A stretch of DNA of 53,132 bases from Alphaproteobacteria bacterium. Its GTDB lineage: Bacteria; Pseudomonadota; Alphaproteobacteria; Rs-D84. Made by a program: the position numbers and the translations under genes. The stretch is from NCBI GenBank assembly GCA_017630405.1, contig JAGBVH010000008.1:1-53132 (forward strand), read 5' to 3'. Positions within the stretch are counted from its first letter, which is position 1. Each line of letters begins with the position of its first letter. Positions 1 to 53,132 of this stretch are shown one piece after another. Under the pieces are notes generated by a model. The model made no database searches and was not told the DNA's origin. It saw nothing but the letters and a program-made list of their open reading frames with translations.

Positions 1-2689
1 AGCAACTTTCCGCCGCTTCAATTTTCTCGACTATAGCATCTATCTGTTTCGTTGACTTCTTGCCGGTCAACCCACCAAGGATATTACCTTTTTCAATTCC
101 TGTACCCAAAACAGCCCCCCCGGCGATTGATGCCATTGGCCCCAAAACATATGCCAATGCACGCGTTCTAGAATCTTTCTTCTTGTTGGCATCTTTGACC
201 TGGTCCAATATTTTGTCACGCAACGTATCGGTTGGTATCCATGAACCACATGTAAACGCATCACCAACCACAAAATAACGTGCATTCCAAACTGTTGCAT
301 CATTACCCAGCAAGATATTATTAATCTTGGTATCCTTGGATGTTAGGTTAACACGTACACGACAATATGAATCATACAAATCATTACTTGGTGTAAAGTC
401 TGCAGATGTAAACCCTTTCAACGGATAATTTGATATATCAGCAGTCGAATTAAGCTTTGCCCACATGTATGTTGCAGCGGAAGAATTGCTGACACCACCA
501 CCGTTCGCGGCATAACATGCACTCTGTTCGGCCACCAATTCAGAATTATAGATTGCCTGGGCCTCCAGTTCCATATCCGCCAACAGATTCTGGAATATAC
601 CAGTTGCCGATTTATTAATCGCATATTCCTGAACCGTTGTCATCACAGGTTTGTTTGTATCATATACCTGCTTGGTATTCGAATTCATTTGACCACATGG
701 CCCCTTATTATTAGCCGGGTCATAACATAATTCTTCCCCTTTATCGTTTGTTTCTTGAACCTCGGGATTAGCAAACTTTTCTGTATTCTGCCCGGCAGCC
801 AACCATGCGCTACGCGTTTCTCCACTTTGCCCCCACAGCTGTTCATAATTATCAGCGGTATATTTCTGACTGGTTATCAACAGGTGTTCTTCACAAATTG
901 GCGAATTCTTAACCGTATTCAGGCACAATCCCAAAACAACCACAGTGTCCAAAACGCCACCAACCTTGTTCATTGATTTATCAAAAACTTCAGAATTTGT
1001 TGTAACATAGCTTCGATCCAGCACAACATCCGAACGATTGCGATAGCAATTTTCATACTTATCACCGCACATGGTTTTTACGCACGAAATCGCAACACCT
1101 TCGCACTGCTTTTTCATATTGGCAATGGATGAAGCATCATAACTGCTTTGCAGCGATGCATTCAAAGCCGCAACAACACCCAATGGGTCGCTATCATCTT
1201 CAAACAACGATTCAAATACATCATCGCTGTAATAACTGTACCCAAATGCTTGGTTATCAGCACCAGACTGATATGCATATATACAATATGGATCCGCATT
1301 TACAATCGCCGAACAACCTGTTGTAATCTCTTTTAATGATTGAGAGTCAGTCCCTGCAATAGAACCGTTCTTCCCATCACCATAAACCTGGGCCCAGCAC
1401 AACGAACCGATACCGCCACCACATGTACGCATTGCGCATGATTTGATTGTTTCAGAACACTTATTTTTCGCATCGGTATCAAATTCCTGCAACAATCCAG
1501 TCAGGTTTGATTCAAAAGTAGATTTACGCAGGTTCAAGATTTCCGCAAAAACTTCTTCCTGAACATCAATATCCTGCAGTTCCTTCTTGCTTGGGGTTTT
1601 ACCCATCGCGGTCATCTGGCAATATTTATTTGCACCAATTGTATCACGACATGCCGCCCCCAAGAATTTATTAACATCGCTTGCCGACCAAATCTTGTCT
1701 TCATAATCTGTCCCGTCAAAAGTTCTGGTCACAGTACCATTTGACACAGCAGAACCACCCGCCAAGCCATCGGCACTATTAATAACACTCTGCGACTTAC
1801 CCGCAATACAACGCAACGGATTATTCGCGCACGCGGCCGAGAAACACTGATCCGCAACACGATAACATGTATTAACCGCATTATTTGCCGCCAAGTCCGC
1901 ACCAGCTGTAATCATTTCGCCAATAACAGAACCTGAATCAATTGTGCCCTTCTCTGTCCACTGCTTAACATTAAACAACGACATTACACCATCGGCCGTG
2001 CAACGCGCCAATGTGGACTCACACTGCAATGACTGTTTCTTAAATTCGCTTTTACTGGTGCACAATTCAAAGTCCGCACCACAAACCGTATCACGGTTCA
2101 AGCACGAAATATAGCGCTTGGAACATGTGGCAGAATCCGGAAACTGGTTCGCGTGCATACCACCAATAATCGCCATACCCATAACACTGCTGTCAATTGG
2201 ATATGTGTAACGCTTAACCTCTATCTCGTTTCCTTTGGCATCCTTCAAATATTCCGCGACCGTGGACAACGCACCAATATTCGATGTACCAAACAGGCTG
2301 TTAATACCACTTGCACCGCACTGCATCAAAATATTCGTGCACTTTGGCATTTGAGCATGAAACAATATATTTGTTGTACATTCTTCAAAGTCAGGGCCGC
2401 AAACCTCGGGATCACGGATACATTCATCATAGCTTGTACGGCATTCTTCGTCATCCAGCACACCACTGCCCGCTATGCTGCCCGTAATGGTATTTCCGCC
2501 AACACCTGTCCCCGCAATTGCAGAATTCAGGTATGTCGTCATTGTCGGCATGCGGCGTGATGCAGTCGTTGACACAATCCCAACACGTGAATTCGCACTG
2601 GTTGTCCCCGGGCGCGCAGTCGCAGCATAAGCCACTGGAATTACGCTAAATATCGCCAAAAGTCCAAATGTTTTTTTAAGAAAAGACAT
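1..2689 (-). CDS. Large cysteine-rich exported protein, 3' end outside the window
   Basis: An open frame of 896 codons runs on the minus strand from an ATG at 2689 off the left edge, so the C-terminus is missing. A GGAG Shine-Dalgarno stands just upstream. The N-terminus is a clear signal peptide (KK, hydrophobic LLAIFSV, then VAYA|A near residue 22). The mature part has repeated Cys clusters spaced roughly C-x(5-6)-C-x(5-6)-C, for example CRTSYDECIRDPEVC, CSKRYISCLNRDTVC, CSETIKSCAMRTC and CEGVAISCVKTMC. This suggests a disulfide-stabilised periplasmic or surface protein. A Gly-rich hydrophobic stretch (LAYVLGPMASIAGGAVLG) lies close to the window edge and could be a membrane segment. I do not recognise the family. 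The same style recurs in the genes at 5991, 8548 and 9372, so this is one of a set. Confidence is high that it is a gene; function is unknown. Confidence 0.85.
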   Translation of the reverse strand, partial: MSFLKKTFGLLAIFSVIPVAYAATARPGTTSANSRVGIVSTTASRRMPTMTTYLNSAIAGTGVGGNTITGSIAGSGVLDDEECRTSYDECIRDPEVCGPDFEECTTNILFHAQMPKCTNILMQCGASGINSLFGTSNIGALSTVAEYLKDAKGNEIEVKRYTYPIDSSVMGMAIIGGMHANQFPDSATCSKRYISCLNRDTVCGADFELCTSKSEFKKQSLQCESTLARCTADGVMSLFNVKQWTEKGTIDSGSVIGEMITAGADLAANNAVNTCYRVADQCFSAACANNPLRCIAGKSQSVINSADGLAGGSAVSNGTVTRTFDGTDYEDKIWSASDVNKFLGAACRDTIGANKYCQMTAMGKTPSKKELQDIDVQEEVFAEILNLRKSTFESNLTGLLQEFDTDAKNKCSETIKSCAMRTCGGGIGSLCWAQVYGDGKNGSIAGTDSQSLKEITTGCSAIVNADPYCIYAYQSGADNQAFGYSYYSDDVFESLFEDDSDPLGVVAALNASLQSSYDASSIANMKKQCEGVAISCVKTMCGDKYENCYRNRSDVVLDRSYVTTNSEVFDKSMNKVGGVLDTVVVLGLCLNTVKNSPICEEHLLITSQKYTADNYEQLWGQSGETRSAWLAAGQNTEKFANPEVQETNDKGEELCYDPANNKGPCGQMNSNTKQVYDTNKPVMTTVQEYAINKSATGIFQNLLADMELEAQAIYNSELVAEQSACYAANGGGVSNSSAATYMWAKLNSTADISNYPLKGFTSADFTPSNDLYDSYCRVRVNLTSKDTKINNILLGNDATVWNARYFVVGDAFTCGSWIPTDTLRDKILDQVKDANKKKDSRTRALAYVLGPMASIAGGAVLGTGIEKGNILGGLTGKKSTKQIDAIVEKIEAAESC

Positions 2690-2821
2690 CCCCTAACTCC
2701 ATATTTTTATAATTTATTTTATCATAATTACAAAACTTTGGAAAGCGAAAAAATGAATATTTTATTAAATAAATTAGAATGATACAGATGCAATTAGATT
2801 TTATTGTAAACAAAAGATAAT

Positions 2822-2913
2822 GACATAGATACGCACACCCCCGATGCCATAGTGTACATATAGTTACATGAGGCATCGGGGTTGTGCGCAGATATGCCAT
2901 TAGATTTTATTTA
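2822..2913 (-). repeat. Palindromic 3'-end element, copy 1 (after trxB)
   Basis: Two arms of about 27 bases (2822-2848 and 2872-2898) pair with few mismatches, including the run CCCCGATGCC/GGCATCGGGG. Between them lies the family core ATAGTGTACATATAGTTAC. The right-hand tail ATTAGATTTTATTT contains the stop codon of trxB. A second AAATAAATTAGAAT motif at about 2766, resembling the outer arm of other copies, suggests that the element once began further left. Confidence 0.75.
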
Positions 2914-3814
2914 AGTACGCGATTGCGTCCATACCCGCCGTACACCCTGTCCCTACGGCCGTTGCGATTTGCATCTTGATATCGGAATGAACATCGCCCG
3001 CAACGAATATGCCTGTTGGCAATTCAGACGGTGCCAAACGCCCCATCGCGTCACGTTTGATATCCTCGGTCAGATAATCTGTATTAGCCTCGTGCCCAAT
3101 GGCAACAAACAGACCATCCGTTTCTATTTCTGTACCGTCTGTTGTGGTCACAACCAAGCGACCATCTGGCGAGTCTGGAATCGCCGCAATCTTGACCAAG
3201 TCCGTATTAAACAGACATTCGATATTTTCGCGCTGTGCCACGCGTTCGCGCAATACAGCCTCGGCACGCGTAAATGCGCCCTTGCGATATATAATCTTGA
3301 CCGACTTTGCCAAATCCGCCAAATACAAAGCATCATTCAGCGCGCTGTTGCCACCGCCCATAACGATTACATCCTTGTAACTGTAAAAGAATCCATCACA
3401 TGTCGCACAATATGACACGCCCCGCCCCATCAGTTCGCGCGCGCCTTCGATGTCCAGTTTGCGTGGGGACGCACCAGTCGCAATAATTACAGTTTTGCCC
3501 ACATAGCGCACACCATCATCGCCCAGAACACTAAAACCACCAGCCGCATCGCCATCAATACTTTTAGCAGATACAAACTTTACCTCGGCACCAAAGGTTT
3601 CACATTGCTTTTTCATAAATTCGGCCAGTTCCATACCAGAGCCCGCCCAACCCGGATAATTTTCCAAAGTTGGAATACCTGCCATCTGACCGCCCAGACG
3701 ATTTCCGCCCAGAACCAAAGTCTTTTTATTCGCACGCGCTGTATACAATGCCGCAGTCAACCCAGCAGGCCCCGAACCTAAAATAACAACATCATACATA
3801 TTAATATCAGTCAT
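2900..3814 (-). CDS. trxB: Thioredoxin-disulfide reductase
   Basis: Transfers electrons from NADPH through FAD to thioredoxin in the cytoplasm. The 304-residue product has the FAD-binding GSGPAGLTAALYTARA motif near residues 13-28, the redox CATC pair (Cys136, Cys139), an NADPH-binding GGGNSALNDAL segment near 155 and the C-terminal GIFVAGDVHSD FAD motif. Length fits the family. The frame is open far upstream, but the ATG at 3814 preceded by GGAAAGG and followed by MTDINMYDVVILGSGPAG is the natural start. It is divergent from serS. The last codons and the stop (Leu-Asn-Lys-Ile-stop) lie inside or beside the palindromic element at 2822-2913. The disulfide-rich exported proteins nearby may make thiol homeostasis relevant, but this is only context. 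Confidence 0.97.
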   Translation of the reverse strand: MTDINMYDVVILGSGPAGLTAALYTARANKKTLVLGGNRLGGQMAGIPTLENYPGWAGSGMELAEFMKKQCETFGAEVKFVSAKSIDGDAAGGFSVLGDDGVRYVGKTVIIATGASPRKLDIEGARELMGRGVSYCATCDGFFYSYKDVIVMGGGNSALNDALYLADLAKSVKIIYRKGAFTRAEAVLRERVAQRENIECLFNTDLVKIAAIPDSPDGRLVVTTTDGTEIETDGLFVAIGHEANTDYLTEDIKRDAMGRLAPSELPTGIFVAGDVHSDIKMQIATAVGTGCTAGMDAIAYLNKI

Positions 3815-3847
3815 TGTGATAACCTTTCCCTTTTCTATTTTCGCCCC

Positions 3848-3876
3848 AGCATAACACATCAACAAATTCCACGCAA
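3848..3876 (-). promoter_or_regulatory. Promoter for trxB
   Basis: On the minus strand, TTGCGT (3871-3876), a 17-base spacer and TATGCT (3848-3853) preceded by TGT form an extended -10 sigma70-type promoter. The predicted start lies about 25 bases before the ATG, leaving room for the GGAAAGG ribosome binding site. Read by eye. Confidence 0.6.
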
Positions 3877-3950
3877 ATAAAAATAAATCAAATTGCTTTT
3901 GACAACAATATATAATAATATGTGCAGTGTGAATTAAAGGATAACAAACT

Positions 3951-5228
3951 ATGCTTGATATAAAATTTATTCGTGAAAATCCAGATATCGTAAAAAACGC
4001 CTGCGCGGTCAAGGGATTCGAAGACCACGTGGACGAAATCTTGGAATTGGACGCACGCGTTCGTGAACTGAAAACTATTACCCAATCCAAAACCGCTGAA
4101 AAAAATAAAATCACACGCGAAATTCCAACCGCCACAGACAAGGCACCACTTATCGCACGCTCCAAAGAAATCAACGCAGAAATCGCGGCAGACATGGCGG
4201 AACTGGCGGATAAAGAAGCAGCTGTTTCCGATCTGCTACATCGTGTACCTCAAATTCCATCGACCAGCGCACCAATTGGTCGTGACGATTCGGAAAATGT
4301 CGAAGTACGCCGCATTGGCACACCACGCGAATTTGATTTTACACCACGTCCTCAGTGGGAATTGCTGGAAATGAACGGATGGTGGAAACCTGAAAAGATT
4401 GCCTCTATTTGTGGCACACGCACATACGCACTGTTTGGCGAAGCCGCGGAACTGGAACTGGCAATCCAGACATATGTTCTGCAAAAATTGATGTCACGCG
4501 GTTTTACATTTGTAAACTGCCCATCTATTACAAAGCCACAAACAATCTTCAACGCGGGCCACTTTATGGGTTCTGACCAGTCTGTTATGAACAACGATGT
4601 ATTTATGTTAACCGATACAGACAGATGTCTGGCCGGCACAGCAGAAATTATTCTGAACTCACTGCACAGCGACGAAGTTTTGAACGAAAAAGATTTACCA
4701 ATTAAATATGCAGGTTTCTCGCCTTGCTTCCGCAAAGAAGCAGGTGCCGCAGGTCGTGACACCCGCGGAATCGTGCGTATACATCAGTTTAACAAGGTTG
4801 AACAATACATCTATTGTACACCAGAACAGTCGGACGAAATGCACGAACATTTACTGAACAATTTATGCGATGTTATGGCGGATCTTGAATTACCATATCG
4901 CGTAATAGAAGCATGTACTGGCGACATGGGATTCAACAAGGTAAAAATGCACGATGTCGAAGCATGGTTCCCAAGCGAAAACACATATCGCGAATTGGGT
5001 TCTTGTTCTTCGATTGGCACTTTCCAAGCGCGACGCACCAACACACGCTATCGCGCTGCGGACGGTTCAATGCAGTTCTGCGCCACATTAAACAACACAG
5101 GCATCGCACTGCCACGCGCAATCGTTCCTGTAATTGAAAACCATCAAAATGCAGACGGTTCGGTAAATATACCAAAGTGCCTGCAACCTCTGATGGGTGG
5201 TCGTACAAAAATCGGTGGCAAACACTAA
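3951..5228 (+). CDS. serS: Serine-tRNA ligase
   Basis: Charges tRNA-Ser with serine in the cytoplasm. The 425-residue protein has the class II SerRS layout: an N-terminal helical tRNA-binding arm (about residues 1-105, starting MLDIKFIRENPD), then the catalytic domain with motif 2 (FRKEAGAAGRDTRG near 260) and motif 3 (RELGSCSSIGTFQARRTNTR near 350). Length is normal. The ATG at 3951 follows AAAGGATAACAAACT, a good Shine-Dalgarno. A TTGACA box lies at 3899-3904 in the AT-rich gap to trxB, but a matching -10 at standard spacing is not clear. The gene is single, ending in a strong terminator. Confidence 0.97.
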   Translation: MLDIKFIRENPDIVKNACAVKGFEDHVDEILELDARVRELKTITQSKTAEKNKITREIPTATDKAPLIARSKEINAEIAADMAELADKEAAVSDLLHRVPQIPSTSAPIGRDDSENVEVRRIGTPREFDFTPRPQWELLEMNGWWKPEKIASICGTRTYALFGEAAELELAIQTYVLQKLMSRGFTFVNCPSITKPQTIFNAGHFMGSDQSVMNNDVFMLTDTDRCLAGTAEIILNSLHSDEVLNEKDLPIKYAGFSPCFRKEAGAAGRDTRGIVRIHQFNKVEQYIYCTPEQSDEMHEHLLNNLCDVMADLELPYRVIEACTGDMGFNKVKMHDVEAWFPSENTYRELGSCSSIGTFQARRTNTRYRAADGSMQFCATLNNTGIALPRAIVPVIENHQNADGSVNIPKCLQPLMGGRTKIGGKH

Positions 5229-5231
5229 TAC

Positions 5232-5255
5232 AATCCCCCACTTGGGGGATTTTTT
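5232..5255 (+). terminator. Rho-independent terminator after serS
   Basis: AATCCCCC-ACTT-GGGGGATT stem followed by a run of T. It abuts the stop codon of the convergent gene at 5256, and the A run on the other side means that it may also serve that gene. Confidence 0.9.
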
Positions 5256-5801
5256 CTAGAAACTATAATTCACCGCTAACCCCAAAAAATTAAAACCATG
5301 ATTAATATCAGTAAAATCACCATTTGAAAAATGCTGACTAAATAACTCCACACGCCAATCATCGCTAATTTCCCTGCCTATAAAAACACGCTCGCCAAAG
5401 ACCAAACGACTTTCAACAAATCTGTCACCTGTGTCACGCATATACGGACCTATTCCCAATCCCATATACCAACCACACCAATGTAATAACGCAATATCCC
5501 ACGACAATCCAATCGCACCAAACGAAGTTCCATCCATACCACGATACGCAAAGTTCTGCATAACATTAAAGTTTATTCGCGCGGGCAACCTGAAAATCTC
5601 TACGGGCTGACTGTATTGCGCCATAACAAAAGTCATTGGGCCAAAATCCCATTCCCATGGAAAAATCAGATACCCCAAATCACCCTGCCCCGCACTTTGT
5701 GCCACATATAGCCCAAAGGAATTTTTATCCTTGTTCCCAAACATAGGATTAGCATTCGCCACCCCACAACAAAAAATCAATATCAAACAAATTTTTTTCA
5801 T
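5256..5801 (-). CDS. PagL-like outer-membrane lipid A deacylase family protein
   Basis: About 181 residues with signal peptide MKKICLILIFCCGVANA, then alternating beta-strand-like segments ending in an aromatic C-terminus (LAVNYSF), as expected of a small outer-membrane barrel. The C-terminal HFSNGDFTDINHGFNFLGL matches the acyloxyacyl hydrolase/PagL pattern in which His and the Ser two residues later are catalytic. PagL removes the 3-O acyl chain from lipid A. The catalytic Glu known in PagL should fall about 12 residues after the Ser, where I read Asn, so activity is uncertain. The frame has earlier possible starts (ATG 5828, TTG 5831); 5801 was chosen because it begins the signal peptide cleanly, though it lacks a clear Shine-Dalgarno. 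Confidence 0.7.
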   Translation of the reverse strand: MKKICLILIFCCGVANANPMFGNKDKNSFGLYVAQSAGQGDLGYLIFPWEWDFGPMTFVMAQYSQPVEIFRLPARINFNVMQNFAYRGMDGTSFGAIGLSWDIALLHWCGWYMGLGIGPYMRDTGDRFVESRLVFGERVFIGREISDDWRVELFSQHFSNGDFTDINHGFNFLGLAVNYSF

Positions 5802-5872
5802 AACAAAATTATGCCAACAAAAAAACATCAATCCAATTTGATAGAATTCTTATATATAACTTTTAATTATTG

Positions 5873-5901
5873 TTTACAGACGACCAAAAAATTGATATAA
5901 T
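5873..5901 (+). promoter_or_regulatory. Strong sigma70-type promoter for the gene at 5991
   Basis: TTTACA (5873-5878), exactly 17 bases, then TATAAT (5896-5901). It is followed by a leader of about 80 bases containing two small hairpins: CATG..CATG near 5916-5930 and TCTGGG-TTTTTT-type CCCAGA near 5955-5973. Confidence 0.75.
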
Positions 5902-5990
5902 TACAAAGAATAAACATGCATCACGCATGGTGATAAACCATAGAAAGGTTGGGTTTCTGGGCTTTTTTCCCAGAACACAGGGAGAGTTTA

Positions 5991-8102
5991 ATGAGCACTA
6001 AAAACATCGCAAATTCTATCAAGAATGCAATGGGCACAATATTTTTACTGGCGGGCGCATTTTTTGTCTGCTCGACCGTACTGTCAATTCGGGCTGTATT
6101 TGCAGATCCGGTCACGCCAATTATGGACACAGTTTCCAGCGCCACATCTCAATCACCACGCGCAGGCAACACAATATCACGCGCACCAAATCGCGCAAGC
6201 CCGCGTAACACCGTAACCAAGCGCACAATTGCACGCACCGCAACAAATGTTGCGCCATCTCGCGCGACTGCGAACACTGTATCTCGCGGGACCGCGCGCA
6301 ATGTCACAACACGTGCCACAACAAATCGCGCAACAACAAACACTCGCACTGCGACACGTAATGTTGTATCACGCACACCAGCAACACGTGCCGGTGCAAC
6401 AACCACACGCAATGTTCGTGCACGCACAGCAACAAACGCTGCTCCAACAACATCACGCGTATCATTACAGGGCAGCGCTATCCGCGGCAGCAAGGGAACA
6501 ACATCATCCACATATTCATATCTGTCCAGCAAATTATACACAGGCAACTATTCAAACATCATTGATTCATCAACTGGATTAATATCAAATGATGCATTTA
6601 ATAATTGTATGGAATCATATTATACATGTATGGACGAAATCTGTACTGCTCGTAACGCGGCCCAGCGCCGTTGTGCATGTGCCGGCCGAGTTAAAGCTTT
6701 TGCCGAGGCAGAAACCGCACTTGAAAGCGCAAACGAAGAATTAATCAAACTGTCTGGTGAATTGGCATTGTTGATTGCAAGCGGCGGTAAAGATATATCA
6801 TCTGCATTCCAATTAACAGATGCCGAAAAGGTTCTGAACTGTGTATCATGGAAAGACGCAAACAAAGACGGCACTTGGAGCACTGGCACAACAGATTCCG
6901 ACGCATACAAATGGTGCACCAGCCATGGCATATACACAAACGCAGAAACATGCCCTATGCCATCTTACTGTACAGAAAGTGGAAACTCATTCGGATTTGA
7001 TATCAGCAATATCGACTCTACAAATTCATCCGAAATTCTGGCTTCGTTCAAGGCATTTGCTGATGCCAAGGCAGAAACAATCACAATTTTAACAAAAGAT
7101 GACGAAAGCTTGTCCGAGGCATTCAAAGTTTTGGACAGCACAATCAGCAGCATGACAGGTATCAGCAATGCATTCGCATCATCGGATGAAATAGAAGACA
7201 CATTGGCCGAAACATGGGGTTATGACCTGTTCCGCTATGCACATAACGAAGTATGCGCCCGTGTATTGGATTCATGCTTTAATGGCATTTACGAAGGTTG
7301 CGGCACCCCACCAAGCGGCGGCAAATGTGCGGACGGCCGTTCTACATCATGTCCATTTAACTATAATTCCAAGATTGAAGTATCTTCATCGGGCGACATT
7401 AAATTAAATGACCGCAGCACATCCAGCCTGAACACCAGTGCTACATGCTATGGATACACATCCACATCTGGCGATCCATATTTAAATTTGCGCGGTCCTG
7501 TTGCGGATGCCCGTCGCAGCATTATGAATAAATACTTGTTGGATGCAAATGCTGACTGTGACGTATATGGTGAACAATTGCGCGCCACCGCCCAGAATAT
7601 CAGCTATCAGAAAAGCGCGGCACAACAGGCCCTGCAACAAAAGCGTCAGGAATTCGCACAAACAGAACAAGAAGAAACATTGACCAATGCTGTCACTGCA
7701 TACTCTAACTTTAACGAATGCTTGGGCGAAATTCTTGAATGTTACGAAGACGTATCTGAATCGAACGAAAACTGGCCAACGGCTCGTATAAAAACATACT
7801 GCGCCCAGGTTGCAAATGTTCCACATTGTTATGAACCAATGATTTGTAACCCATCCAGAGCCCAGTTCAAGGCGGTTATCGACGTTGCTGACAACGAGAA
7901 CTGTTCAAACGACCAAGATCTTACCAAAAACACATGTCGTAATGTCGTAACATTGAACGAAATCTTGAAGGGTGCAAGCGAAAATCCAGCCAACATCCCA
8001 GCGGGTGCCAAAGGCGATTCCGCGGGCATGCGTGAACAATGCTTGATTGATGCTGGTGTTGAACCACTTCGTGAATGGGAACGCGAATCCGCCAAGGACT
8101 AA
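5991..8102 (+). CDS. Exported cysteine-rich protein with a long Thr/Arg-rich basic region
   Basis: 703 residues from the ATG at 5991 (preceded by GGGAGAG; an in-frame earlier start at 5949 lacks this). Residues 1-38 are a signal peptide ending RAVFA|D. Residues about 57-156 are striking: essentially only Thr, Arg, Ala, Asn, Val, Ser and Pro, no Asp or Glu, over 20 Arg/Lys, with irregular repeats of the type TRNV, ATNR and TATR. From about 190 on there is a Cys-rich region (CMESYYTCMDEIC, RRCACAGRVKAF, then pairs such as CARVLDSC and CLGEILEC) and a coiled-coil-like Gln/Glu-rich stretch near 545-575. The Cys pattern resembles the proteins at 1-2689 and 9372-11189. Own strong promoter and terminator, so monocistronic. 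No family is recognised; a surface or periplasmic location is likely. Confidence 0.88.
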   Translation: MSTKNIANSIKNAMGTIFLLAGAFFVCSTVLSIRAVFADPVTPIMDTVSSATSQSPRAGNTISRAPNRASPRNTVTKRTIARTATNVAPSRATANTVSRGTARNVTTRATTNRATTNTRTATRNVVSRTPATRAGATTTRNVRARTATNAAPTTSRVSLQGSAIRGSKGTTSSTYSYLSSKLYTGNYSNIIDSSTGLISNDAFNNCMESYYTCMDEICTARNAAQRRCACAGRVKAFAEAETALESANEELIKLSGELALLIASGGKDISSAFQLTDAEKVLNCVSWKDANKDGTWSTGTTDSDAYKWCTSHGIYTNAETCPMPSYCTESGNSFGFDISNIDSTNSSEILASFKAFADAKAETITILTKDDESLSEAFKVLDSTISSMTGISNAFASSDEIEDTLAETWGYDLFRYAHNEVCARVLDSCFNGIYEGCGTPPSGGKCADGRSTSCPFNYNSKIEVSSSGDIKLNDRSTSSLNTSATCYGYTSTSGDPYLNLRGPVADARRSIMNKYLLDANADCDVYGEQLRATAQNISYQKSAAQQALQQKRQEFAQTEQEETLTNAVTAYSNFNECLGEILECYEDVSESNENWPTARIKTYCAQVANVPHCYEPMICNPSRAQFKAVIDVADNENCSNDQDLTKNTCRNVVTLNEILKGASENPANIPAGAKGDSAGMREQCLIDAGVEPLREWERESAKD

Positions 8103-8110
8103 TAATCATC

Positions 8111-8134
8111 AATCCCCCCATTTGGGGGATTTTT
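8111..8134 (+). terminator. Rho-independent terminator after the gene at 5991
   Basis: AATCCCCCCA-TT-TGGGGGATT type stem followed by TTTT, nine bases after the stop codon. Confidence 0.9.
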
Positions 8135-8178
8135 ATTGCCCCACATAATAATGTTTTAATATAAACAAAAGCAAAAGC

Positions 8179-8462
8179 TTTTGTCACCCTGTGGCTGGGA
8201 CCACAAGGGCCCAGGTTATCGTTCCACTATACTAAACGAACTCTCTGACCACCCCGCCCGTTGGGCACCCCTCCATTGGAGGGAAACTTTTCTTTGTAAC
8301 TCCTGCGCAGGCATGAGTGGAACTTTAAGCCCCTATTCCCGCCCCCCGCGTAAACATTTGTTTGCGTGGCTGAACCACAGGGACCAGGTTATCGTTTCCT
8401 TATTATTCGTGCGCATAGGCGCATTACCTGGGTTCTGGTGTCAAGCCCCAGAATGACACTTT
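8179..8462. repeat. Cluster of short palindromic repeats (no gene)
   Basis: A GC-rich block in an AT-rich gap of 445 bases. Two direct copies share GTGGCTG.ACCACA..G.CCAGGTTATCGTT (8191-8225 and 8366-8396), each with a GTGG..CCAC hairpin. A third, inverted relative lies at 8431-8460 (TTCTGG..CCAGAA, with TGACAC at its end). Between the first two are CCGCCCGTTGGGC, CCTCCATTGGAGG and TGCGCATAGGCGCA hairpins. The pattern is like the small palindromic intergenic repeats common in alphaproteobacteria. An open frame of 91 codons crosses the block but is a by-product of the repeats. A structured RNA is possible but unproven. Confidence 0.65.
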
Positions 8463-8497
8463 TCTATACGAAATTGTTTTAATTACTCATATCTCAC

Positions 8498-8524
8498 AAA
8501 AAAAAACACCCGCCGAACGGCGGG
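8498..8524 (-). terminator. Rho-independent terminator for the gene at 8548
   Basis: On the minus strand CCCGCCG-TT-CGGCGGG is followed by TGT and a run of T (A run at 8498-8506 on the plus strand). It is the likely end of the two-gene unit 9372/8548. Confidence 0.9.
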
Positions 8525-8547
8525 CAATAAATCACACAAACAAAGTT

Positions 8548-9348
8548 TTAATTTCTTGAATTCCAACTGTTGCTATAGCTTCTTTCTCCATTTTTATATG
8601 CATTCTTGGCATTTCTTAAACAACTAACCATATAATCAACGCATTCTTTAAACTCAGATTTGTTCATATATTTTATTTTGTTAGACTCTTCTCTATCATT
8701 TGTACACATCTTATATTTATCTGAGTCACGCTTCACCACTCCATCACATTGTACTTTCGTTTCTCTACCATCGTATATAGACATCTCAAACAACCCTTTA
8801 AAATCTTTACCTAACTGTTTCTTATGGGCCGTAGACAAATTTTCCCCATTACTTGATAGACTACGAATAGTAGTCAAATTTCGTTCATAACAAATCAAGG
8901 CGTCATCAGTATCAGATATATAATTACATTCATTGATACCAATAAGATCCCCACCCTTAGATGTGCCAGAACCACCATCGCTGTCATCAGAATTCGCGCC
9001 GGCATATTGGAATTTTGTTTTCAATGTTGCCTTTTCAAGTTGTGTTTTCAAGCGGCGCACCATTGAATCAATCTGTTCATATTGCTTGTACATCTGCTGT
9101 GTAATCAGCGTGGTTTTCATCGCGACAACTTCGCGCATAAGGTCTTTGTTATCTTCTGTATTTTCTGTTTCCCATATATTATAGGCATGAACAGAACACA
9201 GCGCAAAGTCACCATTAATCATATCATTACTTTCATCATCACATCCAGTACCGGCGGCACGCGCCCCACCCGACATCAGGCCCAATACCACCACCGCCAT
9301 ACAAATGGGTTTTAAAACATAATCAAAAATACCAAATACCTTTTTCAT
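8548..9348 (-). CDS. Exported protein of unknown family, possible VirB5-like layout
   Basis: 266 residues. The N-terminus (KKVFGIFDYVLKPIC, hydrophobic to GARAA|G near residue 32) is a signal peptide. Residues about 65-110 form a charged helical segment (QQMYKQYEQIDSMVRRLKTQ) ending in LKTKFQYAGA, echoed by the SDTFSYAG sequence of the upstream gene; the two may be partial paralogues. Later there are paired Cys residues (CNYISDTDDALIC, CVDYMVSC) and a Ser/Asn/Arg-rich tail. A signal peptide followed by coiled coil is reminiscent of minor type IV secretion pilins such as VirB5, but I see no diagnostic motif. It follows 9372 by 23 bases with a shared downstream terminator, so the two are probably co-transcribed. 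Confidence 0.82.
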   Translation of the reverse strand: MKKVFGIFDYVLKPICMAVVVLGLMSGGARAAGTGCDDESNDMINGDFALCSVHAYNIWETENTEDNKDLMREVVAMKTTLITQQMYKQYEQIDSMVRRLKTQLEKATLKTKFQYAGANSDDSDGGSGTSKGGDLIGINECNYISDTDDALICYERNLTTIRSLSSNGENLSTAHKKQLGKDFKGLFEMSIYDGRETKVQCDGVVKRDSDKYKMCTNDREESNKIKYMNKSEFKECVDYMVSCLRNAKNAYKNGERSYSNSWNSRN

Positions 9349-9371
9349 AATGTTTTCTTTTTAATGTTTCC

Positions 9372-11189
9372 TTAACTACCTGCTGATCCAGTTTGCTTTG
9401 GTTTTTTCACACAAGTACCATCATAGAAACAACCTGCTCCGTCCACTTTGCACTGTTTGTTTGTATCATCCCAAATCGTCTTGCAATCAGTAATTACATA
9501 GTCACTTGACAAATCAGAACCATCACATAACCAGTTTCTATCCTTGCACTGTGCCTCGTCAAGATTAGGCAAATTAGTTCTCGAAGGATGATCATCGCTG
9601 GTCGTGTGATTAACCAATCTGTCATCCGCACGCGCATTTGCCGATAATTTGGCATAAGCCACACATACATTATTCGGTAAAGTTTTATTATTAATTGCCG
9701 CCTGCAACTGTGCAAAACCAGTTGAAGTCAGGCCACAATATTTCGTCTGTTCAAACCCAGCATGCACACCCGAACGTGAATAGCGATTGTTGCTGGACGA
9801 AGTTCCAACATATTCCGGAGCATCCTGATTAATCATACGTTCCAACACATCAAGGTCTAATGCCGCACCTGTACGCGCACTGTTCTTGCGCCCAAATAGT
9901 GCCAAACTGTCCAACGCCGATGATGCACACCCAATGCGTTCAATCTGATTGCTAGAACTTGTATCTTCGGCATCTTCTATTTCACGCATAATGATCGCAC
10001 CATCTTCCAAGAAACCGGACAGCACACATCTGTTGTCATCTTCGGGTGGGATCGTACCACCAGTAACACACGGAACATTTCCTTTGATATGAGTATTCGC
10101 CTCTGCATTATCAGGACCAGTGCGACCACCCTTAACAGATTTGCCATTCACGCATTCGTTTTTATTATATTCCCCTGGCTTACCACTGCTACCATACGAA
10201 CATATAAACCGGCCCCAACGATTACACGCACCATTCAGCATCATCAACACATCCTGAACATCAACACCAACCGCCATTGCCATTTCCAGCGCTTCGTATG
10301 TTGCATCAATCACCGCATCATATGGTTGGATAAACGCATTTGCTTTTTCCTTGAAACGTTTCACACGTTTTGGCCCACTACAGTTATTACCACGCGTATC
10401 ACAGCCCGCATAACTGAATGTATCACTCATCGCATTACGCAAAGTGGTTAGTGCGCGTTCTGCATCTTCAATCTTGGACATAATTTCGCCACTGATTGTA
10501 TTGCGCATTAAAATTTCGTCCGAGACGCCACGATCCAGCGCCGCATTTTCAGATGCCGTCAATCCATTATCCGGTGTTTGCGCCGCTGTTGCTGCCGCAG
10601 TCGCAGCCGCCAAATCCGCCCTGTCCTGGGCAGCCGCGGCACTTTGTTGTTCAAGACTGGCCTGTAAATTTTGTGTTTGTTGCATCAACACCGCATTTTG
10701 CTGTTGCATTTGTTCCATTTGCGCCTGCATTTGTTGCATTTGGGCATTATTTGCCGCGGCGGCCTGTTGCGCCGCAACCTGCTGTGCCGCCGCATTTGCG
10801 GCTATTTCCTGTTGTTTAAGCTTGCTTGTCACATCGCCCACAATCTGCGCAGACAAAGATTCAATCAATGCATCACCATGCTTCTTGCATGTTGCGTTTG
10901 AATTCACACACCCAGAAACAATCGGACGCGCAATATCCATTGTTGTACAACCCGCACATTTCGGCTGGGCACAACGCAAAATCAAAGAATTACAATTACC
11001 AAAATCCGCCTTGGCCGTTCCCCCGCCACTGCGGTTATTCATCAAATTATTCCAATTATTATTATTTGTGGAACCAGATTGACCACTCCACGCGGTCAGA
11101 TTACTGCCCGCTGTGGTTGCAACCTGCGCACTTGACACAAACGGAAATGCGCACAAAACCAACAATAAAAATTGCTTAATGTGTTTCAT
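9372..11189 (-). CDS. Exported Cys-rich protein with a Gln-rich coiled coil
   Basis: 605 residues. Signal peptide MKHIKQFLLLVLCAFPFVSSA. Residues 25-60 are Asn/Ser/Gly-rich. A Cys cluster (CNSLILRCAQPKCAGC) lies near 65-82. Residues about 120-205 are an Ala/Gln/Met-rich coiled coil (QMQQMQAQMEQMQQQN and similar) suited to multimerisation. The remainder has scattered Cys pairs and ends CKTIWDDTNKQCKVDGAGC followed by a basic tail. It is first in a unit with 8548 and is preceded by an AT-rich leader with the weak ribosome site AGAGAAT. No family is recognised; a cell-surface or periplasmic structural role is likely. It could be a component of an uncharacterised secretion or adhesion apparatus. 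Confidence 0.85.
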   Translation of the reverse strand: MKHIKQFLLLVLCAFPFVSSAQVATTAGSNLTAWSGQSGSTNNNNWNNLMNNRSGGGTAKADFGNCNSLILRCAQPKCAGCTTMDIARPIVSGCVNSNATCKKHGDALIESLSAQIVGDVTSKLKQQEIAANAAAQQVAAQQAAAANNAQMQQMQAQMEQMQQQNAVLMQQTQNLQASLEQQSAAAAQDRADLAAATAAATAAQTPDNGLTASENAALDRGVSDEILMRNTISGEIMSKIEDAERALTTLRNAMSDTFSYAGCDTRGNNCSGPKRVKRFKEKANAFIQPYDAVIDATYEALEMAMAVGVDVQDVLMMLNGACNRWGRFICSYGSSGKPGEYNKNECVNGKSVKGGRTGPDNAEANTHIKGNVPCVTGGTIPPEDDNRCVLSGFLEDGAIIMREIEDAEDTSSSNQIERIGCASSALDSLALFGRKNSARTGAALDLDVLERMINQDAPEYVGTSSSNNRYSRSGVHAGFEQTKYCGLTSTGFAQLQAAINNKTLPNNVCVAYAKLSANARADDRLVNHTTSDDHPSRTNLPNLDEAQCKDRNWLCDGSDLSSDYVITDCKTIWDDTNKQCKVDGAGCFYDGTCVKKPKQTGSAGS

Positions 11190-11257
11190 ATTCTCTCTAT
11201 GGATTTTATTTTAACATAAAATCGCCGTACATAAAAGAAAAAATATCAAGAAAAATA

Positions 11258-11278
11258 AAAAAATCCGGCAACGCCGGA
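11258..11278 (-). terminator. Rho-independent terminator after the PAP2 gene
   Basis: TCCGGC-AACGCCGGA stem (11264-11278) with a T run on the minus strand (A run on the plus). It ends the minus-strand run read from 13481. Confidence 0.88.
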
Positions 11279-11280
11279 CT

Positions 11281-11955
11281 TTAATTTCTTTTGCTCAACA
11301 CGGATTTTACTATATCCGCAATCACCATCCCTAAAAACGCCCCAAAAATCACATCCGTTGGCCAGTGTGCCCCAACCGCAACACGCGAAAAACCAACCAT
11401 AATCGCCAATGTCCATGTCAGTGCTTTGTATCGTGGCGCCAACAATCCCATCATTACCAATCCCGCAAAAGTGACTGTTGTATGCCCCGATGGCATAGAA
11501 TTAAACGCCCAATCAAACGAGAAAGGATAATAACCTGTTTGCCCGATTCCTTCATAAAAGACTGGACGCATACGACCAATCAAAATCTTTAAAATCTTGA
11601 CCGTAATACCTGCTGTAAAAACTGATGCAAAAATATAAAAAGCATAACTATTCTTGGTTTTATCAAAGAAATCACGCACATATCCCCAGAATACATATTT
11701 ACTTTTATCTTCGGATTTTGTTCCTATGGTTTTCTTAAAATAAAAAACCGCCAACGCCACAGCCGCCGCAAAAATCCAAACAGTACCATCAAACACCAAA
11801 TCAAAGAACCGCCACAACCCACAGTTAAAATTTCGTATAAACAACTGCAACGGACGGTCATACCACACAACCCCCAGCGCAACCAACGCTAAAGTTATGG
11901 CCGCACCCATAAAAATTCTTTTCCATTTAAGTTTATTATCAGATGTCAAAAACAT
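11281..11955 (-). CDS. PAP2-family membrane phosphatase
   Basis: 224 residues with about six hydrophobic segments. The three PAP2 phosphatase motifs are intact: KILIGRMRP, PSGHTT and SRVAVGAHWPTD, which hold the catalytic His pair and Arg residues. Members dephosphorylate undecaprenyl pyrophosphate, phosphatidylglycerophosphate or lipid A at the membrane; the substrate here cannot be chosen from sequence. It lies 17 bases downstream of the degenerate tail-protease gene and shares its terminator. Lipid A or lipid-carrier recycling would fit the envelope-oriented neighbourhood (PagL-like gene, Sec translocon, glycan locus). An LpxE-type activity is one possibility. Confidence 0.85.
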   Translation of the reverse strand: MFLTSDNKLKWKRIFMGAAITLALVALGVVWYDRPLQLFIRNFNCGLWRFFDLVFDGTVWIFAAAVALAVFYFKKTIGTKSEDKSKYVFWGYVRDFFDKTKNSYAFYIFASVFTAGITVKILKILIGRMRPVFYEGIGQTGYYPFSFDWAFNSMPSGHTTVTFAGLVMMGLLAPRYKALTWTLAIMVGFSRVAVGAHWPTDVIFGAFLGMVIADIVKSVLSKRN

Positions 11956-11972
11956 GATTTTATCCCCCTGCT

Positions 11973-13481
11973 TTATTCCGCGATTAAACGAGTATAAACC
12001 TTAGGCGTGGTCAAAATCTTGACTGCAACCGCAGTTGCAACCGCATCTTCATCCGCGCCACTGGTAATCACCGGACATCCGCGACGAATTGTTGCCGCAT
12101 CAACACCCGTTTCGCGATTAAAGTCACGCGCATTAAAATCATTATTCACAACATTAAGAAAGAATACATCCTGCTGTTGATTTGAACGAATATTGGACAG
12201 ACACACAATCGGAAACAATCCTCGTCCATCAATCGCACGCCCAGAACCCGTCTTGATAGATTTATTCAACAGTTCCAACGCACCGCCATTATCCAAATCA
12301 ATCCGCGATGCAATTCGGGCCGCACCCGCAGTTGGCGTGCCAACCAGAACACCACGCAAATTTTCATAAAATGCTGCTGCCAAAGCCTCGGCTGTACCGC
12401 GTGTCATATCGGACATCAACACAACAACCGGTACATCTGTTATCGCATCTGCCCCTGGAACAACTTCTACTTCTTCCTTGGCGGTTTCGACAATTCGCAT
12501 CACAGGATTTTTACCAACAAACATCCCCGCCAATTTCGCGGCCGCGCGTTCATCATCACCGGTGGCGGCACGCAAATCCAAAATTAATCCGGAAATATCT
12601 GGATATTTGGCCAAGGCCTCATTTACCACAGAAACAGCCCCATCGGTCACCTCGTGAACAATAATTTCCAATAAACCGCCAGTATCTGGATTACTGCGAT
12701 GTATAACATCCGCATCCGCCAACACAACTGTCGCGCGACGCAATACAACATTTTTATCCCCAGACGGTGTTAATAATTTGATTTTAGAAGTCCCCGAATT
12801 GAACCCAGTTAACACACGCGCCAAATCTGCATCTGACATCTTCGCCACAGGTTTACCATTAATTTCTGCAATTAAATCACCCGCACGAATACCTGCGGTA
12901 TCCGCCGGTGCATCCTTGAAAATACCAGTCACGCGGAAATTGCCACGCTCGTCACGCGCCCCTTCCAGCCCCAGACTGGTCAAAATTCGACCATCTTCGG
13001 CAATTTCGGCAGCCTTGGAAAATATATAACGGCCATTTTCATCTAAATCACGAATTAAACTGTCCACAACGACTTGGTAAATTTCGCTCTGGCTAAGACG
13101 ATGCAAGTTTTTATCGTTTGCACGCAACTTTAAAATCAACGCGGTTGTAATTTCACCAAATCCATTCCAGTCATCTGCGCGTGGTCTTGGAAAATTAGCA
13201 ATAATCGCATCATCCCAGACCAGCACAACCCGCTCGTCTGTTGCGGCGATATGCGCAGACGGATGTAATTTTTCCAGACTTTCAATCGCAACATTAAGAT
13301 TCTTGCCAGCCCATTTGGCTTCATTTAATTTTTCATAAATTTCAGCAAAAGTCTGGGACATTTCAAAGACCGGCAATCCGTCCTGAACAGGTTCATCCGC
13401 AAAGAATAAACCATCCCCAAAAGCCGTTGGCACCGCACCCAAGGATATTATCACCCAAGTTAAAAATTTTAACATCTTCAT
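11973..13481 (-). CDS. Carboxy-terminal-processing protease-like protein, catalytically degenerate
   Basis: 502 residues from the ATG at 13481 (six G bases and AAAGG upstream; ATG 13475 is an alternative). Signal peptide near residues 1-22 (ending AFG). A PDZ domain lies at about 172-245 (SLGLEGAR, GIFKDAPADTAGIRAGDLIAEINGKPV) followed by an S41-like core. In active family members the nucleophile lies in SASASE and the base Lys in PTFGKG, 25 residues apart. Here the same positions read MTRGTAE (Gly362) and PTAGAA (Ala387), so both catalytic residues are missing. The fold-level context is well kept, implying a non-catalytic role such as PDZ-mediated binding or scaffolding in the periplasm. It sits between secF and the PAP2 gene. 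Confidence in the family is good; loss of activity is inferred by alignment by eye. Confidence 0.85.
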   Translation of the reverse strand: MKMLKFLTWVIISLGAVPTAFGDGLFFADEPVQDGLPVFEMSQTFAEIYEKLNEAKWAGKNLNVAIESLEKLHPSAHIAATDERVVLVWDDAIIANFPRPRADDWNGFGEITTALILKLRANDKNLHRLSQSEIYQVVVDSLIRDLDENGRYIFSKAAEIAEDGRILTSLGLEGARDERGNFRVTGIFKDAPADTAGIRAGDLIAEINGKPVAKMSDADLARVLTGFNSGTSKIKLLTPSGDKNVVLRRATVVLADADVIHRSNPDTGGLLEIIVHEVTDGAVSVVNEALAKYPDISGLILDLRAATGDDERAAAKLAGMFVGKNPVMRIVETAKEEVEVVPGADAITDVPVVVLMSDMTRGTAEALAAAFYENLRGVLVGTPTAGAARIASRIDLDNGGALELLNKSIKTGSGRAIDGRGLFPIVCLSNIRSNQQQDVFFLNVVNNDFNARDFNRETGVDAATIRRGCPVITSGADEDAVATAVAVKILTTPKVYTRLIAE

Positions 13482-13520
13482 TTCCTTTCCCCCCTTAGCC
13501 ACAGTGCCACAGATTATATA

Positions 13521-14381
13521 TTATTTCTCGTCACGCAAATTAAAGTTATACAAAATCATGTTGGAAATAAAGATACTTGTAAATGTTCCCATCACGACCG
13601 AGAATCCCATCGCCAACGCAAATTCACGCAGAACCTGGCCACCGAATATATACAAACCAATCATCGCCAACAGTGTGGAAACGCTGGTTAACATGGTACG
13701 GCGCAACATTTCACTGACCGATAAATCAATCAGTTCGTCCATTGGCATTTTATGATATTTCTTAACATTCTCATCGATACGATCATAGTTAACAACCTTG
13801 TCATTAATGGAATAACCAATACCCGTCAATATAACGGCAATTGCGGTCTGATTAAATTCCAATCCGGTTGCGGAAAAGAACCCGAACATCAATATAAAGT
13901 CCAAGAACAGCGAACAAAATGCGCCAATTGCATATCCACCCTTGTATCGAATCCAAACATAAATAGCCATCATTACGAACGCGAACAATATCGCCAAGAT
14001 ACCGCCACGAATCAATTCCCCACCAATTTTTGGTCCAACGACCTGAATCTGGGAATATTGAACATTTTCACCCAGGATATCTTTAATCTGGGTTACACGT
14101 TCGTTCTGTTCGACATCGGTTGCACCCTTTGACAAACCAACGCGGATTAAAACAGCCTTGCCATCAACTTCCTGTAATTCCGGCTTAAACTGCGACAATG
14201 CACCACGCATCTGTTCAATGGAATAATTTTCTGTGACGGGTGTCACCTCCATCGCGATACCACCCGAAAAGTCAATCCCATAATTCAGCCCGCGTGTCAT
14301 CAGCAATATCACCGACAACAACACCAACGCGCCCGAAATTATATACGATAATTTACGATATTTCATAAAATGCAGAACCAT
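13521..14381 (-). CDS. secF: Protein translocase subunit SecF
   Basis: 286 residues with the SecF signature: N-terminal membrane segment, periplasmic GLNYGIDFSGGIAMEV, and the C-terminal membrane block with GIGYSINDKVVNYDRIDEN and a TSVSTLLAMIGLYIFGG helix. With SecD and YajC it uses the proton gradient to assist protein movement out of the SecYEG channel. The ATG at 14381 follows GGGGAAAG. It lies 20 bases downstream of secD in one operon. Confidence 0.96.
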   Translation of the reverse strand: MVLHFMKYRKLSYIISGALVLLSVILLMTRGLNYGIDFSGGIAMEVTPVTENYSIEQMRGALSQFKPELQEVDGKAVLIRVGLSKGATDVEQNERVTQIKDILGENVQYSQIQVVGPKIGGELIRGGILAILFAFVMMAIYVWIRYKGGYAIGAFCSLFLDFILMFGFFSATGLEFNQTAIAVILTGIGYSINDKVVNYDRIDENVKKYHKMPMDELIDLSVSEMLRRTMLTSVSTLLAMIGLYIFGGQVLREFALAMGFSVVMGTFTSIFISNMILYNFNLRDEK

Positions 14382-14401
14382 AACTTTCCCCTTTGCATTC
14401 T

Positions 14402-15955
14402 TTATTTAACAAAACCGATTTTCTTGTTTTTGCCGTTCATGTACCAGTCAATCAATACTTTGGTCAAACATACACATGTGAACAATGTTGTCAAAATACC
14501 AATCGACAAAGTGACCGCAAACCCACGAATTGGACCCGCACCGAACTGGAACAAAACCAACGCACAAATCAGTGTGGTCAAGTTTCCGTCCAAAACGGTC
14601 TTCATCGCCCTGTCAAAGCCGATATTAATCGCACGCAATGGTGGTACCCCCGCCTTGACTTCGTCACGGATACGCTCGAACGGCAACACATTCGCATCAA
14701 CCGCCATACCCAGTGTCAACACAATACCCGCAATACCCGGCAATGTCAGTGTCGCACCAAACAGCGCAGTCAAACCAACAATCATGGCCAAGTTTACCAT
14801 CAACGCAATACCTGCAATCACACCGAACGAACGATAAACAAAGAACAAGAACACAAATATAAACAGCACACCTGTAATCGCACCGATTTTACCCTGGGCA
14901 ATTGTATCAGCACCCAACCCCGCACCAACTGTTCTTTCTTCGATAACCGTCAACGGCGCAGGCAACGCACCACTGCGCAACAGCACCGCTAAATCCTTGG
15001 CCCCTTGCAAATTAAACCCACCAGAAATCTGGCCACGACCACCAGGAATTGGTTCACGAATTGTTGGCGCAGACAAAACCTTGCCGTCCAGAACAATCGC
15101 AAAACGTTCATTTACATGTTCAGTTGTCAGTTTCGCAAATCTGCGTGCGCCTGATGCATCAAACACAGTTGTCACAACCGGCATATTATTCTGATCAAAG
15201 TCGGCCTGAGAATCCTTTAATGACTCACCAGAAACTTCTACACGCGAATAAACAGGTACCATCTGCCCAGGCATATCCATATAAGGCAAGAATTCAGTCC
15301 CATTTGGCGCACGACCCGACGCCAGCTGTTCGCTTGTCACAGATTCATTAACCAAATGGAAAGTCATCTTGGCAGTCTGACCAATCAAACTCTTGATATG
15401 TTCTGGATTATCAACCCCAGGCAACTGAATCAAAATATATTTACCACCCTGGCTTTGAATCGAAGGTTCTTTGGTACCCAGCGCATCAATACGACGACGA
15501 ACAATTTCAATACTGCGCGCCAAAGCATCTTGAATCATTTCTTCTTTTTGTTTATCAGAATAGGACAATTCAATAGATTTACCATCCGATGTAATATCCA
15601 CAGTATTACCAAACACGCTCTTCAAGCGACCTTTCGCCTTGGAAACTTCATCTGCTTCACGAACAACCAGCGACACAACACCATCATGATTACGCAGATT
15701 AGAAAAACGAATAACGCCCTTGTTTCTGTCAATCAAAGCACTGCGTGTTTCATCATACAACTGTGCAGTTTTTTCCTGCATCATTGTTGTTGTATCAACT
15801 TCAAGCAACAGTTGCGCACCACCCTTCAAGTCCAATCCCAAAGACACAGGACCAATCCATGATGGAAAATAAGGCGCCAACTTTGGCGACATTGTTGGCA
15901 CAGCCAACAACACACAAAACACCGATACAAAAACTATCGCCAACTTCTTAAACAT
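14402..15955 (-). CDS. secD: Protein translocase subunit SecD
   Basis: 517 residues. Shows the SecD hallmark LGLDLKGGAQLLLEVD after the first membrane helix, a large periplasmic domain (RRRIDALGTKEPSIQSQG, IQLPGVDNP), GRGQISGGF, and the six-helix C-terminal domain with LGMAVDANVLPFERIRDE. The second ATG of the frame (15955, MFKKLAIVF) is preferred because AAAGGG stands seven bases before it, whereas it would almost touch the first ATG at 15961. It lies between yajC and secF, the usual order. Confidence 0.96.
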   Translation of the reverse strand: MFKKLAIVFVSVFCVLLAVPTMSPKLAPYFPSWIGPVSLGLDLKGGAQLLLEVDTTTMMQEKTAQLYDETRSALIDRNKGVIRFSNLRNHDGVVSLVVREADEVSKAKGRLKSVFGNTVDITSDGKSIELSYSDKQKEEMIQDALARSIEIVRRRIDALGTKEPSIQSQGGKYILIQLPGVDNPEHIKSLIGQTAKMTFHLVNESVTSEQLASGRAPNGTEFLPYMDMPGQMVPVYSRVEVSGESLKDSQADFDQNNMPVVTTVFDASGARRFAKLTTEHVNERFAIVLDGKVLSAPTIREPIPGGRGQISGGFNLQGAKDLAVLLRSGALPAPLTVIEERTVGAGLGADTIAQGKIGAITGVLFIFVFLFFVYRSFGVIAGIALMVNLAMIVGLTALFGATLTLPGIAGIVLTLGMAVDANVLPFERIRDEVKAGVPPLRAINIGFDRAMKTVLDGNLTTLICALVLFQFGAGPIRGFAVTLSIGILTTLFTCVCLTKVLIDWYMNGKNKKIGFVK

Positions 15956-15971
15956 AACCATACCCTTTTAT

Positions 15972-16286
15972 TTATTCAACGGACACAACCGCGTTTTTAT
16001 TAACCTCAATAACAACGCCCTTGGCAACTTCCAATTCGATTGTTTTTTCGTTAATCTTCTTGATTTTACCATAGATTCCAGCCGCCATCACGCGATTACC
16101 AACCTTAAGCGAATCCAACATTTTCTGATATTCTACCATACGCTTTTTATTTGGACGAACCATAAACAGGTAAATAATTCCAAAGACAATTACACAATAC
16201 CAAACCATGCCCCAGAAACTGCCCTGTGGTGCAGCGGCTGGCGCAGTTTGTACAACTGTATCTACAACTTCTGCTGTTTGTTCCAT
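15972..16286 (-). CDS. yajC: Sec translocon accessory subunit YajC
   Basis: 104 residues: a short acidic/Ala-Pro N-terminus, one membrane helix (WGMVWYCVIVFGIIYLFMV) ending in RPNKKR, then the soluble domain with VGNRVMAAGIYGKIKKI. It is a partner of SecDF at the inner membrane. First gene of yajC-secD-secF, with AAGGAG before the ATG and its own promoter just upstream. Confidence 0.95.
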   Translation of the reverse strand: MEQTAEVVDTVVQTAPAAAPQGSFWGMVWYCVIVFGIIYLFMVRPNKKRMVEYQKMLDSLKVGNRVMAAGIYGKIKKINEKTIELEVAKGVVIEVNKNAVVSVE

Positions 16287-16314
16287 ATATTTTCTCCTTA
16301 TTTAATACGGTCAC

Positions 16315-16343
16315 AATAGTAAAAAAACCTAGAAAAGTAAAGG
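16315..16343 (-). promoter_or_regulatory. Promoter for yajC-secD-secF
   Basis: Minus strand TTTACT (16338-16343), 17 bases, TATTGT (16315-16320). It lies in the 73-base gap after mutL and gives a leader of about 20 bases holding the AAGGAG site. Confidence 0.5.
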
Positions 16344-16359
16344 AAAAATAGCGAAAAAT

Positions 16360-18108
16360 TTAACGCTCGAACCAACCGTCAACTTCGGTCAAAGGAATCA
16401 GTTTATAAACCGGCCGTCCATGGTTACATTGCCCCGCACGTTCGGTCCGTTCAATATCACGCAACAAAGCATCCATTTGAATCATATCCAACTTCTGGCC
16501 CGCACGCACCGAATGATGACACGCATAGTTTGCCAGTTTCAAATGCAACCGTTCACTTAACTGCGAAGAATGCCCATTTACACGCACCTCGTCCGCAATT
16601 GCACGCAAAACATCAGCCCAGTTCAAATCCCAATCGGCCGGCTTTTCAAAAATCGCAACCGCCCCATCACCAAATGCATCCAACGACAATCCCGATTGCT
16701 TTAATTCATCCGATATAGACAAAATCGCACCTACATCTTCTTCACGCAAATCTATCACAATCGGTGTTAACAATGGCTGAGTCTTGATTTTATGCGCACG
16801 CAATTTTTCATATGTAATGCGTTCATGCGCTGCATGCTGATCCACAATCACCAGATTATCTTCTTTCTGTGCAATTATGTATTTATTACCAACCTGCCCC
16901 ACAACACGTCCCAAAGGCAAATCAACAACTGTCTGTGCCGCCTCAACCTGACTTTGTACCGGTGCGCATCTGCCAACCCTTTCAACTGGTGCGACATTAA
17001 ACATATTTACAGGCACAACCCTTACATCATCACGCACACGAAAATCACCCGTTTTTATTCCAAAATCAAATTTCGCAGGACTTGCTTCCTGATGTGCAAC
17101 CGGCGCCGGAATCACTGGCGCAGACGGTTGATTGTTCATAGTACGCGACAATCTTTCGCGCAAAGTCTTAATTATAAAAGACCGCACATGTGTCGGTTCC
17201 AAGAAATGTACTTCGGTCTTGGCCGGCGAAACATTAACATCAACAAACTGTGGTGGCAATGTCAAATACAGCGCACACAAAGGAAACTCGCGCGCATGCA
17301 TCACATCCATATAGGCCGCCCGCAATGCACCAACCAAAACCTTGTCTTTGACAGGGCGCCCATTTATAAACAGATATTGATCAACACTGGACGCACGTCG
17401 CAAAGTTGGCTCAGAAATAAAGCCGGTTAAGCGCATATTTGCGTTGCTGTTCGAAACCGCATCAACTTCTAGCATACGCCCAACAACATCATCACCCATA
17501 ACAGCCGCAATACGCGACATCAAATCCTGATTTTTTGGGAAACGCCATTTATTATTCAGAACAAACCCAACATCTGAACGCGCCATAGCAAGTCGTTTTA
17601 CAACCTCTAGCACAGACATCATTTCCGCCCTGTCCCCACGCAAAAATTTCAATCGCGCAGGTGTCTTGGCAAATAAATTCTGAACACGAATACGGGTTCC
17701 CGCCTCCCAATCCGAAGGCCGGATTTCATGCGTAGAGCAATCAATTTGCCACCCATTTTCATCCACCCCATTACATGTATCAATTGTCATATCAGACACA
17801 GATGCAATTGACGGCAACGCCTCGCCACGAAACCCCATAAAATTAATATTTAACAAATCATCATCTGGCAATTTAGAAGTCGCATGACGCGTTATTGCCC
17901 GCGCCAAATCATCCCGAGACATACCCGAGCCATTATCCACAATACTGATAAGTGTACGCCCCCCATCAACAACATCAACCATAATCTGGTCAGACCCCGC
18001 ATCCAACGCATTTTCCACCAATTCTTTAACCACGCTGGCGGGGCGTTCCACCACTTCACCAGCGGCGATTTGATTGATTAAAAATTCAGGTAACACGCGT
18101 ACAGGCAA
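16360..18108 (-). CDS. mutL: DNA mismatch repair protein MutL
   Basis: 582 residues. The GHKL ATPase N-terminus is complete: INQIAAGEVVERPASVVKELVENALDAG, DNGSGM, GFRGEALPSIASV and the later ATP-lid region. The linker (about 335-390) is Pro/Ala/Val-rich and the C-terminal dimerisation domain ends HGRPVYKLIPLTEVDGWFER. It couples MutS mismatch recognition to strand removal. The endonuclease DQHAAHERITYEK segment is present (DQHA at about 417), but the complete metal-site set was not checked. TTG at 18108 is taken as the start: it gives MPVRVLPEF, the usual MutL beginning, with AAGGAT at good spacing. It lies nine bases behind greA, probably coupled. Confidence 0.95.
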   Translation of the reverse strand: MPVRVLPEFLINQIAAGEVVERPASVVKELVENALDAGSDQIMVDVVDGGRTLISIVDNGSGMSRDDLARAITRHATSKLPDDDLLNINFMGFRGEALPSIASVSDMTIDTCNGVDENGWQIDCSTHEIRPSDWEAGTRIRVQNLFAKTPARLKFLRGDRAEMMSVLEVVKRLAMARSDVGFVLNNKWRFPKNQDLMSRIAAVMGDDVVGRMLEVDAVSNSNANMRLTGFISEPTLRRASSVDQYLFINGRPVKDKVLVGALRAAYMDVMHAREFPLCALYLTLPPQFVDVNVSPAKTEVHFLEPTHVRSFIIKTLRERLSRTMNNQPSAPVIPAPVAHQEASPAKFDFGIKTGDFRVRDDVRVVPVNMFNVAPVERVGRCAPVQSQVEAAQTVVDLPLGRVVGQVGNKYIIAQKEDNLVIVDQHAAHERITYEKLRAHKIKTQPLLTPIVIDLREEDVGAILSISDELKQSGLSLDAFGDGAVAIFEKPADWDLNWADVLRAIADEVRVNGHSSQLSERLHLKLANYACHHSVRAGQKLDMIQMDALLRDIERTERAGQCNHGRPVYKLIPLTEVDGWFER

Positions 18109-18117
18109 CGCAAATCC

Positions 18118-18588
18118 TTACTCTTTGAATTTAACTTCCAGAATTTCGAATTCTTTTTCACCACTTGGCAATTTTACGATACAGGTATCGCCAACACAGC
18201 GACCAATCATCGCGCGTCCAACTGGCGAAGTACAAGAAATAACGGTTTTACCATCCGATTCGATATCCGACAATATACGGCACTGCATTTTATTACCATC
18301 TTCATCTTCGGCAACAACGCGCGCGCCGAACACAACCCTGTCCCCGGACAGCGAATCCACATCAATAATAGCAGCATTTTCAATCACGCCTTCGATAAAC
18401 TGGATTCTCTTATCGATTTGGCGTTGTTTTTCCTTGGCCGCGCTGTAATCGGCATTTTCCGACAAATCCCCCAGCGAACGCGCCCACTGGACCGTTTTAA
18501 GAATTTCTGGTCTTTGAACTTCCTTAAGGTCTTTTAATTCTTTAATCAGGTTATCAAATCCTGCTCTTGAAATTGGCTTTTTTTCCAT
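18118..18588 (-). CDS. greA: Transcription elongation factor GreA
   Basis: 156 residues: an N-terminal coiled coil with the acidic tip SLGDLSENADYSAAKEKQ, which reaches into RNA polymerase to stimulate cleavage of backtracked RNA, and a C-terminal FKBP-like domain with SPVGRAMIGRCVGD. Length is standard. It is the first gene of the greA-mutL pair and is divergent from lptF; the ATG follows AGGATAGTATT. Confidence 0.97.
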   Translation of the reverse strand: MEKKPISRAGFDNLIKELKDLKEVQRPEILKTVQWARSLGDLSENADYSAAKEKQRQIDKRIQFIEGVIENAAIIDVDSLSGDRVVFGARVVAEDEDGNKMQCRILSDIESDGKTVISCTSPVGRAMIGRCVGDTCIVKLPSGEKEFEILEVKFKE

Positions 18589-18637
18589 AATACTATCCTA
18601 ATGTTTTATCCCCGAATTATACGCATTCATTTTAATT

Positions 18638-18666
18638 TTGCAATTATCAAATGAAAAGAGTATAGT
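18638..18666 (+). promoter_or_regulatory. Promoter directly abutting lptF (leaderless transcript predicted)
   Basis: TTGCAA (18638-18643), exactly 17 bases, TATAGT (18661-18666). Only nine bases separate the -10 box from the ATG at 18676, so the mRNA should begin within about three bases of the start codon. No Shine-Dalgarno is present. Confidence 0.65.
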
Positions 18667-18675
18667 TTTACTAAT

Positions 18676-19734
18676 ATGTTTAGGCTAAATATCTTAACCC
18701 GTTTTTTAATGCGCCGATTTTTTTCCGGCGTTGGTCTTGTTATGCTGATTGTATGCGGCATCATTTTTGCCGTCACATTTGTAGAACGTCTGCCATCAAA
18801 CCCGACTGCATTTGCCGCATTGTACGAGGCCTGGGTCCGCCTGTTAGAATATATGCCAATGTTTTTACCTTTGGCTGTATTTATGGGTACATTACTGGCT
18901 TCATACAACCTTACTAAATCCAGCGAAAGCATTATTGTATCTAGTGCGGGTTTATCACCATTACAATCAGCGCGCCCATTTTTGGTCGGTGCATTTTTGA
19001 TTGGCGCATTCGCAACAACTGTGGTCAATCCCTATTCGGTCAAAATAAGTACTGCAAATATAACACCAGACCACCTGCAACTAGTTGATAACGCAATCTG
19101 GCTGCGCGAGGCATCGGAAAACGGATACATAACAATCAACGCTGTAACTATGCAAAAATCCGGCGATTCACTGATATTCCAAAACGCAACAACATATGTT
19201 CAGGCACCCGATTTTAAACTGACCGCCCGCATACAATCAGACCAAGTCATTTTATCCAACAATGGCATAACTGCGCCAAACGCAACAATTTGGTCATCGG
19301 ACGGACGCATATCAAAGGCCGAATGGACCGCCCAAACATTATTAACCCCACAAACTGTTTTGGATCGCTATTTACAACCGGACCAGATTTCTTTCTGGGA
19401 ATTGCCAACATTTGTCACAAAAATGGAATCCATTGGCGCACCCGTTCGCGGTCACAAGGTTCAATTTTGGACCCTGCTCTTTTTACCTTTGACCATGATA
19501 TCAATGGCCATGCTGGGGGTCGCTTTTTCCCAGACCAAGCAACGCCGCAACTACAGTTTTGGCATAAAATTCAGCCTTGGTATCATCACATGCTTTGCTG
19601 TTTACTTTCTTATCAATATGTTTAATGCCATGGGCGCCACAGGCACCCTGCCTGCGATATTATCCATTATCGCGCCACCGCTTATCATTATTGCTGGCAC
19701 AGGCATATTCATAACCAGTTTTGATACAATATAA
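18676..19734 (+). CDS. lptF: Lipopolysaccharide export permease LptF/LptG family
   Basis: 352 residues of the YjgP/YjgQ family: N-terminal membrane helices (RFFSGVGLVMLIVCGIIFAVTFVERLP), a periplasmic beta-rich domain (about 100-250), and three C-terminal helices with FWTLLFLPLTMISMAMLGVAF. These permeases, with LptB, extract LPS from the inner membrane and pass it to the Lpt bridge. Whether this is the F or G paralogue is uncertain; only one copy lies in the window. It probably has a leaderless mRNA (see the promoter). It is followed closely by a microprotein and a Xer recombinase in one transcription unit. Confidence 0.87.
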   Translation: MFRLNILTRFLMRRFFSGVGLVMLIVCGIIFAVTFVERLPSNPTAFAALYEAWVRLLEYMPMFLPLAVFMGTLLASYNLTKSSESIIVSSAGLSPLQSARPFLVGAFLIGAFATTVVNPYSVKISTANITPDHLQLVDNAIWLREASENGYITINAVTMQKSGDSLIFQNATTYVQAPDFKLTARIQSDQVILSNNGITAPNATIWSSDGRISKAEWTAQTLLTPQTVLDRYLQPDQISFWELPTFVTKMESIGAPVRGHKVQFWTLLFLPLTMISMAMLGVAFSQTKQRRNYSFGIKFSLGIITCFAVYFLINMFNAMGATGTLPAILSIIAPPLIIIAGTGIFITSFDTI

Positions 19735-19750
19735 AAAGGGGGCAACCAAC

Positions 19751-19879
19751 ATGCCAAAGAAAAAGAAGTCCAAATTTCCAAAAATTATTTTGTGGTTTCT
19801 GATTATCGCATTGATTGCTTTGATGATTATATCATTTGCACCAACCCAACACATGACCGAAATTGTCGTTTATCCATGA
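19751..19879 (+). CDS. Small single-pass membrane protein
   Basis: 42 residues: MPKKKKSKFPKI, then a hydrophobic helix (ILWFLIIALIALMIISFA) and a short tail. A good ribosome site (AAAAGGGGGCAACCAAC) precedes the ATG. Its TGA stop overlaps the ATG of the Xer gene (ATGA at 19876-19879), the classic sign of translational coupling, which supports it as a real gene. The Lys-rich N-terminus predicts N-in topology. No family is recognised. Confidence 0.72.
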   Translation: MPKKKKSKFPKIILWFLIIALIALMIISFAPTQHMTEIVVYP

Positions 19880-20739
19880 ACTATATAGATATTTTTCTAG
19901 AAGCATTATCAGCAGAAAAAGGACGCAGCGCAAAAACTCTGGTCAGTTACGAATCGGATTTGCGGCTGACTGATTCAGCCATTTCTGGGGGCTTGATGAA
20001 CGCAAGTTCAATCGACATACAAAACTATTTATCATCCCTGCCAGACAAACCATCTTCAGTCGCACGCAAGGCATCAGCCCTGCGTGGTTTTTATAAATTT
20101 TTAATGTTGGAAAAAATAATAAAAACAAATCCGACCGCAAATCTTGAATTACCAAAACGCAATCGCGCCCTGCCGAAATTTTTATCTATCGATGAAATAG
20201 AATTACTAATATCCAGCGCAGGCGACATCAAAACCTCAACGCGTCTGCGCGCCATGATTGAATTATTGTACGCATCGGGATTGCGCGTATCTGAATTGTG
20301 CGAATTGCCGATAACCGCTATTTTGGGCGACAAATTATTAATCCATGGCAAAGGCGCCAAAGAAAGATTGGTCCCAATGCATGGTGCCGCAATTGATGCA
20401 CTTAACAAATGGCTGAACGCCCGCGGAGATGAGGAAAAATCAAAATATGTATTTCCATCGAACGGGAAAACCGGCCACATAACACGCGATGGATTTTTCA
20501 AAATCCTTAAAAAATGCTCCATATTGGCAGGAATTGATCCCACGCGGGTCAGTCCGCACGTCCTGCGTCATTCCTTTGCCTCGCACCTGTTGGCGGGGGG
20601 CGCAAATTTGCGCGCGATTCAAACAATGCTGGGCCACGAAGACATTTCAACAACCCAGATTTACACACATGTAATGCCGGAAAAATTACGCGAAACGGTG
20701 GAGCAACACCACCCATTATCCAAGTTAAAAGGTAAATAA
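19876..20739 (+). CDS. Tyrosine recombinase XerC/XerD
   Basis: 287 residues with the full tyrosine-recombinase site: Arg137 (GLRVSEL), Lys159 (HGKGAKERLVP), His228 and Arg231 (HVLRHSFASHLL), His254 (MLGHEDISTTQIYTH) and nucleophile Tyr263. The N-terminal SAM-like domain (1-100) is present. This is the housekeeping type that resolves chromosome dimers at dif; XerC versus XerD cannot be told from this one copy. No adjacent att sites or phage genes are seen, so an element-borne integrase is unlikely. Start overlaps the preceding microORF stop. Confidence 0.92.
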   Translation: MNYIDIFLEALSAEKGRSAKTLVSYESDLRLTDSAISGGLMNASSIDIQNYLSSLPDKPSSVARKASALRGFYKFLMLEKIIKTNPTANLELPKRNRALPKFLSIDEIELLISSAGDIKTSTRLRAMIELLYASGLRVSELCELPITAILGDKLLIHGKGAKERLVPMHGAAIDALNKWLNARGDEEKSKYVFPSNGKTGHITRDGFFKILKKCSILAGIDPTRVSPHVLRHSFASHLLAGGANLRAIQTMLGHEDISTTQIYTHVMPEKLRETVEQHHPLSKLKGK

Positions 20740-21243
20740 ATGATAAAAAAATGTGACAAACCAGGCTGTACCAAGGCCGGCACATGTCGGGCCCCAAAAT
20801 CACGCGATTTGCGTGACTATTGGTTCTTTTGTCAGGAACATGCCGCCGAATATAACAAAAACTGGAATTTTTATGCCGATATGACCCCAGAAGAAATCGA
20901 GGCCGACTGGGAGCGCCAAACATTTGGCACAGCATTAAAAGATAAAGAAAGCGCAAAAAAAGACGCAACCGATTATATGAATTTTTTAAACGACTTTATA
21001 ACCGGCCGCAGCAAATTTGACCGTGTTCCTGCCAAAAGTAAATTACCAACAACCGTTGTATCAGCGTTAAAGGTCTTTGACCTTGGCATTTCGGCCACTT
21101 GGCGCGAAGTTGGGGTTAAATATCGTGCACTGGCAAAAAAATACCACCCTGACACTGCCACAGACAAGAAAAACGCAGCAACAGAATTTGCGCGCGTATC
21201 TGCAGCATACGATATATTAAAAAAACACTTTGGAAAAAAGTAA
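20740..21243 (+). CDS. J-domain protein (DnaJ-like) with an N-terminal Cys/His region
   Basis: 167 residues. The C-terminal 65 residues form a J domain with the HPD motif (YRALAKKYHPDTATDKKNA), which would stimulate an Hsp70/DnaK ATPase. The N-terminus has CDKPGCTKAGTC followed by CQEHAAEYNKNW, a possible small zinc site. This layout, zinc-like head plus terminal J domain, is seen in alphaproteobacterial DnaJ-domain proteins of unknown client. The ATG directly follows the xer stop codon (TAAATG). Confidence 0.85.
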   Translation: MIKKCDKPGCTKAGTCRAPKSRDLRDYWFFCQEHAAEYNKNWNFYADMTPEEIEADWERQTFGTALKDKESAKKDATDYMNFLNDFITGRSKFDRVPAKSKLPTTVVSALKVFDLGISATWREVGVKYRALAKKYHPDTATDKKNAATEFARVSAAYDILKKHFGKK

Positions 21244-21244
21244 G

Positions 21245-21274
21245 TTGCACATAATACAAAAATAGGATTATAAT
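21245..21274 (+). promoter_or_regulatory. Promoter overlapping a terminator hairpin
   Basis: TTGCAC (21245-21250), 18 bases, consensus TATAAT (21269-21274). The expected start, about 21281, falls within the loop of the hairpin at 21272-21298, so transcripts from here would lack the 5' arm. Confidence 0.6.
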
Positions 21275-21302
21275 CCCCTTGTAAAAGCACGGGGGATTTT
21301 TT
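21272..21302 (+). terminator. Terminator or attenuator hairpin containing the Stealth gene ribosome site
   Basis: AATCCCC (21272-21278) pairs with GGGGATT (21292-21298), followed by TTTT up to the ATG at 21303. It looks like the terminator of the upstream run, but its 3' arm GGGGGA is also the only Shine-Dalgarno for the Stealth gene. Confidence 0.65.
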
Positions 21303-22337
21303 ATGCACAAAATCGATATAGTATATTTGTGGGTTGACGGTTCCGACAAAAAATGGCTGGCCATCAAAAATAAATGGCTAAAAAAACTAGGTCACTCCAT
21401 CCCAGAGCACCGCGGTGTCACATCCGATGAAAGATATCGCGACAACGGTGAATTCCTGTATTCTGTACGAAGTGTTGCAGAAAATATGCCTTGGGTAAAC
21501 CATATCTATATCATCACAGGCTTTGGTCAAGTTCCAAAATGGTTGAACACCAAGCATCCAAAAATCACAATCGTCCCCCACGAACAGATTATGCCGGCGG
21601 ATGCCCTGCCCACTTTTAATTCTACTGCAATTGAAATGTGTATCCCAAACATTCCAAATTTGTCAGAACATTTTGTTGTTATGAACGACGATATTTTTGT
21701 TAACAAAAAATTATCGCCATCATTTTTCTTTGACCGCCATGGCAATGCGAAAACCCGCCATGTCACCCGTCACCTGCGCGGTAAAAAGTTTGGCAATTGG
21801 CTGGATAGCGCAAATTCTTATTTATCCATGTTACTATTAAGCACCAAGATGATAGAAGTTTTATATGGTCGTAAATTCTATAAATACGCCCCATCACACA
21901 GCATTGACCCATACCTAAAATCTATGTGGATTAAGTGTCGCAACAATCCAATAATAAAACCAATCATCGACAACCAGATAAAGAATAAATTCCGCACAAG
22001 TTCGGAGTTACACCGCTGGATGTTCGGTCTTTATCAAACTACCAATGGTCGTGGAAAAATGTATCGTGCGCGTCCACACAAAAGCAGTCGCCACAAAATC
22101 TCGGATGCAATATATAACTTTTTACATTGGTATAAAACAGGCCGTTCTTCATATGTATGCCCATGTGTACGTGGTCATAAAAAATCCTTGCGACGCGCGG
22201 CTATATTCTGTATTAACGATTCCAGTGATAATACACCAGAAATGTTACGTGAAAACTTTGACTACATATCAAATCGCTTTTCTCGCACATGTGAATTTGA
22301 AAAGCCCACACCGCGCAAAACAACAAAACACAAATAA
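21303..22337 (+). CDS. Stealth-family capsular polysaccharide phosphotransferase (copy 1)
   Basis: 344 residues. The conserved Stealth regions are evident: CR1 IDIVYLWVDGSDKKW at the N-terminus, CR2 RYRDNGEFLYSVRSV...VNHIYIITGFGQVP with the acidic MNDDIFVNKKL, CR3 SHSIDPYLKSMW and a C-terminal CR4-like FCINDSSDNT. Family members transfer hexose-1-phosphate to make phosphodiester-linked capsule; the eukaryotic relative is GlcNAc-1-phosphotransferase. Copy 2 is at 26467, and residues about 65-125 of both are nearly identical. Own promoter and an unusual leader hairpin. Very basic C-terminus. Confidence 0.92.
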   Translation: MHKIDIVYLWVDGSDKKWLAIKNKWLKKLGHSIPEHRGVTSDERYRDNGEFLYSVRSVAENMPWVNHIYIITGFGQVPKWLNTKHPKITIVPHEQIMPADALPTFNSTAIEMCIPNIPNLSEHFVVMNDDIFVNKKLSPSFFFDRHGNAKTRHVTRHLRGKKFGNWLDSANSYLSMLLLSTKMIEVLYGRKFYKYAPSHSIDPYLKSMWIKCRNNPIIKPIIDNQIKNKFRTSSELHRWMFGLYQTTNGRGKMYRARPHKSSRHKISDAIYNFLHWYKTGRSSYVCPCVRGHKKSLRRAAIFCINDSSDNTPEMLRENFDYISNRFSRTCEFEKPTPRKTTKHK

Positions 22338-22339
22338 AA

Positions 22340-22364
22340 AATCCCCAGATTGGGGATTTTTTTA
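22340..22364. terminator. Bidirectional terminator between Stealth copy 1 and the gene at 22375
   Basis: AATCCCCA-GAT-TGGGGATT with T run on the plus strand and A run on the minus strand; lies between convergent genes. Confidence 0.88.
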
Positions 22365-22374
22365 CAATGATACT

Positions 22375-22704
22375 TTATCGTTTCAGACCAAACTGTTTCA
22401 ACATTGCGCGCCCCTGTAATACTTTGGCACGGTTCTGCGCAACTGTTGCTTTATGTGGCAAATAAAATGTAAAACCAAACACATTATCTGCGGTCTGAAC
22501 CATTTTCTGTTCCGACAAACTGTCATATGCTGCGCGGAATTTACGTTCCTTTATACGACTTTTTGTCTGAATACTTGCCTCAAACAAAGCCTTCAAAATC
22601 GCATGGTATTCACGAATCCATTTGTCGTTACCGCTCACTGTGTTACAAAAATCACGAAACGCGGCACGCAAACCATCTTTACTCAATTCATATTTATGCA
22701 TCAT
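22375..22704 (-). CDS. Small basic protein of unknown function
   Basis: 109 residues, Lys/Arg-rich and predicted mostly helical (KDGLRAAFRDFCNTVSG, WIREYHAILKALFEASIQTKSRIKER), with a short hydrophobic VFGFTFYLP near 75. An excellent ribosome site, AAGGAGTTAACG, precedes the ATG. It has its own promoter with a consensus -35 inside an inverted repeat, so expression looks controlled. It sits between a Stealth gene and typA on the opposite strand. DNA- or RNA-binding is conceivable from charge but there is no clear helix-turn-helix. No family is recognised. Confidence 0.75.
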   Translation of the reverse strand: MMHKYELSKDGLRAAFRDFCNTVSGNDKWIREYHAILKALFEASIQTKSRIKERKFRAAYDSLSEQKMVQTADNVFGFTFYLPHKATVAQNRAKVLQGRAMLKQFGLKR

Positions 22705-22741
22705 CGTTAACTCCTTTGGTTAATTCACACTCGCACCTATT

Positions 22742-22777
22742 AATATAGACAAACTTTAACAAATGTCAATATTTGTT
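22742..22777 (-). promoter_or_regulatory. Promoter with operator-like inverted repeat for the gene at 22375
   Basis: Minus strand TTGACA (22764-22769), 16 bases, TATATT (22742-22747). The -35 box sits inside the inverted repeat AACAAAT-N6-ATTTGTT (22758-22777), a typical size for a repressor or activator site. It lies in the divergent gap with typA and could affect both. Confidence 0.55.
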
Positions 22778-22849
22778 CATAAAAAAGTTGAAAATTCCTA
22801 TTTTTAGGTATACCCTGTATCCGATTAGACTAAAAATATGGGGCAAACT

Positions 22850-24682
22850 ATGAAAATTCGCAACATTGCAATTATTGCGCACGTTGACCATGGCAAAACA
22901 ACATTGGTTGATAACATGCTTAAACAGGCGGGAACATTCCGCGAAAATGAAAAAGTCGAAGACCGCGTCATGGACAGCGGTGATATTGAACGCGAACGCG
23001 GTATTACCATCTCGGCCAAGCCAACTTCTATCCAGTGGGGCGAATATAAAATTAACATCGTTGACACCCCAGGACACGCTGATTTTGGTGGCGAAGTAGA
23101 ACGTATCTTATCCATGGTTGACGGTGTAGTATTGTTGGTTGACAGCGCCGAAGGCCCACTGCCCCAAACAAAATTCGTATTGTCCAAGGCTTTAAAACTT
23201 GGTCTGCGTCCTATTGTTTGTATCAACAAAGTTGATCGTGGCGATGCGCGTCCTGATGAAGTTTTAAACGAAACATTTGACCTGTTTGATAAACTTGGCG
23301 CAACCGAAGAACAACTTGATTTCCCATATTTGTATTCTGTTGGTCGTGACGGTTGGGCTGTTCGTGATTTAAATGACGAACGCAAAGATTTGACCCCATT
23401 ATTCCAATTGATTGTGGACCATGTCCCTGCCCCTGACTGCAACGGTTCCCGCTGCCAGTTGGATGCACCGTTTACAATGTTGGCCACAACATTAGAGGCC
23501 GACCCATATGTTGGCCGTATTCTGACCGGTAAAATCGAATCCGGCACCGTTCGTGTTGGCCAATCGGTCAAGGCAATAAACATGCGTGGCGAATTTATCG
23601 AAAACGCAAAAATTACAAAAATCATCGAACATCGAGGTGTGGAAAAAATCTCACGCGATAGTGCCAGCGCAGGCGACATTGTTGTTATTGCTGGTTTTTC
23701 CAAGGCAACTGTGGCGGACACATTGTGTGACCCAAGTGTCACAGAGCCAATTCCTGCGATGCCAATTGACCCACCAACGCTGACAATGACATTCTTTGTT
23801 AACACATCACCATTGGCTGGTAAATCTGGTAAAAAGTTAACATCGCGTATGATTGGCGAACGCTTATTCAAAGAAGCAGAAACCAACATCGCATTAAAAG
23901 TTGAACAAAGCGAAAACAACGAAGCATTCGAAGTTTCTGGTCGTGGTGAATTACAACTTGGAATCTTGATTGAAACAATGCGCCGCGAAGGTTTTGAACT
24001 GTCCGTATCACGTCCACGCGTTGTTATGATTGACGGTGAAAACGGCGAAAAACTGGAACCAATCGAAGATGTCGTTATCGATGTGGACGATGAATTTTCT
24101 GGTGTTGTCATTGAAAAAATGACCAAGCGCAAGGCCACAATATCAGAAATGAAGGCCTCTGGTGGTGGCAAAACTCGTATTGTATTTTCTGCACCTTCGC
24201 GCGGTCTGATTGGTTATCTATCAGAATTCCGCACAGATACACGCGGCACCGGTATTATGAACCGCGTATTCGATAAATACGACACATATCGTGGTGCAAT
24301 CCAGCAATATCGCCCAGGCGTATTGGTATCCATGGAAAAAGGCAGTGCAGCAACATACGCCCTGTTTAACCTGCAACCACGCGGCACACTGTTCATCGAC
24401 CCACAAACCGAAGTTTATTCAGGTATGATTATCGGCGAACACAGCAAAGAAAACGATTTGGAAGTAAACCCAATCAAGGGTAAAGAACTAACAAATATGC
24501 GTTCAGTAACAGCGGACGAAAAGTTGTTCTTGGCACCTCCACGCCGTATATCGTTGGAAGAAGCCCTGTCCTATATCTTGGATGACGAATTAGTCGAAGT
24601 AACCCCTGACACAATCCGTCTGCGTAAAAAAGAATTGGACAGCAATACTCGTAAAAAATTGAAAAAACATATCGAAGAATAA
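22850..24682 (+). CDS. typA: Ribosome-associated GTPase TypA/BipA
   Basis: 610 residues of the translational GTPase family. G motifs: AHVDHGKTT (11-19), DTPGHADFGGEV, NKVDRGDARPDEV. These are followed by the EF-G-like domains and the TypA-specific C-terminus (GRGELQLGILIETMRREGFEL, SAPSRGLIGYLSEFRTDTRGTG, NTRKKLKKH). It acts on the ribosome in stress and low-temperature adaptation and in 50S assembly. The ATG at 22850 is chosen over 22838 because GGGGC lies six bases before it and the protein then starts MKIRNIAIIAHVDHGK as in the family. It is a core gene placed within the glycan locus. Confidence 0.96.
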   Translation: MKIRNIAIIAHVDHGKTTLVDNMLKQAGTFRENEKVEDRVMDSGDIERERGITISAKPTSIQWGEYKINIVDTPGHADFGGEVERILSMVDGVVLLVDSAEGPLPQTKFVLSKALKLGLRPIVCINKVDRGDARPDEVLNETFDLFDKLGATEEQLDFPYLYSVGRDGWAVRDLNDERKDLTPLFQLIVDHVPAPDCNGSRCQLDAPFTMLATTLEADPYVGRILTGKIESGTVRVGQSVKAINMRGEFIENAKITKIIEHRGVEKISRDSASAGDIVVIAGFSKATVADTLCDPSVTEPIPAMPIDPPTLTMTFFVNTSPLAGKSGKKLTSRMIGERLFKEAETNIALKVEQSENNEAFEVSGRGELQLGILIETMRREGFELSVSRPRVVMIDGENGEKLEPIEDVVIDVDDEFSGVVIEKMTKRKATISEMKASGGGKTRIVFSAPSRGLIGYLSEFRTDTRGTGIMNRVFDKYDTYRGAIQQYRPGVLVSMEKGSAATYALFNLQPRGTLFIDPQTEVYSGMIIGEHSKENDLEVNPIKGKELTNMRSVTADEKLFLAPPRRISLEEALSYILDDELVEVTPDTIRLRKKELDSNTRKKLKKHIEE

Positions 24683-24684
24683 AA

Positions 24685-24713
24685 AGTGCCCCATCTGGGG
24701 CATTTTTATTTTT
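24685..24713 (+). terminator. Rho-independent terminator after typA
   Basis: TGCCCCA-TC-TGGGGCA stem followed by TTTTTATTTTT. Confidence 0.9.
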
Positions 24714-24728
24714 CCCAAAAGTGTTTAG

Positions 24729-24757
24729 TTGCAAATCATCAATAAAACATGTACATT
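24729..24757 (+). promoter_or_regulatory. Promoter abutting the RgpF-like gene (leaderless predicted)
   Basis: TTGCAA (24729-24734), 17 bases, TACATT (24752-24757), then seven bases to the ATG at 24765; the start of transcription should coincide with the A of ATG. No Shine-Dalgarno is present. The -10 box is only a partial match. Confidence 0.5.
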
Positions 24758-24764
24758 ATATAGT

Positions 24765-25613
24765 ATGAAAACCAAACGCTTGTTCTTATTCGCAGGATAC
24801 AATGCCAACGGTATTATTGATGACGCACTGGTTTACTATGTGCGCACCCTACACAATTTTGGCGACATCGTGTTGGTAATGGATTCAGACTGCAAAAAAT
24901 CCGAATTAAAAAAAGTTGAAAAGTTTACCCTTTATTCCGCCGCTACGCGCCATGGTGAATATGACTTCGGTTCATACAAACGCGCATATCTTTGGGCCAA
25001 GGAAAATCTAGACCTATCTAAATATGACTTTGTCTATCTGGTCAACGATTCTGTTTATGGTCCTTTTTATGATTTGTCGCCCTATTTCCAGAAAATGGAA
25101 TCGCGCGGGCATGATGGATTTGGCCTTGTAACCAAACCACACCGCGAACGCGCACATATCCAGTCATGGTTTGTCGGCCTGTGCAAATCTGTATTTTTAT
25201 CTGATTGGTTTGACACATTTATGAACAAAATCACAAAATTACCAAGTAAGGGTTCAATCACCCGCGAATATGAACAGGGTCTGACAAAACTGATTGCCAA
25301 GAACGGTCTTTCTTGGGGCTGTCTGTTCAGTGTTCGAAACCGCGGAATCTATAACAAGGTAAAAAAACTGTACCGCGCAAAAATGCCTTTTATGAAAAAG
25401 GTCGCATTTAATCGCAACCATGGCTCACTTGGCCGCCAGATTTTATATGTACTTAACCATACATCGCCCAGCATTCGCGAAATTGTTTTATCATCTGCGC
25501 GTGGCCAGTTTGGCGCCACACATGTCGATTGGTTACTGACACGCAATCCGATTAAAATAATTTATCGCAAATTCAAACACGCAACCTATAAACTTTTTGT
25601 CGAGGGAATATGA
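24765..25613 (+). CDS. RgpF-like rhamnan/glycan synthesis protein
   Basis: 282 residues. The family motifs YDFGSYKRA and YDFVYLVNDSVYGPF are clear, as in the rhamnan-synthesis F domain found in streptococcal RgpF and many O-antigen loci; these proteins are glycosyltransferases acting on polyrhamnose or related glycans. The ATG at 24765 is used; an earlier in-frame TTG overlaps the promoter. First of three tightly packed genes: its TGA overlaps the next ATG by four bases. The C-terminus is basic and may lie on the inner face of the membrane. Confidence 0.82.
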   Translation: MKTKRLFLFAGYNANGIIDDALVYYVRTLHNFGDIVLVMDSDCKKSELKKVEKFTLYSAATRHGEYDFGSYKRAYLWAKENLDLSKYDFVYLVNDSVYGPFYDLSPYFQKMESRGHDGFGLVTKPHRERAHIQSWFVGLCKSVFLSDWFDTFMNKITKLPSKGSITREYEQGLTKLIAKNGLSWGCLFSVRNRGIYNKVKKLYRAKMPFMKKVAFNRNHGSLGRQILYVLNHTSPSIREIVLSSARGQFGATHVDWLLTRNPIKIIYRKFKHATYKLFVEGI

Positions 25614-26464
25614 AAAAACAAAAATCAAACAATATCACCAAGCGCATAGCCGCAATAACAATGGCCCGCAACGATGAATTCTTTTTATCGCGTTGGATAA
25701 AATATTACGGCGACCAAATCGGCTATGAAAACTTATACATATACCTTGATGGTACAGACCAAACAATTCCAAAAAATGCGGGCGCAGCACATGTGACAAA
25801 ATTGCCACATACAGATATGAGCCGCGCTGCCGGCGACAAATACAGAATTGGTTTGATGTCAGAACTGGCAAACAAATTATTAGCGGAATACGATATAGTA
25901 ATCGGATGTGACTGTGATGAATTTTTGGTTCCAGATACAAAAACTAAAATGGGTCTTGCCGAATATCTGTCCAACAAAAAAATCAACACAACCTTGTCCG
26001 GCATTGGTCTGGATGTTGGCCAACACATGAAACAAGAAAAAACATTAGATACCAACAAACCATTTCTTGACCAACGCGAATATGCCCTGCTTTCAACACG
26101 ATACACAAAACCAGTTGTAATAAACAAACCTGTATCCTGGGGCAGCGGGTTTCACCGTATCAAGAACCACAATTTCCACATTGATAAAAATCTGTACCTG
26201 TTGCACTTTGGCGCAATCGATATGGATATGTTATTGGCCAAGGCCGCCAATCGCGGTCCTGACTGGGTCAATCACCTAAAGCGCCGCGGCAATGGCACAA
26301 TTAACGATGTCACGAACCGACCCGCGCGCAGTGAAAAATGGATTGGAATTGCCCGCACAATCCAGACTTATCTTCGCGCACCATACGCGTGGAACAAACC
26401 TAATATGTTGGGACTAAAAATAGTTGTAAAAATTCCAGAACGACTCAAACTAAGTGGGATTTAA
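25610..26464 (+). CDS. Glycosyltransferase (family 2/92-like)
   Basis: 284 residues. The N-terminus RIAAITMARNDEFFLSRWIKYYG and the metal-binding CDCDEFLVP are typical of GT2/GT92-like transferases (glycosyltransferase 2_4 group); a later WGSGFHRIKNH segment and LHFGAID also fit. It would transfer a sugar to the surface glycan made by this locus; donor and acceptor are unknown. It overlaps the RgpF-like gene by ATGA and is followed within three bases by Stealth copy 2, so all three are one operon. Confidence 0.82.
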   Translation: MKKQKSNNITKRIAAITMARNDEFFLSRWIKYYGDQIGYENLYIYLDGTDQTIPKNAGAAHVTKLPHTDMSRAAGDKYRIGLMSELANKLLAEYDIVIGCDCDEFLVPDTKTKMGLAEYLSNKKINTTLSGIGLDVGQHMKQEKTLDTNKPFLDQREYALLSTRYTKPVVINKPVSWGSGFHRIKNHNFHIDKNLYLLHFGAIDMDMLLAKAANRGPDWVNHLKRRGNGTINDVTNRPARSEKWIGIARTIQTYLRAPYAWNKPNMLGLKIVVKIPERLKLSGI

Positions 26465-26466
26465 TT

Positions 26467-27480
26467 ATGATACCAGATATGAAAATCGACATTGTCTATC
26501 TGTGGGTTGACGACAAAGATAAAAAATGGCGTACCCAGAAAAACAAATGGCTAAAAATTATCAAAGGTGAAAAACCTATCTATACTGATGCCGCAATCGA
26601 TGCCCGCTGGCGCGACAATGGTGAATTTATGTATTCACTTCGCAGTGTGGATAAATTTGCACCTTGGGTAAATCATATCTATATCATCACAGGTTTTGGT
26701 CAGGTTCCAAAATGGCTGAATACCAAGCATCCAAAAATCACAATTATTCCACACGAACAAATTATGCCGGCGGATGCCCTGCCCACTTTTAACGCGACCG
26801 CGATTGAAATGTGTATTCCAAACATTCCGAATTTATCGGAACACTTTTTGCTGATGAACGATGACATGTTCTTCAATCGCCCCCTGTCTCCAAGTTATTT
26901 TTATGACAAACTGGGGCGCGCACGCATCCGTTTCAGCAACCACGCAAACAGATGCCGTAACATAGGTCGCTGGATGGAAAGCGTTGATGAATACAACCAA
27001 ACGCTAATTTTATCCGCCCAGTTCATAGAAAACATTTTTGGTAAACGCGTTTATAAATATCGCCCATCACATGGTATCGACCCATACCTTAAATCCACAT
27101 GGATTGCATGTCGCAACCATCCGATGATAACGGGCCAAATCGATTCGCAAATCCGCAACAAATTTCGCACAAACAACGAAGTCCAACGCTGGATGTTTAA
27201 CCTTTATGACAAAATCAACAACCGCGCTGTATTTATCCACTCGCGCGCAAAGAAACACTCTCGTCATAAAATTATAAACTTTTTCTATAATGCAATATTT
27301 ATGCCTTGGATTCGGAATTCACCCGTATATTGTACGGACACATCGACCGCCCGCAGCGCATTATTAAAATCCCCAACATTTTGTATTAACGATTCGCGCG
27401 ACACAGATGAAACAATTCTGCGCGACAACGCAAAATTCATGGCGGAACGTTTCCCCGAAAAATCCCAATTTGAAAAATAA
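26467..27480 (+). CDS. Stealth-family capsular polysaccharide phosphotransferase (copy 2)
   Basis: 337 residues with the same blocks as copy 1: IDIVYLWVDDKDKKW, RWRDNGEFMYSLRSVDKF, HIYIITGFGQVPKWLN, MNDDMFFNRPL, HGIDPYLKSTW and FCINDSRDTDET. The two genes share a near-identical central stretch including the same codons around ATGCCGGCGGATGCCCTGCC. The start at ATG 26467 follows GGGATTTAATT; a second ATG (26479) is possible. Last gene of the plus-strand glycan operon. The differing N- and C-terminal parts suggest that the copies have distinct substrates. Confidence 0.92.
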   Translation: MIPDMKIDIVYLWVDDKDKKWRTQKNKWLKIIKGEKPIYTDAAIDARWRDNGEFMYSLRSVDKFAPWVNHIYIITGFGQVPKWLNTKHPKITIIPHEQIMPADALPTFNATAIEMCIPNIPNLSEHFLLMNDDMFFNRPLSPSYFYDKLGRARIRFSNHANRCRNIGRWMESVDEYNQTLILSAQFIENIFGKRVYKYRPSHGIDPYLKSTWIACRNHPMITGQIDSQIRNKFRTNNEVQRWMFNLYDKINNRAVFIHSRAKKHSRHKIINFFYNAIFMPWIRNSPVYCTDTSTARSALLKSPTFCINDSRDTDETILRDNAKFMAERFPEKSQFEK

Positions 27481-27482
27481 AA

Positions 27483-27506
27483 AATCCCCCAGCTGGGGGA
27501 TTTTTT
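27483..27506. terminator. Bidirectional terminator between convergent glycan operons
   Basis: AATCCCCC-AGCT-GGGGGATT stem, T run to the right and A run to the left; touches the stop codon of the gene at 27505. Confidence 0.9.
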
Positions 27507-28524
27507 ATTTCACTGCTATAAATTCCATAATATTATCGCGAAGTTTTTCCATTTCCTTGGTCGGCGGATTACTTAACACACCATTACGGTTCAACCCACG
27601 CAACAAATTCCGCGCCACCACCATATCGTCCTCGTTATCCAGTCGCTTAACCTTGCCAAACGCCTTGGCAATAAAGTGCCACTGGAAATTCTTGGACCAT
27701 TGCTTCATTTGATATTCGCTGGCGCGCTGTTTATAAATTTTGTATGACGCTGTCAATCCCTCGCACAGACTTTTCATAATCCGCAATTGCTTGGCGGACA
27801 ACACAATTCCACCAAAATTCGGCACATAGAAATACAACGGCAACGGCACAATCGTCACACGCGGATTTTTAAGCATAACCTCACTCCACCAAGGGAAATC
27901 TTCAAACAATATCCCCTTGATATATGGCATATCCGCAATCAGGTCGCGCCGATAAAGATTCTTCCATACCTGACAATGTTTTATCAGCCACTTCTTTTTC
28001 TTGTCCCCTGCGTTATGTGTTTTTTCGGTCGCATATTCATATACATCATCTGTGATAAGTGTCTGAACATTTGCGACATTATACTTTTTGTTTATACGAC
28101 GCGGGATAACATTGTCCGTATCCATATGTAAAAAGTGCCGTATCATCAACTGAGGACGATAGATTCTGTCATATGTAAACGACACAATATCCGACCCGTC
28201 ACGCTTGGCCAAACGATATGTAATTTCCATGGTCTGGGGATGAATAAAGTCATCACTGTCCAAATACAAAATATATTCACCACGCGCCACCTTGAATCCC
28301 GCATTACGCGCATCGGACAGCCCGCCATTTTCTTTGTTTACAATTTTGAAACGCTTGTCTTTTTTGGCAAATTCCGCCAGAATTTTATCACTGTTATCAG
28401 GACTGCCATCATTAACGCATATCGCTTCCCAGTCCTCGAAAGTCTGATTTTGCACACTTTCCAGACATCTGCGCAAATATTTTTCAACATTATAAACTGG
28501 AATAATCACAGAAATCGCAGGCAT
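27505..28524 (-). CDS. Family 2 glycosyltransferase
   Basis: 339 residues. GT-A fold N-terminus: SVIIPVYNVEKYLRRCLESV, CVNDGSPDNS, GGLSDARNAG and the metal-binding LYLDSDDFI. The C-terminal part has VIKHCQVWKNLYRRD-like family features and ends in a helical region. It adds a sugar to the surface glycan. It is a paralogue of the next gene upstream (28540), sharing nearly the same first 60 residues. AGGGGG lies before the ATG. Last gene of the minus-strand glycan operon. Confidence 0.9.
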   Translation of the reverse strand: MPAISVIIPVYNVEKYLRRCLESVQNQTFEDWEAICVNDGSPDNSDKILAEFAKKDKRFKIVNKENGGLSDARNAGFKVARGEYILYLDSDDFIHPQTMEITYRLAKRDGSDIVSFTYDRIYRPQLMIRHFLHMDTDNVIPRRINKKYNVANVQTLITDDVYEYATEKTHNAGDKKKKWLIKHCQVWKNLYRRDLIADMPYIKGILFEDFPWWSEVMLKNPRVTIVPLPLYFYVPNFGGIVLSAKQLRIMKSLCEGLTASYKIYKQRASEYQMKQWSKNFQWHFIAKAFGKVKRLDNEDDMVVARNLLRGLNRNGVLSNPPTKEMEKLRDNIMEFIAVK

Positions 28525-28539
28525 ATTTTCCCCCTATTT

Positions 28540-29313
28540 TTATTTAAACAAATTCATCAACTTGCGCAGTCGCCAAAGTCTCATCACGCCATGCTTTTTT
28601 GCGAACGCGCGCCGATATTCTTTACCAATTTTATATTGCATTTTCACACGTGCATGATGCGCAGCATCACGCGAATTAAGCGCAGAATTTTCATTAAACA
28701 TATAGTGATAATTTACATACGGCACAATTGCGACAGCCTTTGCCTTCTCAATCGCATTTAATACAAACAAAGTATCTTCTTGGGCAATCAGTTTTGTATC
28801 AAACTTCATCTTGTTTTTCTTGATAAATTCAGCATTAAACAAATACCTCCACACATAGGAATCGGTCAAAGCCCATGTTGTGCGCAACTTGTCCGCAATC
28901 GTATAACGCACATCAACAGATTTATAAACAATTGGACGACAATGCTTGTTATTACTTACAAAACCACAGCATACCATATCAGCATCTGTATCCCCAGCAA
29001 CGGTTAACATATGCTGATAAAAATCGGCATCGACCCAATCATCCGCATCTAAAAAGTGGATATATTTCCCATCCGCATTTTTTATTCCATCATTACGCGC
29101 AGCAGACACACCCGCATTTTTCTTGGTAATGATTTTAAAGCGAGCATCGCGCGCCGCATATTCAGCCAAGATTTCACCACTGTTATCAGGGCTGCCATCA
29201 TTAACACATATTGCCTGCCAGTCGTCAAAAGTCTGTGCAATCAGACTATCCAAACATCTGCGCAAATACTTTTCCACATTATAGATTGGTATAATTATCG
29301 AAACGACTGGCAT
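28540..29313 (-). CDS. Family 2 glycosyltransferase
   Basis: 257 residues: SIIIPIYNVEKYLRRCLDSL, CVNDGSPDNSGEIL, GVSAARNDG and the acidic HFLDADDWVD. It is shorter than its paralogue at 27505, lacking most of the C-terminal extension. A good ribosome site (AAAGGATATTGCT) precedes the ATG; gaps to both neighbours are 15-16 bases, so it is co-transcribed. Confidence 0.9.
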   Translation of the reverse strand: MPVVSIIIPIYNVEKYLRRCLDSLIAQTFDDWQAICVNDGSPDNSGEILAEYAARDARFKIITKKNAGVSAARNDGIKNADGKYIHFLDADDWVDADFYQHMLTVAGDTDADMVCCGFVSNNKHCRPIVYKSVDVRYTIADKLRTTWALTDSYVWRYLFNAEFIKKNKMKFDTKLIAQEDTLFVLNAIEKAKAVAIVPYVNYHYMFNENSALNSRDAAHHARVKMQYKIGKEYRRAFAKKHGVMRLWRLRKLMNLFK

Positions 29314-29329
29314 AGCAATATCCTTTGTT

Positions 29330-30226
29330 TTACATTTTCAACATTTCGGCCGCAACAGTCCCAGGTTTTGGATTCTTGGCCTGTTGATATGTTGTCTTTT
29401 GAAAGAAAGCCCCACTTGTCACTTCCTTAAAAGTTTTTTCATCATATGGTTTGTCATGATATGCCCACCACAGCGCATGAGTTGGGTCCTGATCAACATG
29501 CAGCATTTTTTCAAAGTGTTTTTTCGCACGCGGATCATTCATAACCATTGTCTTAAACAACAACTGATGCATAAAGTAATCGAACGGACCGTTTTCATGA
29601 ATCCAATAATCCAACATCATTGCGCGCCACGCATCCAACAGATATGCACCCTTGCGCGAACGAATGAAACAGTTCTGCATATAACTGTATGGACTGCCGA
29701 CATTTTGTCCCGCCATATAAACAAAGAAGTCCTCGTTTGCAATCCAGTCTGGAATTGGTTCGGTCACAAACCCGGTTGAATCCAACCAGAAGCCCCCATG
29801 ATTATACAGCAATTCTACACGACAAATATCCGCAAAATGCGCATGTGAAATCTTGCCTGCTTTGCGCTTTTTCATAATAATATCTGGCAATGTTATATAA
29901 TCAAAAACTGTCTTTTCATCCAGCACAACCAGTTCCTGTTTACAGTGTCTGCGCACACTGCGGAAACACGCCTTGACCAAAGGAGGCGCATTATCTTCAC
30001 CCTGCAACCACAATGTAAAAATTTTATCATTCTTGTCATTATTAACAACCTTGCGTTCTTTAACCGCCGCAGCCGCCGGCAGATATCGCTGAAAATATTT
30101 TGGAATCACGCGTGAAATTATCGCGCTTCTGACCTCGCGTCTTTTAACCCTTGACCGCCAGAACCAGTTCAAAATATGTCCCTGCACGATAATTTTACTC
30201 ATTGCCCACATACGCTTAATATTCAT
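29330..30226 (-). CDS. Capsular polysaccharide synthesis-type glycosyltransferase
   Basis: 298 residues. ISHAHFADICRVELLYNHGGFWLDSTGFVT is the signature region of the capsular-synthesis/GT32-like group, in which the Asp residues bind metal and sugar nucleotide. The N-terminus is basic (KRMWAMSK, RSRVKRREVRS), fitting membrane association. First gene of the minus-strand glycan operon, read toward the two GT2 genes. GGGTTAGAT precedes the ATG. It follows the recA microORFs and a weak terminator-like hairpin, so some readthrough from recA is possible. Confidence 0.88.
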   Translation of the reverse strand: MNIKRMWAMSKIIVQGHILNWFWRSRVKRREVRSAIISRVIPKYFQRYLPAAAAVKERKVVNNDKNDKIFTLWLQGEDNAPPLVKACFRSVRRHCKQELVVLDEKTVFDYITLPDIIMKKRKAGKISHAHFADICRVELLYNHGGFWLDSTGFVTEPIPDWIANEDFFVYMAGQNVGSPYSYMQNCFIRSRKGAYLLDAWRAMMLDYWIHENGPFDYFMHQLLFKTMVMNDPRAKKHFEKMLHVDQDPTHALWWAYHDKPYDEKTFKEVTSGAFFQKTTYQQAKNPKPGTVAAEMLKM

Positions 30227-30263
30227 ATCTAACCCTTTTTTTTATTATCTTTTATCTGACAAA

Positions 30264-30294
30264 TAACCCCCAGCCAAGCACGCACCGACTGGGG
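30264..30294 (-). terminator. Terminator-like hairpin after the recA microORFs
   Basis: Minus strand CCCCAG, a 15-base loop, CTGGGG, then GTTATTTG. The T run is broken, so termination may be partial. Confidence 0.45.
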
Positions 30295-30303
30295 ATTAAA
30301 TCC

Positions 30304-30360
30304 TTACCATTCATCTGATTCTTTTTTTATTTTTCGATAAATATATTCCGTTTCACGCAT
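30304..30360 (-). CDS. 18-residue microORF downstream of recA
   Basis: Encodes MRETEYIYRKIKKESDEW. It is preceded by AAAAGGAGTAATCT, a near-ideal Shine-Dalgarno at good spacing, and lies 16 bases after the first microORF. Such a strong ribosome site on so short a frame is unlikely by chance, but expression is not proven. The peptide is amphipathic and highly charged. Function unknown. Confidence 0.5.
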   Translation of the reverse strand: MRETEYIYRKIKKESDEW

Positions 30361-30376
30361 AGATTACTCCTTTTGT

Positions 30377-30400
30377 TCAACCGTCCATATCGTTTTTCAT
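30377..30400 (-). CDS. 7-residue microORF directly after recA
   Basis: Encodes MKNDMDG and stops with TGA. It is preceded by AAAGGAGGACATCT, the best Shine-Dalgarno in the window, 18 bases behind the recA stop codon. It could be a leader peptide that couples ribosomes to the second microORF, or a ribosome standby site. No known peptide is recognised. Confidence 0.42.
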   Translation of the reverse strand: MKNDMDG

Positions 30401-30418
30401 AGATGTCCTCCTTTGGTT

Positions 30419-31495
30419 TTATTCCTCTGTTGGCATCACATCATCGTCATCATCGATTGGGCCCGTTGTCATTTCTTCGGCAATCCCCGATGAACGCGCC
30501 ATAATTTTATTCAGCAATTCTTCCTGAATATCTGGATGATCCTTTAACCACTGACGCGCATTGGCTTCCCCCTGCCCCATGCGTTCACTGTTATAAGAAT
30601 AGAAACTGCCCGCTTTTTCAATCAGATCATACTTCACACCCATATCCAAGATTTCGCTGATGCGTGAAATACCTTCGCCATACATAATTTTGAAATCAAC
30701 CGTACGGAAAGGTGGCGCAACTTTATTCTTTACAACCTTTACACGTGTTTCATTACCGATAATATTTTCTTTGTCCTTAATCTGACCTGTACGGCGGATA
30801 TCAAGGCGCACAGACGCATAGAACTTTAACGCATTACCACCAGATGTTGTTTCAGGATTACCAAACATAACACCAATCTTCATACGAATCTGGTTAATAA
30901 AGATAAGTAATGTATTACTGCGTGATACAGACCCAGCCAATTTTTTCAAACTCTGACTCATCAATCGTGCTGTTGTACCAACAAATGAATCACCGATATT
31001 ACCTTCCAATTCAGCCTTGGGCACCAATGCCGCAACACTGTCGATAACAACAACATCAACCGCACCCGACTTAATCAATGTATCCGCGATTTCCAATGCC
31101 TGTTCACCAGAATCAGGTTGTGAAATAATCAAATTAGAAACATCAACACCCAACTTTTTAGCATAACTTGGGTCCAACGCATTTTCCGCATCGATATACG
31201 CACATGTACCACCCTTTTTCTGGGATTCAGCAACCGCATGCAACGCCAATGTTGTTTTACCAGAACTTTCCGGCCCATAAATTTCAACAATACGCCCTTT
31301 TGGATAACCACCAATACCAAGCGCAATATCCAAACCCAACGAACCCGAAGATATCGCTTCGATATTCTGTTGTGAACCATCACCCATTTTCATAATGGCT
31401 TCTTTACCAAACTGTTTTTGGATTTGTGCCAGCGCAGATTCCAATGCCGGATTTTTGGCAGGCGCGCTATCTTTTACAACTTCTTTTTTTGCCAT
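30419..31495 (-). CDS. recA: Recombinase RecA
   Basis: 358 residues. Walker A GPESSGKT at 74-81, Walker B region [20 protein letters not shown], loop L1/L2 regions ([55 protein letters not shown]) and an acidic C-terminal tail ([11 protein letters not shown]). It forms the strand-exchange filament and activates LexA cleavage. AAAGGGGAAAG precedes the ATG. It has its own promoter with near-consensus boxes, but no GTTC-N7-GTTC or CTGT-N8-ACAG type SOS box is visible in the 60-base gap to the MFS gene. Two microORFs follow. Confidence 0.98.
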
Positions 31496-31522
31496 AAACT
31501 TTCCCCTTTATTTCTTAAGGAA

Positions 31523-31551
31523 ATCATACAAATAAAAACCCGAAAATGCAA
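31523..31551 (-). promoter_or_regulatory. Promoter for recA
   Basis: Minus strand TTGCAT (31546-31551), 17 bases, TATGAT (31523-31528), just after the stop codon of the MFS gene. No LexA-type operator is seen around it. Confidence 0.65.
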
Positions 31552-31554
31552 GTA

Positions 31555-32739
31555 TCACTTTCGCGCAGCCAGCACCAAAATACTAAAGACACCAATCCCC
31601 GCAGAAACCAACCAAACCGCCGAAGTTGCACCAAAAATCGCAATCATAGCCGCACCCAAAATTGGTGCCAAAACATTAGGCAAATTGGCACTGGTACGGA
31701 ATACACCATAATACTTGGTCTGTTGTGATTTTTTCGTATTATCAAAGAACAACAAATCATGTACAGATTCCATCAACGCCCCCGAAAACTGCCATGCAAC
31801 AAATATCGCCAGCAAAGGAACGCCCGTCACAACGGTTGCCAATGCTGCCAAAACAGCAAACGAACCAAACCCAAGGAACATCCATATATTTTTTCCGAAT
31901 CTGCGCACTAAATGCCCCATCATTTCGCTAAGCAACAAATAAGGAATTATACCCAATGTCAAAACCCAGCCCAACGCATCCTTGCTGAATCCATTTTCGA
32001 TAACAACAATTGGCACATATAGCACACGCATCGCACGCAAAGAATAATATCCAAAATTCACCAGATACGCACGCAACATCCCCGGCAACTTGAAAAACGC
32101 AACTGTATTTCTCCACAATGCTTTAAATGTTTTATTCGGATTAATTGCACGAACCTGTTTATCCTCTTGTACAACCCCGAAATATTTGAACAACATCCAA
32201 CATGCCAAATAAATCATAGCCGAGCCAAAGAATGCCGCCCTGTTATCAAAATGATTTGCAATCGCCACTGCAACAGTCGGTGCAAACAACGCACCAACAT
32301 TCGCCCACAAATGATATCGCGAATTAAGCCGCGCCATACCAATATTCTTGGAAAAATCAGACATAAACAAAGGAATCATCACACCAACCAAAGTAGTCGC
32401 AATTCCTGTTGTATAATCCAATATAATAAATGTGCGTGGCAATATAGAAAAACTCATCATCGTATAACACACCACCAACATCAACAGCACAAAATAAAAA
32501 ACACGCGTCTTGGAAAATTGTCTGAATATCTCATTGGCAAACAGCCCAACCACAAAACAGAATACCGAATACAACGCAACATAAACACCAACAATTGCGC
32601 TACTGCGGAAAATTTCCAAAATCACCAATGAATAAACAGCATTATAAACACCGTCAGCAAACCCCGTAAACAACCCAAGATTTGCGAACGAAAATCCACT
32701 TACTTTTTTATTAACAGAAATATACTTGTCCCTTGCCAT
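31555..32739 (-). CDS. Major facilitator superfamily transporter
   Basis: 394 residues with about 11-12 hydrophobic helices separated by short loops and a central loop near 185-200 (VQEDKQVRAINPNKTFK). General MFS layout with basic loop motifs (FRQFSKTRVF, LVRRFGKNIW). Substrate unknown. The translation start has no Shine-Dalgarno; an extended -10 promoter ends eight bases before the ATG, so the mRNA is probably leaderless. It ends 60 bases before recA, but recA has its own promoter. Confidence 0.85.
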   Translation of the reverse strand: MARDKYISVNKKVSGFSFANLGLFTGFADGVYNAVYSLVILEIFRSSAIVGVYVALYSVFCFVVGLFANEIFRQFSKTRVFYFVLLMLVVCYTMMSFSILPRTFIILDYTTGIATTLVGVMIPLFMSDFSKNIGMARLNSRYHLWANVGALFAPTVAVAIANHFDNRAAFFGSAMIYLACWMLFKYFGVVQEDKQVRAINPNKTFKALWRNTVAFFKLPGMLRAYLVNFGYYSLRAMRVLYVPIVVIENGFSKDALGWVLTLGIIPYLLLSEMMGHLVRRFGKNIWMFLGFGSFAVLAALATVVTGVPLLAIFVAWQFSGALMESVHDLLFFDNTKKSQQTKYYGVFRTSANLPNVLAPILGAAMIAIFGATSAVWLVSAGIGVFSILVLAARK

Positions 32740-32747
32740 AGCAATTA

Positions 32748-32756
32748 ATTATATCA
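32748..32756 (-). promoter_or_regulatory. Extended -10 promoter abutting the MFS gene (leaderless predicted)
   Basis: Minus strand TGATATAAT, a perfect extended -10 (TG-N-TATAAT), ends eight bases before the ATG at 32739. The -35 region is only T-rich. Transcription should start about two bases before the ATG. Confidence 0.6.
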
Positions 32757-32767
32757 TAAAAACACAA

Positions 32768-32796
32768 CAAAAAAAATCCGCAATTGCGGATTTTTT
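32768..32796 (-). terminator. Rho-independent terminator after the barrel gene at 32798
   Basis: TCCGCAATTGCGGA palindrome (32777-32790) with long A and T runs on either side; works for minus-strand transcripts and could work both ways. Confidence 0.88.
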
Positions 32797-32797
32797 A

Positions 32798-33523
32798 TCA
32801 GAACAAAATATTAACCTGTGCACCAATTTGAATATCATCACTTTCAAATTCGTATCCAATATTTCCAACATATTGTGTACGACCATATTCACGAACCAGT
32901 TTGAAATCCAACCATTCCTGATCAAAATCCTGACCGGTCACACGGTCTTTATTTGTAGCCTTGCGGAATGTAAGTGCCGAACCAAAACGCCAATCTGGCG
33001 CAATTCTAAAATACGCTTCTGGCATAAAGTCGATATACGCCATACCACGCGTATCATCAAAAATCCAACTGGACTTTAATGTCGCCGCCAATGTCAAACC
33101 AGCCATCTGACGCCCCAAACGCACACCAGCATAATATGTAGAATCCGCATAATAAGGCGTACGAACATGAGAACTGCCACCGAATTTAAATCCGAACAAA
33201 ACATCAGATATCATCCCAGAATTATCACTAGCATTTGCCATACGATAAACACCAGCAACATCAATTGCTGCAAAGCCATCTTCATCACCATTAAAGTCAT
33301 GCTGATAATGAACATTTGCGCCCAATGCCAAACGATCATTCATACCATACGAAAAACTCTGTCCCAGACGCAAAATATGATCCCAATAAGAAACACTTGT
33401 CTTGGTCAGTATTTCTTCACGCGCCTGCAAAAACAAAGGATCCGACGTATCGCGCGACAAATCATTCGCACGCGCACCACCGATTACCCCTGCAATCAAA
33501 AATAAAGATAATAATTTACGCAT
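32798..33523 (-). CDS. Outer-membrane beta-barrel protein, unknown family
   Basis: 241 residues: signal peptide RKLLSLFLIAGVIGGARA, then alternating amphipathic strands (FSYGMNDRLALGANVHYQHDF, YYAGVRLGRQMAGLTLAATLKSSW, LDFKLVREYGRTQYVGNIGYEF) and terminal aromatic residue (VNILF). This is the usual porin-like pattern of about ten strands. The specific family is not recognised. It follows another barrel gene (33595) on the same strand; a hairpin lies between them. Confidence 0.8.
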   Translation of the reverse strand: MRKLLSLFLIAGVIGGARANDLSRDTSDPLFLQAREEILTKTSVSYWDHILRLGQSFSYGMNDRLALGANVHYQHDFNGDEDGFAAIDVAGVYRMANASDNSGMISDVLFGFKFGGSSHVRTPYYADSTYYAGVRLGRQMAGLTLAATLKSSWIFDDTRGMAYIDFMPEAYFRIAPDWRFGSALTFRKATNKDRVTGQDFDQEWLDFKLVREYGRTQYVGNIGYEFESDDIQIGAQVNILF

Positions 33524-33552
33524 AATTCCCCCCAGATTTTTTCACAATATCT

Positions 33553-33572
33553 GCCCCCATTTTATTGGGGGC
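33553..33572 (-). terminator. Hairpin between the two barrel genes
   Basis: GCCCCCA-N6-TGGGGGC, a strong seven-pair stem. On the minus strand it is not followed by a clean T run, so it may be an mRNA-stabilising or attenuating structure rather than a full terminator. Confidence 0.4.
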
Positions 33573-33594
33573 ACGATTATATTTTGCATATTAA

Positions 33595-34833
33595 TTAGAA
33601 CTGGAATATAGCCTGAACACCAACAGATGTTTCAGTATATCCATCTAACTTGGCTTTACCCAGCGGTGTAAGCGTGGACAAATCAGAACCATCACCCATG
33701 ATTACACCTTCTTGCATTCCATAATAATCCAATACTTTGCCATCAGCATTATCATAGAATGCTGTTTTCAAATACAGATTCAAAGCAAAACTATCATTTG
33801 GCTGCCAACCAATTGCCCCCTTAATAGAAGCCTGATTATGCCAATCATAGTCACCATAAATCGCTTCCAGGTTCAATGTCCAATCTTCGTTCAATACGGT
33901 AAATACACCCAATCCTGCTTCGATATACATTGCGCTGTCGTCAATTGCATATGGCAAATAAAACGCAGCATCGCCACCAGAAACCGTTTTGCCTTCTGTA
34001 TAATAACCATAAGAATCGCCTTCCAAGTCAATATACCATGCACGCCCCAAACCATAGATTGTAGAGGTCGCAACCTTATACCCTGCTTTTAAATCCAAGA
34101 TAAAGTTATTGGAAATATCTTTTTGATGTTGGAAATATGCAGAGGCTGTTGCAATCCAATCGTTATTATCAACAAAGCGCCACTGTGCACCCAGACCAAA
34201 CAAATTCAAACCACTGTCATCCATCTTATCATCTGGTGATTCATTGTCATTCCATTCCGCCTTGTATTCCGAAGAATCATAACGCAGCATACCCAAAACA
34301 GCAAATCTGTCTGTGATACCATAACTAAAGTCTTCCTTGATAACAAATTGATTTGCGCTTAATTCACCAGACAAAGGCATACTCAACCCAGAAACATCGA
34401 TATCAAATGAACTCATATTATATGACAAATCTGTCACAGAACCAAACATACCACCCAATGGCTGAAAGAATGGATGCGCCAAATAATATTTACGCTTCAA
34501 TTTACCTACAACAGTTTCACTGCGTGTCTTGCGAACCATTGTTTTACTTGATTTTGCCGAAGCAGAATTTGCGCTGTCATATTGTTTATACAACGCACTA
34601 CGATTTGCAGGTTTTGCATAATACAAATCGCCACCATCAGACTGTTCATAAGTCTTGGTATATGTGCGTGTTTGATATTTTTCATAGTTAACTTTCTGGC
34701 GTTCACGGGTGGACGGCGCACTTGTCAAATCCACACTTGACCCCGCGCGCGTACCAATATTTGTTGCCGCATTTGCGCCAAAAGAACCCAAAACGGCCAA
34801 AGCACCAACCACAACTGACAAAGACTTTTTCAT
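33595..34833 (-). CDS. Outer-membrane beta-barrel protein, unknown family
   Basis: 412 residues from the ATG at 34833 with AAAAGGAGTTGTTTATT upstream; the frame is open further but that part is not coding-like. Signal peptide KKSLSVVVGALAVLGSFGANA. Residues 22-115 are a Ser/Thr/Tyr/Lys-rich plug-like region (TYTKTYEQSDGGDLYY). The remainder alternates in barrel fashion (FSYGITDRFAVLGMLRYDSSEY, LDLKAGYKVATSTIYGLGRAWYIDL) and ends VQAIFQF with the terminal Phe needed for barrel assembly. It shares phrases such as SYGITDRFA/SYGMNDRLA with the downstream barrel, so the pair are distant paralogues. Confidence 0.82.
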   Translation of the reverse strand: MKKSLSVVVGALAVLGSFGANAATNIGTRAGSSVDLTSAPSTRERQKVNYEKYQTRTYTKTYEQSDGGDLYYAKPANRSALYKQYDSANSASAKSSKTMVRKTRSETVVGKLKRKYYLAHPFFQPLGGMFGSVTDLSYNMSSFDIDVSGLSMPLSGELSANQFVIKEDFSYGITDRFAVLGMLRYDSSEYKAEWNDNESPDDKMDDSGLNLFGLGAQWRFVDNNDWIATASAYFQHQKDISNNFILDLKAGYKVATSTIYGLGRAWYIDLEGDSYGYYTEGKTVSGGDAAFYLPYAIDDSAMYIEAGLGVFTVLNEDWTLNLEAIYGDYDWHNQASIKGAIGWQPNDSFALNLYLKTAFYDNADGKVLDYYGMQEGVIMGDGSDLSTLTPLGKAKLDGYTETSVGVQAIFQF

Positions 34834-34930
34834 AATAAACAACTCCTTTTGGTGGAAATTATACCATAAAACACAAACATATAAAAGAATAAAATACCAT
34901 ACAAGACCCTGCCCCGCAAAACTGGGAACC

Positions 34931-35034
34931 AAATAAATTATAATGATTTAGATAAAAGTAAATCGGGCATCGTAGTGTACAAATGCTACATGAGATGCCC
35001 GATTTGCTTTTAGATGAATTATTCTAATTTATTT
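34931..35034 (-). repeat. Palindromic 3'-end element, copy 2 (after secB)
   Basis: Two 41-base arms (34931-34971 and 34994-35034) match at about 34 positions; the inner 12 pairs AAATCGGGCATC/GATGCCCGATTT are perfect. The 22-base centre reads GTAGTGTACAAATGCTAC plus ATGA. The right end AATTTATTT supplies the secB stop codon. This is the clearest copy of the family. Confidence 0.85.
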
Positions 35035-35454
35035 GGCATAACGCTGTTCGTACAACTGCGCAAAATCCACCATCTGCATATTAAATGGTGCAAAGCCAGA
35101 TTCACCAGTCAAACGTGTGATAAGGGCACGAACAGATGGGAATAACAAGGTTGGAACTTCAATCAACAATGTACGCCTTTTAACTTCTTCGTCCTTTTCT
35201 TCTTCCATCTGGACCAGACCAGAATATGTAGTTTCAATCAAGAACATAGATTTGTCTTCCTGTTCCAGTTTTGAATGAACCTTCATAATCAAATCAACCA
35301 TAAACAAGTTGTTTTCTGCACCTTTGATTTGAATATCGATATTAATTTCCAATTTCGCCTGACCGCCATCTTTCCTAAAGAACAATTCTGGTACATTTGG
35401 GCTTTCAAAAGAAATATCTTTCAAGAACTGGGATATAATATTAAATTTTGCCAT
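35029..35454 (-). CDS. secB: Protein-export chaperone SecB
   Basis: 141 residues. FLKDISFESPNVPELF near the N-terminus, the INIDIQIKG strand, and the C-terminal PTLLFPSVRALITRLTGESGFAPFNMQMVDFAQLYEQR are hallmark SecB segments. It binds unfolded precursors in the cytoplasm and hands them to SecA. AAGGAG lies before the ATG. It fits the many exported barrels and lipoproteins in the window. Stop codon lies within the palindromic element. Confidence 0.96.
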   Translation of the reverse strand: MAKFNIISQFLKDISFESPNVPELFFRKDGGQAKLEINIDIQIKGAENNLFMVDLIMKVHSKLEQEDKSMFLIETTYSGLVQMEEEKDEEVKRRTLLIEVPTLLFPSVRALITRLTGESGFAPFNMQMVDFAQLYEQRYAK

Positions 35455-35497
35455 TATAATTTCTCCTTGTTAATTTTGGCGAATGTAAGGTCTGGAC

Positions 35498-35525
35498 TTG
35501 TGTCCTTGTTTTATGATAATATAAC
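35498..35525 (+). promoter_or_regulatory. Possible promoter for mltA
   Basis: TTGTGT (35498-35503), 16 bases, TATAAC (35520-35525), 38 bases before the ATG. The -35 box is a partial match. The short palindrome GGAC-TTGT-GTCC (35494-35505) overlaps it. Confidence 0.4.
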
Positions 35526-35563
35526 ATCAGAAAAATTTTTTACAAGTGGGGGGATACACAAAA

Positions 35564-36652
35564 ATGCTATTTTCATGGAAAAAAGGAATTTTAGCCGCTT
35601 TTGCCGCGTTTTTATTGGCTTCTTGCGACCTGTCAACACCGACTGTATCTGGTGACAATTCGGTTATACCATCTAATTTTAAACGCGTATCTTATTCCGC
35701 CCTGCCCGGCTGGCGCGAAGACGATGTCCGCTATGCACTTCAGGCATTTCGTAATTCTTGCAAGGCCAAGATTCAGTTCACAGGTCGCGTAATACCAGAC
35801 CGCGAATTATTCGCCGAAAAATGCCGTATGCTGCCATCAGCATCGGCGGATGTTGCCACCGTACGCGCATGGTTTGAATCAAACTTTCAACCATACCAGA
35901 TATTTAATGACAACGGCACAGACCGTGGCACATACACCGGATATTATTCCCCAATCATACCTGCTTGCCGCACTAAAACAGCAACTTGCAACGAACCACT
36001 GATGGGGATTCCGACCGATGGCCGCAATTTCAAAGGGGTGTCCAAGAAAGACATTGTTGAAAAACAAATTGGTCGCGTTTTGTATTGGGCAAATATAGTC
36101 GATGTACAGAACATACAAATTCAAGGCAGCGGAAACTTGCGCCTAGAAGACGGCACCGATGTAAAATTGAACTTTGCCGCAGTTAACGATATGCCATTTA
36201 AATCCATTGGCGAAGAACTGCGCAAACGAGGAATTCGTCCGGCGGGCGGCTATTCGTCCGAGGCCGTATGGCAACACCTTAAGGCCAACCCATCATTGGC
36301 ACGCGATGTAATTTACACAAACCCACGCTATGTGTACTTCTATGAATCAACACCACCTGATGTAATTGGGAAACTTGGCACACCATTATCCAAGATTCGC
36401 AGTGTTGCAATGGACGACGACCTGTACACATTGGGTATGCCAGTATATGTTAACACCAACCTGTCCAACGGTCAGCCTTTCCGCAGACTAATGATTGCCC
36501 AAGACACAGGCAGCGCAATTCGTGGCTGGATTCGTGCCGACATATTCTTTGGCAAGGGCGACGAGGCATACAAATACGCACAGGGTCAACACGCACAGGG
36601 TCAAATGTTTATCCTTATGCCAAAAGAATACAGTTATGTCAAACCTAGGTAA
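35564..36652 (+). CDS. mltA: Membrane-bound lytic murein transglycosylase A
   Basis: 362 residues. Lipoprotein signal with lipobox FLLASC. MltA landmarks: YTGYYSPIIPA, VDVQNIQIQGSGNLRLEDG, the 3D-domain end with IAQDTGSAIRGWIRADIFFGKGDEA in which the Asp residues form the active site. It cleaves peptidoglycan glycan strands to 1,6-anhydro products at the outer membrane. The start at 35564 follows GGGGGGA; an upstream in-frame GTG is the Shine-Dalgarno region itself. It overlaps the next gene by 17 bases. Confidence 0.95.
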   Translation: MLFSWKKGILAAFAAFLLASCDLSTPTVSGDNSVIPSNFKRVSYSALPGWREDDVRYALQAFRNSCKAKIQFTGRVIPDRELFAEKCRMLPSASADVATVRAWFESNFQPYQIFNDNGTDRGTYTGYYSPIIPACRTKTATCNEPLMGIPTDGRNFKGVSKKDIVEKQIGRVLYWANIVDVQNIQIQGSGNLRLEDGTDVKLNFAAVNDMPFKSIGEELRKRGIRPAGGYSSEAVWQHLKANPSLARDVIYTNPRYVYFYESTPPDVIGKLGTPLSKIRSVAMDDDLYTLGMPVYVNTNLSNGQPFRRLMIAQDTGSAIRGWIRADIFFGKGDEAYKYAQGQHAQGQMFILMPKEYSYVKPR

Positions 36653-36965
36653 AAAACTTGATGAACGCAGCAAACGCCCCCAAACCTTGGGCAGTGCCCT
36701 TGGGGATTTGATGCGGATTTTTGGCGTACGCGCATCTGATTCCGATTTGGCAAAACGTTGGGACGAAATAATGGGTCGCGATATTGCATCGGTTGCGCGA
36801 CTGGCGGCAATTAAAAAGAACCGCGACAATACATTTAATATTGTAATTCGCCCAACTAACCCCGCATTGGCATTACAGTTATCATATCAATCCGATGAAA
36901 TTATCAAACGGATTAACAAATACTTTGGCTATAACGCTGTCAGCAAAATAAGTTTCAGGAAATAA
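36636..36965 (+). CDS. DciA-like (DUF721) protein
   Basis: 109 residues starting inside the mltA 3' end. The sequence LGSALGDLMRIFGV, WDEIMGRDIASVARL and LALQLSYQSDEIIKRINKYFGYNAV fits the DUF721/DciA domain, the ancestral loader of the replicative helicase DnaB in bacteria lacking DnaC. The KH-like fold binds DNA. In other alphaproteobacteria it often neighbours mutY or thiol-oxidoreductase genes; here it follows mltA, translationally coupled. The start was chosen because an earlier frame opening lies within mltA. Confidence 0.75.
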   Translation: MSNLGKKLDERSKRPQTLGSALGDLMRIFGVRASDSDLAKRWDEIMGRDIASVARLAAIKKNRDNTFNIVIRPTNPALALQLSYQSDEIIKRINKYFGYNAVSKISFRK

Positions 36966-36969
36966 AAAA

Positions 36970-37425
36970 ATGAAAATTAAAAAACACACTTTAATTTATA
37001 TTGCAGTTTTTATACCAACTTGTTTACTGCTAAATGCCATGGATAGAATGTGGCCAAATATGAAAGCTCTTAACTTTAGCGCATGCCTGTTCCTAATGTT
37101 TTTCATATACTTATACTTTACAATAAAAACTGAAATCATCACGATAAAAAAAACACAAACAATACAATCTAAACACGGCCCCAAGAAACAAATCTGCGCC
37201 ACCGATGGCCGCTGTTTTGATTTATGGACAGGATTTAAACCAAGTCTTTATTGGATCCAAAATTCGGTTGGCCAACTTCCCAGAATTACAGATACTGAAT
37301 TCAAAAAAATAAAACCCGGCCAAAAATATAAAATACAAACATTCCCACTAATCTGGAACCAAAACTTTATTTGGTCACTAGAAAGGGTCCACACTAAACA
37401 CAAATCGACAAGAAAAGCAAAATGA
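36970..37425 (+). CDS. Membrane protein of unknown function
   Basis: 151 residues with two N-terminal hydrophobic helices (TLIYIAVFIPTCLLLNAM and LNFSACLFLMFFIYLYFTI) and a basic, beta-rich soluble tail with CATDGRCFDLW. Codon choice is more AT-rich than in neighbours, and the ribosome site is weak (GGAAATAAAAAA). It overlaps ruvC by ATGA, which supports it as a coding gene. No family is recognised. Confidence 0.75.
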   Translation: MKIKKHTLIYIAVFIPTCLLLNAMDRMWPNMKALNFSACLFLMFFIYLYFTIKTEIITIKKTQTIQSKHGPKKQICATDGRCFDLWTGFKPSLYWIQNSVGQLPRITDTEFKKIKPGQKYKIQTFPLIWNQNFIWSLERVHTKHKSTRKAK

Positions 37426-37901
37426 CAAAACGCGTATTGGGCATTGACCCGGGACTTTTACACACAGGCTGGGCGGTCGTTGACACCGCGGGTCAATCAC
37501 GCAAATATATCGCCAGCGGCGTAATCCTACCAAATCCAAAAATCGAAATGAGTCAAAGACTTAATACCATTTTCCAAGAACTTACTAAAATTTGCAACAC
37601 CTTCAAACCGGATGAATGCAGCATCGAAATTATATTCGTAAACAAGAATCCAAAAACAACTTTGATTCTGGGTCAGGCCCGCGCCGCCGCAATTGTAGCA
37701 GTCGCCAACCAGAACACCCCTGTTTTCGAATACGAACCAAATGTTATTAAAAAGGCATTAACTGGCGCGGGTCATGCCGATAAAACCGCTGTGGATAAAA
37801 TGGTAAAAATTCTATTGCCAAACGCCCACCCAAAAACCGCGGACGAAGCAGATGCAATCGCAATCGCATTGGCACACACAAATATGATGAGAATTGGATA
37901 A
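37422..37901 (+). CDS. ruvC: Holliday junction endonuclease RuvC
   Basis: 159 residues. The acidic catalytic set is intact: Asp9 (GIDPG), Glu69 (SIEIIFVNKNP), Asp141 and Asp144 (DEADAIAIALAH). LGQARAAAIVAV is the usual conserved helix. It resolves recombination junctions with RuvAB; ruvA is at 41232 but no ruvB is in the window. Coupled to the upstream membrane gene through an ATGA overlap; strong terminator follows. Confidence 0.96.
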   Translation: MTKRVLGIDPGLLHTGWAVVDTAGQSRKYIASGVILPNPKIEMSQRLNTIFQELTKICNTFKPDECSIEIIFVNKNPKTTLILGQARAAAIVAVANQNTPVFEYEPNVIKKALTGAGHADKTAVDKMVKILLPNAHPKTADEADAIAIALAHTNMMRIG

Positions 37902-37906
37902 AATAA

Positions 37907-37932
37907 AAACCGCCAAATTGGCGGTTTTTTTT
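37907..37932. terminator. Bidirectional terminator between ruvC and the FKBP gene
   Basis: ACCGCCA-AAT-TGGCGGT followed by eight T; A run on the other side. Lies between convergent genes. Confidence 0.9.
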
Positions 37933-37935
37933 ATT

Positions 37936-38262
37936 TTATTCTTTGATTTCCAAAACTTTTACTTTGAACACAACCGATTTACCTTCCAGTTCTGGAACAT
38001 ATGGTGTTGGGAAAGTAATATTAACATCGCGTTCTTCACCAACTTTGGCACCAACCAACTGTTCTTCAAAGCCTGGAACAAATGTGCCACTGCCCAACTT
38101 CAAAGGATAGTTTTCTGCTGTACCACCTGGGAATTGAACACCGTCCAAAAAACCCGCGAAATTAATAACAACTGTATCACCATTTTGTGCCCCCGCATTG
38201 CTGTCACACGCCGAAACACCCAAAGCCGCACAAACCCCCAGTACAGACATAATTTTTTTCAT
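37936..38262 (-). CDS. FKBP-type peptidyl-prolyl isomerase lipoprotein
   Basis: 108 residues: signal peptide with lipobox GVSAC (Cys20), then a compact FKBP domain ([65 protein letters not shown]) resembling the PPIase domain of trigger factor. Likely a periplasmic or outer-membrane folding helper, in keeping with the barrels and Cys-rich proteins. It lies 24 bases after another lipoprotein gene. Confidence 0.88.
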
Positions 38263-38286
38263 CTTACTTCCTTTATGTTGATTAAA

Positions 38287-38844
38287 TTATTTATTGTAAA
38301 CACATCTGAAACCATACTCACGCATAGTTGCGCCTTCGGCTTCGATTCTATAATCAAAGTATGGTGTTGGACGCATCACATCGAACGAAGGCTGGTCATA
38401 AACCATAACAATACTGTCCGCATTACGGCCACACACGCGCTTCATTTCATAATCCGCGACTGCGGCCAAAACACTGCGTGCATCACCGTCAACATCCATA
38501 CCATCCGCATTTTGCATCAAACGCAAACGCATTTCACGCAGATCAGTATTACCCAACAGAATCTGAACACGAACCATTGTGCCCTTGTATTCCTGCCAGC
38601 GAGTTTCCATACGCGAAGTATTCCATCTTGTATTATTTCTTTCCTTATCCGCCGCAGTTTTTGGCTTATAAGAATCAATATTAGCATACTGGTTATCAGC
38701 CTGCATAAAATCGCTTGTTCTTTCGTTATAAAGTGGTGCATCCGCCCCACCCTGTGCAAAGTCGCGTTCATTATATGGCACATCAGAAGCACAACCAGCA
38801 ACTAACAACACACCAAACAAAGTAAATAAAACAGATTTTTTCAT
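38287..38844 (-). CDS. Lipoprotein of unknown function
   Basis: 185 residues. Lipobox LLVAGC at the end of the signal peptide. The mature part is hydrophilic, Asp/Asn/Arg-rich, with two Cys near the C-terminus (MKRVCGRNA, YGFRCVYNK) that may form a disulfide. The ATG at 38844 is preferred to 38850 because GAGAG stands six bases ahead of it but touches the first. Probably co-transcribed with the FKBP lipoprotein. No family is recognised. Confidence 0.8.
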   Translation of the reverse strand: MKKSVLFTLFGVLLVAGCASDVPYNERDFAQGGADAPLYNERTSDFMQADNQYANIDSYKPKTAADKERNNTRWNTSRMETRWQEYKGTMVRVQILLGNTDLREMRLRLMQNADGMDVDGDARSVLAAVADYEMKRVCGRNADSIVMVYDQPSFDVMRPTPYFDYRIEAEGATMREYGFRCVYNK

Positions 38845-38884
38845 TTGCATCTCTCTTTTTTTTCATTTTATCAAATAAAGCGTT

Positions 38885-38913
38885 TTGATTCAAGTCACGA
38901 TTTATGATAAAAT
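38885..38913 (+). promoter_or_regulatory. Promoter abutting virB11 (leaderless predicted)
   Basis: TTGATT (38885-38890), exactly 17 bases, TAAAAT (38908-38913) preceded by TGA (extended -10). Seven bases then lead to the ATG at 38921, so transcription should start at the ATG. No Shine-Dalgarno is present. Confidence 0.65.
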
Positions 38914-38920
38914 CATATTG

Positions 38921-39886
38921 ATGTCTGAACAAAATATAGTATTAAACTCTTTACTAAAACCCTTGGAAGAATTCTATAAACCATCGTTTGTAGAAGAAAT
39001 TGCCATAAACCACGCGGGCGAAGTTTGGATGCGTCTGCATGGTGCGCGCGTACCCTGGGTTTCTTATCAGGCAGAAATATTAAGTAAACAATACCTTGTT
39101 GATTTGATTCACACTGTCGCAAATATATATGAACGCCCATTTGACCCAATTCATGGCATGCCTGTGGTGTACGCAACCCTGCCCGGCAACCACCGTTTTA
39201 CCGCGATTGCGGGCCCCAATGTCCAATACGACGACCGCGATGTGACGGGTGGCGTGGCATTAAACATTCGTGGTGGCGGCGCACCAAGCACCAGTTTTGA
39301 AAATTATCACCTTAAACAGGGTCAGGAACTATTAAAAATCAAGCCACGCAAAAATGTGCGCCCTGATGATCCTTATGAACGCCTTATGTCCGCCATCAAT
39401 GACGGCAGCCCTATTTTGATAAGCGGCGCAACATCAACTGGTAAAACAACATTTTTAAATCATATGTTAACATTGATTGATAAAAACAGTCGTGTTATTA
39501 CGGTCGAAGACGCACGCGAAATTCGTGTTCCGCAACCAAATCGCGTTCACTTTATCCTGTCGCGTACCGAACAAACAAACGATTTTAATTACGCCCGTCT
39601 TTTGGACTTGGTTGTTCGTATGACACCCGATGTTATTATCGGGGGCGAAATATCAACCGATAACGCATCCGTACTTTGGGAAATGTTGGGAACTGGTCAC
39701 GACCACTTCTATACAACAATCCATGCCGAAAGTGCCGAAGCAGCCTATGCCGCATTTGCGGACCGAATTCTGCACACCCAGCCGGCATACGACCGTTCGG
39801 AACTAATCGCAGAAATGAAACAAAAAATTCGCGTTGTACAATTATCGCGCGATGGTTCATTACGCGCCGTCACTGAAGTAGTTTAA
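38921..39886 (+). CDS. virB11: VirB11-type secretion ATPase
   Basis: 321 residues. N-terminal ring domain, then the RecA-like domain: Walker A GATSTGKT (169-176), Asp box (RVITVEDAREIRVPQP), Walker B DVIIGGE (237-243) and His box GHDHFYTTIHAES. VirB11 hexamers power type IV secretion or conjugation at the inner membrane. No other VirB gene is adjacent, so the rest of the machinery must lie elsewhere or the ATPase serves another system. A small coiled-coil ORF follows by 20 bases. Probable leaderless mRNA. Confidence 0.93.
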   Translation: MSEQNIVLNSLLKPLEEFYKPSFVEEIAINHAGEVWMRLHGARVPWVSYQAEILSKQYLVDLIHTVANIYERPFDPIHGMPVVYATLPGNHRFTAIAGPNVQYDDRDVTGGVALNIRGGGAPSTSFENYHLKQGQELLKIKPRKNVRPDDPYERLMSAINDGSPILISGATSTGKTTFLNHMLTLIDKNSRVITVEDAREIRVPQPNRVHFILSRTEQTNDFNYARLLDLVVRMTPDVIIGGEISTDNASVLWEMLGTGHDHFYTTIHAESAEAAYAAFADRILHTQPAYDRSELIAEMKQKIRVVQLSRDGSLRAVTEVV

Positions 39887-39906
39887 CAACAAAATGGAAT
39901 AACATT

Positions 39907-40116
39907 ATGAATACACAAGAAAATCTTACAGCCCCACGCTATGCACATTACCCAAACGATCGCATATCAATGGAACTTAAACAACATACCGAGGCTAACC
40001 TGCGACGCGCCGAAGAACGCGAACGCGAATTATTAGAAAAACATATCTTGTTTGATGATGTCTTGGATATAATATTCGCACTCAAGGCAAAACTTCAAAA
40101 ATTTAAAACAAAATAA
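39907..40116 (+). CDS. Small coiled-coil protein behind virB11
   Basis: 69 residues, strongly charged helix (LKQHTEANLRRAEERERELLEKHILF) followed by a hydrophobic-basic end (LDIIFALKAKLQKFKTK). GGAATAACATT precedes the ATG. The same unit as virB11 with its terminator after, so it may be a partner or regulator of the ATPase. No family is recognised. Confidence 0.68.
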   Translation: MNTQENLTAPRYAHYPNDRISMELKQHTEANLRRAEERERELLEKHILFDDVLDIIFALKAKLQKFKTK

Positions 40117-40140
40117 AAATCCCCAAACGGGGATTTTTTT
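40117..40140 (+). terminator. Rho-independent terminator after the virB11 unit
   Basis: ATCCCC-AAAC-GGGGAT followed by seven T. Confidence 0.9.
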
Positions 40141-40157
40141 ATACCAGAATAATTTAT

Positions 40158-40461
40158 TAAAAATTAAAGATAACGGTATATATATAAACGAATTGTCGGC
40201 ATCGTAGTGTACAAACGCTACAAGAGATGCCCATCACCCCAACCCCTTGCCTGTCGAAAAAATAAATTAGAATTATTTAGATGTGGAACGGTCCCGACAA
40301 CGTAGTGTACAAACGCTACAAGAGACGCCCATTACCAAACCCCTTACCCGTCGTAAAAAATAAATTAGAATGATTTAGATAAAAACAAATCGGGCATCGT
40401 AGTGTACAAGCGCTACATGAGATGCCCGATTTGTTTTTAGATGAATTATTATAATTTATTT
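40158..40461 (-). repeat. Tandem array of three palindromic 3'-end elements (after yebC)
   Basis: Cores GTAGTGTACAAACGCTAC begin at 40204, 40302 and (with GCGCTAC) 40399, a period of 97-98 bases. The third unit is a complete palindrome (arms AAACAAATCGGGCATC/GATGCCCGATTTGTTT extending to AAATAAATTA-type ends). Units one and two keep the core and right flank but their stems are largely broken (GATGCCC versus GACGCCC, different left arms). This accounts for the 348-base gap between the virB11 unit and yebC; no gene is seen in it. Confidence 0.8.
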
Positions 40462-40464
40462 TTA

Positions 40465-41181
40465 CTAGGCGGCGGCGGTAAACACCTTCTGCACATCGTC
40501 ATTCGCATCCAAAGCATCAACCAACTTTTCCAACTTGGCATATGCTTCATCGTCCAGGTCAACAGGCATATTTGGAATCCATGTCAATTCCGCCTGCTCT
40601 GGTTCACCAAGTTTATCCGCCAAATACTTCTGAGCTGTGATAAAATCTTCTGGTTTTGTCGTGATGATAAAGCCCTCTTCGGATGTTTCAAGGTTATCCG
40701 CGTTTGCTTCCATGATAATTTCCATCATTTCATCTTCGGTTTTACCAATTGATGCGGGATACATAATCTGGCCGGCGCGTGTAAACATAAACACAACACT
40801 GCCTTCTTCGCCCATATTACCACCATTTTTACCAAAGATATTACGAATTTCTGGCACAGTACGACGTGGATTATCGGTCAAAGCTTCTACGATAACAGGA
40901 ACAGCACCTGGGCCATAACCTTCATAGCGCACTGCTTCATAGTTTTCAGTATTTGCGCCAGACGCTTTTTCAATCGCGCGTTTGATATTATCGTTCGGCA
41001 TAGAATTCTTGCGTGCTGTCAAAATAGCCAAACGCAATCTTGGATTATTGTCCGGATTTTTATCACCCAGTTTTGCCGCCATAGTAATTTCACGCGCCAG
41101 TTTTGTAAACAAACCACTGCGTGCCGCGTCAGCTGCACCTTTTTTGTGCTGAATATTATGCCATTTACTGTGTCCACTCAT
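40465..41181 (-). CDS. yebC: YebC/PmpR-family translation or transcription regulator
   Basis: 238 residues starting MSGHSKWHNIQHKKGAAD, the unmistakable YebC N-terminus, with KNSMPNDNIKRAIEKASG and YEGYGPGAVPVIVEALTDNPRRTV following. Members act on translation of proline-rich stretches or as DNA-binding regulators. Divergent from ruvA, matching the widespread yebC-ruvC-ruvA association although ruvC lies 3 kb away here. AAAAGG precedes the ATG. Confidence 0.96.
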   Translation of the reverse strand: MSGHSKWHNIQHKKGAADAARSGLFTKLAREITMAAKLGDKNPDNNPRLRLAILTARKNSMPNDNIKRAIEKASGANTENYEAVRYEGYGPGAVPVIVEALTDNPRRTVPEIRNIFGKNGGNMGEEGSVVFMFTRAGQIMYPASIGKTEDEMMEIIMEANADNLETSEEGFIITTKPEDFITAQKYLADKLGEPEQAELTWIPNMPVDLDDEAYAKLEKLVDALDANDDVQKVFTAAA

Positions 41182-41231
41182 ATTTGACCTTTTTATTTAT
41201 TTAGATTAAAATTACCCCAAAAGGATAACAA

Positions 41232-41822
41232 ATGATTGGCAAATTGCAAGGCATAGTTGACTATATTGGTGACGGATTCGTAATTTTATTGGTTCATGGG
41301 GTTGGATACAAGGTCCACACCGCAGAATACCTGACCCACAAATCAACCGTGGAATTATGGATTGAAACGGTTGTCCGCGAAGATTCCATCCGCCTGTTTG
41401 GCTTTACGACTCTGGCCACACAAAACCTGTTTAATATGTTAACAGGCGTATCTGGCGTTGGCCCAAAGGTTGCCTTGGCAATACTTGGCACAATCAGCAG
41501 CGATACCTTGATGTCAGCAATCGCAACCGGCGATGCCAAAACAATTGCAACCGCGCCGGGGGTTGGCAAAAAGATGGCCGAAAAAATCATTGTTGAATTA
41601 AAGAACAAAATCGGTGGCGCGCCTGCAACGCTATTTGCACCGGAATCCGGCGGTGCGGCGGCATCATCGGCCCTGCCCGATTTATTGATGGCACTGGAAG
41701 CATTGGGTTATCGTCGCCTTGATATAATCGAAATGGCCCAGAATTTGGTCAACAAAAACCCAACCGCCGATGTATCTAAATTGGTTCCGCAGGCACTAAA
41801 AGAAATCAGTAAAGGCAAATAA
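41232..41822 (+). CDS. ruvA: Holliday junction helicase subunit RuvA
   Basis: 196 residues: MIGKLQGIVDYIGDGFVILLVHGVGYKVH (OB domain), the helix-hairpin-helix pair (LTGVSGVGPKVALAIL, TAPGVGKKMAEKIIVELKNKIG) and C-terminal RuvB-binding three-helix domain (LPDLLMALEALGYRR). It binds four-way junctions and docks RuvB. AAAAGGATAACAA precedes the ATG. Three bases separate it from mnmE. Confidence 0.96.
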   Translation: MIGKLQGIVDYIGDGFVILLVHGVGYKVHTAEYLTHKSTVELWIETVVREDSIRLFGFTTLATQNLFNMLTGVSGVGPKVALAILGTISSDTLMSAIATGDAKTIATAPGVGKKMAEKIIVELKNKIGGAPATLFAPESGGAAASSALPDLLMALEALGYRRLDIIEMAQNLVNKNPTADVSKLVPQALKEISKGK

Positions 41823-41825
41823 GAA

Positions 41826-43124
41826 ATGAATAACGAAACAATTTTTGCTCTATCATCTGGTCATGGTAAATCTGGCGTTGCTGTTCTTCGTATCTCAGGC
41901 AACAGCTTGCACGATACATTCGCCAGTTTTATTAAAAAAACCGATTTTCAAAATCGTCATGCTTACTTTTGTAATCTGACAGACAACGATGGCGAATTAA
42001 TTGACCAATGCTTGGCAATTTACTTCCCAGCCCCCTATTCTTTTACAGGCGAAGATGTCATAGAATTACACACACATGGCGCACCGGCTGTAATTAACAA
42101 AGCATTCGAATATCTGGGCACACTTGGTATGCGAATGGCAGCACCAGGCGAATTTTCACGCCGTGCATTTTATAATAACAAAATGGATTTGGCGGATGTC
42201 GATGGTCTGGCCGCGCTTTTGGATGCCCAGACGGACCAGCAACGCAAACACGCATTAAAATCTATGTTGGGCCATGACAGTGATATATATAACAACTGGC
42301 GCGATTCTATGATTGAAATATCGGCCTATGCGGCAGCAATGTTGGATTACAGCCCAGATGACCTGCCCGCAAATATTGGCGAAACAATCAAAGTCCGCAC
42401 AGAAAAACTGTATTCTGAAATGGACACAGCATTAAAAAACTATCGCACATCACGCGCAATTCGTGGTGGAATCAATGTGACCTTGGTTGGCGAAACAAAT
42501 GTTGGCAAATCTTCTATATTCAATTATCTGGCCGGCTCTAATCGCGCAATCGTATCCGATATTGCCGGCACAACACGCGATGTCGTATCAATAAATCTGG
42601 ACATAGATGGATTTATGATAAACCTGTCTGACACAGCGGGCCTGCGCGAAACAAATGACAAAATCGAATCCATTGGTATCGAGCGAACAAAAAACGAAAT
42701 CGAAAACGCAGATATTATAATCCGCGTCTATACGCCGGATTCTGTGGCACATGACGATTTACACGATAATGAAATTGTGGTTATAAACAAATCAGACACC
42801 GCAACAAAACAGGACCAGAAAAACGCAATTTACACATCTGTAAAAACAGGCGATGGAATGGATAAATTTATGACCACGCTTCGCGACAAGATTCATAAAA
42901 TCATGGACGGCGCCGAAGGCAGCCTTACCATTAACGCACGCACTAAAACATTATTGGAATCCGCGCGCGATGAATTAGCGCACGCACTTGCCGCGGGCGA
43001 AAACTATGACATATTCGCAGAACACACCCGCCGCGCAGCAGATGCGATTGGTAAAATCCTTGGCACAATCACCGCAGCCGAGGTATTGGATAAAACTTTT
43101 GGCCAATTATGTTTAGGAAAATAA
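41826..43124 (+). CDS. mnmE: tRNA modification GTPase MnmE
   Basis: 432 residues. N-terminal tetrahydrofolate-binding domain (IFALSSGHGKSGVAVLRISG), helical domain, G domain with GETNVGKSS, DIAGTTRD, DTAGLRET and NKSD, and the C-terminal CLGK with the essential Cys. With MnmG it makes the carboxymethylaminomethyl group at the tRNA wobble uridine. Co-transcribed with ruvA. Length is slightly short of the E. coli protein, as usual in alphaproteobacteria. Confidence 0.96.
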   Translation: MNNETIFALSSGHGKSGVAVLRISGNSLHDTFASFIKKTDFQNRHAYFCNLTDNDGELIDQCLAIYFPAPYSFTGEDVIELHTHGAPAVINKAFEYLGTLGMRMAAPGEFSRRAFYNNKMDLADVDGLAALLDAQTDQQRKHALKSMLGHDSDIYNNWRDSMIEISAYAAAMLDYSPDDLPANIGETIKVRTEKLYSEMDTALKNYRTSRAIRGGINVTLVGETNVGKSSIFNYLAGSNRAIVSDIAGTTRDVVSINLDIDGFMINLSDTAGLRETNDKIESIGIERTKNEIENADIIIRVYTPDSVAHDDLHDNEIVVINKSDTATKQDQKNAIYTSVKTGDGMDKFMTTLRDKIHKIMDGAEGSLTINARTKTLLESARDELAHALAAGENYDIFAEHTRRAADAIGKILGTITAAEVLDKTFGQLCLGK

Positions 43125-43149
43125 AATCCCCCATTTTTGGGTTTTTTTT
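43125..43149 (+). terminator. Weak terminator after mnmE
   Basis: CCCA-TTTT-TGGG stem followed by eight T; the stem is short but the T run is good. Confidence 0.6.
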
Positions 43150-43165
43150 AGATTAAGTTTTACAG

Positions 43166-43271
43166 TAAATTAAAGATAATGGTATAGATAAACAAATTGT
43201 CGGCATCATAGTGTACAAATGCTACATTAGATGCCGACAATTCGCTTTAGATATACTATTAGATTTTATTT
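43166..43271 (-). repeat. Palindromic 3'-end element, copy 6 (after the acyl-CoA ligase gene)
   Basis: Inner arms AAATTGTCGGCATC and GATGCCGACAATT pair perfectly; the centre (43208-43229) is ATAGTGTACAAATGCTAC plus ATTA; the right end is ATTAGATTTTATTT. Stem sequence differs from copies 2 and 5 yet keeps pairing. Confidence 0.82.
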
Positions 43272-44852
43272 TTATTCGTGACGGTCTGGATACTTGCCAT
43301 CAATCAAGTTCTGACGAACCAGATGATGTTTAACCTTTTGTGTACCGGTTAATGGCAAATCCTCGGTTGTCATGGCAAAGTGAGTCACCCATTTATAACT
43401 GGCAACCTTTTTATTTGCCGCGGCAACTTCCGCACTTAACTTTTCCATGGTCATATCAGGTTCAACACTGAACACACCATATGTGACTGTCTTGTCCTTT
43501 ACATGGTGTTCAAATACCGCAACATTTTTAACACCTGGGATTGTGATAAACATACCTTCCAATTCGTCTGGATAAACATTTTTACCACTATCCAAAACGA
43601 TAACTTGCTTTTTGCGTCCTGCAAAGTGCAATTCACCATTTTTATCCATGGACACCATATCACCTGTATTAAAGAAACCGCGTTCGTCAAAGATTTCTTT
43701 GTTTGCTTCTTCGTTATTCAAATAGCCACCAAACACCTGATGACCACGCAACCACAGAACACCAACGCCATCTTCATTTTTATCACGAATTTCACATTCG
43801 TTATTCAGTGTTGGTCCACCAAAAGCAAATGGGAAACGCTTTTTAGTTGGTTTTGAAATACAGATTGGCCCAACAGTTTCTGTCAAACCATATCCCTGAA
43901 TAAAGGTCAAACCCAATCTTTCATAGAAAGTTTCAACCTCGGGCTTAGTAGCGGCACCACCTGCAATCAACAGACGCGCACGACCACCAAACACATCCAA
44001 GATAGGCTTCTGAACCTTGCGCACCAAGAATCCAAGACCGATTTTTTCCAATGTCTTGCCATACTTCAAAACAAAGGACACAAGCCCCCATTTCTTTTGC
44101 GCTTTTACATTATCAATAATTTTGTTACGGAACACTTCCCAAAGTCTTGGCACCGCAGGAATAACCTGGGGACGGAACTTTTTAAAGTCTGCCATTATTT
44201 CTTTTGGGTTAATTGTTGGCTGCAACAGCACGCCCGCCCCAAAGTGAATCGTTGCCAGAATTTCCACAGCAAAACCAAACACATGATACATTGGCAAGAA
44301 CCCATAAAGGACATCACCTTCCCTGATCCATTCGGCCATTGATTCCAACGAATTTGTACATTCAACAATATTAAAATGTGTCAAAGGCACAACCTTTGGA
44401 ACACCTGTTGAACCAGATGTAAACGACATAGTTGCAATATCCAACGATTCAACCGCCGCAGGTTTCAAATCTGGGTTAACCTTGCCGTCTTTCTCGGTAA
44501 TATCATAGAACTTAAAGTTCTTGGTTTTATAAACAAAAGACTTTTCCGCACAAACCAACTTACAGCCTGTTGTTTTGGTCATATTGTCATATTCAAATGG
44601 TGTCAGATTTGTATCCAGCAACAACACAGTTCCACCCAGATACCAAATCGCGAACAGCGAAATTGGAAATTCTGGGATATTGTGTGACAAGATACCAACC
44701 ACATCACCCTTTTTAACACCTGCTGCATCCAATGATGCCGCGCGCGCTTTGACCAAACCAATAAAGTCTTTGTATTTAACGCCCTCGCGCACCAGATAAA
44801 GGTTATCTGGATATGTCTGCGCTGTGCGTTCAAGTAACTGATACATATTCAT
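43272..44852 (-). CDS. AMP-binding acyl-CoA synthetase (fatty-acid-CoA ligase type)
   Basis: 526 residues. Adenylation motifs: MSFTSGSTGVPKVVPLTH (P-loop), QGYGLTETVGP, NTGDMV, GRKKQVIVLDSGKNVYPDELE and the C-terminal catalytic-Lys region LPLTGTQKVKHHLV. It activates a carboxylate, probably a fatty acid, to its CoA or carrier-protein thioester; chain length cannot be read. The ATG at 44852 (MNMYQLLERTAQTYPDNLYLV) is preceded by AAGGAATTTTATACT and a promoter. Single gene. Confidence 0.9.
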   Translation of the reverse strand: MNMYQLLERTAQTYPDNLYLVREGVKYKDFIGLVKARAASLDAAGVKKGDVVGILSHNIPEFPISLFAIWYLGGTVLLLDTNLTPFEYDNMTKTTGCKLVCAEKSFVYKTKNFKFYDITEKDGKVNPDLKPAAVESLDIATMSFTSGSTGVPKVVPLTHFNIVECTNSLESMAEWIREGDVLYGFLPMYHVFGFAVEILATIHFGAGVLLQPTINPKEIMADFKKFRPQVIPAVPRLWEVFRNKIIDNVKAQKKWGLVSFVLKYGKTLEKIGLGFLVRKVQKPILDVFGGRARLLIAGGAATKPEVETFYERLGLTFIQGYGLTETVGPICISKPTKKRFPFAFGGPTLNNECEIRDKNEDGVGVLWLRGHQVFGGYLNNEEANKEIFDERGFFNTGDMVSMDKNGELHFAGRKKQVIVLDSGKNVYPDELEGMFITIPGVKNVAVFEHHVKDKTVTYGVFSVEPDMTMEKLSAEVAAANKKVASYKWVTHFAMTTEDLPLTGTQKVKHHLVRQNLIDGKYPDRHE

Positions 44853-44892
44853 AGTATAAAATTCCTTGTTGTTTTTATATTGGACAGCAGAT

Positions 44893-44920
44893 ATTATACT
44901 CATGAATCAAAGGAAAGCAA
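44893..44920 (-). promoter_or_regulatory. Promoter for the acyl-CoA ligase gene
   Basis: Minus strand TTGCTT (44915-44920), 16 bases, TATAAT (44893-44898). It overlaps the ribosome-binding region of the divergent xthA gene (start 44923), so the two units may interfere. Confidence 0.55.
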
Positions 44921-44922
44921 AT

Positions 44923-45693
44923 ATGAAAATACTTACATTAAATATTAATTCAATTCGCGCGCACATTGAAAGTTTCCTGGAAATCCTGCGTAAAGGCGAA
45001 TACGACACAATTATGGTCCAAGAATTAAAAGTCGAAACCTCCAACTTTCCGCATATGATTTTTGATGAATTTGGCTATAACATCAAGGTATTCGGCCAAA
45101 AATCATGGAACGGTGTCGCAGTATTTTCTAAAAATTCCATCGAAGATGTCACCCTTGGCATGCCAAATTACGCGGATGTAAACGCCCGTTTTCTTGAGTG
45201 TGTCATTGATGGGCATGTGCGACTTATCAATACCTATATGCCAAACGGCGACACAGTTGATTCACCTAAATTTCCATACAAACTGGAATGGATGCGTGCC
45301 TTTACGGACTATATCGCCCAGTATCTGGATTCCCCGGAACCTGTAATTATCGGCGGTGATTTTAATGTCGCTATTGAAGACCGCGACATCTGGAAACCCA
45401 AGAATTACGAAGGAATCGCGATTTCCGCACCAGCCGCACGCGAGATTATGAACCAATGGTTAAGTGCCGGCTGGACCGATGCATGGCGCACTCTGCACCC
45501 AAACGAAATTGACTATACATGGTACGGCTATCGCGGACGCGACACGGTTGGCAATAAACAAGGCCTGCGTCTGGACTATTTCCTGTGTAATAAAACAGCC
45601 GCAAAAATGATAAAAAATTGCGAAATTGACATGGAACCACGACTGGCCAACAAACCAACAGACCATTGTGGATTAATGCTGGAATTAAAATAA
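44923..45693 (+). CDS. xthA: Exodeoxyribonuclease III / AP endonuclease
   Basis: 256 residues. Motifs of the EEP nuclease fold in order: LNINSIR, VQELK (metal Glu), NTYMPNG, GGDFNVA (Asp and Asn), GLRLDYFL and KPTDHCGL (catalytic Asp-His). It removes 3' blocks and cuts at abasic sites in base-excision repair. The ATG at 44923 with AAAGGAAAG upstream is the start; the open frame further left covers the divergent promoter region. Confidence 0.95.
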   Translation: MKILTLNINSIRAHIESFLEILRKGEYDTIMVQELKVETSNFPHMIFDEFGYNIKVFGQKSWNGVAVFSKNSIEDVTLGMPNYADVNARFLECVIDGHVRLINTYMPNGDTVDSPKFPYKLEWMRAFTDYIAQYLDSPEPVIIGGDFNVAIEDRDIWKPKNYEGIAISAPAAREIMNQWLSAGWTDAWRTLHPNEIDYTWYGYRGRDTVGNKQGLRLDYFLCNKTAAKMIKNCEIDMEPRLANKPTDHCGLMLELK

Positions 45694-45793
45694 AAATAAT
45701 GGAGCAAATAAGCGAATTGTCGGCAATATAGTGTACATAACGCTACATGAATGGCCGGCACCGCTTGTAGATATGTTATTAGATTTTATTTTT
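45691..45793 (-). repeat. Palindromic 3'-end element, copy 7 (after addB)
   Basis: Centre ATAGTGTACATAACGCTACATG (from 45728) flanked by AATTGTCGGCA and TGGCCGGCACC arms, more diverged than copies 2 and 6, with the usual right end ATTAGATTTTATTT next to the addB stop codon. Confidence 0.72.
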
Positions 45794-48299
45794 AGTCCTT
45801 AACCCGAGCAAAATCGTCATACTGCCTGTACTTTTGGTCGCTTGTCTCGCGATATTCATAGCCCGCGCCACCCGCCGAATAAATATTAAATAGTTCGGTT
45901 GTTTTAAGAACCGCGGCATTTATCATATTTTGTAGGACTTCACCTTCATAAACTATAGTTTTTACATCAGCATTTTTAAGTTGTAAAAACTTCATAACAG
46001 GAAATTCAGATTTACCCGTCTTGGCAATTTTAAAACCACCTTGTTGCAAAATATACGCCTCAAGCGGTAATTGTGGCATATTCCCCTGCTCCAACTGCGA
46101 TTTATTTGGCGCACTGCCTGTTTTTATATCCAGCACCCCACCATCCCAAACACGATCCGCACGCGCACGCACATTACGTCCCGCTATCTTTACACGCCCT
46201 TCTATTTCGGCAAAAGAATCACGCAACCCTGACAATTCCAAGGCCGCAACAGGCGCAATTTCCAAAAACCTTTTATGCCAAAAATGGAATATCACACTAT
46301 CAGCACCCAACAGTTCCTTGGCCTGATAATCCATTTCATTTACCAACACATCCGGCGACAAATCAACCGCTTTTTCCAGCACAGAATGAACCAGATTACC
46401 AAACTTCCGCGCATCCGGCCCAATCCAATAATCATCATTTTTCTTCAATCTTAAAATATGCTTAACATAGAACGAAAACGGATTATGTATCAAATGCTCT
46501 AATTCCGTCACATACACATCAGACCAATCCGCCGGTGGCGTTGGAACAGAATAATCCAAAGGCCTGTAATCAACCATATCCTGCGCCAAAACAGATTGCA
46601 CGATTTCATCGTCATTATTAAAATCGCCACCACGCGCAATTACACGCGATAAAAATCTGGATTCTGTCGTTTGAACCCCACCTGATTGAGTACTACGCAC
46701 CCAATAAACCTTTGCCCCACATGACAGGTTCATAAAGTCCAACGATTGCAACGACACTTTTCTGTCCGGCGATGGCAAGCCTATTTTTTCAGCAACCACG
46801 CGTGGCAACCAGGCGTTTTCATATCCCCGCGCGGGGAACATCCCCTCGTTCAACCCTGTCAATATCACAACATCAGCAGTCTGCATGCGCGATTCTATTG
46901 TCCCCAAAACCACTACATCCGCATCTGGATTCATCACGCCACGCACAGACACACCAGATATCGCATCAGCCAAAAACGCACGAGCATCAATCAATTCCAG
47001 TTTTAAATCAGCAACCTTAAGTGCATCCGACAATTCTTTAATCGCATACCATACTTGAACCGACACAGAATCATCTATCACAAATTGTGGTGCAAAACTT
47101 TCGGCATAAACTTCGACTATGTTTGATATTGTTTCAAATAAATCAAAGTCATTTTTTACATAAAATTTATCAAATAAACTTGAACCAGCCTCAATCCAAT
47201 CATCCAGCAAATTAAGTATCGCGCGACCAACCGCCGTCATTGTCCCCGACACACCACCAGAAAAATCAGCAACAATTCCACGCGCTGCAAACGCAGCCGC
47301 TATACGCTGGTTTCCTGCGGCATCGGGTGTTATAACCAAAACAGATTTTTTATCCGCCATAGCCCTTGCAGTAATTTCAGCCACAGCAGCCGCTTCAACC
47401 GCTTCACGCGAAACATTAACCAAATTACAATGCGACAAATTCGGCTTTGCCCCACAGCCCATAGTATCATTACCAAATGCATAGTTCATAAAATCTATCG
47501 CACTGTCACCAACATCAATTGGAATCACATCATCCGCACCAAACCCCAATCGTGATAAAAACTTATATTCAGAATTATATGGATTGGTATCCAGTTCAAA
47601 ATCCTGAACCCGACCAGAAATTTTACCAGACAAAATAATCCGACCATGCCGTGCCTGCGCCACCGCCATCATTAAATCCGCAGTCGCTGGCACACTGGCC
47701 GTAGAGCCACAAACTATCACAGATTTGTATTTATCAATAACCACAATCCAATCGCGCACAGATTTATTTCTGTATTGTGCCTGTGTCATACGCCCCGCGC
47801 AAAATCCCAACATAAAGCGCGACAATATTTCAAACAATTTTGCCTTGCTTTGAAAATGTGCGGCATATTTTTCATCAACCAAACTGCCCCAATCAATCGT
47901 TGCCGCATCAACACCTTCATTTTCCATATAGTCCTGCATACGCACCAAATCGTGGGCCACAGAAAGTGCAGTCGCCATATTTTTGATACTACCATCTCCT
48001 GACAACAACTTTGCCAGCACAACAACCCGCTCTGTGTTGGAAATAACTTCGTCATCTGCAACCAGTTCGTCTGCTTCTTGGTCATCTATCCCCTCGCCCA
48101 GCGCAACAAGCGTAGGCAAAATCGCAACCCCGCCCATTTTTTCAGCAATCAGTTTTTCAACAGTTCTGACAGCACGACGACTGGGCAGAAAAATCAACAT
48201 ATCCTGCAGTGGAACATTCACTTCCTCAATCACACGCCACAACGCATCAGACATTTTGGCAGGATTGGTTGCATAAAAAATATTATTATTTAATGCCAA
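45792..48299 (-). CDS. addB: Double-strand break repair protein AddB
   Basis: 835 residues of the alphaproteobacterial AddB type. FLPSRRAVRTVEKLIAEKMG lies near the N-terminus in a degenerate helicase-like region, and the C-terminus has a PD-(D/E)XK nuclease: FGNLVHSVLEKAV, RADRVWDGGVLDIKTGSAPNKSQLEQG and LPLEAYIL. With AddA (not in the window; expected next but replaced here by the convergent xthA) it resects DNA ends for RecA. TTG at 48299 is the chosen start, overlapping the engB stop by 14 bases with AAGGG at correct spacing. Last gene of rsmI-engB-addB. Confidence 0.93.
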   Translation of the reverse strand: MALNNNIFYATNPAKMSDALWRVIEEVNVPLQDMLIFLPSRRAVRTVEKLIAEKMGGVAILPTLVALGEGIDDQEADELVADDEVISNTERVVVLAKLLSGDGSIKNMATALSVAHDLVRMQDYMENEGVDAATIDWGSLVDEKYAAHFQSKAKLFEILSRFMLGFCAGRMTQAQYRNKSVRDWIVVIDKYKSVIVCGSTASVPATADLMMAVAQARHGRIILSGKISGRVQDFELDTNPYNSEYKFLSRLGFGADDVIPIDVGDSAIDFMNYAFGNDTMGCGAKPNLSHCNLVNVSREAVEAAAVAEITARAMADKKSVLVITPDAAGNQRIAAAFAARGIVADFSGGVSGTMTAVGRAILNLLDDWIEAGSSLFDKFYVKNDFDLFETISNIVEVYAESFAPQFVIDDSVSVQVWYAIKELSDALKVADLKLELIDARAFLADAISGVSVRGVMNPDADVVVLGTIESRMQTADVVILTGLNEGMFPARGYENAWLPRVVAEKIGLPSPDRKVSLQSLDFMNLSCGAKVYWVRSTQSGGVQTTESRFLSRVIARGGDFNNDDEIVQSVLAQDMVDYRPLDYSVPTPPADWSDVYVTELEHLIHNPFSFYVKHILRLKKNDDYWIGPDARKFGNLVHSVLEKAVDLSPDVLVNEMDYQAKELLGADSVIFHFWHKRFLEIAPVAALELSGLRDSFAEIEGRVKIAGRNVRARADRVWDGGVLDIKTGSAPNKSQLEQGNMPQLPLEAYILQQGGFKIAKTGKSEFPVMKFLQLKNADVKTIVYEGEVLQNMINAAVLKTTELFNIYSAGGAGYEYRETSDQKYRQYDDFARVKD

Positions 48300-48840
48300 G
48301 TGTTGCCCTTATTGGTTCAATCCCTGTCTTTTTTTCCGCCGATGTTTCCAGAATTTCTGGCACCATGGCGCCATGGTCTGTGTGCTTTATCTCAAGTTGT
48401 TTTGCCTCACGAACTTTTTTATCTTTTTTCGTATAAACAATTTGATAAGGAATTGCATTTGCATCACAAAAGTCCATCAAATCCAAATCCGCATCTTTGG
48501 CCCCGATACGAGAATCAATCAGAATAAACAACCGCTTTAGCTGTCGTCGTGTTACCAAATATTCTTCTAATCTTTTCAACCATCGCATCGCATCAACCTT
48601 GGACACCTTGGCATAACCATATCCAGGCAAATCTACAATCATCACCCGATCATCCAGATTAAATAAATTCAAACTTTGCGTGCGCCCTGGCGTATTAGAA
48701 GTGCGGGCAATTGGTGCCCCAACAACCGCATTTATCAACGAAGATTTACCAACATTACTGCGCCCGATAAAAGCATATTCTGCAAATTGTGTCTTCGGCA
48801 AAGCCGGCACCGTTTCAAAACTGCCAACAAACTTAATCAT
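48286..48840 (-). CDS. engB: Ribosome biogenesis GTPase EngB/YsxC
   Basis: 184 residues from the ATG at 48840 (GGGGGTGCGG upstream, overlapping the rsmI stop). GTPase motifs: GRSNVGKSSLINA, TPGRTQSLN, DLPGYGYA, YTKKDK and a C-terminal SAEKKTGI. It assists 50S subunit assembly. The frame is open further upstream, but that part lies within rsmI. It is tightly coupled to both neighbours. Confidence 0.95.
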   Translation of the reverse strand: MIKFVGSFETVPALPKTQFAEYAFIGRSNVGKSSLINAVVGAPIARTSNTPGRTQSLNLFNLDDRVMIVDLPGYGYAKVSKVDAMRWLKRLEEYLVTRRQLKRLFILIDSRIGAKDADLDLMDFCDANAIPYQIVYTKKDKKVREAKQLEIKHTDHGAMVPEILETSAEKKTGIEPIRATLGIK

Positions 48841-49633
48841 CCGCACCCCCTTTATCCAGTAATATTTTATATGCTTCTTTTTTGGAAATCCCACTGCGCG
48901 CCGCCAATTCTGCCGCCGCACTTTTCATAGAAGTTGCTGCAATATCATTTACAATATTACTTATATCATCATCGGACATTTTAATCTCGGGTCTTGGTTC
49001 TACAACAATCACAATTTCACCGCGCGGTGGTGTGATATTCATCAGTTCTGCAGGATATCCGATAATAGTTTCTTCGTGAATTTTAGTAATTTCACGCACG
49101 ATTGCAATCTTTCGTTCTGGCATTACACGCGCCAGCGCAGCAATGGTCGTCATTATACGATTTGGGCTTTCATAGTAAATAATAGTATGCGGAATCTTGT
49201 TATCTTCACGCAATTTCTTTTCATCAAAAAAACCACAAAAAGTAAACCTGTTGCTTGGAAATCCAGACAACACTAACGCCGATACAGCCGCAGTCGCAGA
49301 CGGCACAACATACACAGGAATATTTTCTGCACGTGCTGCGCGCACCAATCTGAACCCAGGGTCTGAAACCGCTGGCATTCCCGCATCACTAACCACCGCG
49401 ATTGTCATACCATTATGTAATTTTTCAATCAAATTCGGCACAACATCGCGTTCATTATGTTCATGACAAGAAACGCGTTTTGTTTTTATATCAAAATGAC
49501 TGGCCAATTTACCAAACACGCGCGTATCTTCGGCCGCAATCAGGTCAACATTCTGTAAAACCTCGATTGCGCGTGGCGACATATCAGATAAATTTCCTAT
49601 TGGTGTACCGACAACATAAAGCCCTGATTGCAT
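48833..49633 (-). CDS. rsmI: 16S rRNA (cytidine 1402-2'-O)-methyltransferase RsmI
   Basis: 266 residues: LYVVGTPIGNLSDMSPRAIEVL, AEDTRVFGKL, VSDAGMPAVSDPGFRLVRAA, PSATAAVSALVLSGFPSNRFTFCGF and EITKIHEE are the conserved blocks of the tetrapyrrole-methylase fold. It methylates the decoding-site C1402 with SAM. AAAAGG precedes the ATG. First gene of the unit with engB and addB, divergent from the LppC-like gene. Confidence 0.96.
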   Translation of the reverse strand: MQSGLYVVGTPIGNLSDMSPRAIEVLQNVDLIAAEDTRVFGKLASHFDIKTKRVSCHEHNERDVVPNLIEKLHNGMTIAVVSDAGMPAVSDPGFRLVRAARAENIPVYVVPSATAAVSALVLSGFPSNRFTFCGFFDEKKLREDNKIPHTIIYYESPNRIMTTIAALARVMPERKIAIVREITKIHEETIIGYPAELMNITPPRGEIVIVVEPRPEIKMSDDDISNIVNDIAATSMKSAAAELAARSGISKKEAYKILLDKGGADD

Positions 49634-49662
49634 TTGAAATCCTTTTATAGTAAAATGATACA
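49634..49662 (+). promoter_or_regulatory. Possible promoter abutting the LppC-like gene
   Basis: TTGAAA (49634-49639), 17 bases, GATACA (49657-49662) with an upstream TG; seven bases then lead to the ATG at 49670. The same geometry as other leaderless candidates, but the -10 box is poor. Confidence 0.3.
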
Positions 49663-49669
49663 GAATTAA

Positions 49670-51271
49670 ATGGATTTTTCAATGTATATAAACAGATTTT
49701 TTAGATTTTTTCTTATATCCTGCATACTTGCGGGTTGTGCGGACCTGTCCCAAAAAACGGATAATTGGTCCGACCAATATGGTACTTTTGTGGCCGAAGA
49801 ACCAACGCCAATCAACTATGGCGCGGTAAAACCGGATGACGAAACGCATAATATCGCGGTCCTGCTGCCACTATCGGGCAACAATGCCGCGGCTGGTCGC
49901 GCAATTCGCACATCTGTTGAAATGGCGATTCTTGAAAAATCCCCTACAAACCTTACTGCATCATTTTTTGACACAGCGCGCGGCGATATAAACGAAACGA
50001 TTTCAACTGCATTATCATCAAACCCAGACGCAATTGTTGGTCCTCTTTTTTCTGACAATGTAAAATTACTGCGCAGCGAAAAGCCATCTGAAACACCTGT
50101 TATATCGTTTACATCCGATGCATCAGCGGTCGGTGACGGTGTTTATACAATGGCTCTTATGCCAACAAACAGCGTTGAAACAATCGTTCGAGAAATACAT
50201 ACAGACGGTGCAAAAAACTTTATCATAATCGCACCAAACACAAAATCTGGTCGCATGATGGCTGGCACTGCCCTGACCACGGCAAAACAATACGACCTGC
50301 CACCAATTGGCGTGTTCTATTACAACGAAAAAGATTCTGAATCAATAAAAAACATGACTATTGCGGCATCTATGAACAATGCACGCACCGCCGCAAACAC
50401 ACGCGCCCGTCAGGTTTTGTCCGACATCATGATAAACGAACAATTAACCGCAATTGAAAAATCCAATCTGGATTATCAGTTGGATAAACTGTCCAAGATT
50501 GAAACACTTGGTCGCGTACCATACGATGCAATATTGTTCCTGGGCAACAGTGATGACACCATAACAATCGCGTCATTTTTACGCTATTACAATGTCAGTG
50601 CACGCGATGCAAAATTCTATGGCACCGCATTATGGGACGGCGCATCGGACATCTCATCAGACTATACAATGTCTGGCGCCAAATTCGCTGTTCTGCCACC
50701 AATGGGTGAAAACTTTGTTGCGCTGTATCAGCAAATATCAGGTGACACACCAAACCGCCTGTCATCTTTTGGATACGACGGTGTAAACATGGCAATCAAT
50801 ATGATTTATTCCGGCCAAGATTATGAACAGTTCTTGTCATCACCAAATGGCTATATGGGCACAGACGGTCTGCTGCGCCTTAACCCAAACGGAACTAGTG
50901 AACGCGCCTTGCGCATTATGGCATTGGATGGCAGCGGCACACCACGCGAAATCAAATCATCGGCCACATCATTTACAACACCACTGTATATTGTAAACCA
51001 ACAAGATGTTTCCGATGCCGAACCAATGGATCTTGAATCAGACGGCATTGACCCAGACAACTATATCCAGATTCCATCGCGTCTGCAAAGCAAATACAAC
51101 AGCGACATAATCGGCGCAAACAGCGGCGAGAAAAAATCGATTCAAAAAAGTAAAATCGTTGCGATACTTGGTGCAAATGATGAAACAACAATCACCAGCA
51201 CTGATTATGTTCCTGTGAAACAAGAATCTGTAAATCGCACACTTATCGACAGTGTTGAAATCGAAGAATAA
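49670..51271 (+). CDS. Penicillin-binding protein activator, LpoA/LppC-like lipoprotein
   Basis: 533 residues. Lipobox ILAGC after a basic-hydrophobic leader. The mature domain is a periplasmic-binding-protein fold: NIAVLLPLSGNNAAAGRAIRTSVEMAIL, AIVGPLFSDNVKLLRSE, VISFTSD and RLSSFGYDGVNMAINMI. The family regulates class A penicillin-binding proteins (LpoA in E. coli) or binds small ligands. Start 49670 or 49682; the second gives a conventional leader with GGA nearby. The last 60 residues are polar and variable. Its stop codon directly abuts the stop of the convergent methyltransferase gene. Confidence 0.86.
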   Translation: MDFSMYINRFFRFFLISCILAGCADLSQKTDNWSDQYGTFVAEEPTPINYGAVKPDDETHNIAVLLPLSGNNAAAGRAIRTSVEMAILEKSPTNLTASFFDTARGDINETISTALSSNPDAIVGPLFSDNVKLLRSEKPSETPVISFTSDASAVGDGVYTMALMPTNSVETIVREIHTDGAKNFIIIAPNTKSGRMMAGTALTTAKQYDLPPIGVFYYNEKDSESIKNMTIAASMNNARTAANTRARQVLSDIMINEQLTAIEKSNLDYQLDKLSKIETLGRVPYDAILFLGNSDDTITIASFLRYYNVSARDAKFYGTALWDGASDISSDYTMSGAKFAVLPPMGENFVALYQQISGDTPNRLSSFGYDGVNMAINMIYSGQDYEQFLSSPNGYMGTDGLLRLNPNGTSERALRIMALDGSGTPREIKSSATSFTTPLYIVNQQDVSDAEPMDLESDGIDPDNYIQIPSRLQSKYNSDIIGANSGEKKSIQKSKIVAILGANDETTITSTDYVPVKQESVNRTLIDSVEIEE

Positions 51272-51856
51272 TTAAAACTCGTAAACAAACAATTTGTGCG
51301 GATATTTTTTACCGCCGTATCTTACACTGCCCCCGCGCAAATCAATTACACGTGTTGGTTTAATGTTTTCTATTTCAAAATTCAAAGAAATTAATACTTT
51401 AATTTTTTTGCGATATTTTAAAAGTTTTGGGGTCAAAGTTGGTCCTAAATATGCAACCACAACATCTATTTTTTCTTTGTTGTTTTCAAAATAATCAAAC
51501 GCATCAATAAACAAAGTCTTTGATTTACCAAATGAAAAGAAATCAAAAATTCTAGCCACAAAAACACAAAAGGGCATATTTTCAAGCCCAATAGATTTTG
51601 CCCCGGTATGTCGTGCAATATATCGCGCCAAACCACCATACCCAGAACCAACTTCTACAACTGTTTTGGGATTTTTATAATATTCATTTATATGTTTTGC
51701 GGTTGCCCTGCGCTGTCCCAGCGAACTGGCCACAAAAGGTGCCTGATGTTTAACCAATATACACCATGCGTACTCTATGCCACGAATCCATATATAAGGA
51801 ACCATTACGGCAGAAAAAACAAAAAACACATAAACTAATAAAATTGTCGTATTCAT
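51272..51856 (-). CDS. Membrane-anchored SAM-dependent methyltransferase-like protein
   Basis: 194 residues. An N-terminal helix (TTILLVYVFFVFSAVMVPYIWI) precedes a class I methyltransferase core with motif I VVEVGSGYGGLARYIA, then IGLENMPF and VVVAYLGPTLTP. The target is unknown. No Shine-Dalgarno is obvious. Its stop touches that of the LppC-like gene with zero spacing, so each gene relies on readthrough into the other or on unseen terminators. Confidence 0.8.
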   Translation of the reverse strand: MNTTILLVYVFFVFSAVMVPYIWIRGIEYAWCILVKHQAPFVASSLGQRRATAKHINEYYKNPKTVVEVGSGYGGLARYIARHTGAKSIGLENMPFCVFVARIFDFFSFGKSKTLFIDAFDYFENNKEKIDVVVAYLGPTLTPKLLKYRKKIKVLISLNFEIENIKPTRVIDLRGGSVRYGGKKYPHKLFVYEF

Positions 51857-51892
51857 AATTCGTAAGTATATCAGATTACATAAACTAAAAAA

Positions 51893-51925
51893 ACAAAAAA
51901 CCGACCATTACGGTCGGTCTTTTTC
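51893..51925. terminator. Terminator hairpin beside a tRNA 3'-end remnant
   Basis: ACCGACC-ATTAC-GGTCGGT with CTTTTT to the right and a long A run to the left. It resembles the ACCGCAC..GTGCGGT terminator found after tRNA-Tyr at 52936-52956. Confidence 0.85.
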
Positions 51926-51935
51926 TGGTGGGAGT
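51926..51935 (-). repeat. 10-base copy of the tRNA-Tyr 3' end
   Basis: TGGTGGGAGT here equals 52965-52974, the CCA end and acceptor of tRNA-Tyr read on the plus strand. Both copies are preceded by a hairpin terminator and T run. It may be a tRNA remnant or an attachment-like repeat flanking the peptidase gene. Confidence 0.5.
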
Positions 51936-52100
51936 ATGCTTGCATTAATCGAGCAAAAAACAAACAACTATTCACCGATTTGATGCAACGGGTAAAAGAA
52001 TTTAAAGAAAAATGGTTATGATTTCTCCGATGGGTGAAATTGAAAAAAATAGAAAGGCATGATACAATTATGACAAGAATAATAAAAAAGGTGATGTTTA

Positions 52101-52865
52101 ATGGCTATTATACTTAGTGGTGGCGGCAGTGCAGAACAAACCATTATTACAAATAAGTTATTTGAGAGTTTGATAGATTCTAAGAAACCGATTTTATATA
52201 TTCCTTTGGCATGGACTCACTACGACAATGGCTATCAAAATTGTAGAAAGTTTTTGGTTGGAGAATTTAGTAATATTAAACATGGCGAAATAGAAGTTGT
52301 ACAATCTGCCGATGAAATTTTAAGTAAAAATTTGTTTGATTATTCTGCTATTTTTATAGGTGGTGGGAATACCTATAAATTATTAAAAGGATTGAAAGAT
52401 AGTGGTGCGTTTGAAAAAATAAAACAGTATACTGATAACGGTGGTATAGTTTATGGTGGCAGTGCTGGTGCGGCAATATTTGGAAAAGATATTGATTCTA
52501 TTTTGTATATGGATACAAATAATGTTGGATTAAAAGATACAAATGGCTTTAATTCTTTGTTCGGTTTTTCGCTTACTGTACATTATACAAATCAGAGTGA
52601 GGAAAAGCATAAAAAAGCCACAGAATATTTAATAGAATATTCTATGCGTGAACCGATAATCGCGTTACCAGAAGAAGATAGCCTTTATACAGATGGAAAA
52701 ATTGTAAAAATTGTTGGAACAAGACCTTGGTATATTTTTAATAAAGGCAAAAGTATACAATTAAACCCAGGTGTTGAATATAAAAAGGCTAATTTTACCA
52801 ATATTGTAAACAATGTTGGTGTATTCGAACAGAGCAAAGTATTGGAAAACCGGAGCATTCGATAA
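52101..52865 (+). CDS. Peptidase E-like (S51) / class I glutamine-amidotransferase-like protein
   Basis: 254 residues. IFIGGGNTYKLLKGLK and VYGGSAGAAIFGKDID match the S51 motifs GGGN and GGSAGA, with the nucleophilic Ser in GSAGA. S51 peptidases cut Asp-X dipeptides or cyanophycin; many relatives are uncharacterised. AAAGGTGATGTTTA precedes the ATG. The gene is clearly more AT-rich and uses different codons from its neighbours (for example TTA, AAA, GAT and GGT rich), and lies between two copies of a tRNA-Tyr 3'-end sequence. Horizontal gain, possibly from a Firmicutes-like donor, is inferred. Confidence 0.85.
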   Translation: MAIILSGGGSAEQTIITNKLFESLIDSKKPILYIPLAWTHYDNGYQNCRKFLVGEFSNIKHGEIEVVQSADEILSKNLFDYSAIFIGGGNTYKLLKGLKDSGAFEKIKQYTDNGGIVYGGSAGAAIFGKDIDSILYMDTNNVGLKDTNGFNSLFGFSLTVHYTNQSEEKHKKATEYLIEYSMREPIIALPEEDSLYTDGKIVKIVGTRPWYIFNKGKSIQLNPGVEYKKANFTNIVNNVGVFEQSKVLENRSIR

Positions 52866-52930
52866 TCAGTAAAAATTAGTTGTTTTCAAAAATGCCATTA
52901 TCGAACTCGCGAAATTATTAAAAATCCAAC

Positions 52931-52956
52931 AAAAAACCGCACTTTTAAAGTGCGGT
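52931..52956 (-). terminator. Terminator for the tRNA-Gly/tRNA-Tyr unit
   Basis: ACCGCACTTT-T-AAAGTGCGGT followed on the minus strand by a T run (A run at 52931-52936), eight bases after the tRNA-Tyr CCA end. Confidence 0.92.
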
Positions 52957-52964
52957 GTATCTTT

Positions 52965-53051
52965 TGGTGGGAGTGGGTGGATTCGAACCACCTCAGGCTT
53001 AAGCCAACAGATTTACAGTCTGCCCCGGCTCTCCAACTCCGGCGCACGCCC
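52965..53051 (-). tRNA. tRNA-Tyr (anticodon GTA)
   Basis: Minus strand: anticodon loop CTGTAAA flanked by GCAGA/TCTGT, T arm GGTGG-TTCGAAT-CCACC, a long variable arm (TGGCTTAAGCC) and encoded CCA (52965-52967). The acceptor 5' strand GGGCGTG pairs with CACTCCC except for C4 against U69, and position 8 reads C rather than the usual U. It is still the obvious tRNA-Tyr by arms and anticodon. Confidence 0.9.
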
Positions 53052-53058
53052 AATCCCT

Positions 53059-53132
53059 TGGTGCGGGCAGCGGGAATCGAACCCGCATTTCAAGCTTGGA
53101 AGGCTTGCATACTAGCCTTTGTACTATGCCCG
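53059..53132 (-). tRNA. tRNA-Gly (anticodon TCC), first base outside the window
   Basis: Minus strand: CAAGC-CTTCCAA-GCTTG anticodon arm, T arm GCGGG-TTCGATT-CCCGC, acceptor end TGCCCGC pairing with the (G)CGGGCA at the window edge, and encoded CCA (53059-53061). Lies seven bases upstream of tRNA-Tyr; co-transcribed. Confidence 0.92.

Follow-up and report, generated by a model that had tools for sequence, protein, structure and literature searches.

Judged by GC skew, the orientation of the hairpin elements described here goes with the direction of replication, and their host genes lie on the leading strand. The family came to light in a 53,132-nt stretch of DNA, referred to below as the window (Alphaproteobacteria bacterium, Rs-D84; assembly GCA_017630405.1, contig JAGBVH010000008.1, positions 1 to 53,132 of the forward strand). 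We put at about even chances the reading that these are small non-autonomous hairpin repeats, spread by copying and pasting, which are placed behind leading-strand stop codons and often replace the terminator; the evidence suggests that the repeats spread to new sites while the DNA is being replicated, and that they may substitute for the usual terminators of genes. With this family, nature provides a system in which to test how insertion sites are chosen by single-stranded DNA at replication forks, and what brings transcripts to an end in an uncultured gut lineage that is large and has small genomes.

Elements in the window

All seven cores listed in a preliminary description of the window (2850, 34972, 40204, 40302, 40399, 43208 and 45728) are present at those positions on the + strand, and five of them match TAGTGTACANNNGCTA exactly, where simple arithmetic predicts about 0.002 exact matches in 53 kb on both strands. 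Core searches that allow three mismatches discriminate weakly on their own (6 matches against a shuffled mean of 4.05, and 16 against 8.5). The long inverted arms that had been attributed to every core are found at five, which are complete palindromes of about 105 nt with folding z from -3.1 to -14.5, but not at 40204 and 40302, whose right arms are largely unmated.

The five sites lie, as had been claimed, directly downstream of minus-strand genes and in the same sense. The first element (2808..2912, + strand; z -9.0; 88.7 bits), a complete palindrome with the core TAGTGTACATATAGTTAC at 2850, overlaps with its right end the stop codon of a Pyr_redox_2 family gene (2900..4195, - strand), which is leading by GC skew. 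The second (34931..35034, +; z -13.2; 109.3 bits), complete with core 34972, overlaps the secB stop codon (35029) in the same way, the gene being identified by a SecB domain match (35029..35454, -), and sits between two minus-strand ORFs. Behind the YebC gene (40465..41181, -), which was compared over 50 genomes, stands a three-unit array whose gene-proximal unit (core 40399; 40358..40461, +; z -14.5; 110.2 bits) is complete; the unit at core 40302 (approximate limits 40263..40350, +; z -0.7) consists of a left arm and core with an unmated right arm, and that at core 40204 (40163..40267, +; z -2.5; 34.1 bits) of a left arm and core with a right arm unmated past about 6 bp. On the far side of the array there is a hairpin with a T tract that resembles an intrinsic terminator (40115..40139, +). 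Terminal inverted repeats with 43-nt arms, 86-88% complementary, are present at 34929 and 40356, a feature shared with MITEs derived from DDE transposons.

The next complete element (core 43208; 43167..43271, +; z -8.6; 99.6 bits) follows a gene with an AMP-binding enzyme domain match (43272..44903, -) and adjoins a terminator-like hairpin with a T tract at the end of a convergent plus-strand gene (43128..43148, +), and the last (core 45728; 45687..45791, +; z -3.1; 73.8 bits), complete and less perfect, follows a gene with a PD-(D/E)XK nuclease domain match (45792..48299, -). Since the other neighbouring ORF of copies 40399, 43208 and 45728 is on the plus strand, these three gaps are convergent. 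The names trxB and addB come from the preliminary description; the domain matches obtained for these genes are Pyr_redox_2 and PD-(D/E)XK nuclease. Further copies in the same genome (1.05 Mb, 30 contigs) keep a single orientation per contig, with two on the + strand of contig C12 (and a third, also +, at E 0.05) and two on the - strand of C19.

Structure and distribution of the family

The element is a near-perfect palindrome of about 105 nt with the asymmetric tip 5'-(G)(U/G/A)A-GUGUAY-loop-RUACAUGA-3', which is kept in nearly all aligned copies, and the predicted folds conserve the shape of the hairpin across copies of variable sequence. The combination of a conserved tip with covarying stems, first suspected from the seven copies, was borne out: the apical hairpin hardly varies, and the stems covary strongly, with 93.5% of 1009 stem cells paired (72.3% in shuffles), changes on both sides in 32 of 39 stem pairs, and a covariation score of 0.554, which falls to 0.171 on shuffling and to 0.114 or less on sliding. 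A wobble pair in the tip is also conserved (G.U in 25/26), and it pairs only in the strand opposite to the mRNA strand. When mismatches were used to ask which strand folds, opposite signs were obtained: G.T exceeds A.C in the A2 arms (57 vs 16), and A.C exceeds G.T in the inner stems (62 vs 28, counted in the core-sense strand of 61 of the 79 copies). In Enterousia the hairpin tip carries the motif GTAG, which is often replaced by GGGA or GAA in other genera; REP elements have GTAG/GTGG 5' of the hairpin foot instead, so that the layout is indeed unlike theirs.

A covariance model built from 27 copies has matches in 111 of the 157 genomes searched in Ca. Enterousia, a genus of gut Alphaproteobacteria, and none in the other 46; the nine genomes tabulated have 4 to 24 matches each. 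A scan of the order with the same model placed the family in 11 of 22 genera and overturned the idea of a family confined to one genus, which had come from a pattern search (18/99 genomes, one genus of 33). The hairpins match no described RNA family, in line with the preliminary description: at the gathering score Rfam 15 finds only two tRNAs in the window, and at E<=1 six loci gave tRNAs and sub-threshold matches, some of which overlap the hairpins. No published description of the repeat family was found in the accessible parts of the open-access literature. A phage origin was rejected on a search with a single exact pattern, which found no exact core in viral contigs.

Placement at gene ends and relation to terminators

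The bias toward gene 3' ends in one sense extends far beyond the window. Of 100 copies, 79 abut a leading-strand gene at its stop codon (-13 to +11 nt, with an overlap of at most 13 nt), and a further 18 are inner units of arrays; some copies overlap predicted upstream ORFs that are short or have alternative starts. A copy is carried by 77 of 370 leading gene ends and by 1 of 233 lagging ones (Fisher 1e-16). Of 36 tandem cases, 12 have the start of the next co-directional ORF at -2 to 67 nt past the element. In other genera, 8 of 30 loci are without an opposite-strand downstream ORF.

In most cases the element occupies the place expected for a terminator. A canonical terminator follows beyond it at 6 of 79 element ends, compared to 125 of 292 ends without an element, the count at element-bearing ends being taken beyond the array and hence at a different position from that at element-free ends; counting within 80 nt after the stop codon would be trivial for the former, because the element fills that space. 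Read in gene sense, 26 of the 79 copies have at least four T among the 7 nt that follow the stem (9/79 not scored). One copy in the window's own genome lies between the co-directional genes for S13 and S11, which argues against obligatory termination.

The yebC gene permits the same gene to be compared on both strands. The element is present at 18 of 39 leading yebC genes and 0 of 9 lagging ones (p 0.018), or, among genomes with at least 10 model matches, at 14/18 and 0/7 (p 0.0007). All nine lagging genes have an ordinary terminator, and 21 of the 39 leading genes have no element; yebC is mostly followed by one or the other, and its stop codon stays in place where the element follows. At two loci (L149 and L155) the palindrome runs into the coding end of yebC, so that the distal arm contains the end of the gene in inverted form.

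Orientation and replication

The orientation of the element agrees with GC skew in 99 of 100 copies and in all 49 stretches examined from 15 genomes, and it is uniform in 34 of 35 contigs with at least two separate sites (125 sites, 24 genomes). In other genera the skew is weak, and the sign agrees in 7 of 8 stretches. The one-contig genome, G100, has mostly negative skew from about 150 to 600 kb, and both of its copies (427 and 512 kb) fall in that arm and point the expected way; a parS-like pattern allowing two mismatches gives only a hint of its origin, because control patterns match about as often in several genomes. Most mapped stretches fall in one chromosome arm; L097 (G028) is the only one assigned to the other, through a single gene match to G100 and another to G108. 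Several stretches are ambiguous and L111 was not placed. No copy was found in contig C1 of G108, though its first 170 kb or so are skewed and belong by synteny to the same arm. The link to replication is absent from the reading given in the preliminary description.

That orientation simply follows the gene and not replication was rejected as the sole cause, because lagging gene ends almost never carry the element, with yebC at 0/9 when lagging.

Copying and the proposed mechanism

Separate loci in three genomes (G108, G053 and G119) are 97-99% identical over 100-114 nt, with the identity ending about 10 nt or less from the palindrome, which points to recent copying; contig-end copies (G126, G121), which may be assembly duplicates, were left out of this evidence. 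The preliminary description had likened the motif to REP elements mobilized by RAYT transposases. This link found no support, and mobilization by RAYT/IS200 was rejected, since no Y1_Tnp (PF01797) match is present in 16 element-rich genomes; one of 14 genomes without elements has such a match. Spread by a reverse transcriptase was also rejected: RVT_1 occurs in 6 of the 16 element-rich and 4 of the 14 element-free genomes, and its absence from the other 10 element-rich genomes means that no reverse transcriptase is shared. Inspection by eye revealed no target-site duplication, and no attC core sites R'/R'' (GTTRRRY / RYYYAAC) at the element ends in the alignment.

Under the copy-and-paste reading, we infer the direction of the fork, insertion through the single-stranded lagging-strand template, a putative enzyme that would carry it out, and a function at the 3' end. 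A new copy would go in right behind a stop codon, in genes that have the leading strand as their coding strand, the landing strand being the lagging-strand template exposed at a fork whose direction is read from skew. Insertion would occur in one orientation and would usually replace the intrinsic terminator, after which the element would presumably act as the 3' end of the gene. Complementarity of the arms could be kept by selection, by fold-back copying or by both, and units would also multiply in tandem on the side far from the gene.

Alternative explanations

The rival that survives best, which we nonetheless think unlikely, is that the element is a cis-acting hairpin at mRNA 3' ends, which would serve leading-strand genes as a terminator or 3'-UTR protector and would be inherited vertically and homogenized by gene conversion with no transposition. 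Its position right behind stop codons that do not shift, the scarcity of canonical terminators beyond it, and the alternation of element and terminator at yebC are all what such a hairpin would produce, and the A.C excess of the inner stems corresponds to G.U in the mRNA strand; yet that excess is also expected from C-to-T mutation of the leading strand, and the tip wobble pairs only in the other strand. Moreover, such a role would not demand the leading strand, the U tracts are mostly poor, and the copy between the S13 and S11 genes and the close spacing of the next co-directional ORF in tandem cases also count against it.

Somewhat more doubtful is an extension of the copy-and-paste reading to a replication-coupled gene-ending system, in which a mobile single-strand hairpin would recognize, on the lagging-strand template, where leading-strand genes have their 3' ends and would replace the terminators there, so that the kind of 3' end would depend on replication direction, with a terminator on lagging genes and a hairpin possible on leading ones. 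A recombinase of folded attC-like sites, without an integron, may serve such a system.

It is improbable that the elements correspond, in dispersed form, to the attC sites of integrons, that is, folded single-strand sites behind stop codons recombined by a tyrosine recombinase. The layout is similar, comprising a hairpin that stands behind genes and keeps its shape while its stem varies, one orientation relative to the gene, tandem units (73 distinct inter-core stretches), and a strand antisense to the gene that lies on the leading-strand template; the same position of the bottom strand of attC sites holds for 25 of 30 sedentary chromosomal integrons according to the accessible part of PMC5371416. 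The elements differ in that no core-site motif was seen by eye at their ends and in that they form no cassette array, their hosts being scattered housekeeping genes.

An equally improbable account treats them as neutral palindromes kept symmetric by template switching during replication (quasipalindrome correction), which would make the covariation uninformative about function. The extension of the palindrome into the yebC coding end at L149 and L155 is in its favour, but an asymmetric tip that persists in nearly all aligned copies and the near-identity of separate loci are contrary to it, and the placement at stop codons is left unexplained. A polar chromosome signal, KOPS/AIMS-like or fork-pausing and Ter-like, would account for the strict polarity with replication and is very improbable given the few copies per genome, their concentration in one arm, the 46 genomes of the genus with no match, and the placement bound to stop codons.

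Relation to known systems

In size, stem-loop form, dispersal and non-autonomy, the Enterousia element resembles ERIC/RU-1, RUP, Correia and RPE, dispersed stem-loop repeats of about 100-150 nt which are thought to be non-autonomous; RPE differ by also inserting inside reading frames, and the accessible part of the source reports neither a replication-locked orientation nor strict leading-strand stop-codon placement for such small palindromic repeats (PMC2229807). REP/BIME with RAYT and IS200/IS605 are likewise hairpin elements, and the orientation fixed relative to the fork that is seen here by GC skew recalls IS608 and ISDra2, which act on the lagging-strand template as far as the available text of PMC6006769 describes them. 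One difference is the lack of a match to a Y1 transposase in the 16 element-rich genomes.

An orientation fixed by replication is shared with AIMS and KOPS, which are spread over both arms; AIMS are 8-bp words and not hairpins at gene ends. Group IIC introns insert beside terminators with a strand bias, but an element of only 105 nt has no room for a ribozyme, and RVT_1 is missing from most of the element-rich genomes. The replication strand bias of mobile elements is usually statistical, whereas the bias in the copies examined here is nearly absolute and is combined with placement at leading-strand stop codons, so that the same gene can carry the element when it is leading, and all of the lagging cases seen have an ordinary terminator.

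Orientation and replication direction

The orientation of the element is tied to the direction of replication, as read from GC skew (from which leading and lagging strands are inferred throughout), and its placement is tied to the stop codons of leading-strand genes. Orientation was assessed in 58 sources (1.09 Mb), picked mostly because they hold matches, in which the covariance model of the family (R1) made 173 matches; 100 of these were used, on the best strand and at 50 bits or more, with weaker matches and opposite-strand echoes excluded. The sign of the skew agrees with the orientation of the element in 49 of 49 stretches, and 99 of the 100 copies have their core sense on the C-rich strand; the lone exception, at 7022-7125 of stretch L091, has its arms in the usual sense and its inner hairpin inverted. 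Orientation is uniform in 34 of the 35 contigs (24 genomes) that have at least two sites more than 1 kb apart, the sites having been typed by hand from match lists with echoes and some weak or partial matches excluded, and the one mixed contig, C7 of genome G036, owes its status to that same copy.

In G100, a single-contig genome sampled at 20 stretches, skew is negative over ~150-600 kb, approaching zero at 300 kb and at 450 kb; outside that range it is for the most part weakly positive. Both copies fall within the negative arm and have the orientation expected there. Most element-bearing stretches map to this arm by synteny, with several ambiguous and one unmapped, and stretch L097 (G028), apparently from the other arm on one gene match per reference only, has opposite orientation and opposite skew. 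In genome G108 skew varies greatly along contigs C1-C3 (L065-L081, L172-L191): it is about -0.2 on C3 and in 1-240 kb of C2, positive in the opening ~170 kb of C1 and near zero in the rest. Of these contigs, C2 and C3 alone yielded copies.

Placement at stop codons

The same-sense siting at gene ends given in the preliminary description is supported: the downstream ORF is on the opposite strand for 98 of the 100 copies. The stop codon of this ORF is abutted, within -13 to +11 nt, by 79 copies, and 18 of the 21 others lie ~98-211 nt from it, the distance seen for inner array units; the real exceptions are L092:6177, L094:19184 and L113:4773. The strand bias at gene ends was checked in 98 sources, with any whose skew was under 0.1 set aside, using ORFs and transcription-unit ends from a simple script rather than a gene finder: a standard-sense element stands at 77 of 370 leading ends but at only 1 of 233 lagging ends (Fisher, 1e-16), and 7 further ends have a reversed copy nearby.

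The yebC gene permits this comparison at one locus across 50 genomes: 39 have it on the leading strand and 9 on the lagging strand, and 2 are unclear. On reading of the sequences, the tally of elements took in G026 and G011, where the pattern had overlooked the core, and dropped G032 as a false match. The yebC stop codon is followed by an element in 18 of the 39 leading but 0 of the 9 lagging cases (p 0.018), and in 14 of 18 compared with 0 of 7 (p 0.0007) among genomes with at least 10 R1 matches, echoes counted. All nine lagging genes have an ordinary intrinsic terminator, and eight of the nine genomes carry the family elsewhere; in G126 and G127 the elements near the lagging gene lie beyond that gene's terminator and have the opposite orientation. 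The two genes of unclear strand have a terminator (G118) and an element with an inverted tip (G107). In L155 and L163 the element follows the yebC stop and a surviving terminator lies beyond it. The distal arm in L149 (G108) and L155 (G036) contains an inverted copy of the yebC end, and the palindrome therefore extends into coding sequence.

Role at gene ends

A canonical terminator occurs within 80 nt past the array at 6 of 79 element-bearing gene ends and within 80 nt past the stop at 125 of 292 leading ends without an element (p 4e-10, the two windows being not strictly alike), a scarcity which fits either replacement of the terminator by the element or its destruction on insertion. Obligatory termination by the element is counted against by three observations. 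One copy, L006:1456-1558 (G000:C19:9429-9531, in the window's own genome), lies between co-directional genes for ribosomal proteins S13 and S11, which commonly form one operon; of 36 tandem cases, 12 have the start of the following co-directional ORF -2 to 67 nt past the element, four further gaps being negative by at least 40 nt; and U tracts at the elements are mostly poor.

Fold and covariation

The seven cores around TAGTGTACANNNGCTAC first described in the window are all present, on the plus strand. The inverted arms attributed to every one of them are present in the five complete palindromes of ~105 nt, the two best having 43-nt arms that are 86-88% complementary, and not in units 40204 and 40302, where a right arm matching the left is scant or absent; these two and 40399 make up the three-unit array at yebC. 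In the usual predicted fold of the core-sense strand, the tip is a short stem with a small loop, bounded on its 3' side by a 4-nt bulge; below it come a ~19-bp stem of variable sequence and an internal loop from repeated GA, and at the base a ~9-bp stem leads through a second mismatch or GA loop to an A+T-rich outer stem.

In an alignment of 27 complete genus copies (A2), with incomplete and chance matches excluded, 93.5% of 1009 cells are paired compared with 72.3% in shuffles, a figure that leans towards structure, since this alignment also supplied the structure. The covarying stems and near-invariant centre of the preliminary description are both borne out: 32 of 39 pairs have changes on both sides, the covariation score is 0.554 (0.171 shuffled, at most 0.114 slid), and five of six tip-stem pairs are without any variation. 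Two cases were seen, L168 (G107) and L091:7022-7125 (G036), of an inner hairpin inverted inside otherwise standard arms, so that tip inversion does happen.

Copying and proposed mechanism

In each of G108, G053 and G119, copies at separate loci are 97-99% identical over 100-114 nt, and this near-identity stops within ~10 nt of the palindrome. Arrays, whose unit is the left arm and core repeated with a linker, also recur within a genome, at 89-91% identity over ~300 nt (G048, G016); the loci examined together hold 73 distinct stretches of 60-130 nt between cores. A common GCAAGGGG-type linker motif is found in G016, G014, G036 and G017, and the G048 arrays share a linker of their own that is unrelated to it.

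The elements may insert into the single-stranded lagging-strand template, the coding strand in the case of leading-strand genes, beside a 3'-end signal; such a step would produce both locks, to fork direction and to the leading-strand stop codon, at once. We give this single-strand copying model an even chance of being right. IS608-type elements, which act on the lagging-strand template (PMC6006769), match the proposed step in this respect. The suggested link to RAYT was not upheld, the Y1_Tnp family (PF01797), to which IS608-type transposases also belong, being absent from 16 of 16 element-rich genomes searched. In most sedentary chromosomal integrons the attC sites likewise have the strand arrangement seen in this family (PMC5371416). 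The family falls among the small palindromic interspersed repeats, within which it is clearly a new form; a search of the open-access literature at listing level found no description of it or of a double lock of fork direction and stop codon.

Distribution

The window's genus is most likely Candidatus Enterousia, placed in order Rs-D84 (PMC12306168); the core also occurs in a Ca. Enterousia onthequi record. R1 matches were found in 111 of 157 genus genomes (E <= 0.1, with no more than 25 candidates taken for scoring in each) and, across the order, in 121 of 191 genomes and 11 of 22 genera (E <= 0.001), all from the window's family bar one genome of another. The exact core pattern was absent from the viral contigs searched and present in 105 stretches of the species genome collection; of the 80 listed, most bear titles of ruminant-gut Alphaproteobacteria bins. 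Other genera show a more general form of the tip, GUGUAY-loop-RUACAUGA, on stems that differ (30 loci, 11 genomes, 8 genera). Elsewhere in the window, 21303-22337 and 26467-27480 are paralogous Stealth-type (CR1/CR2) genes with 81% identity over 282 nt.
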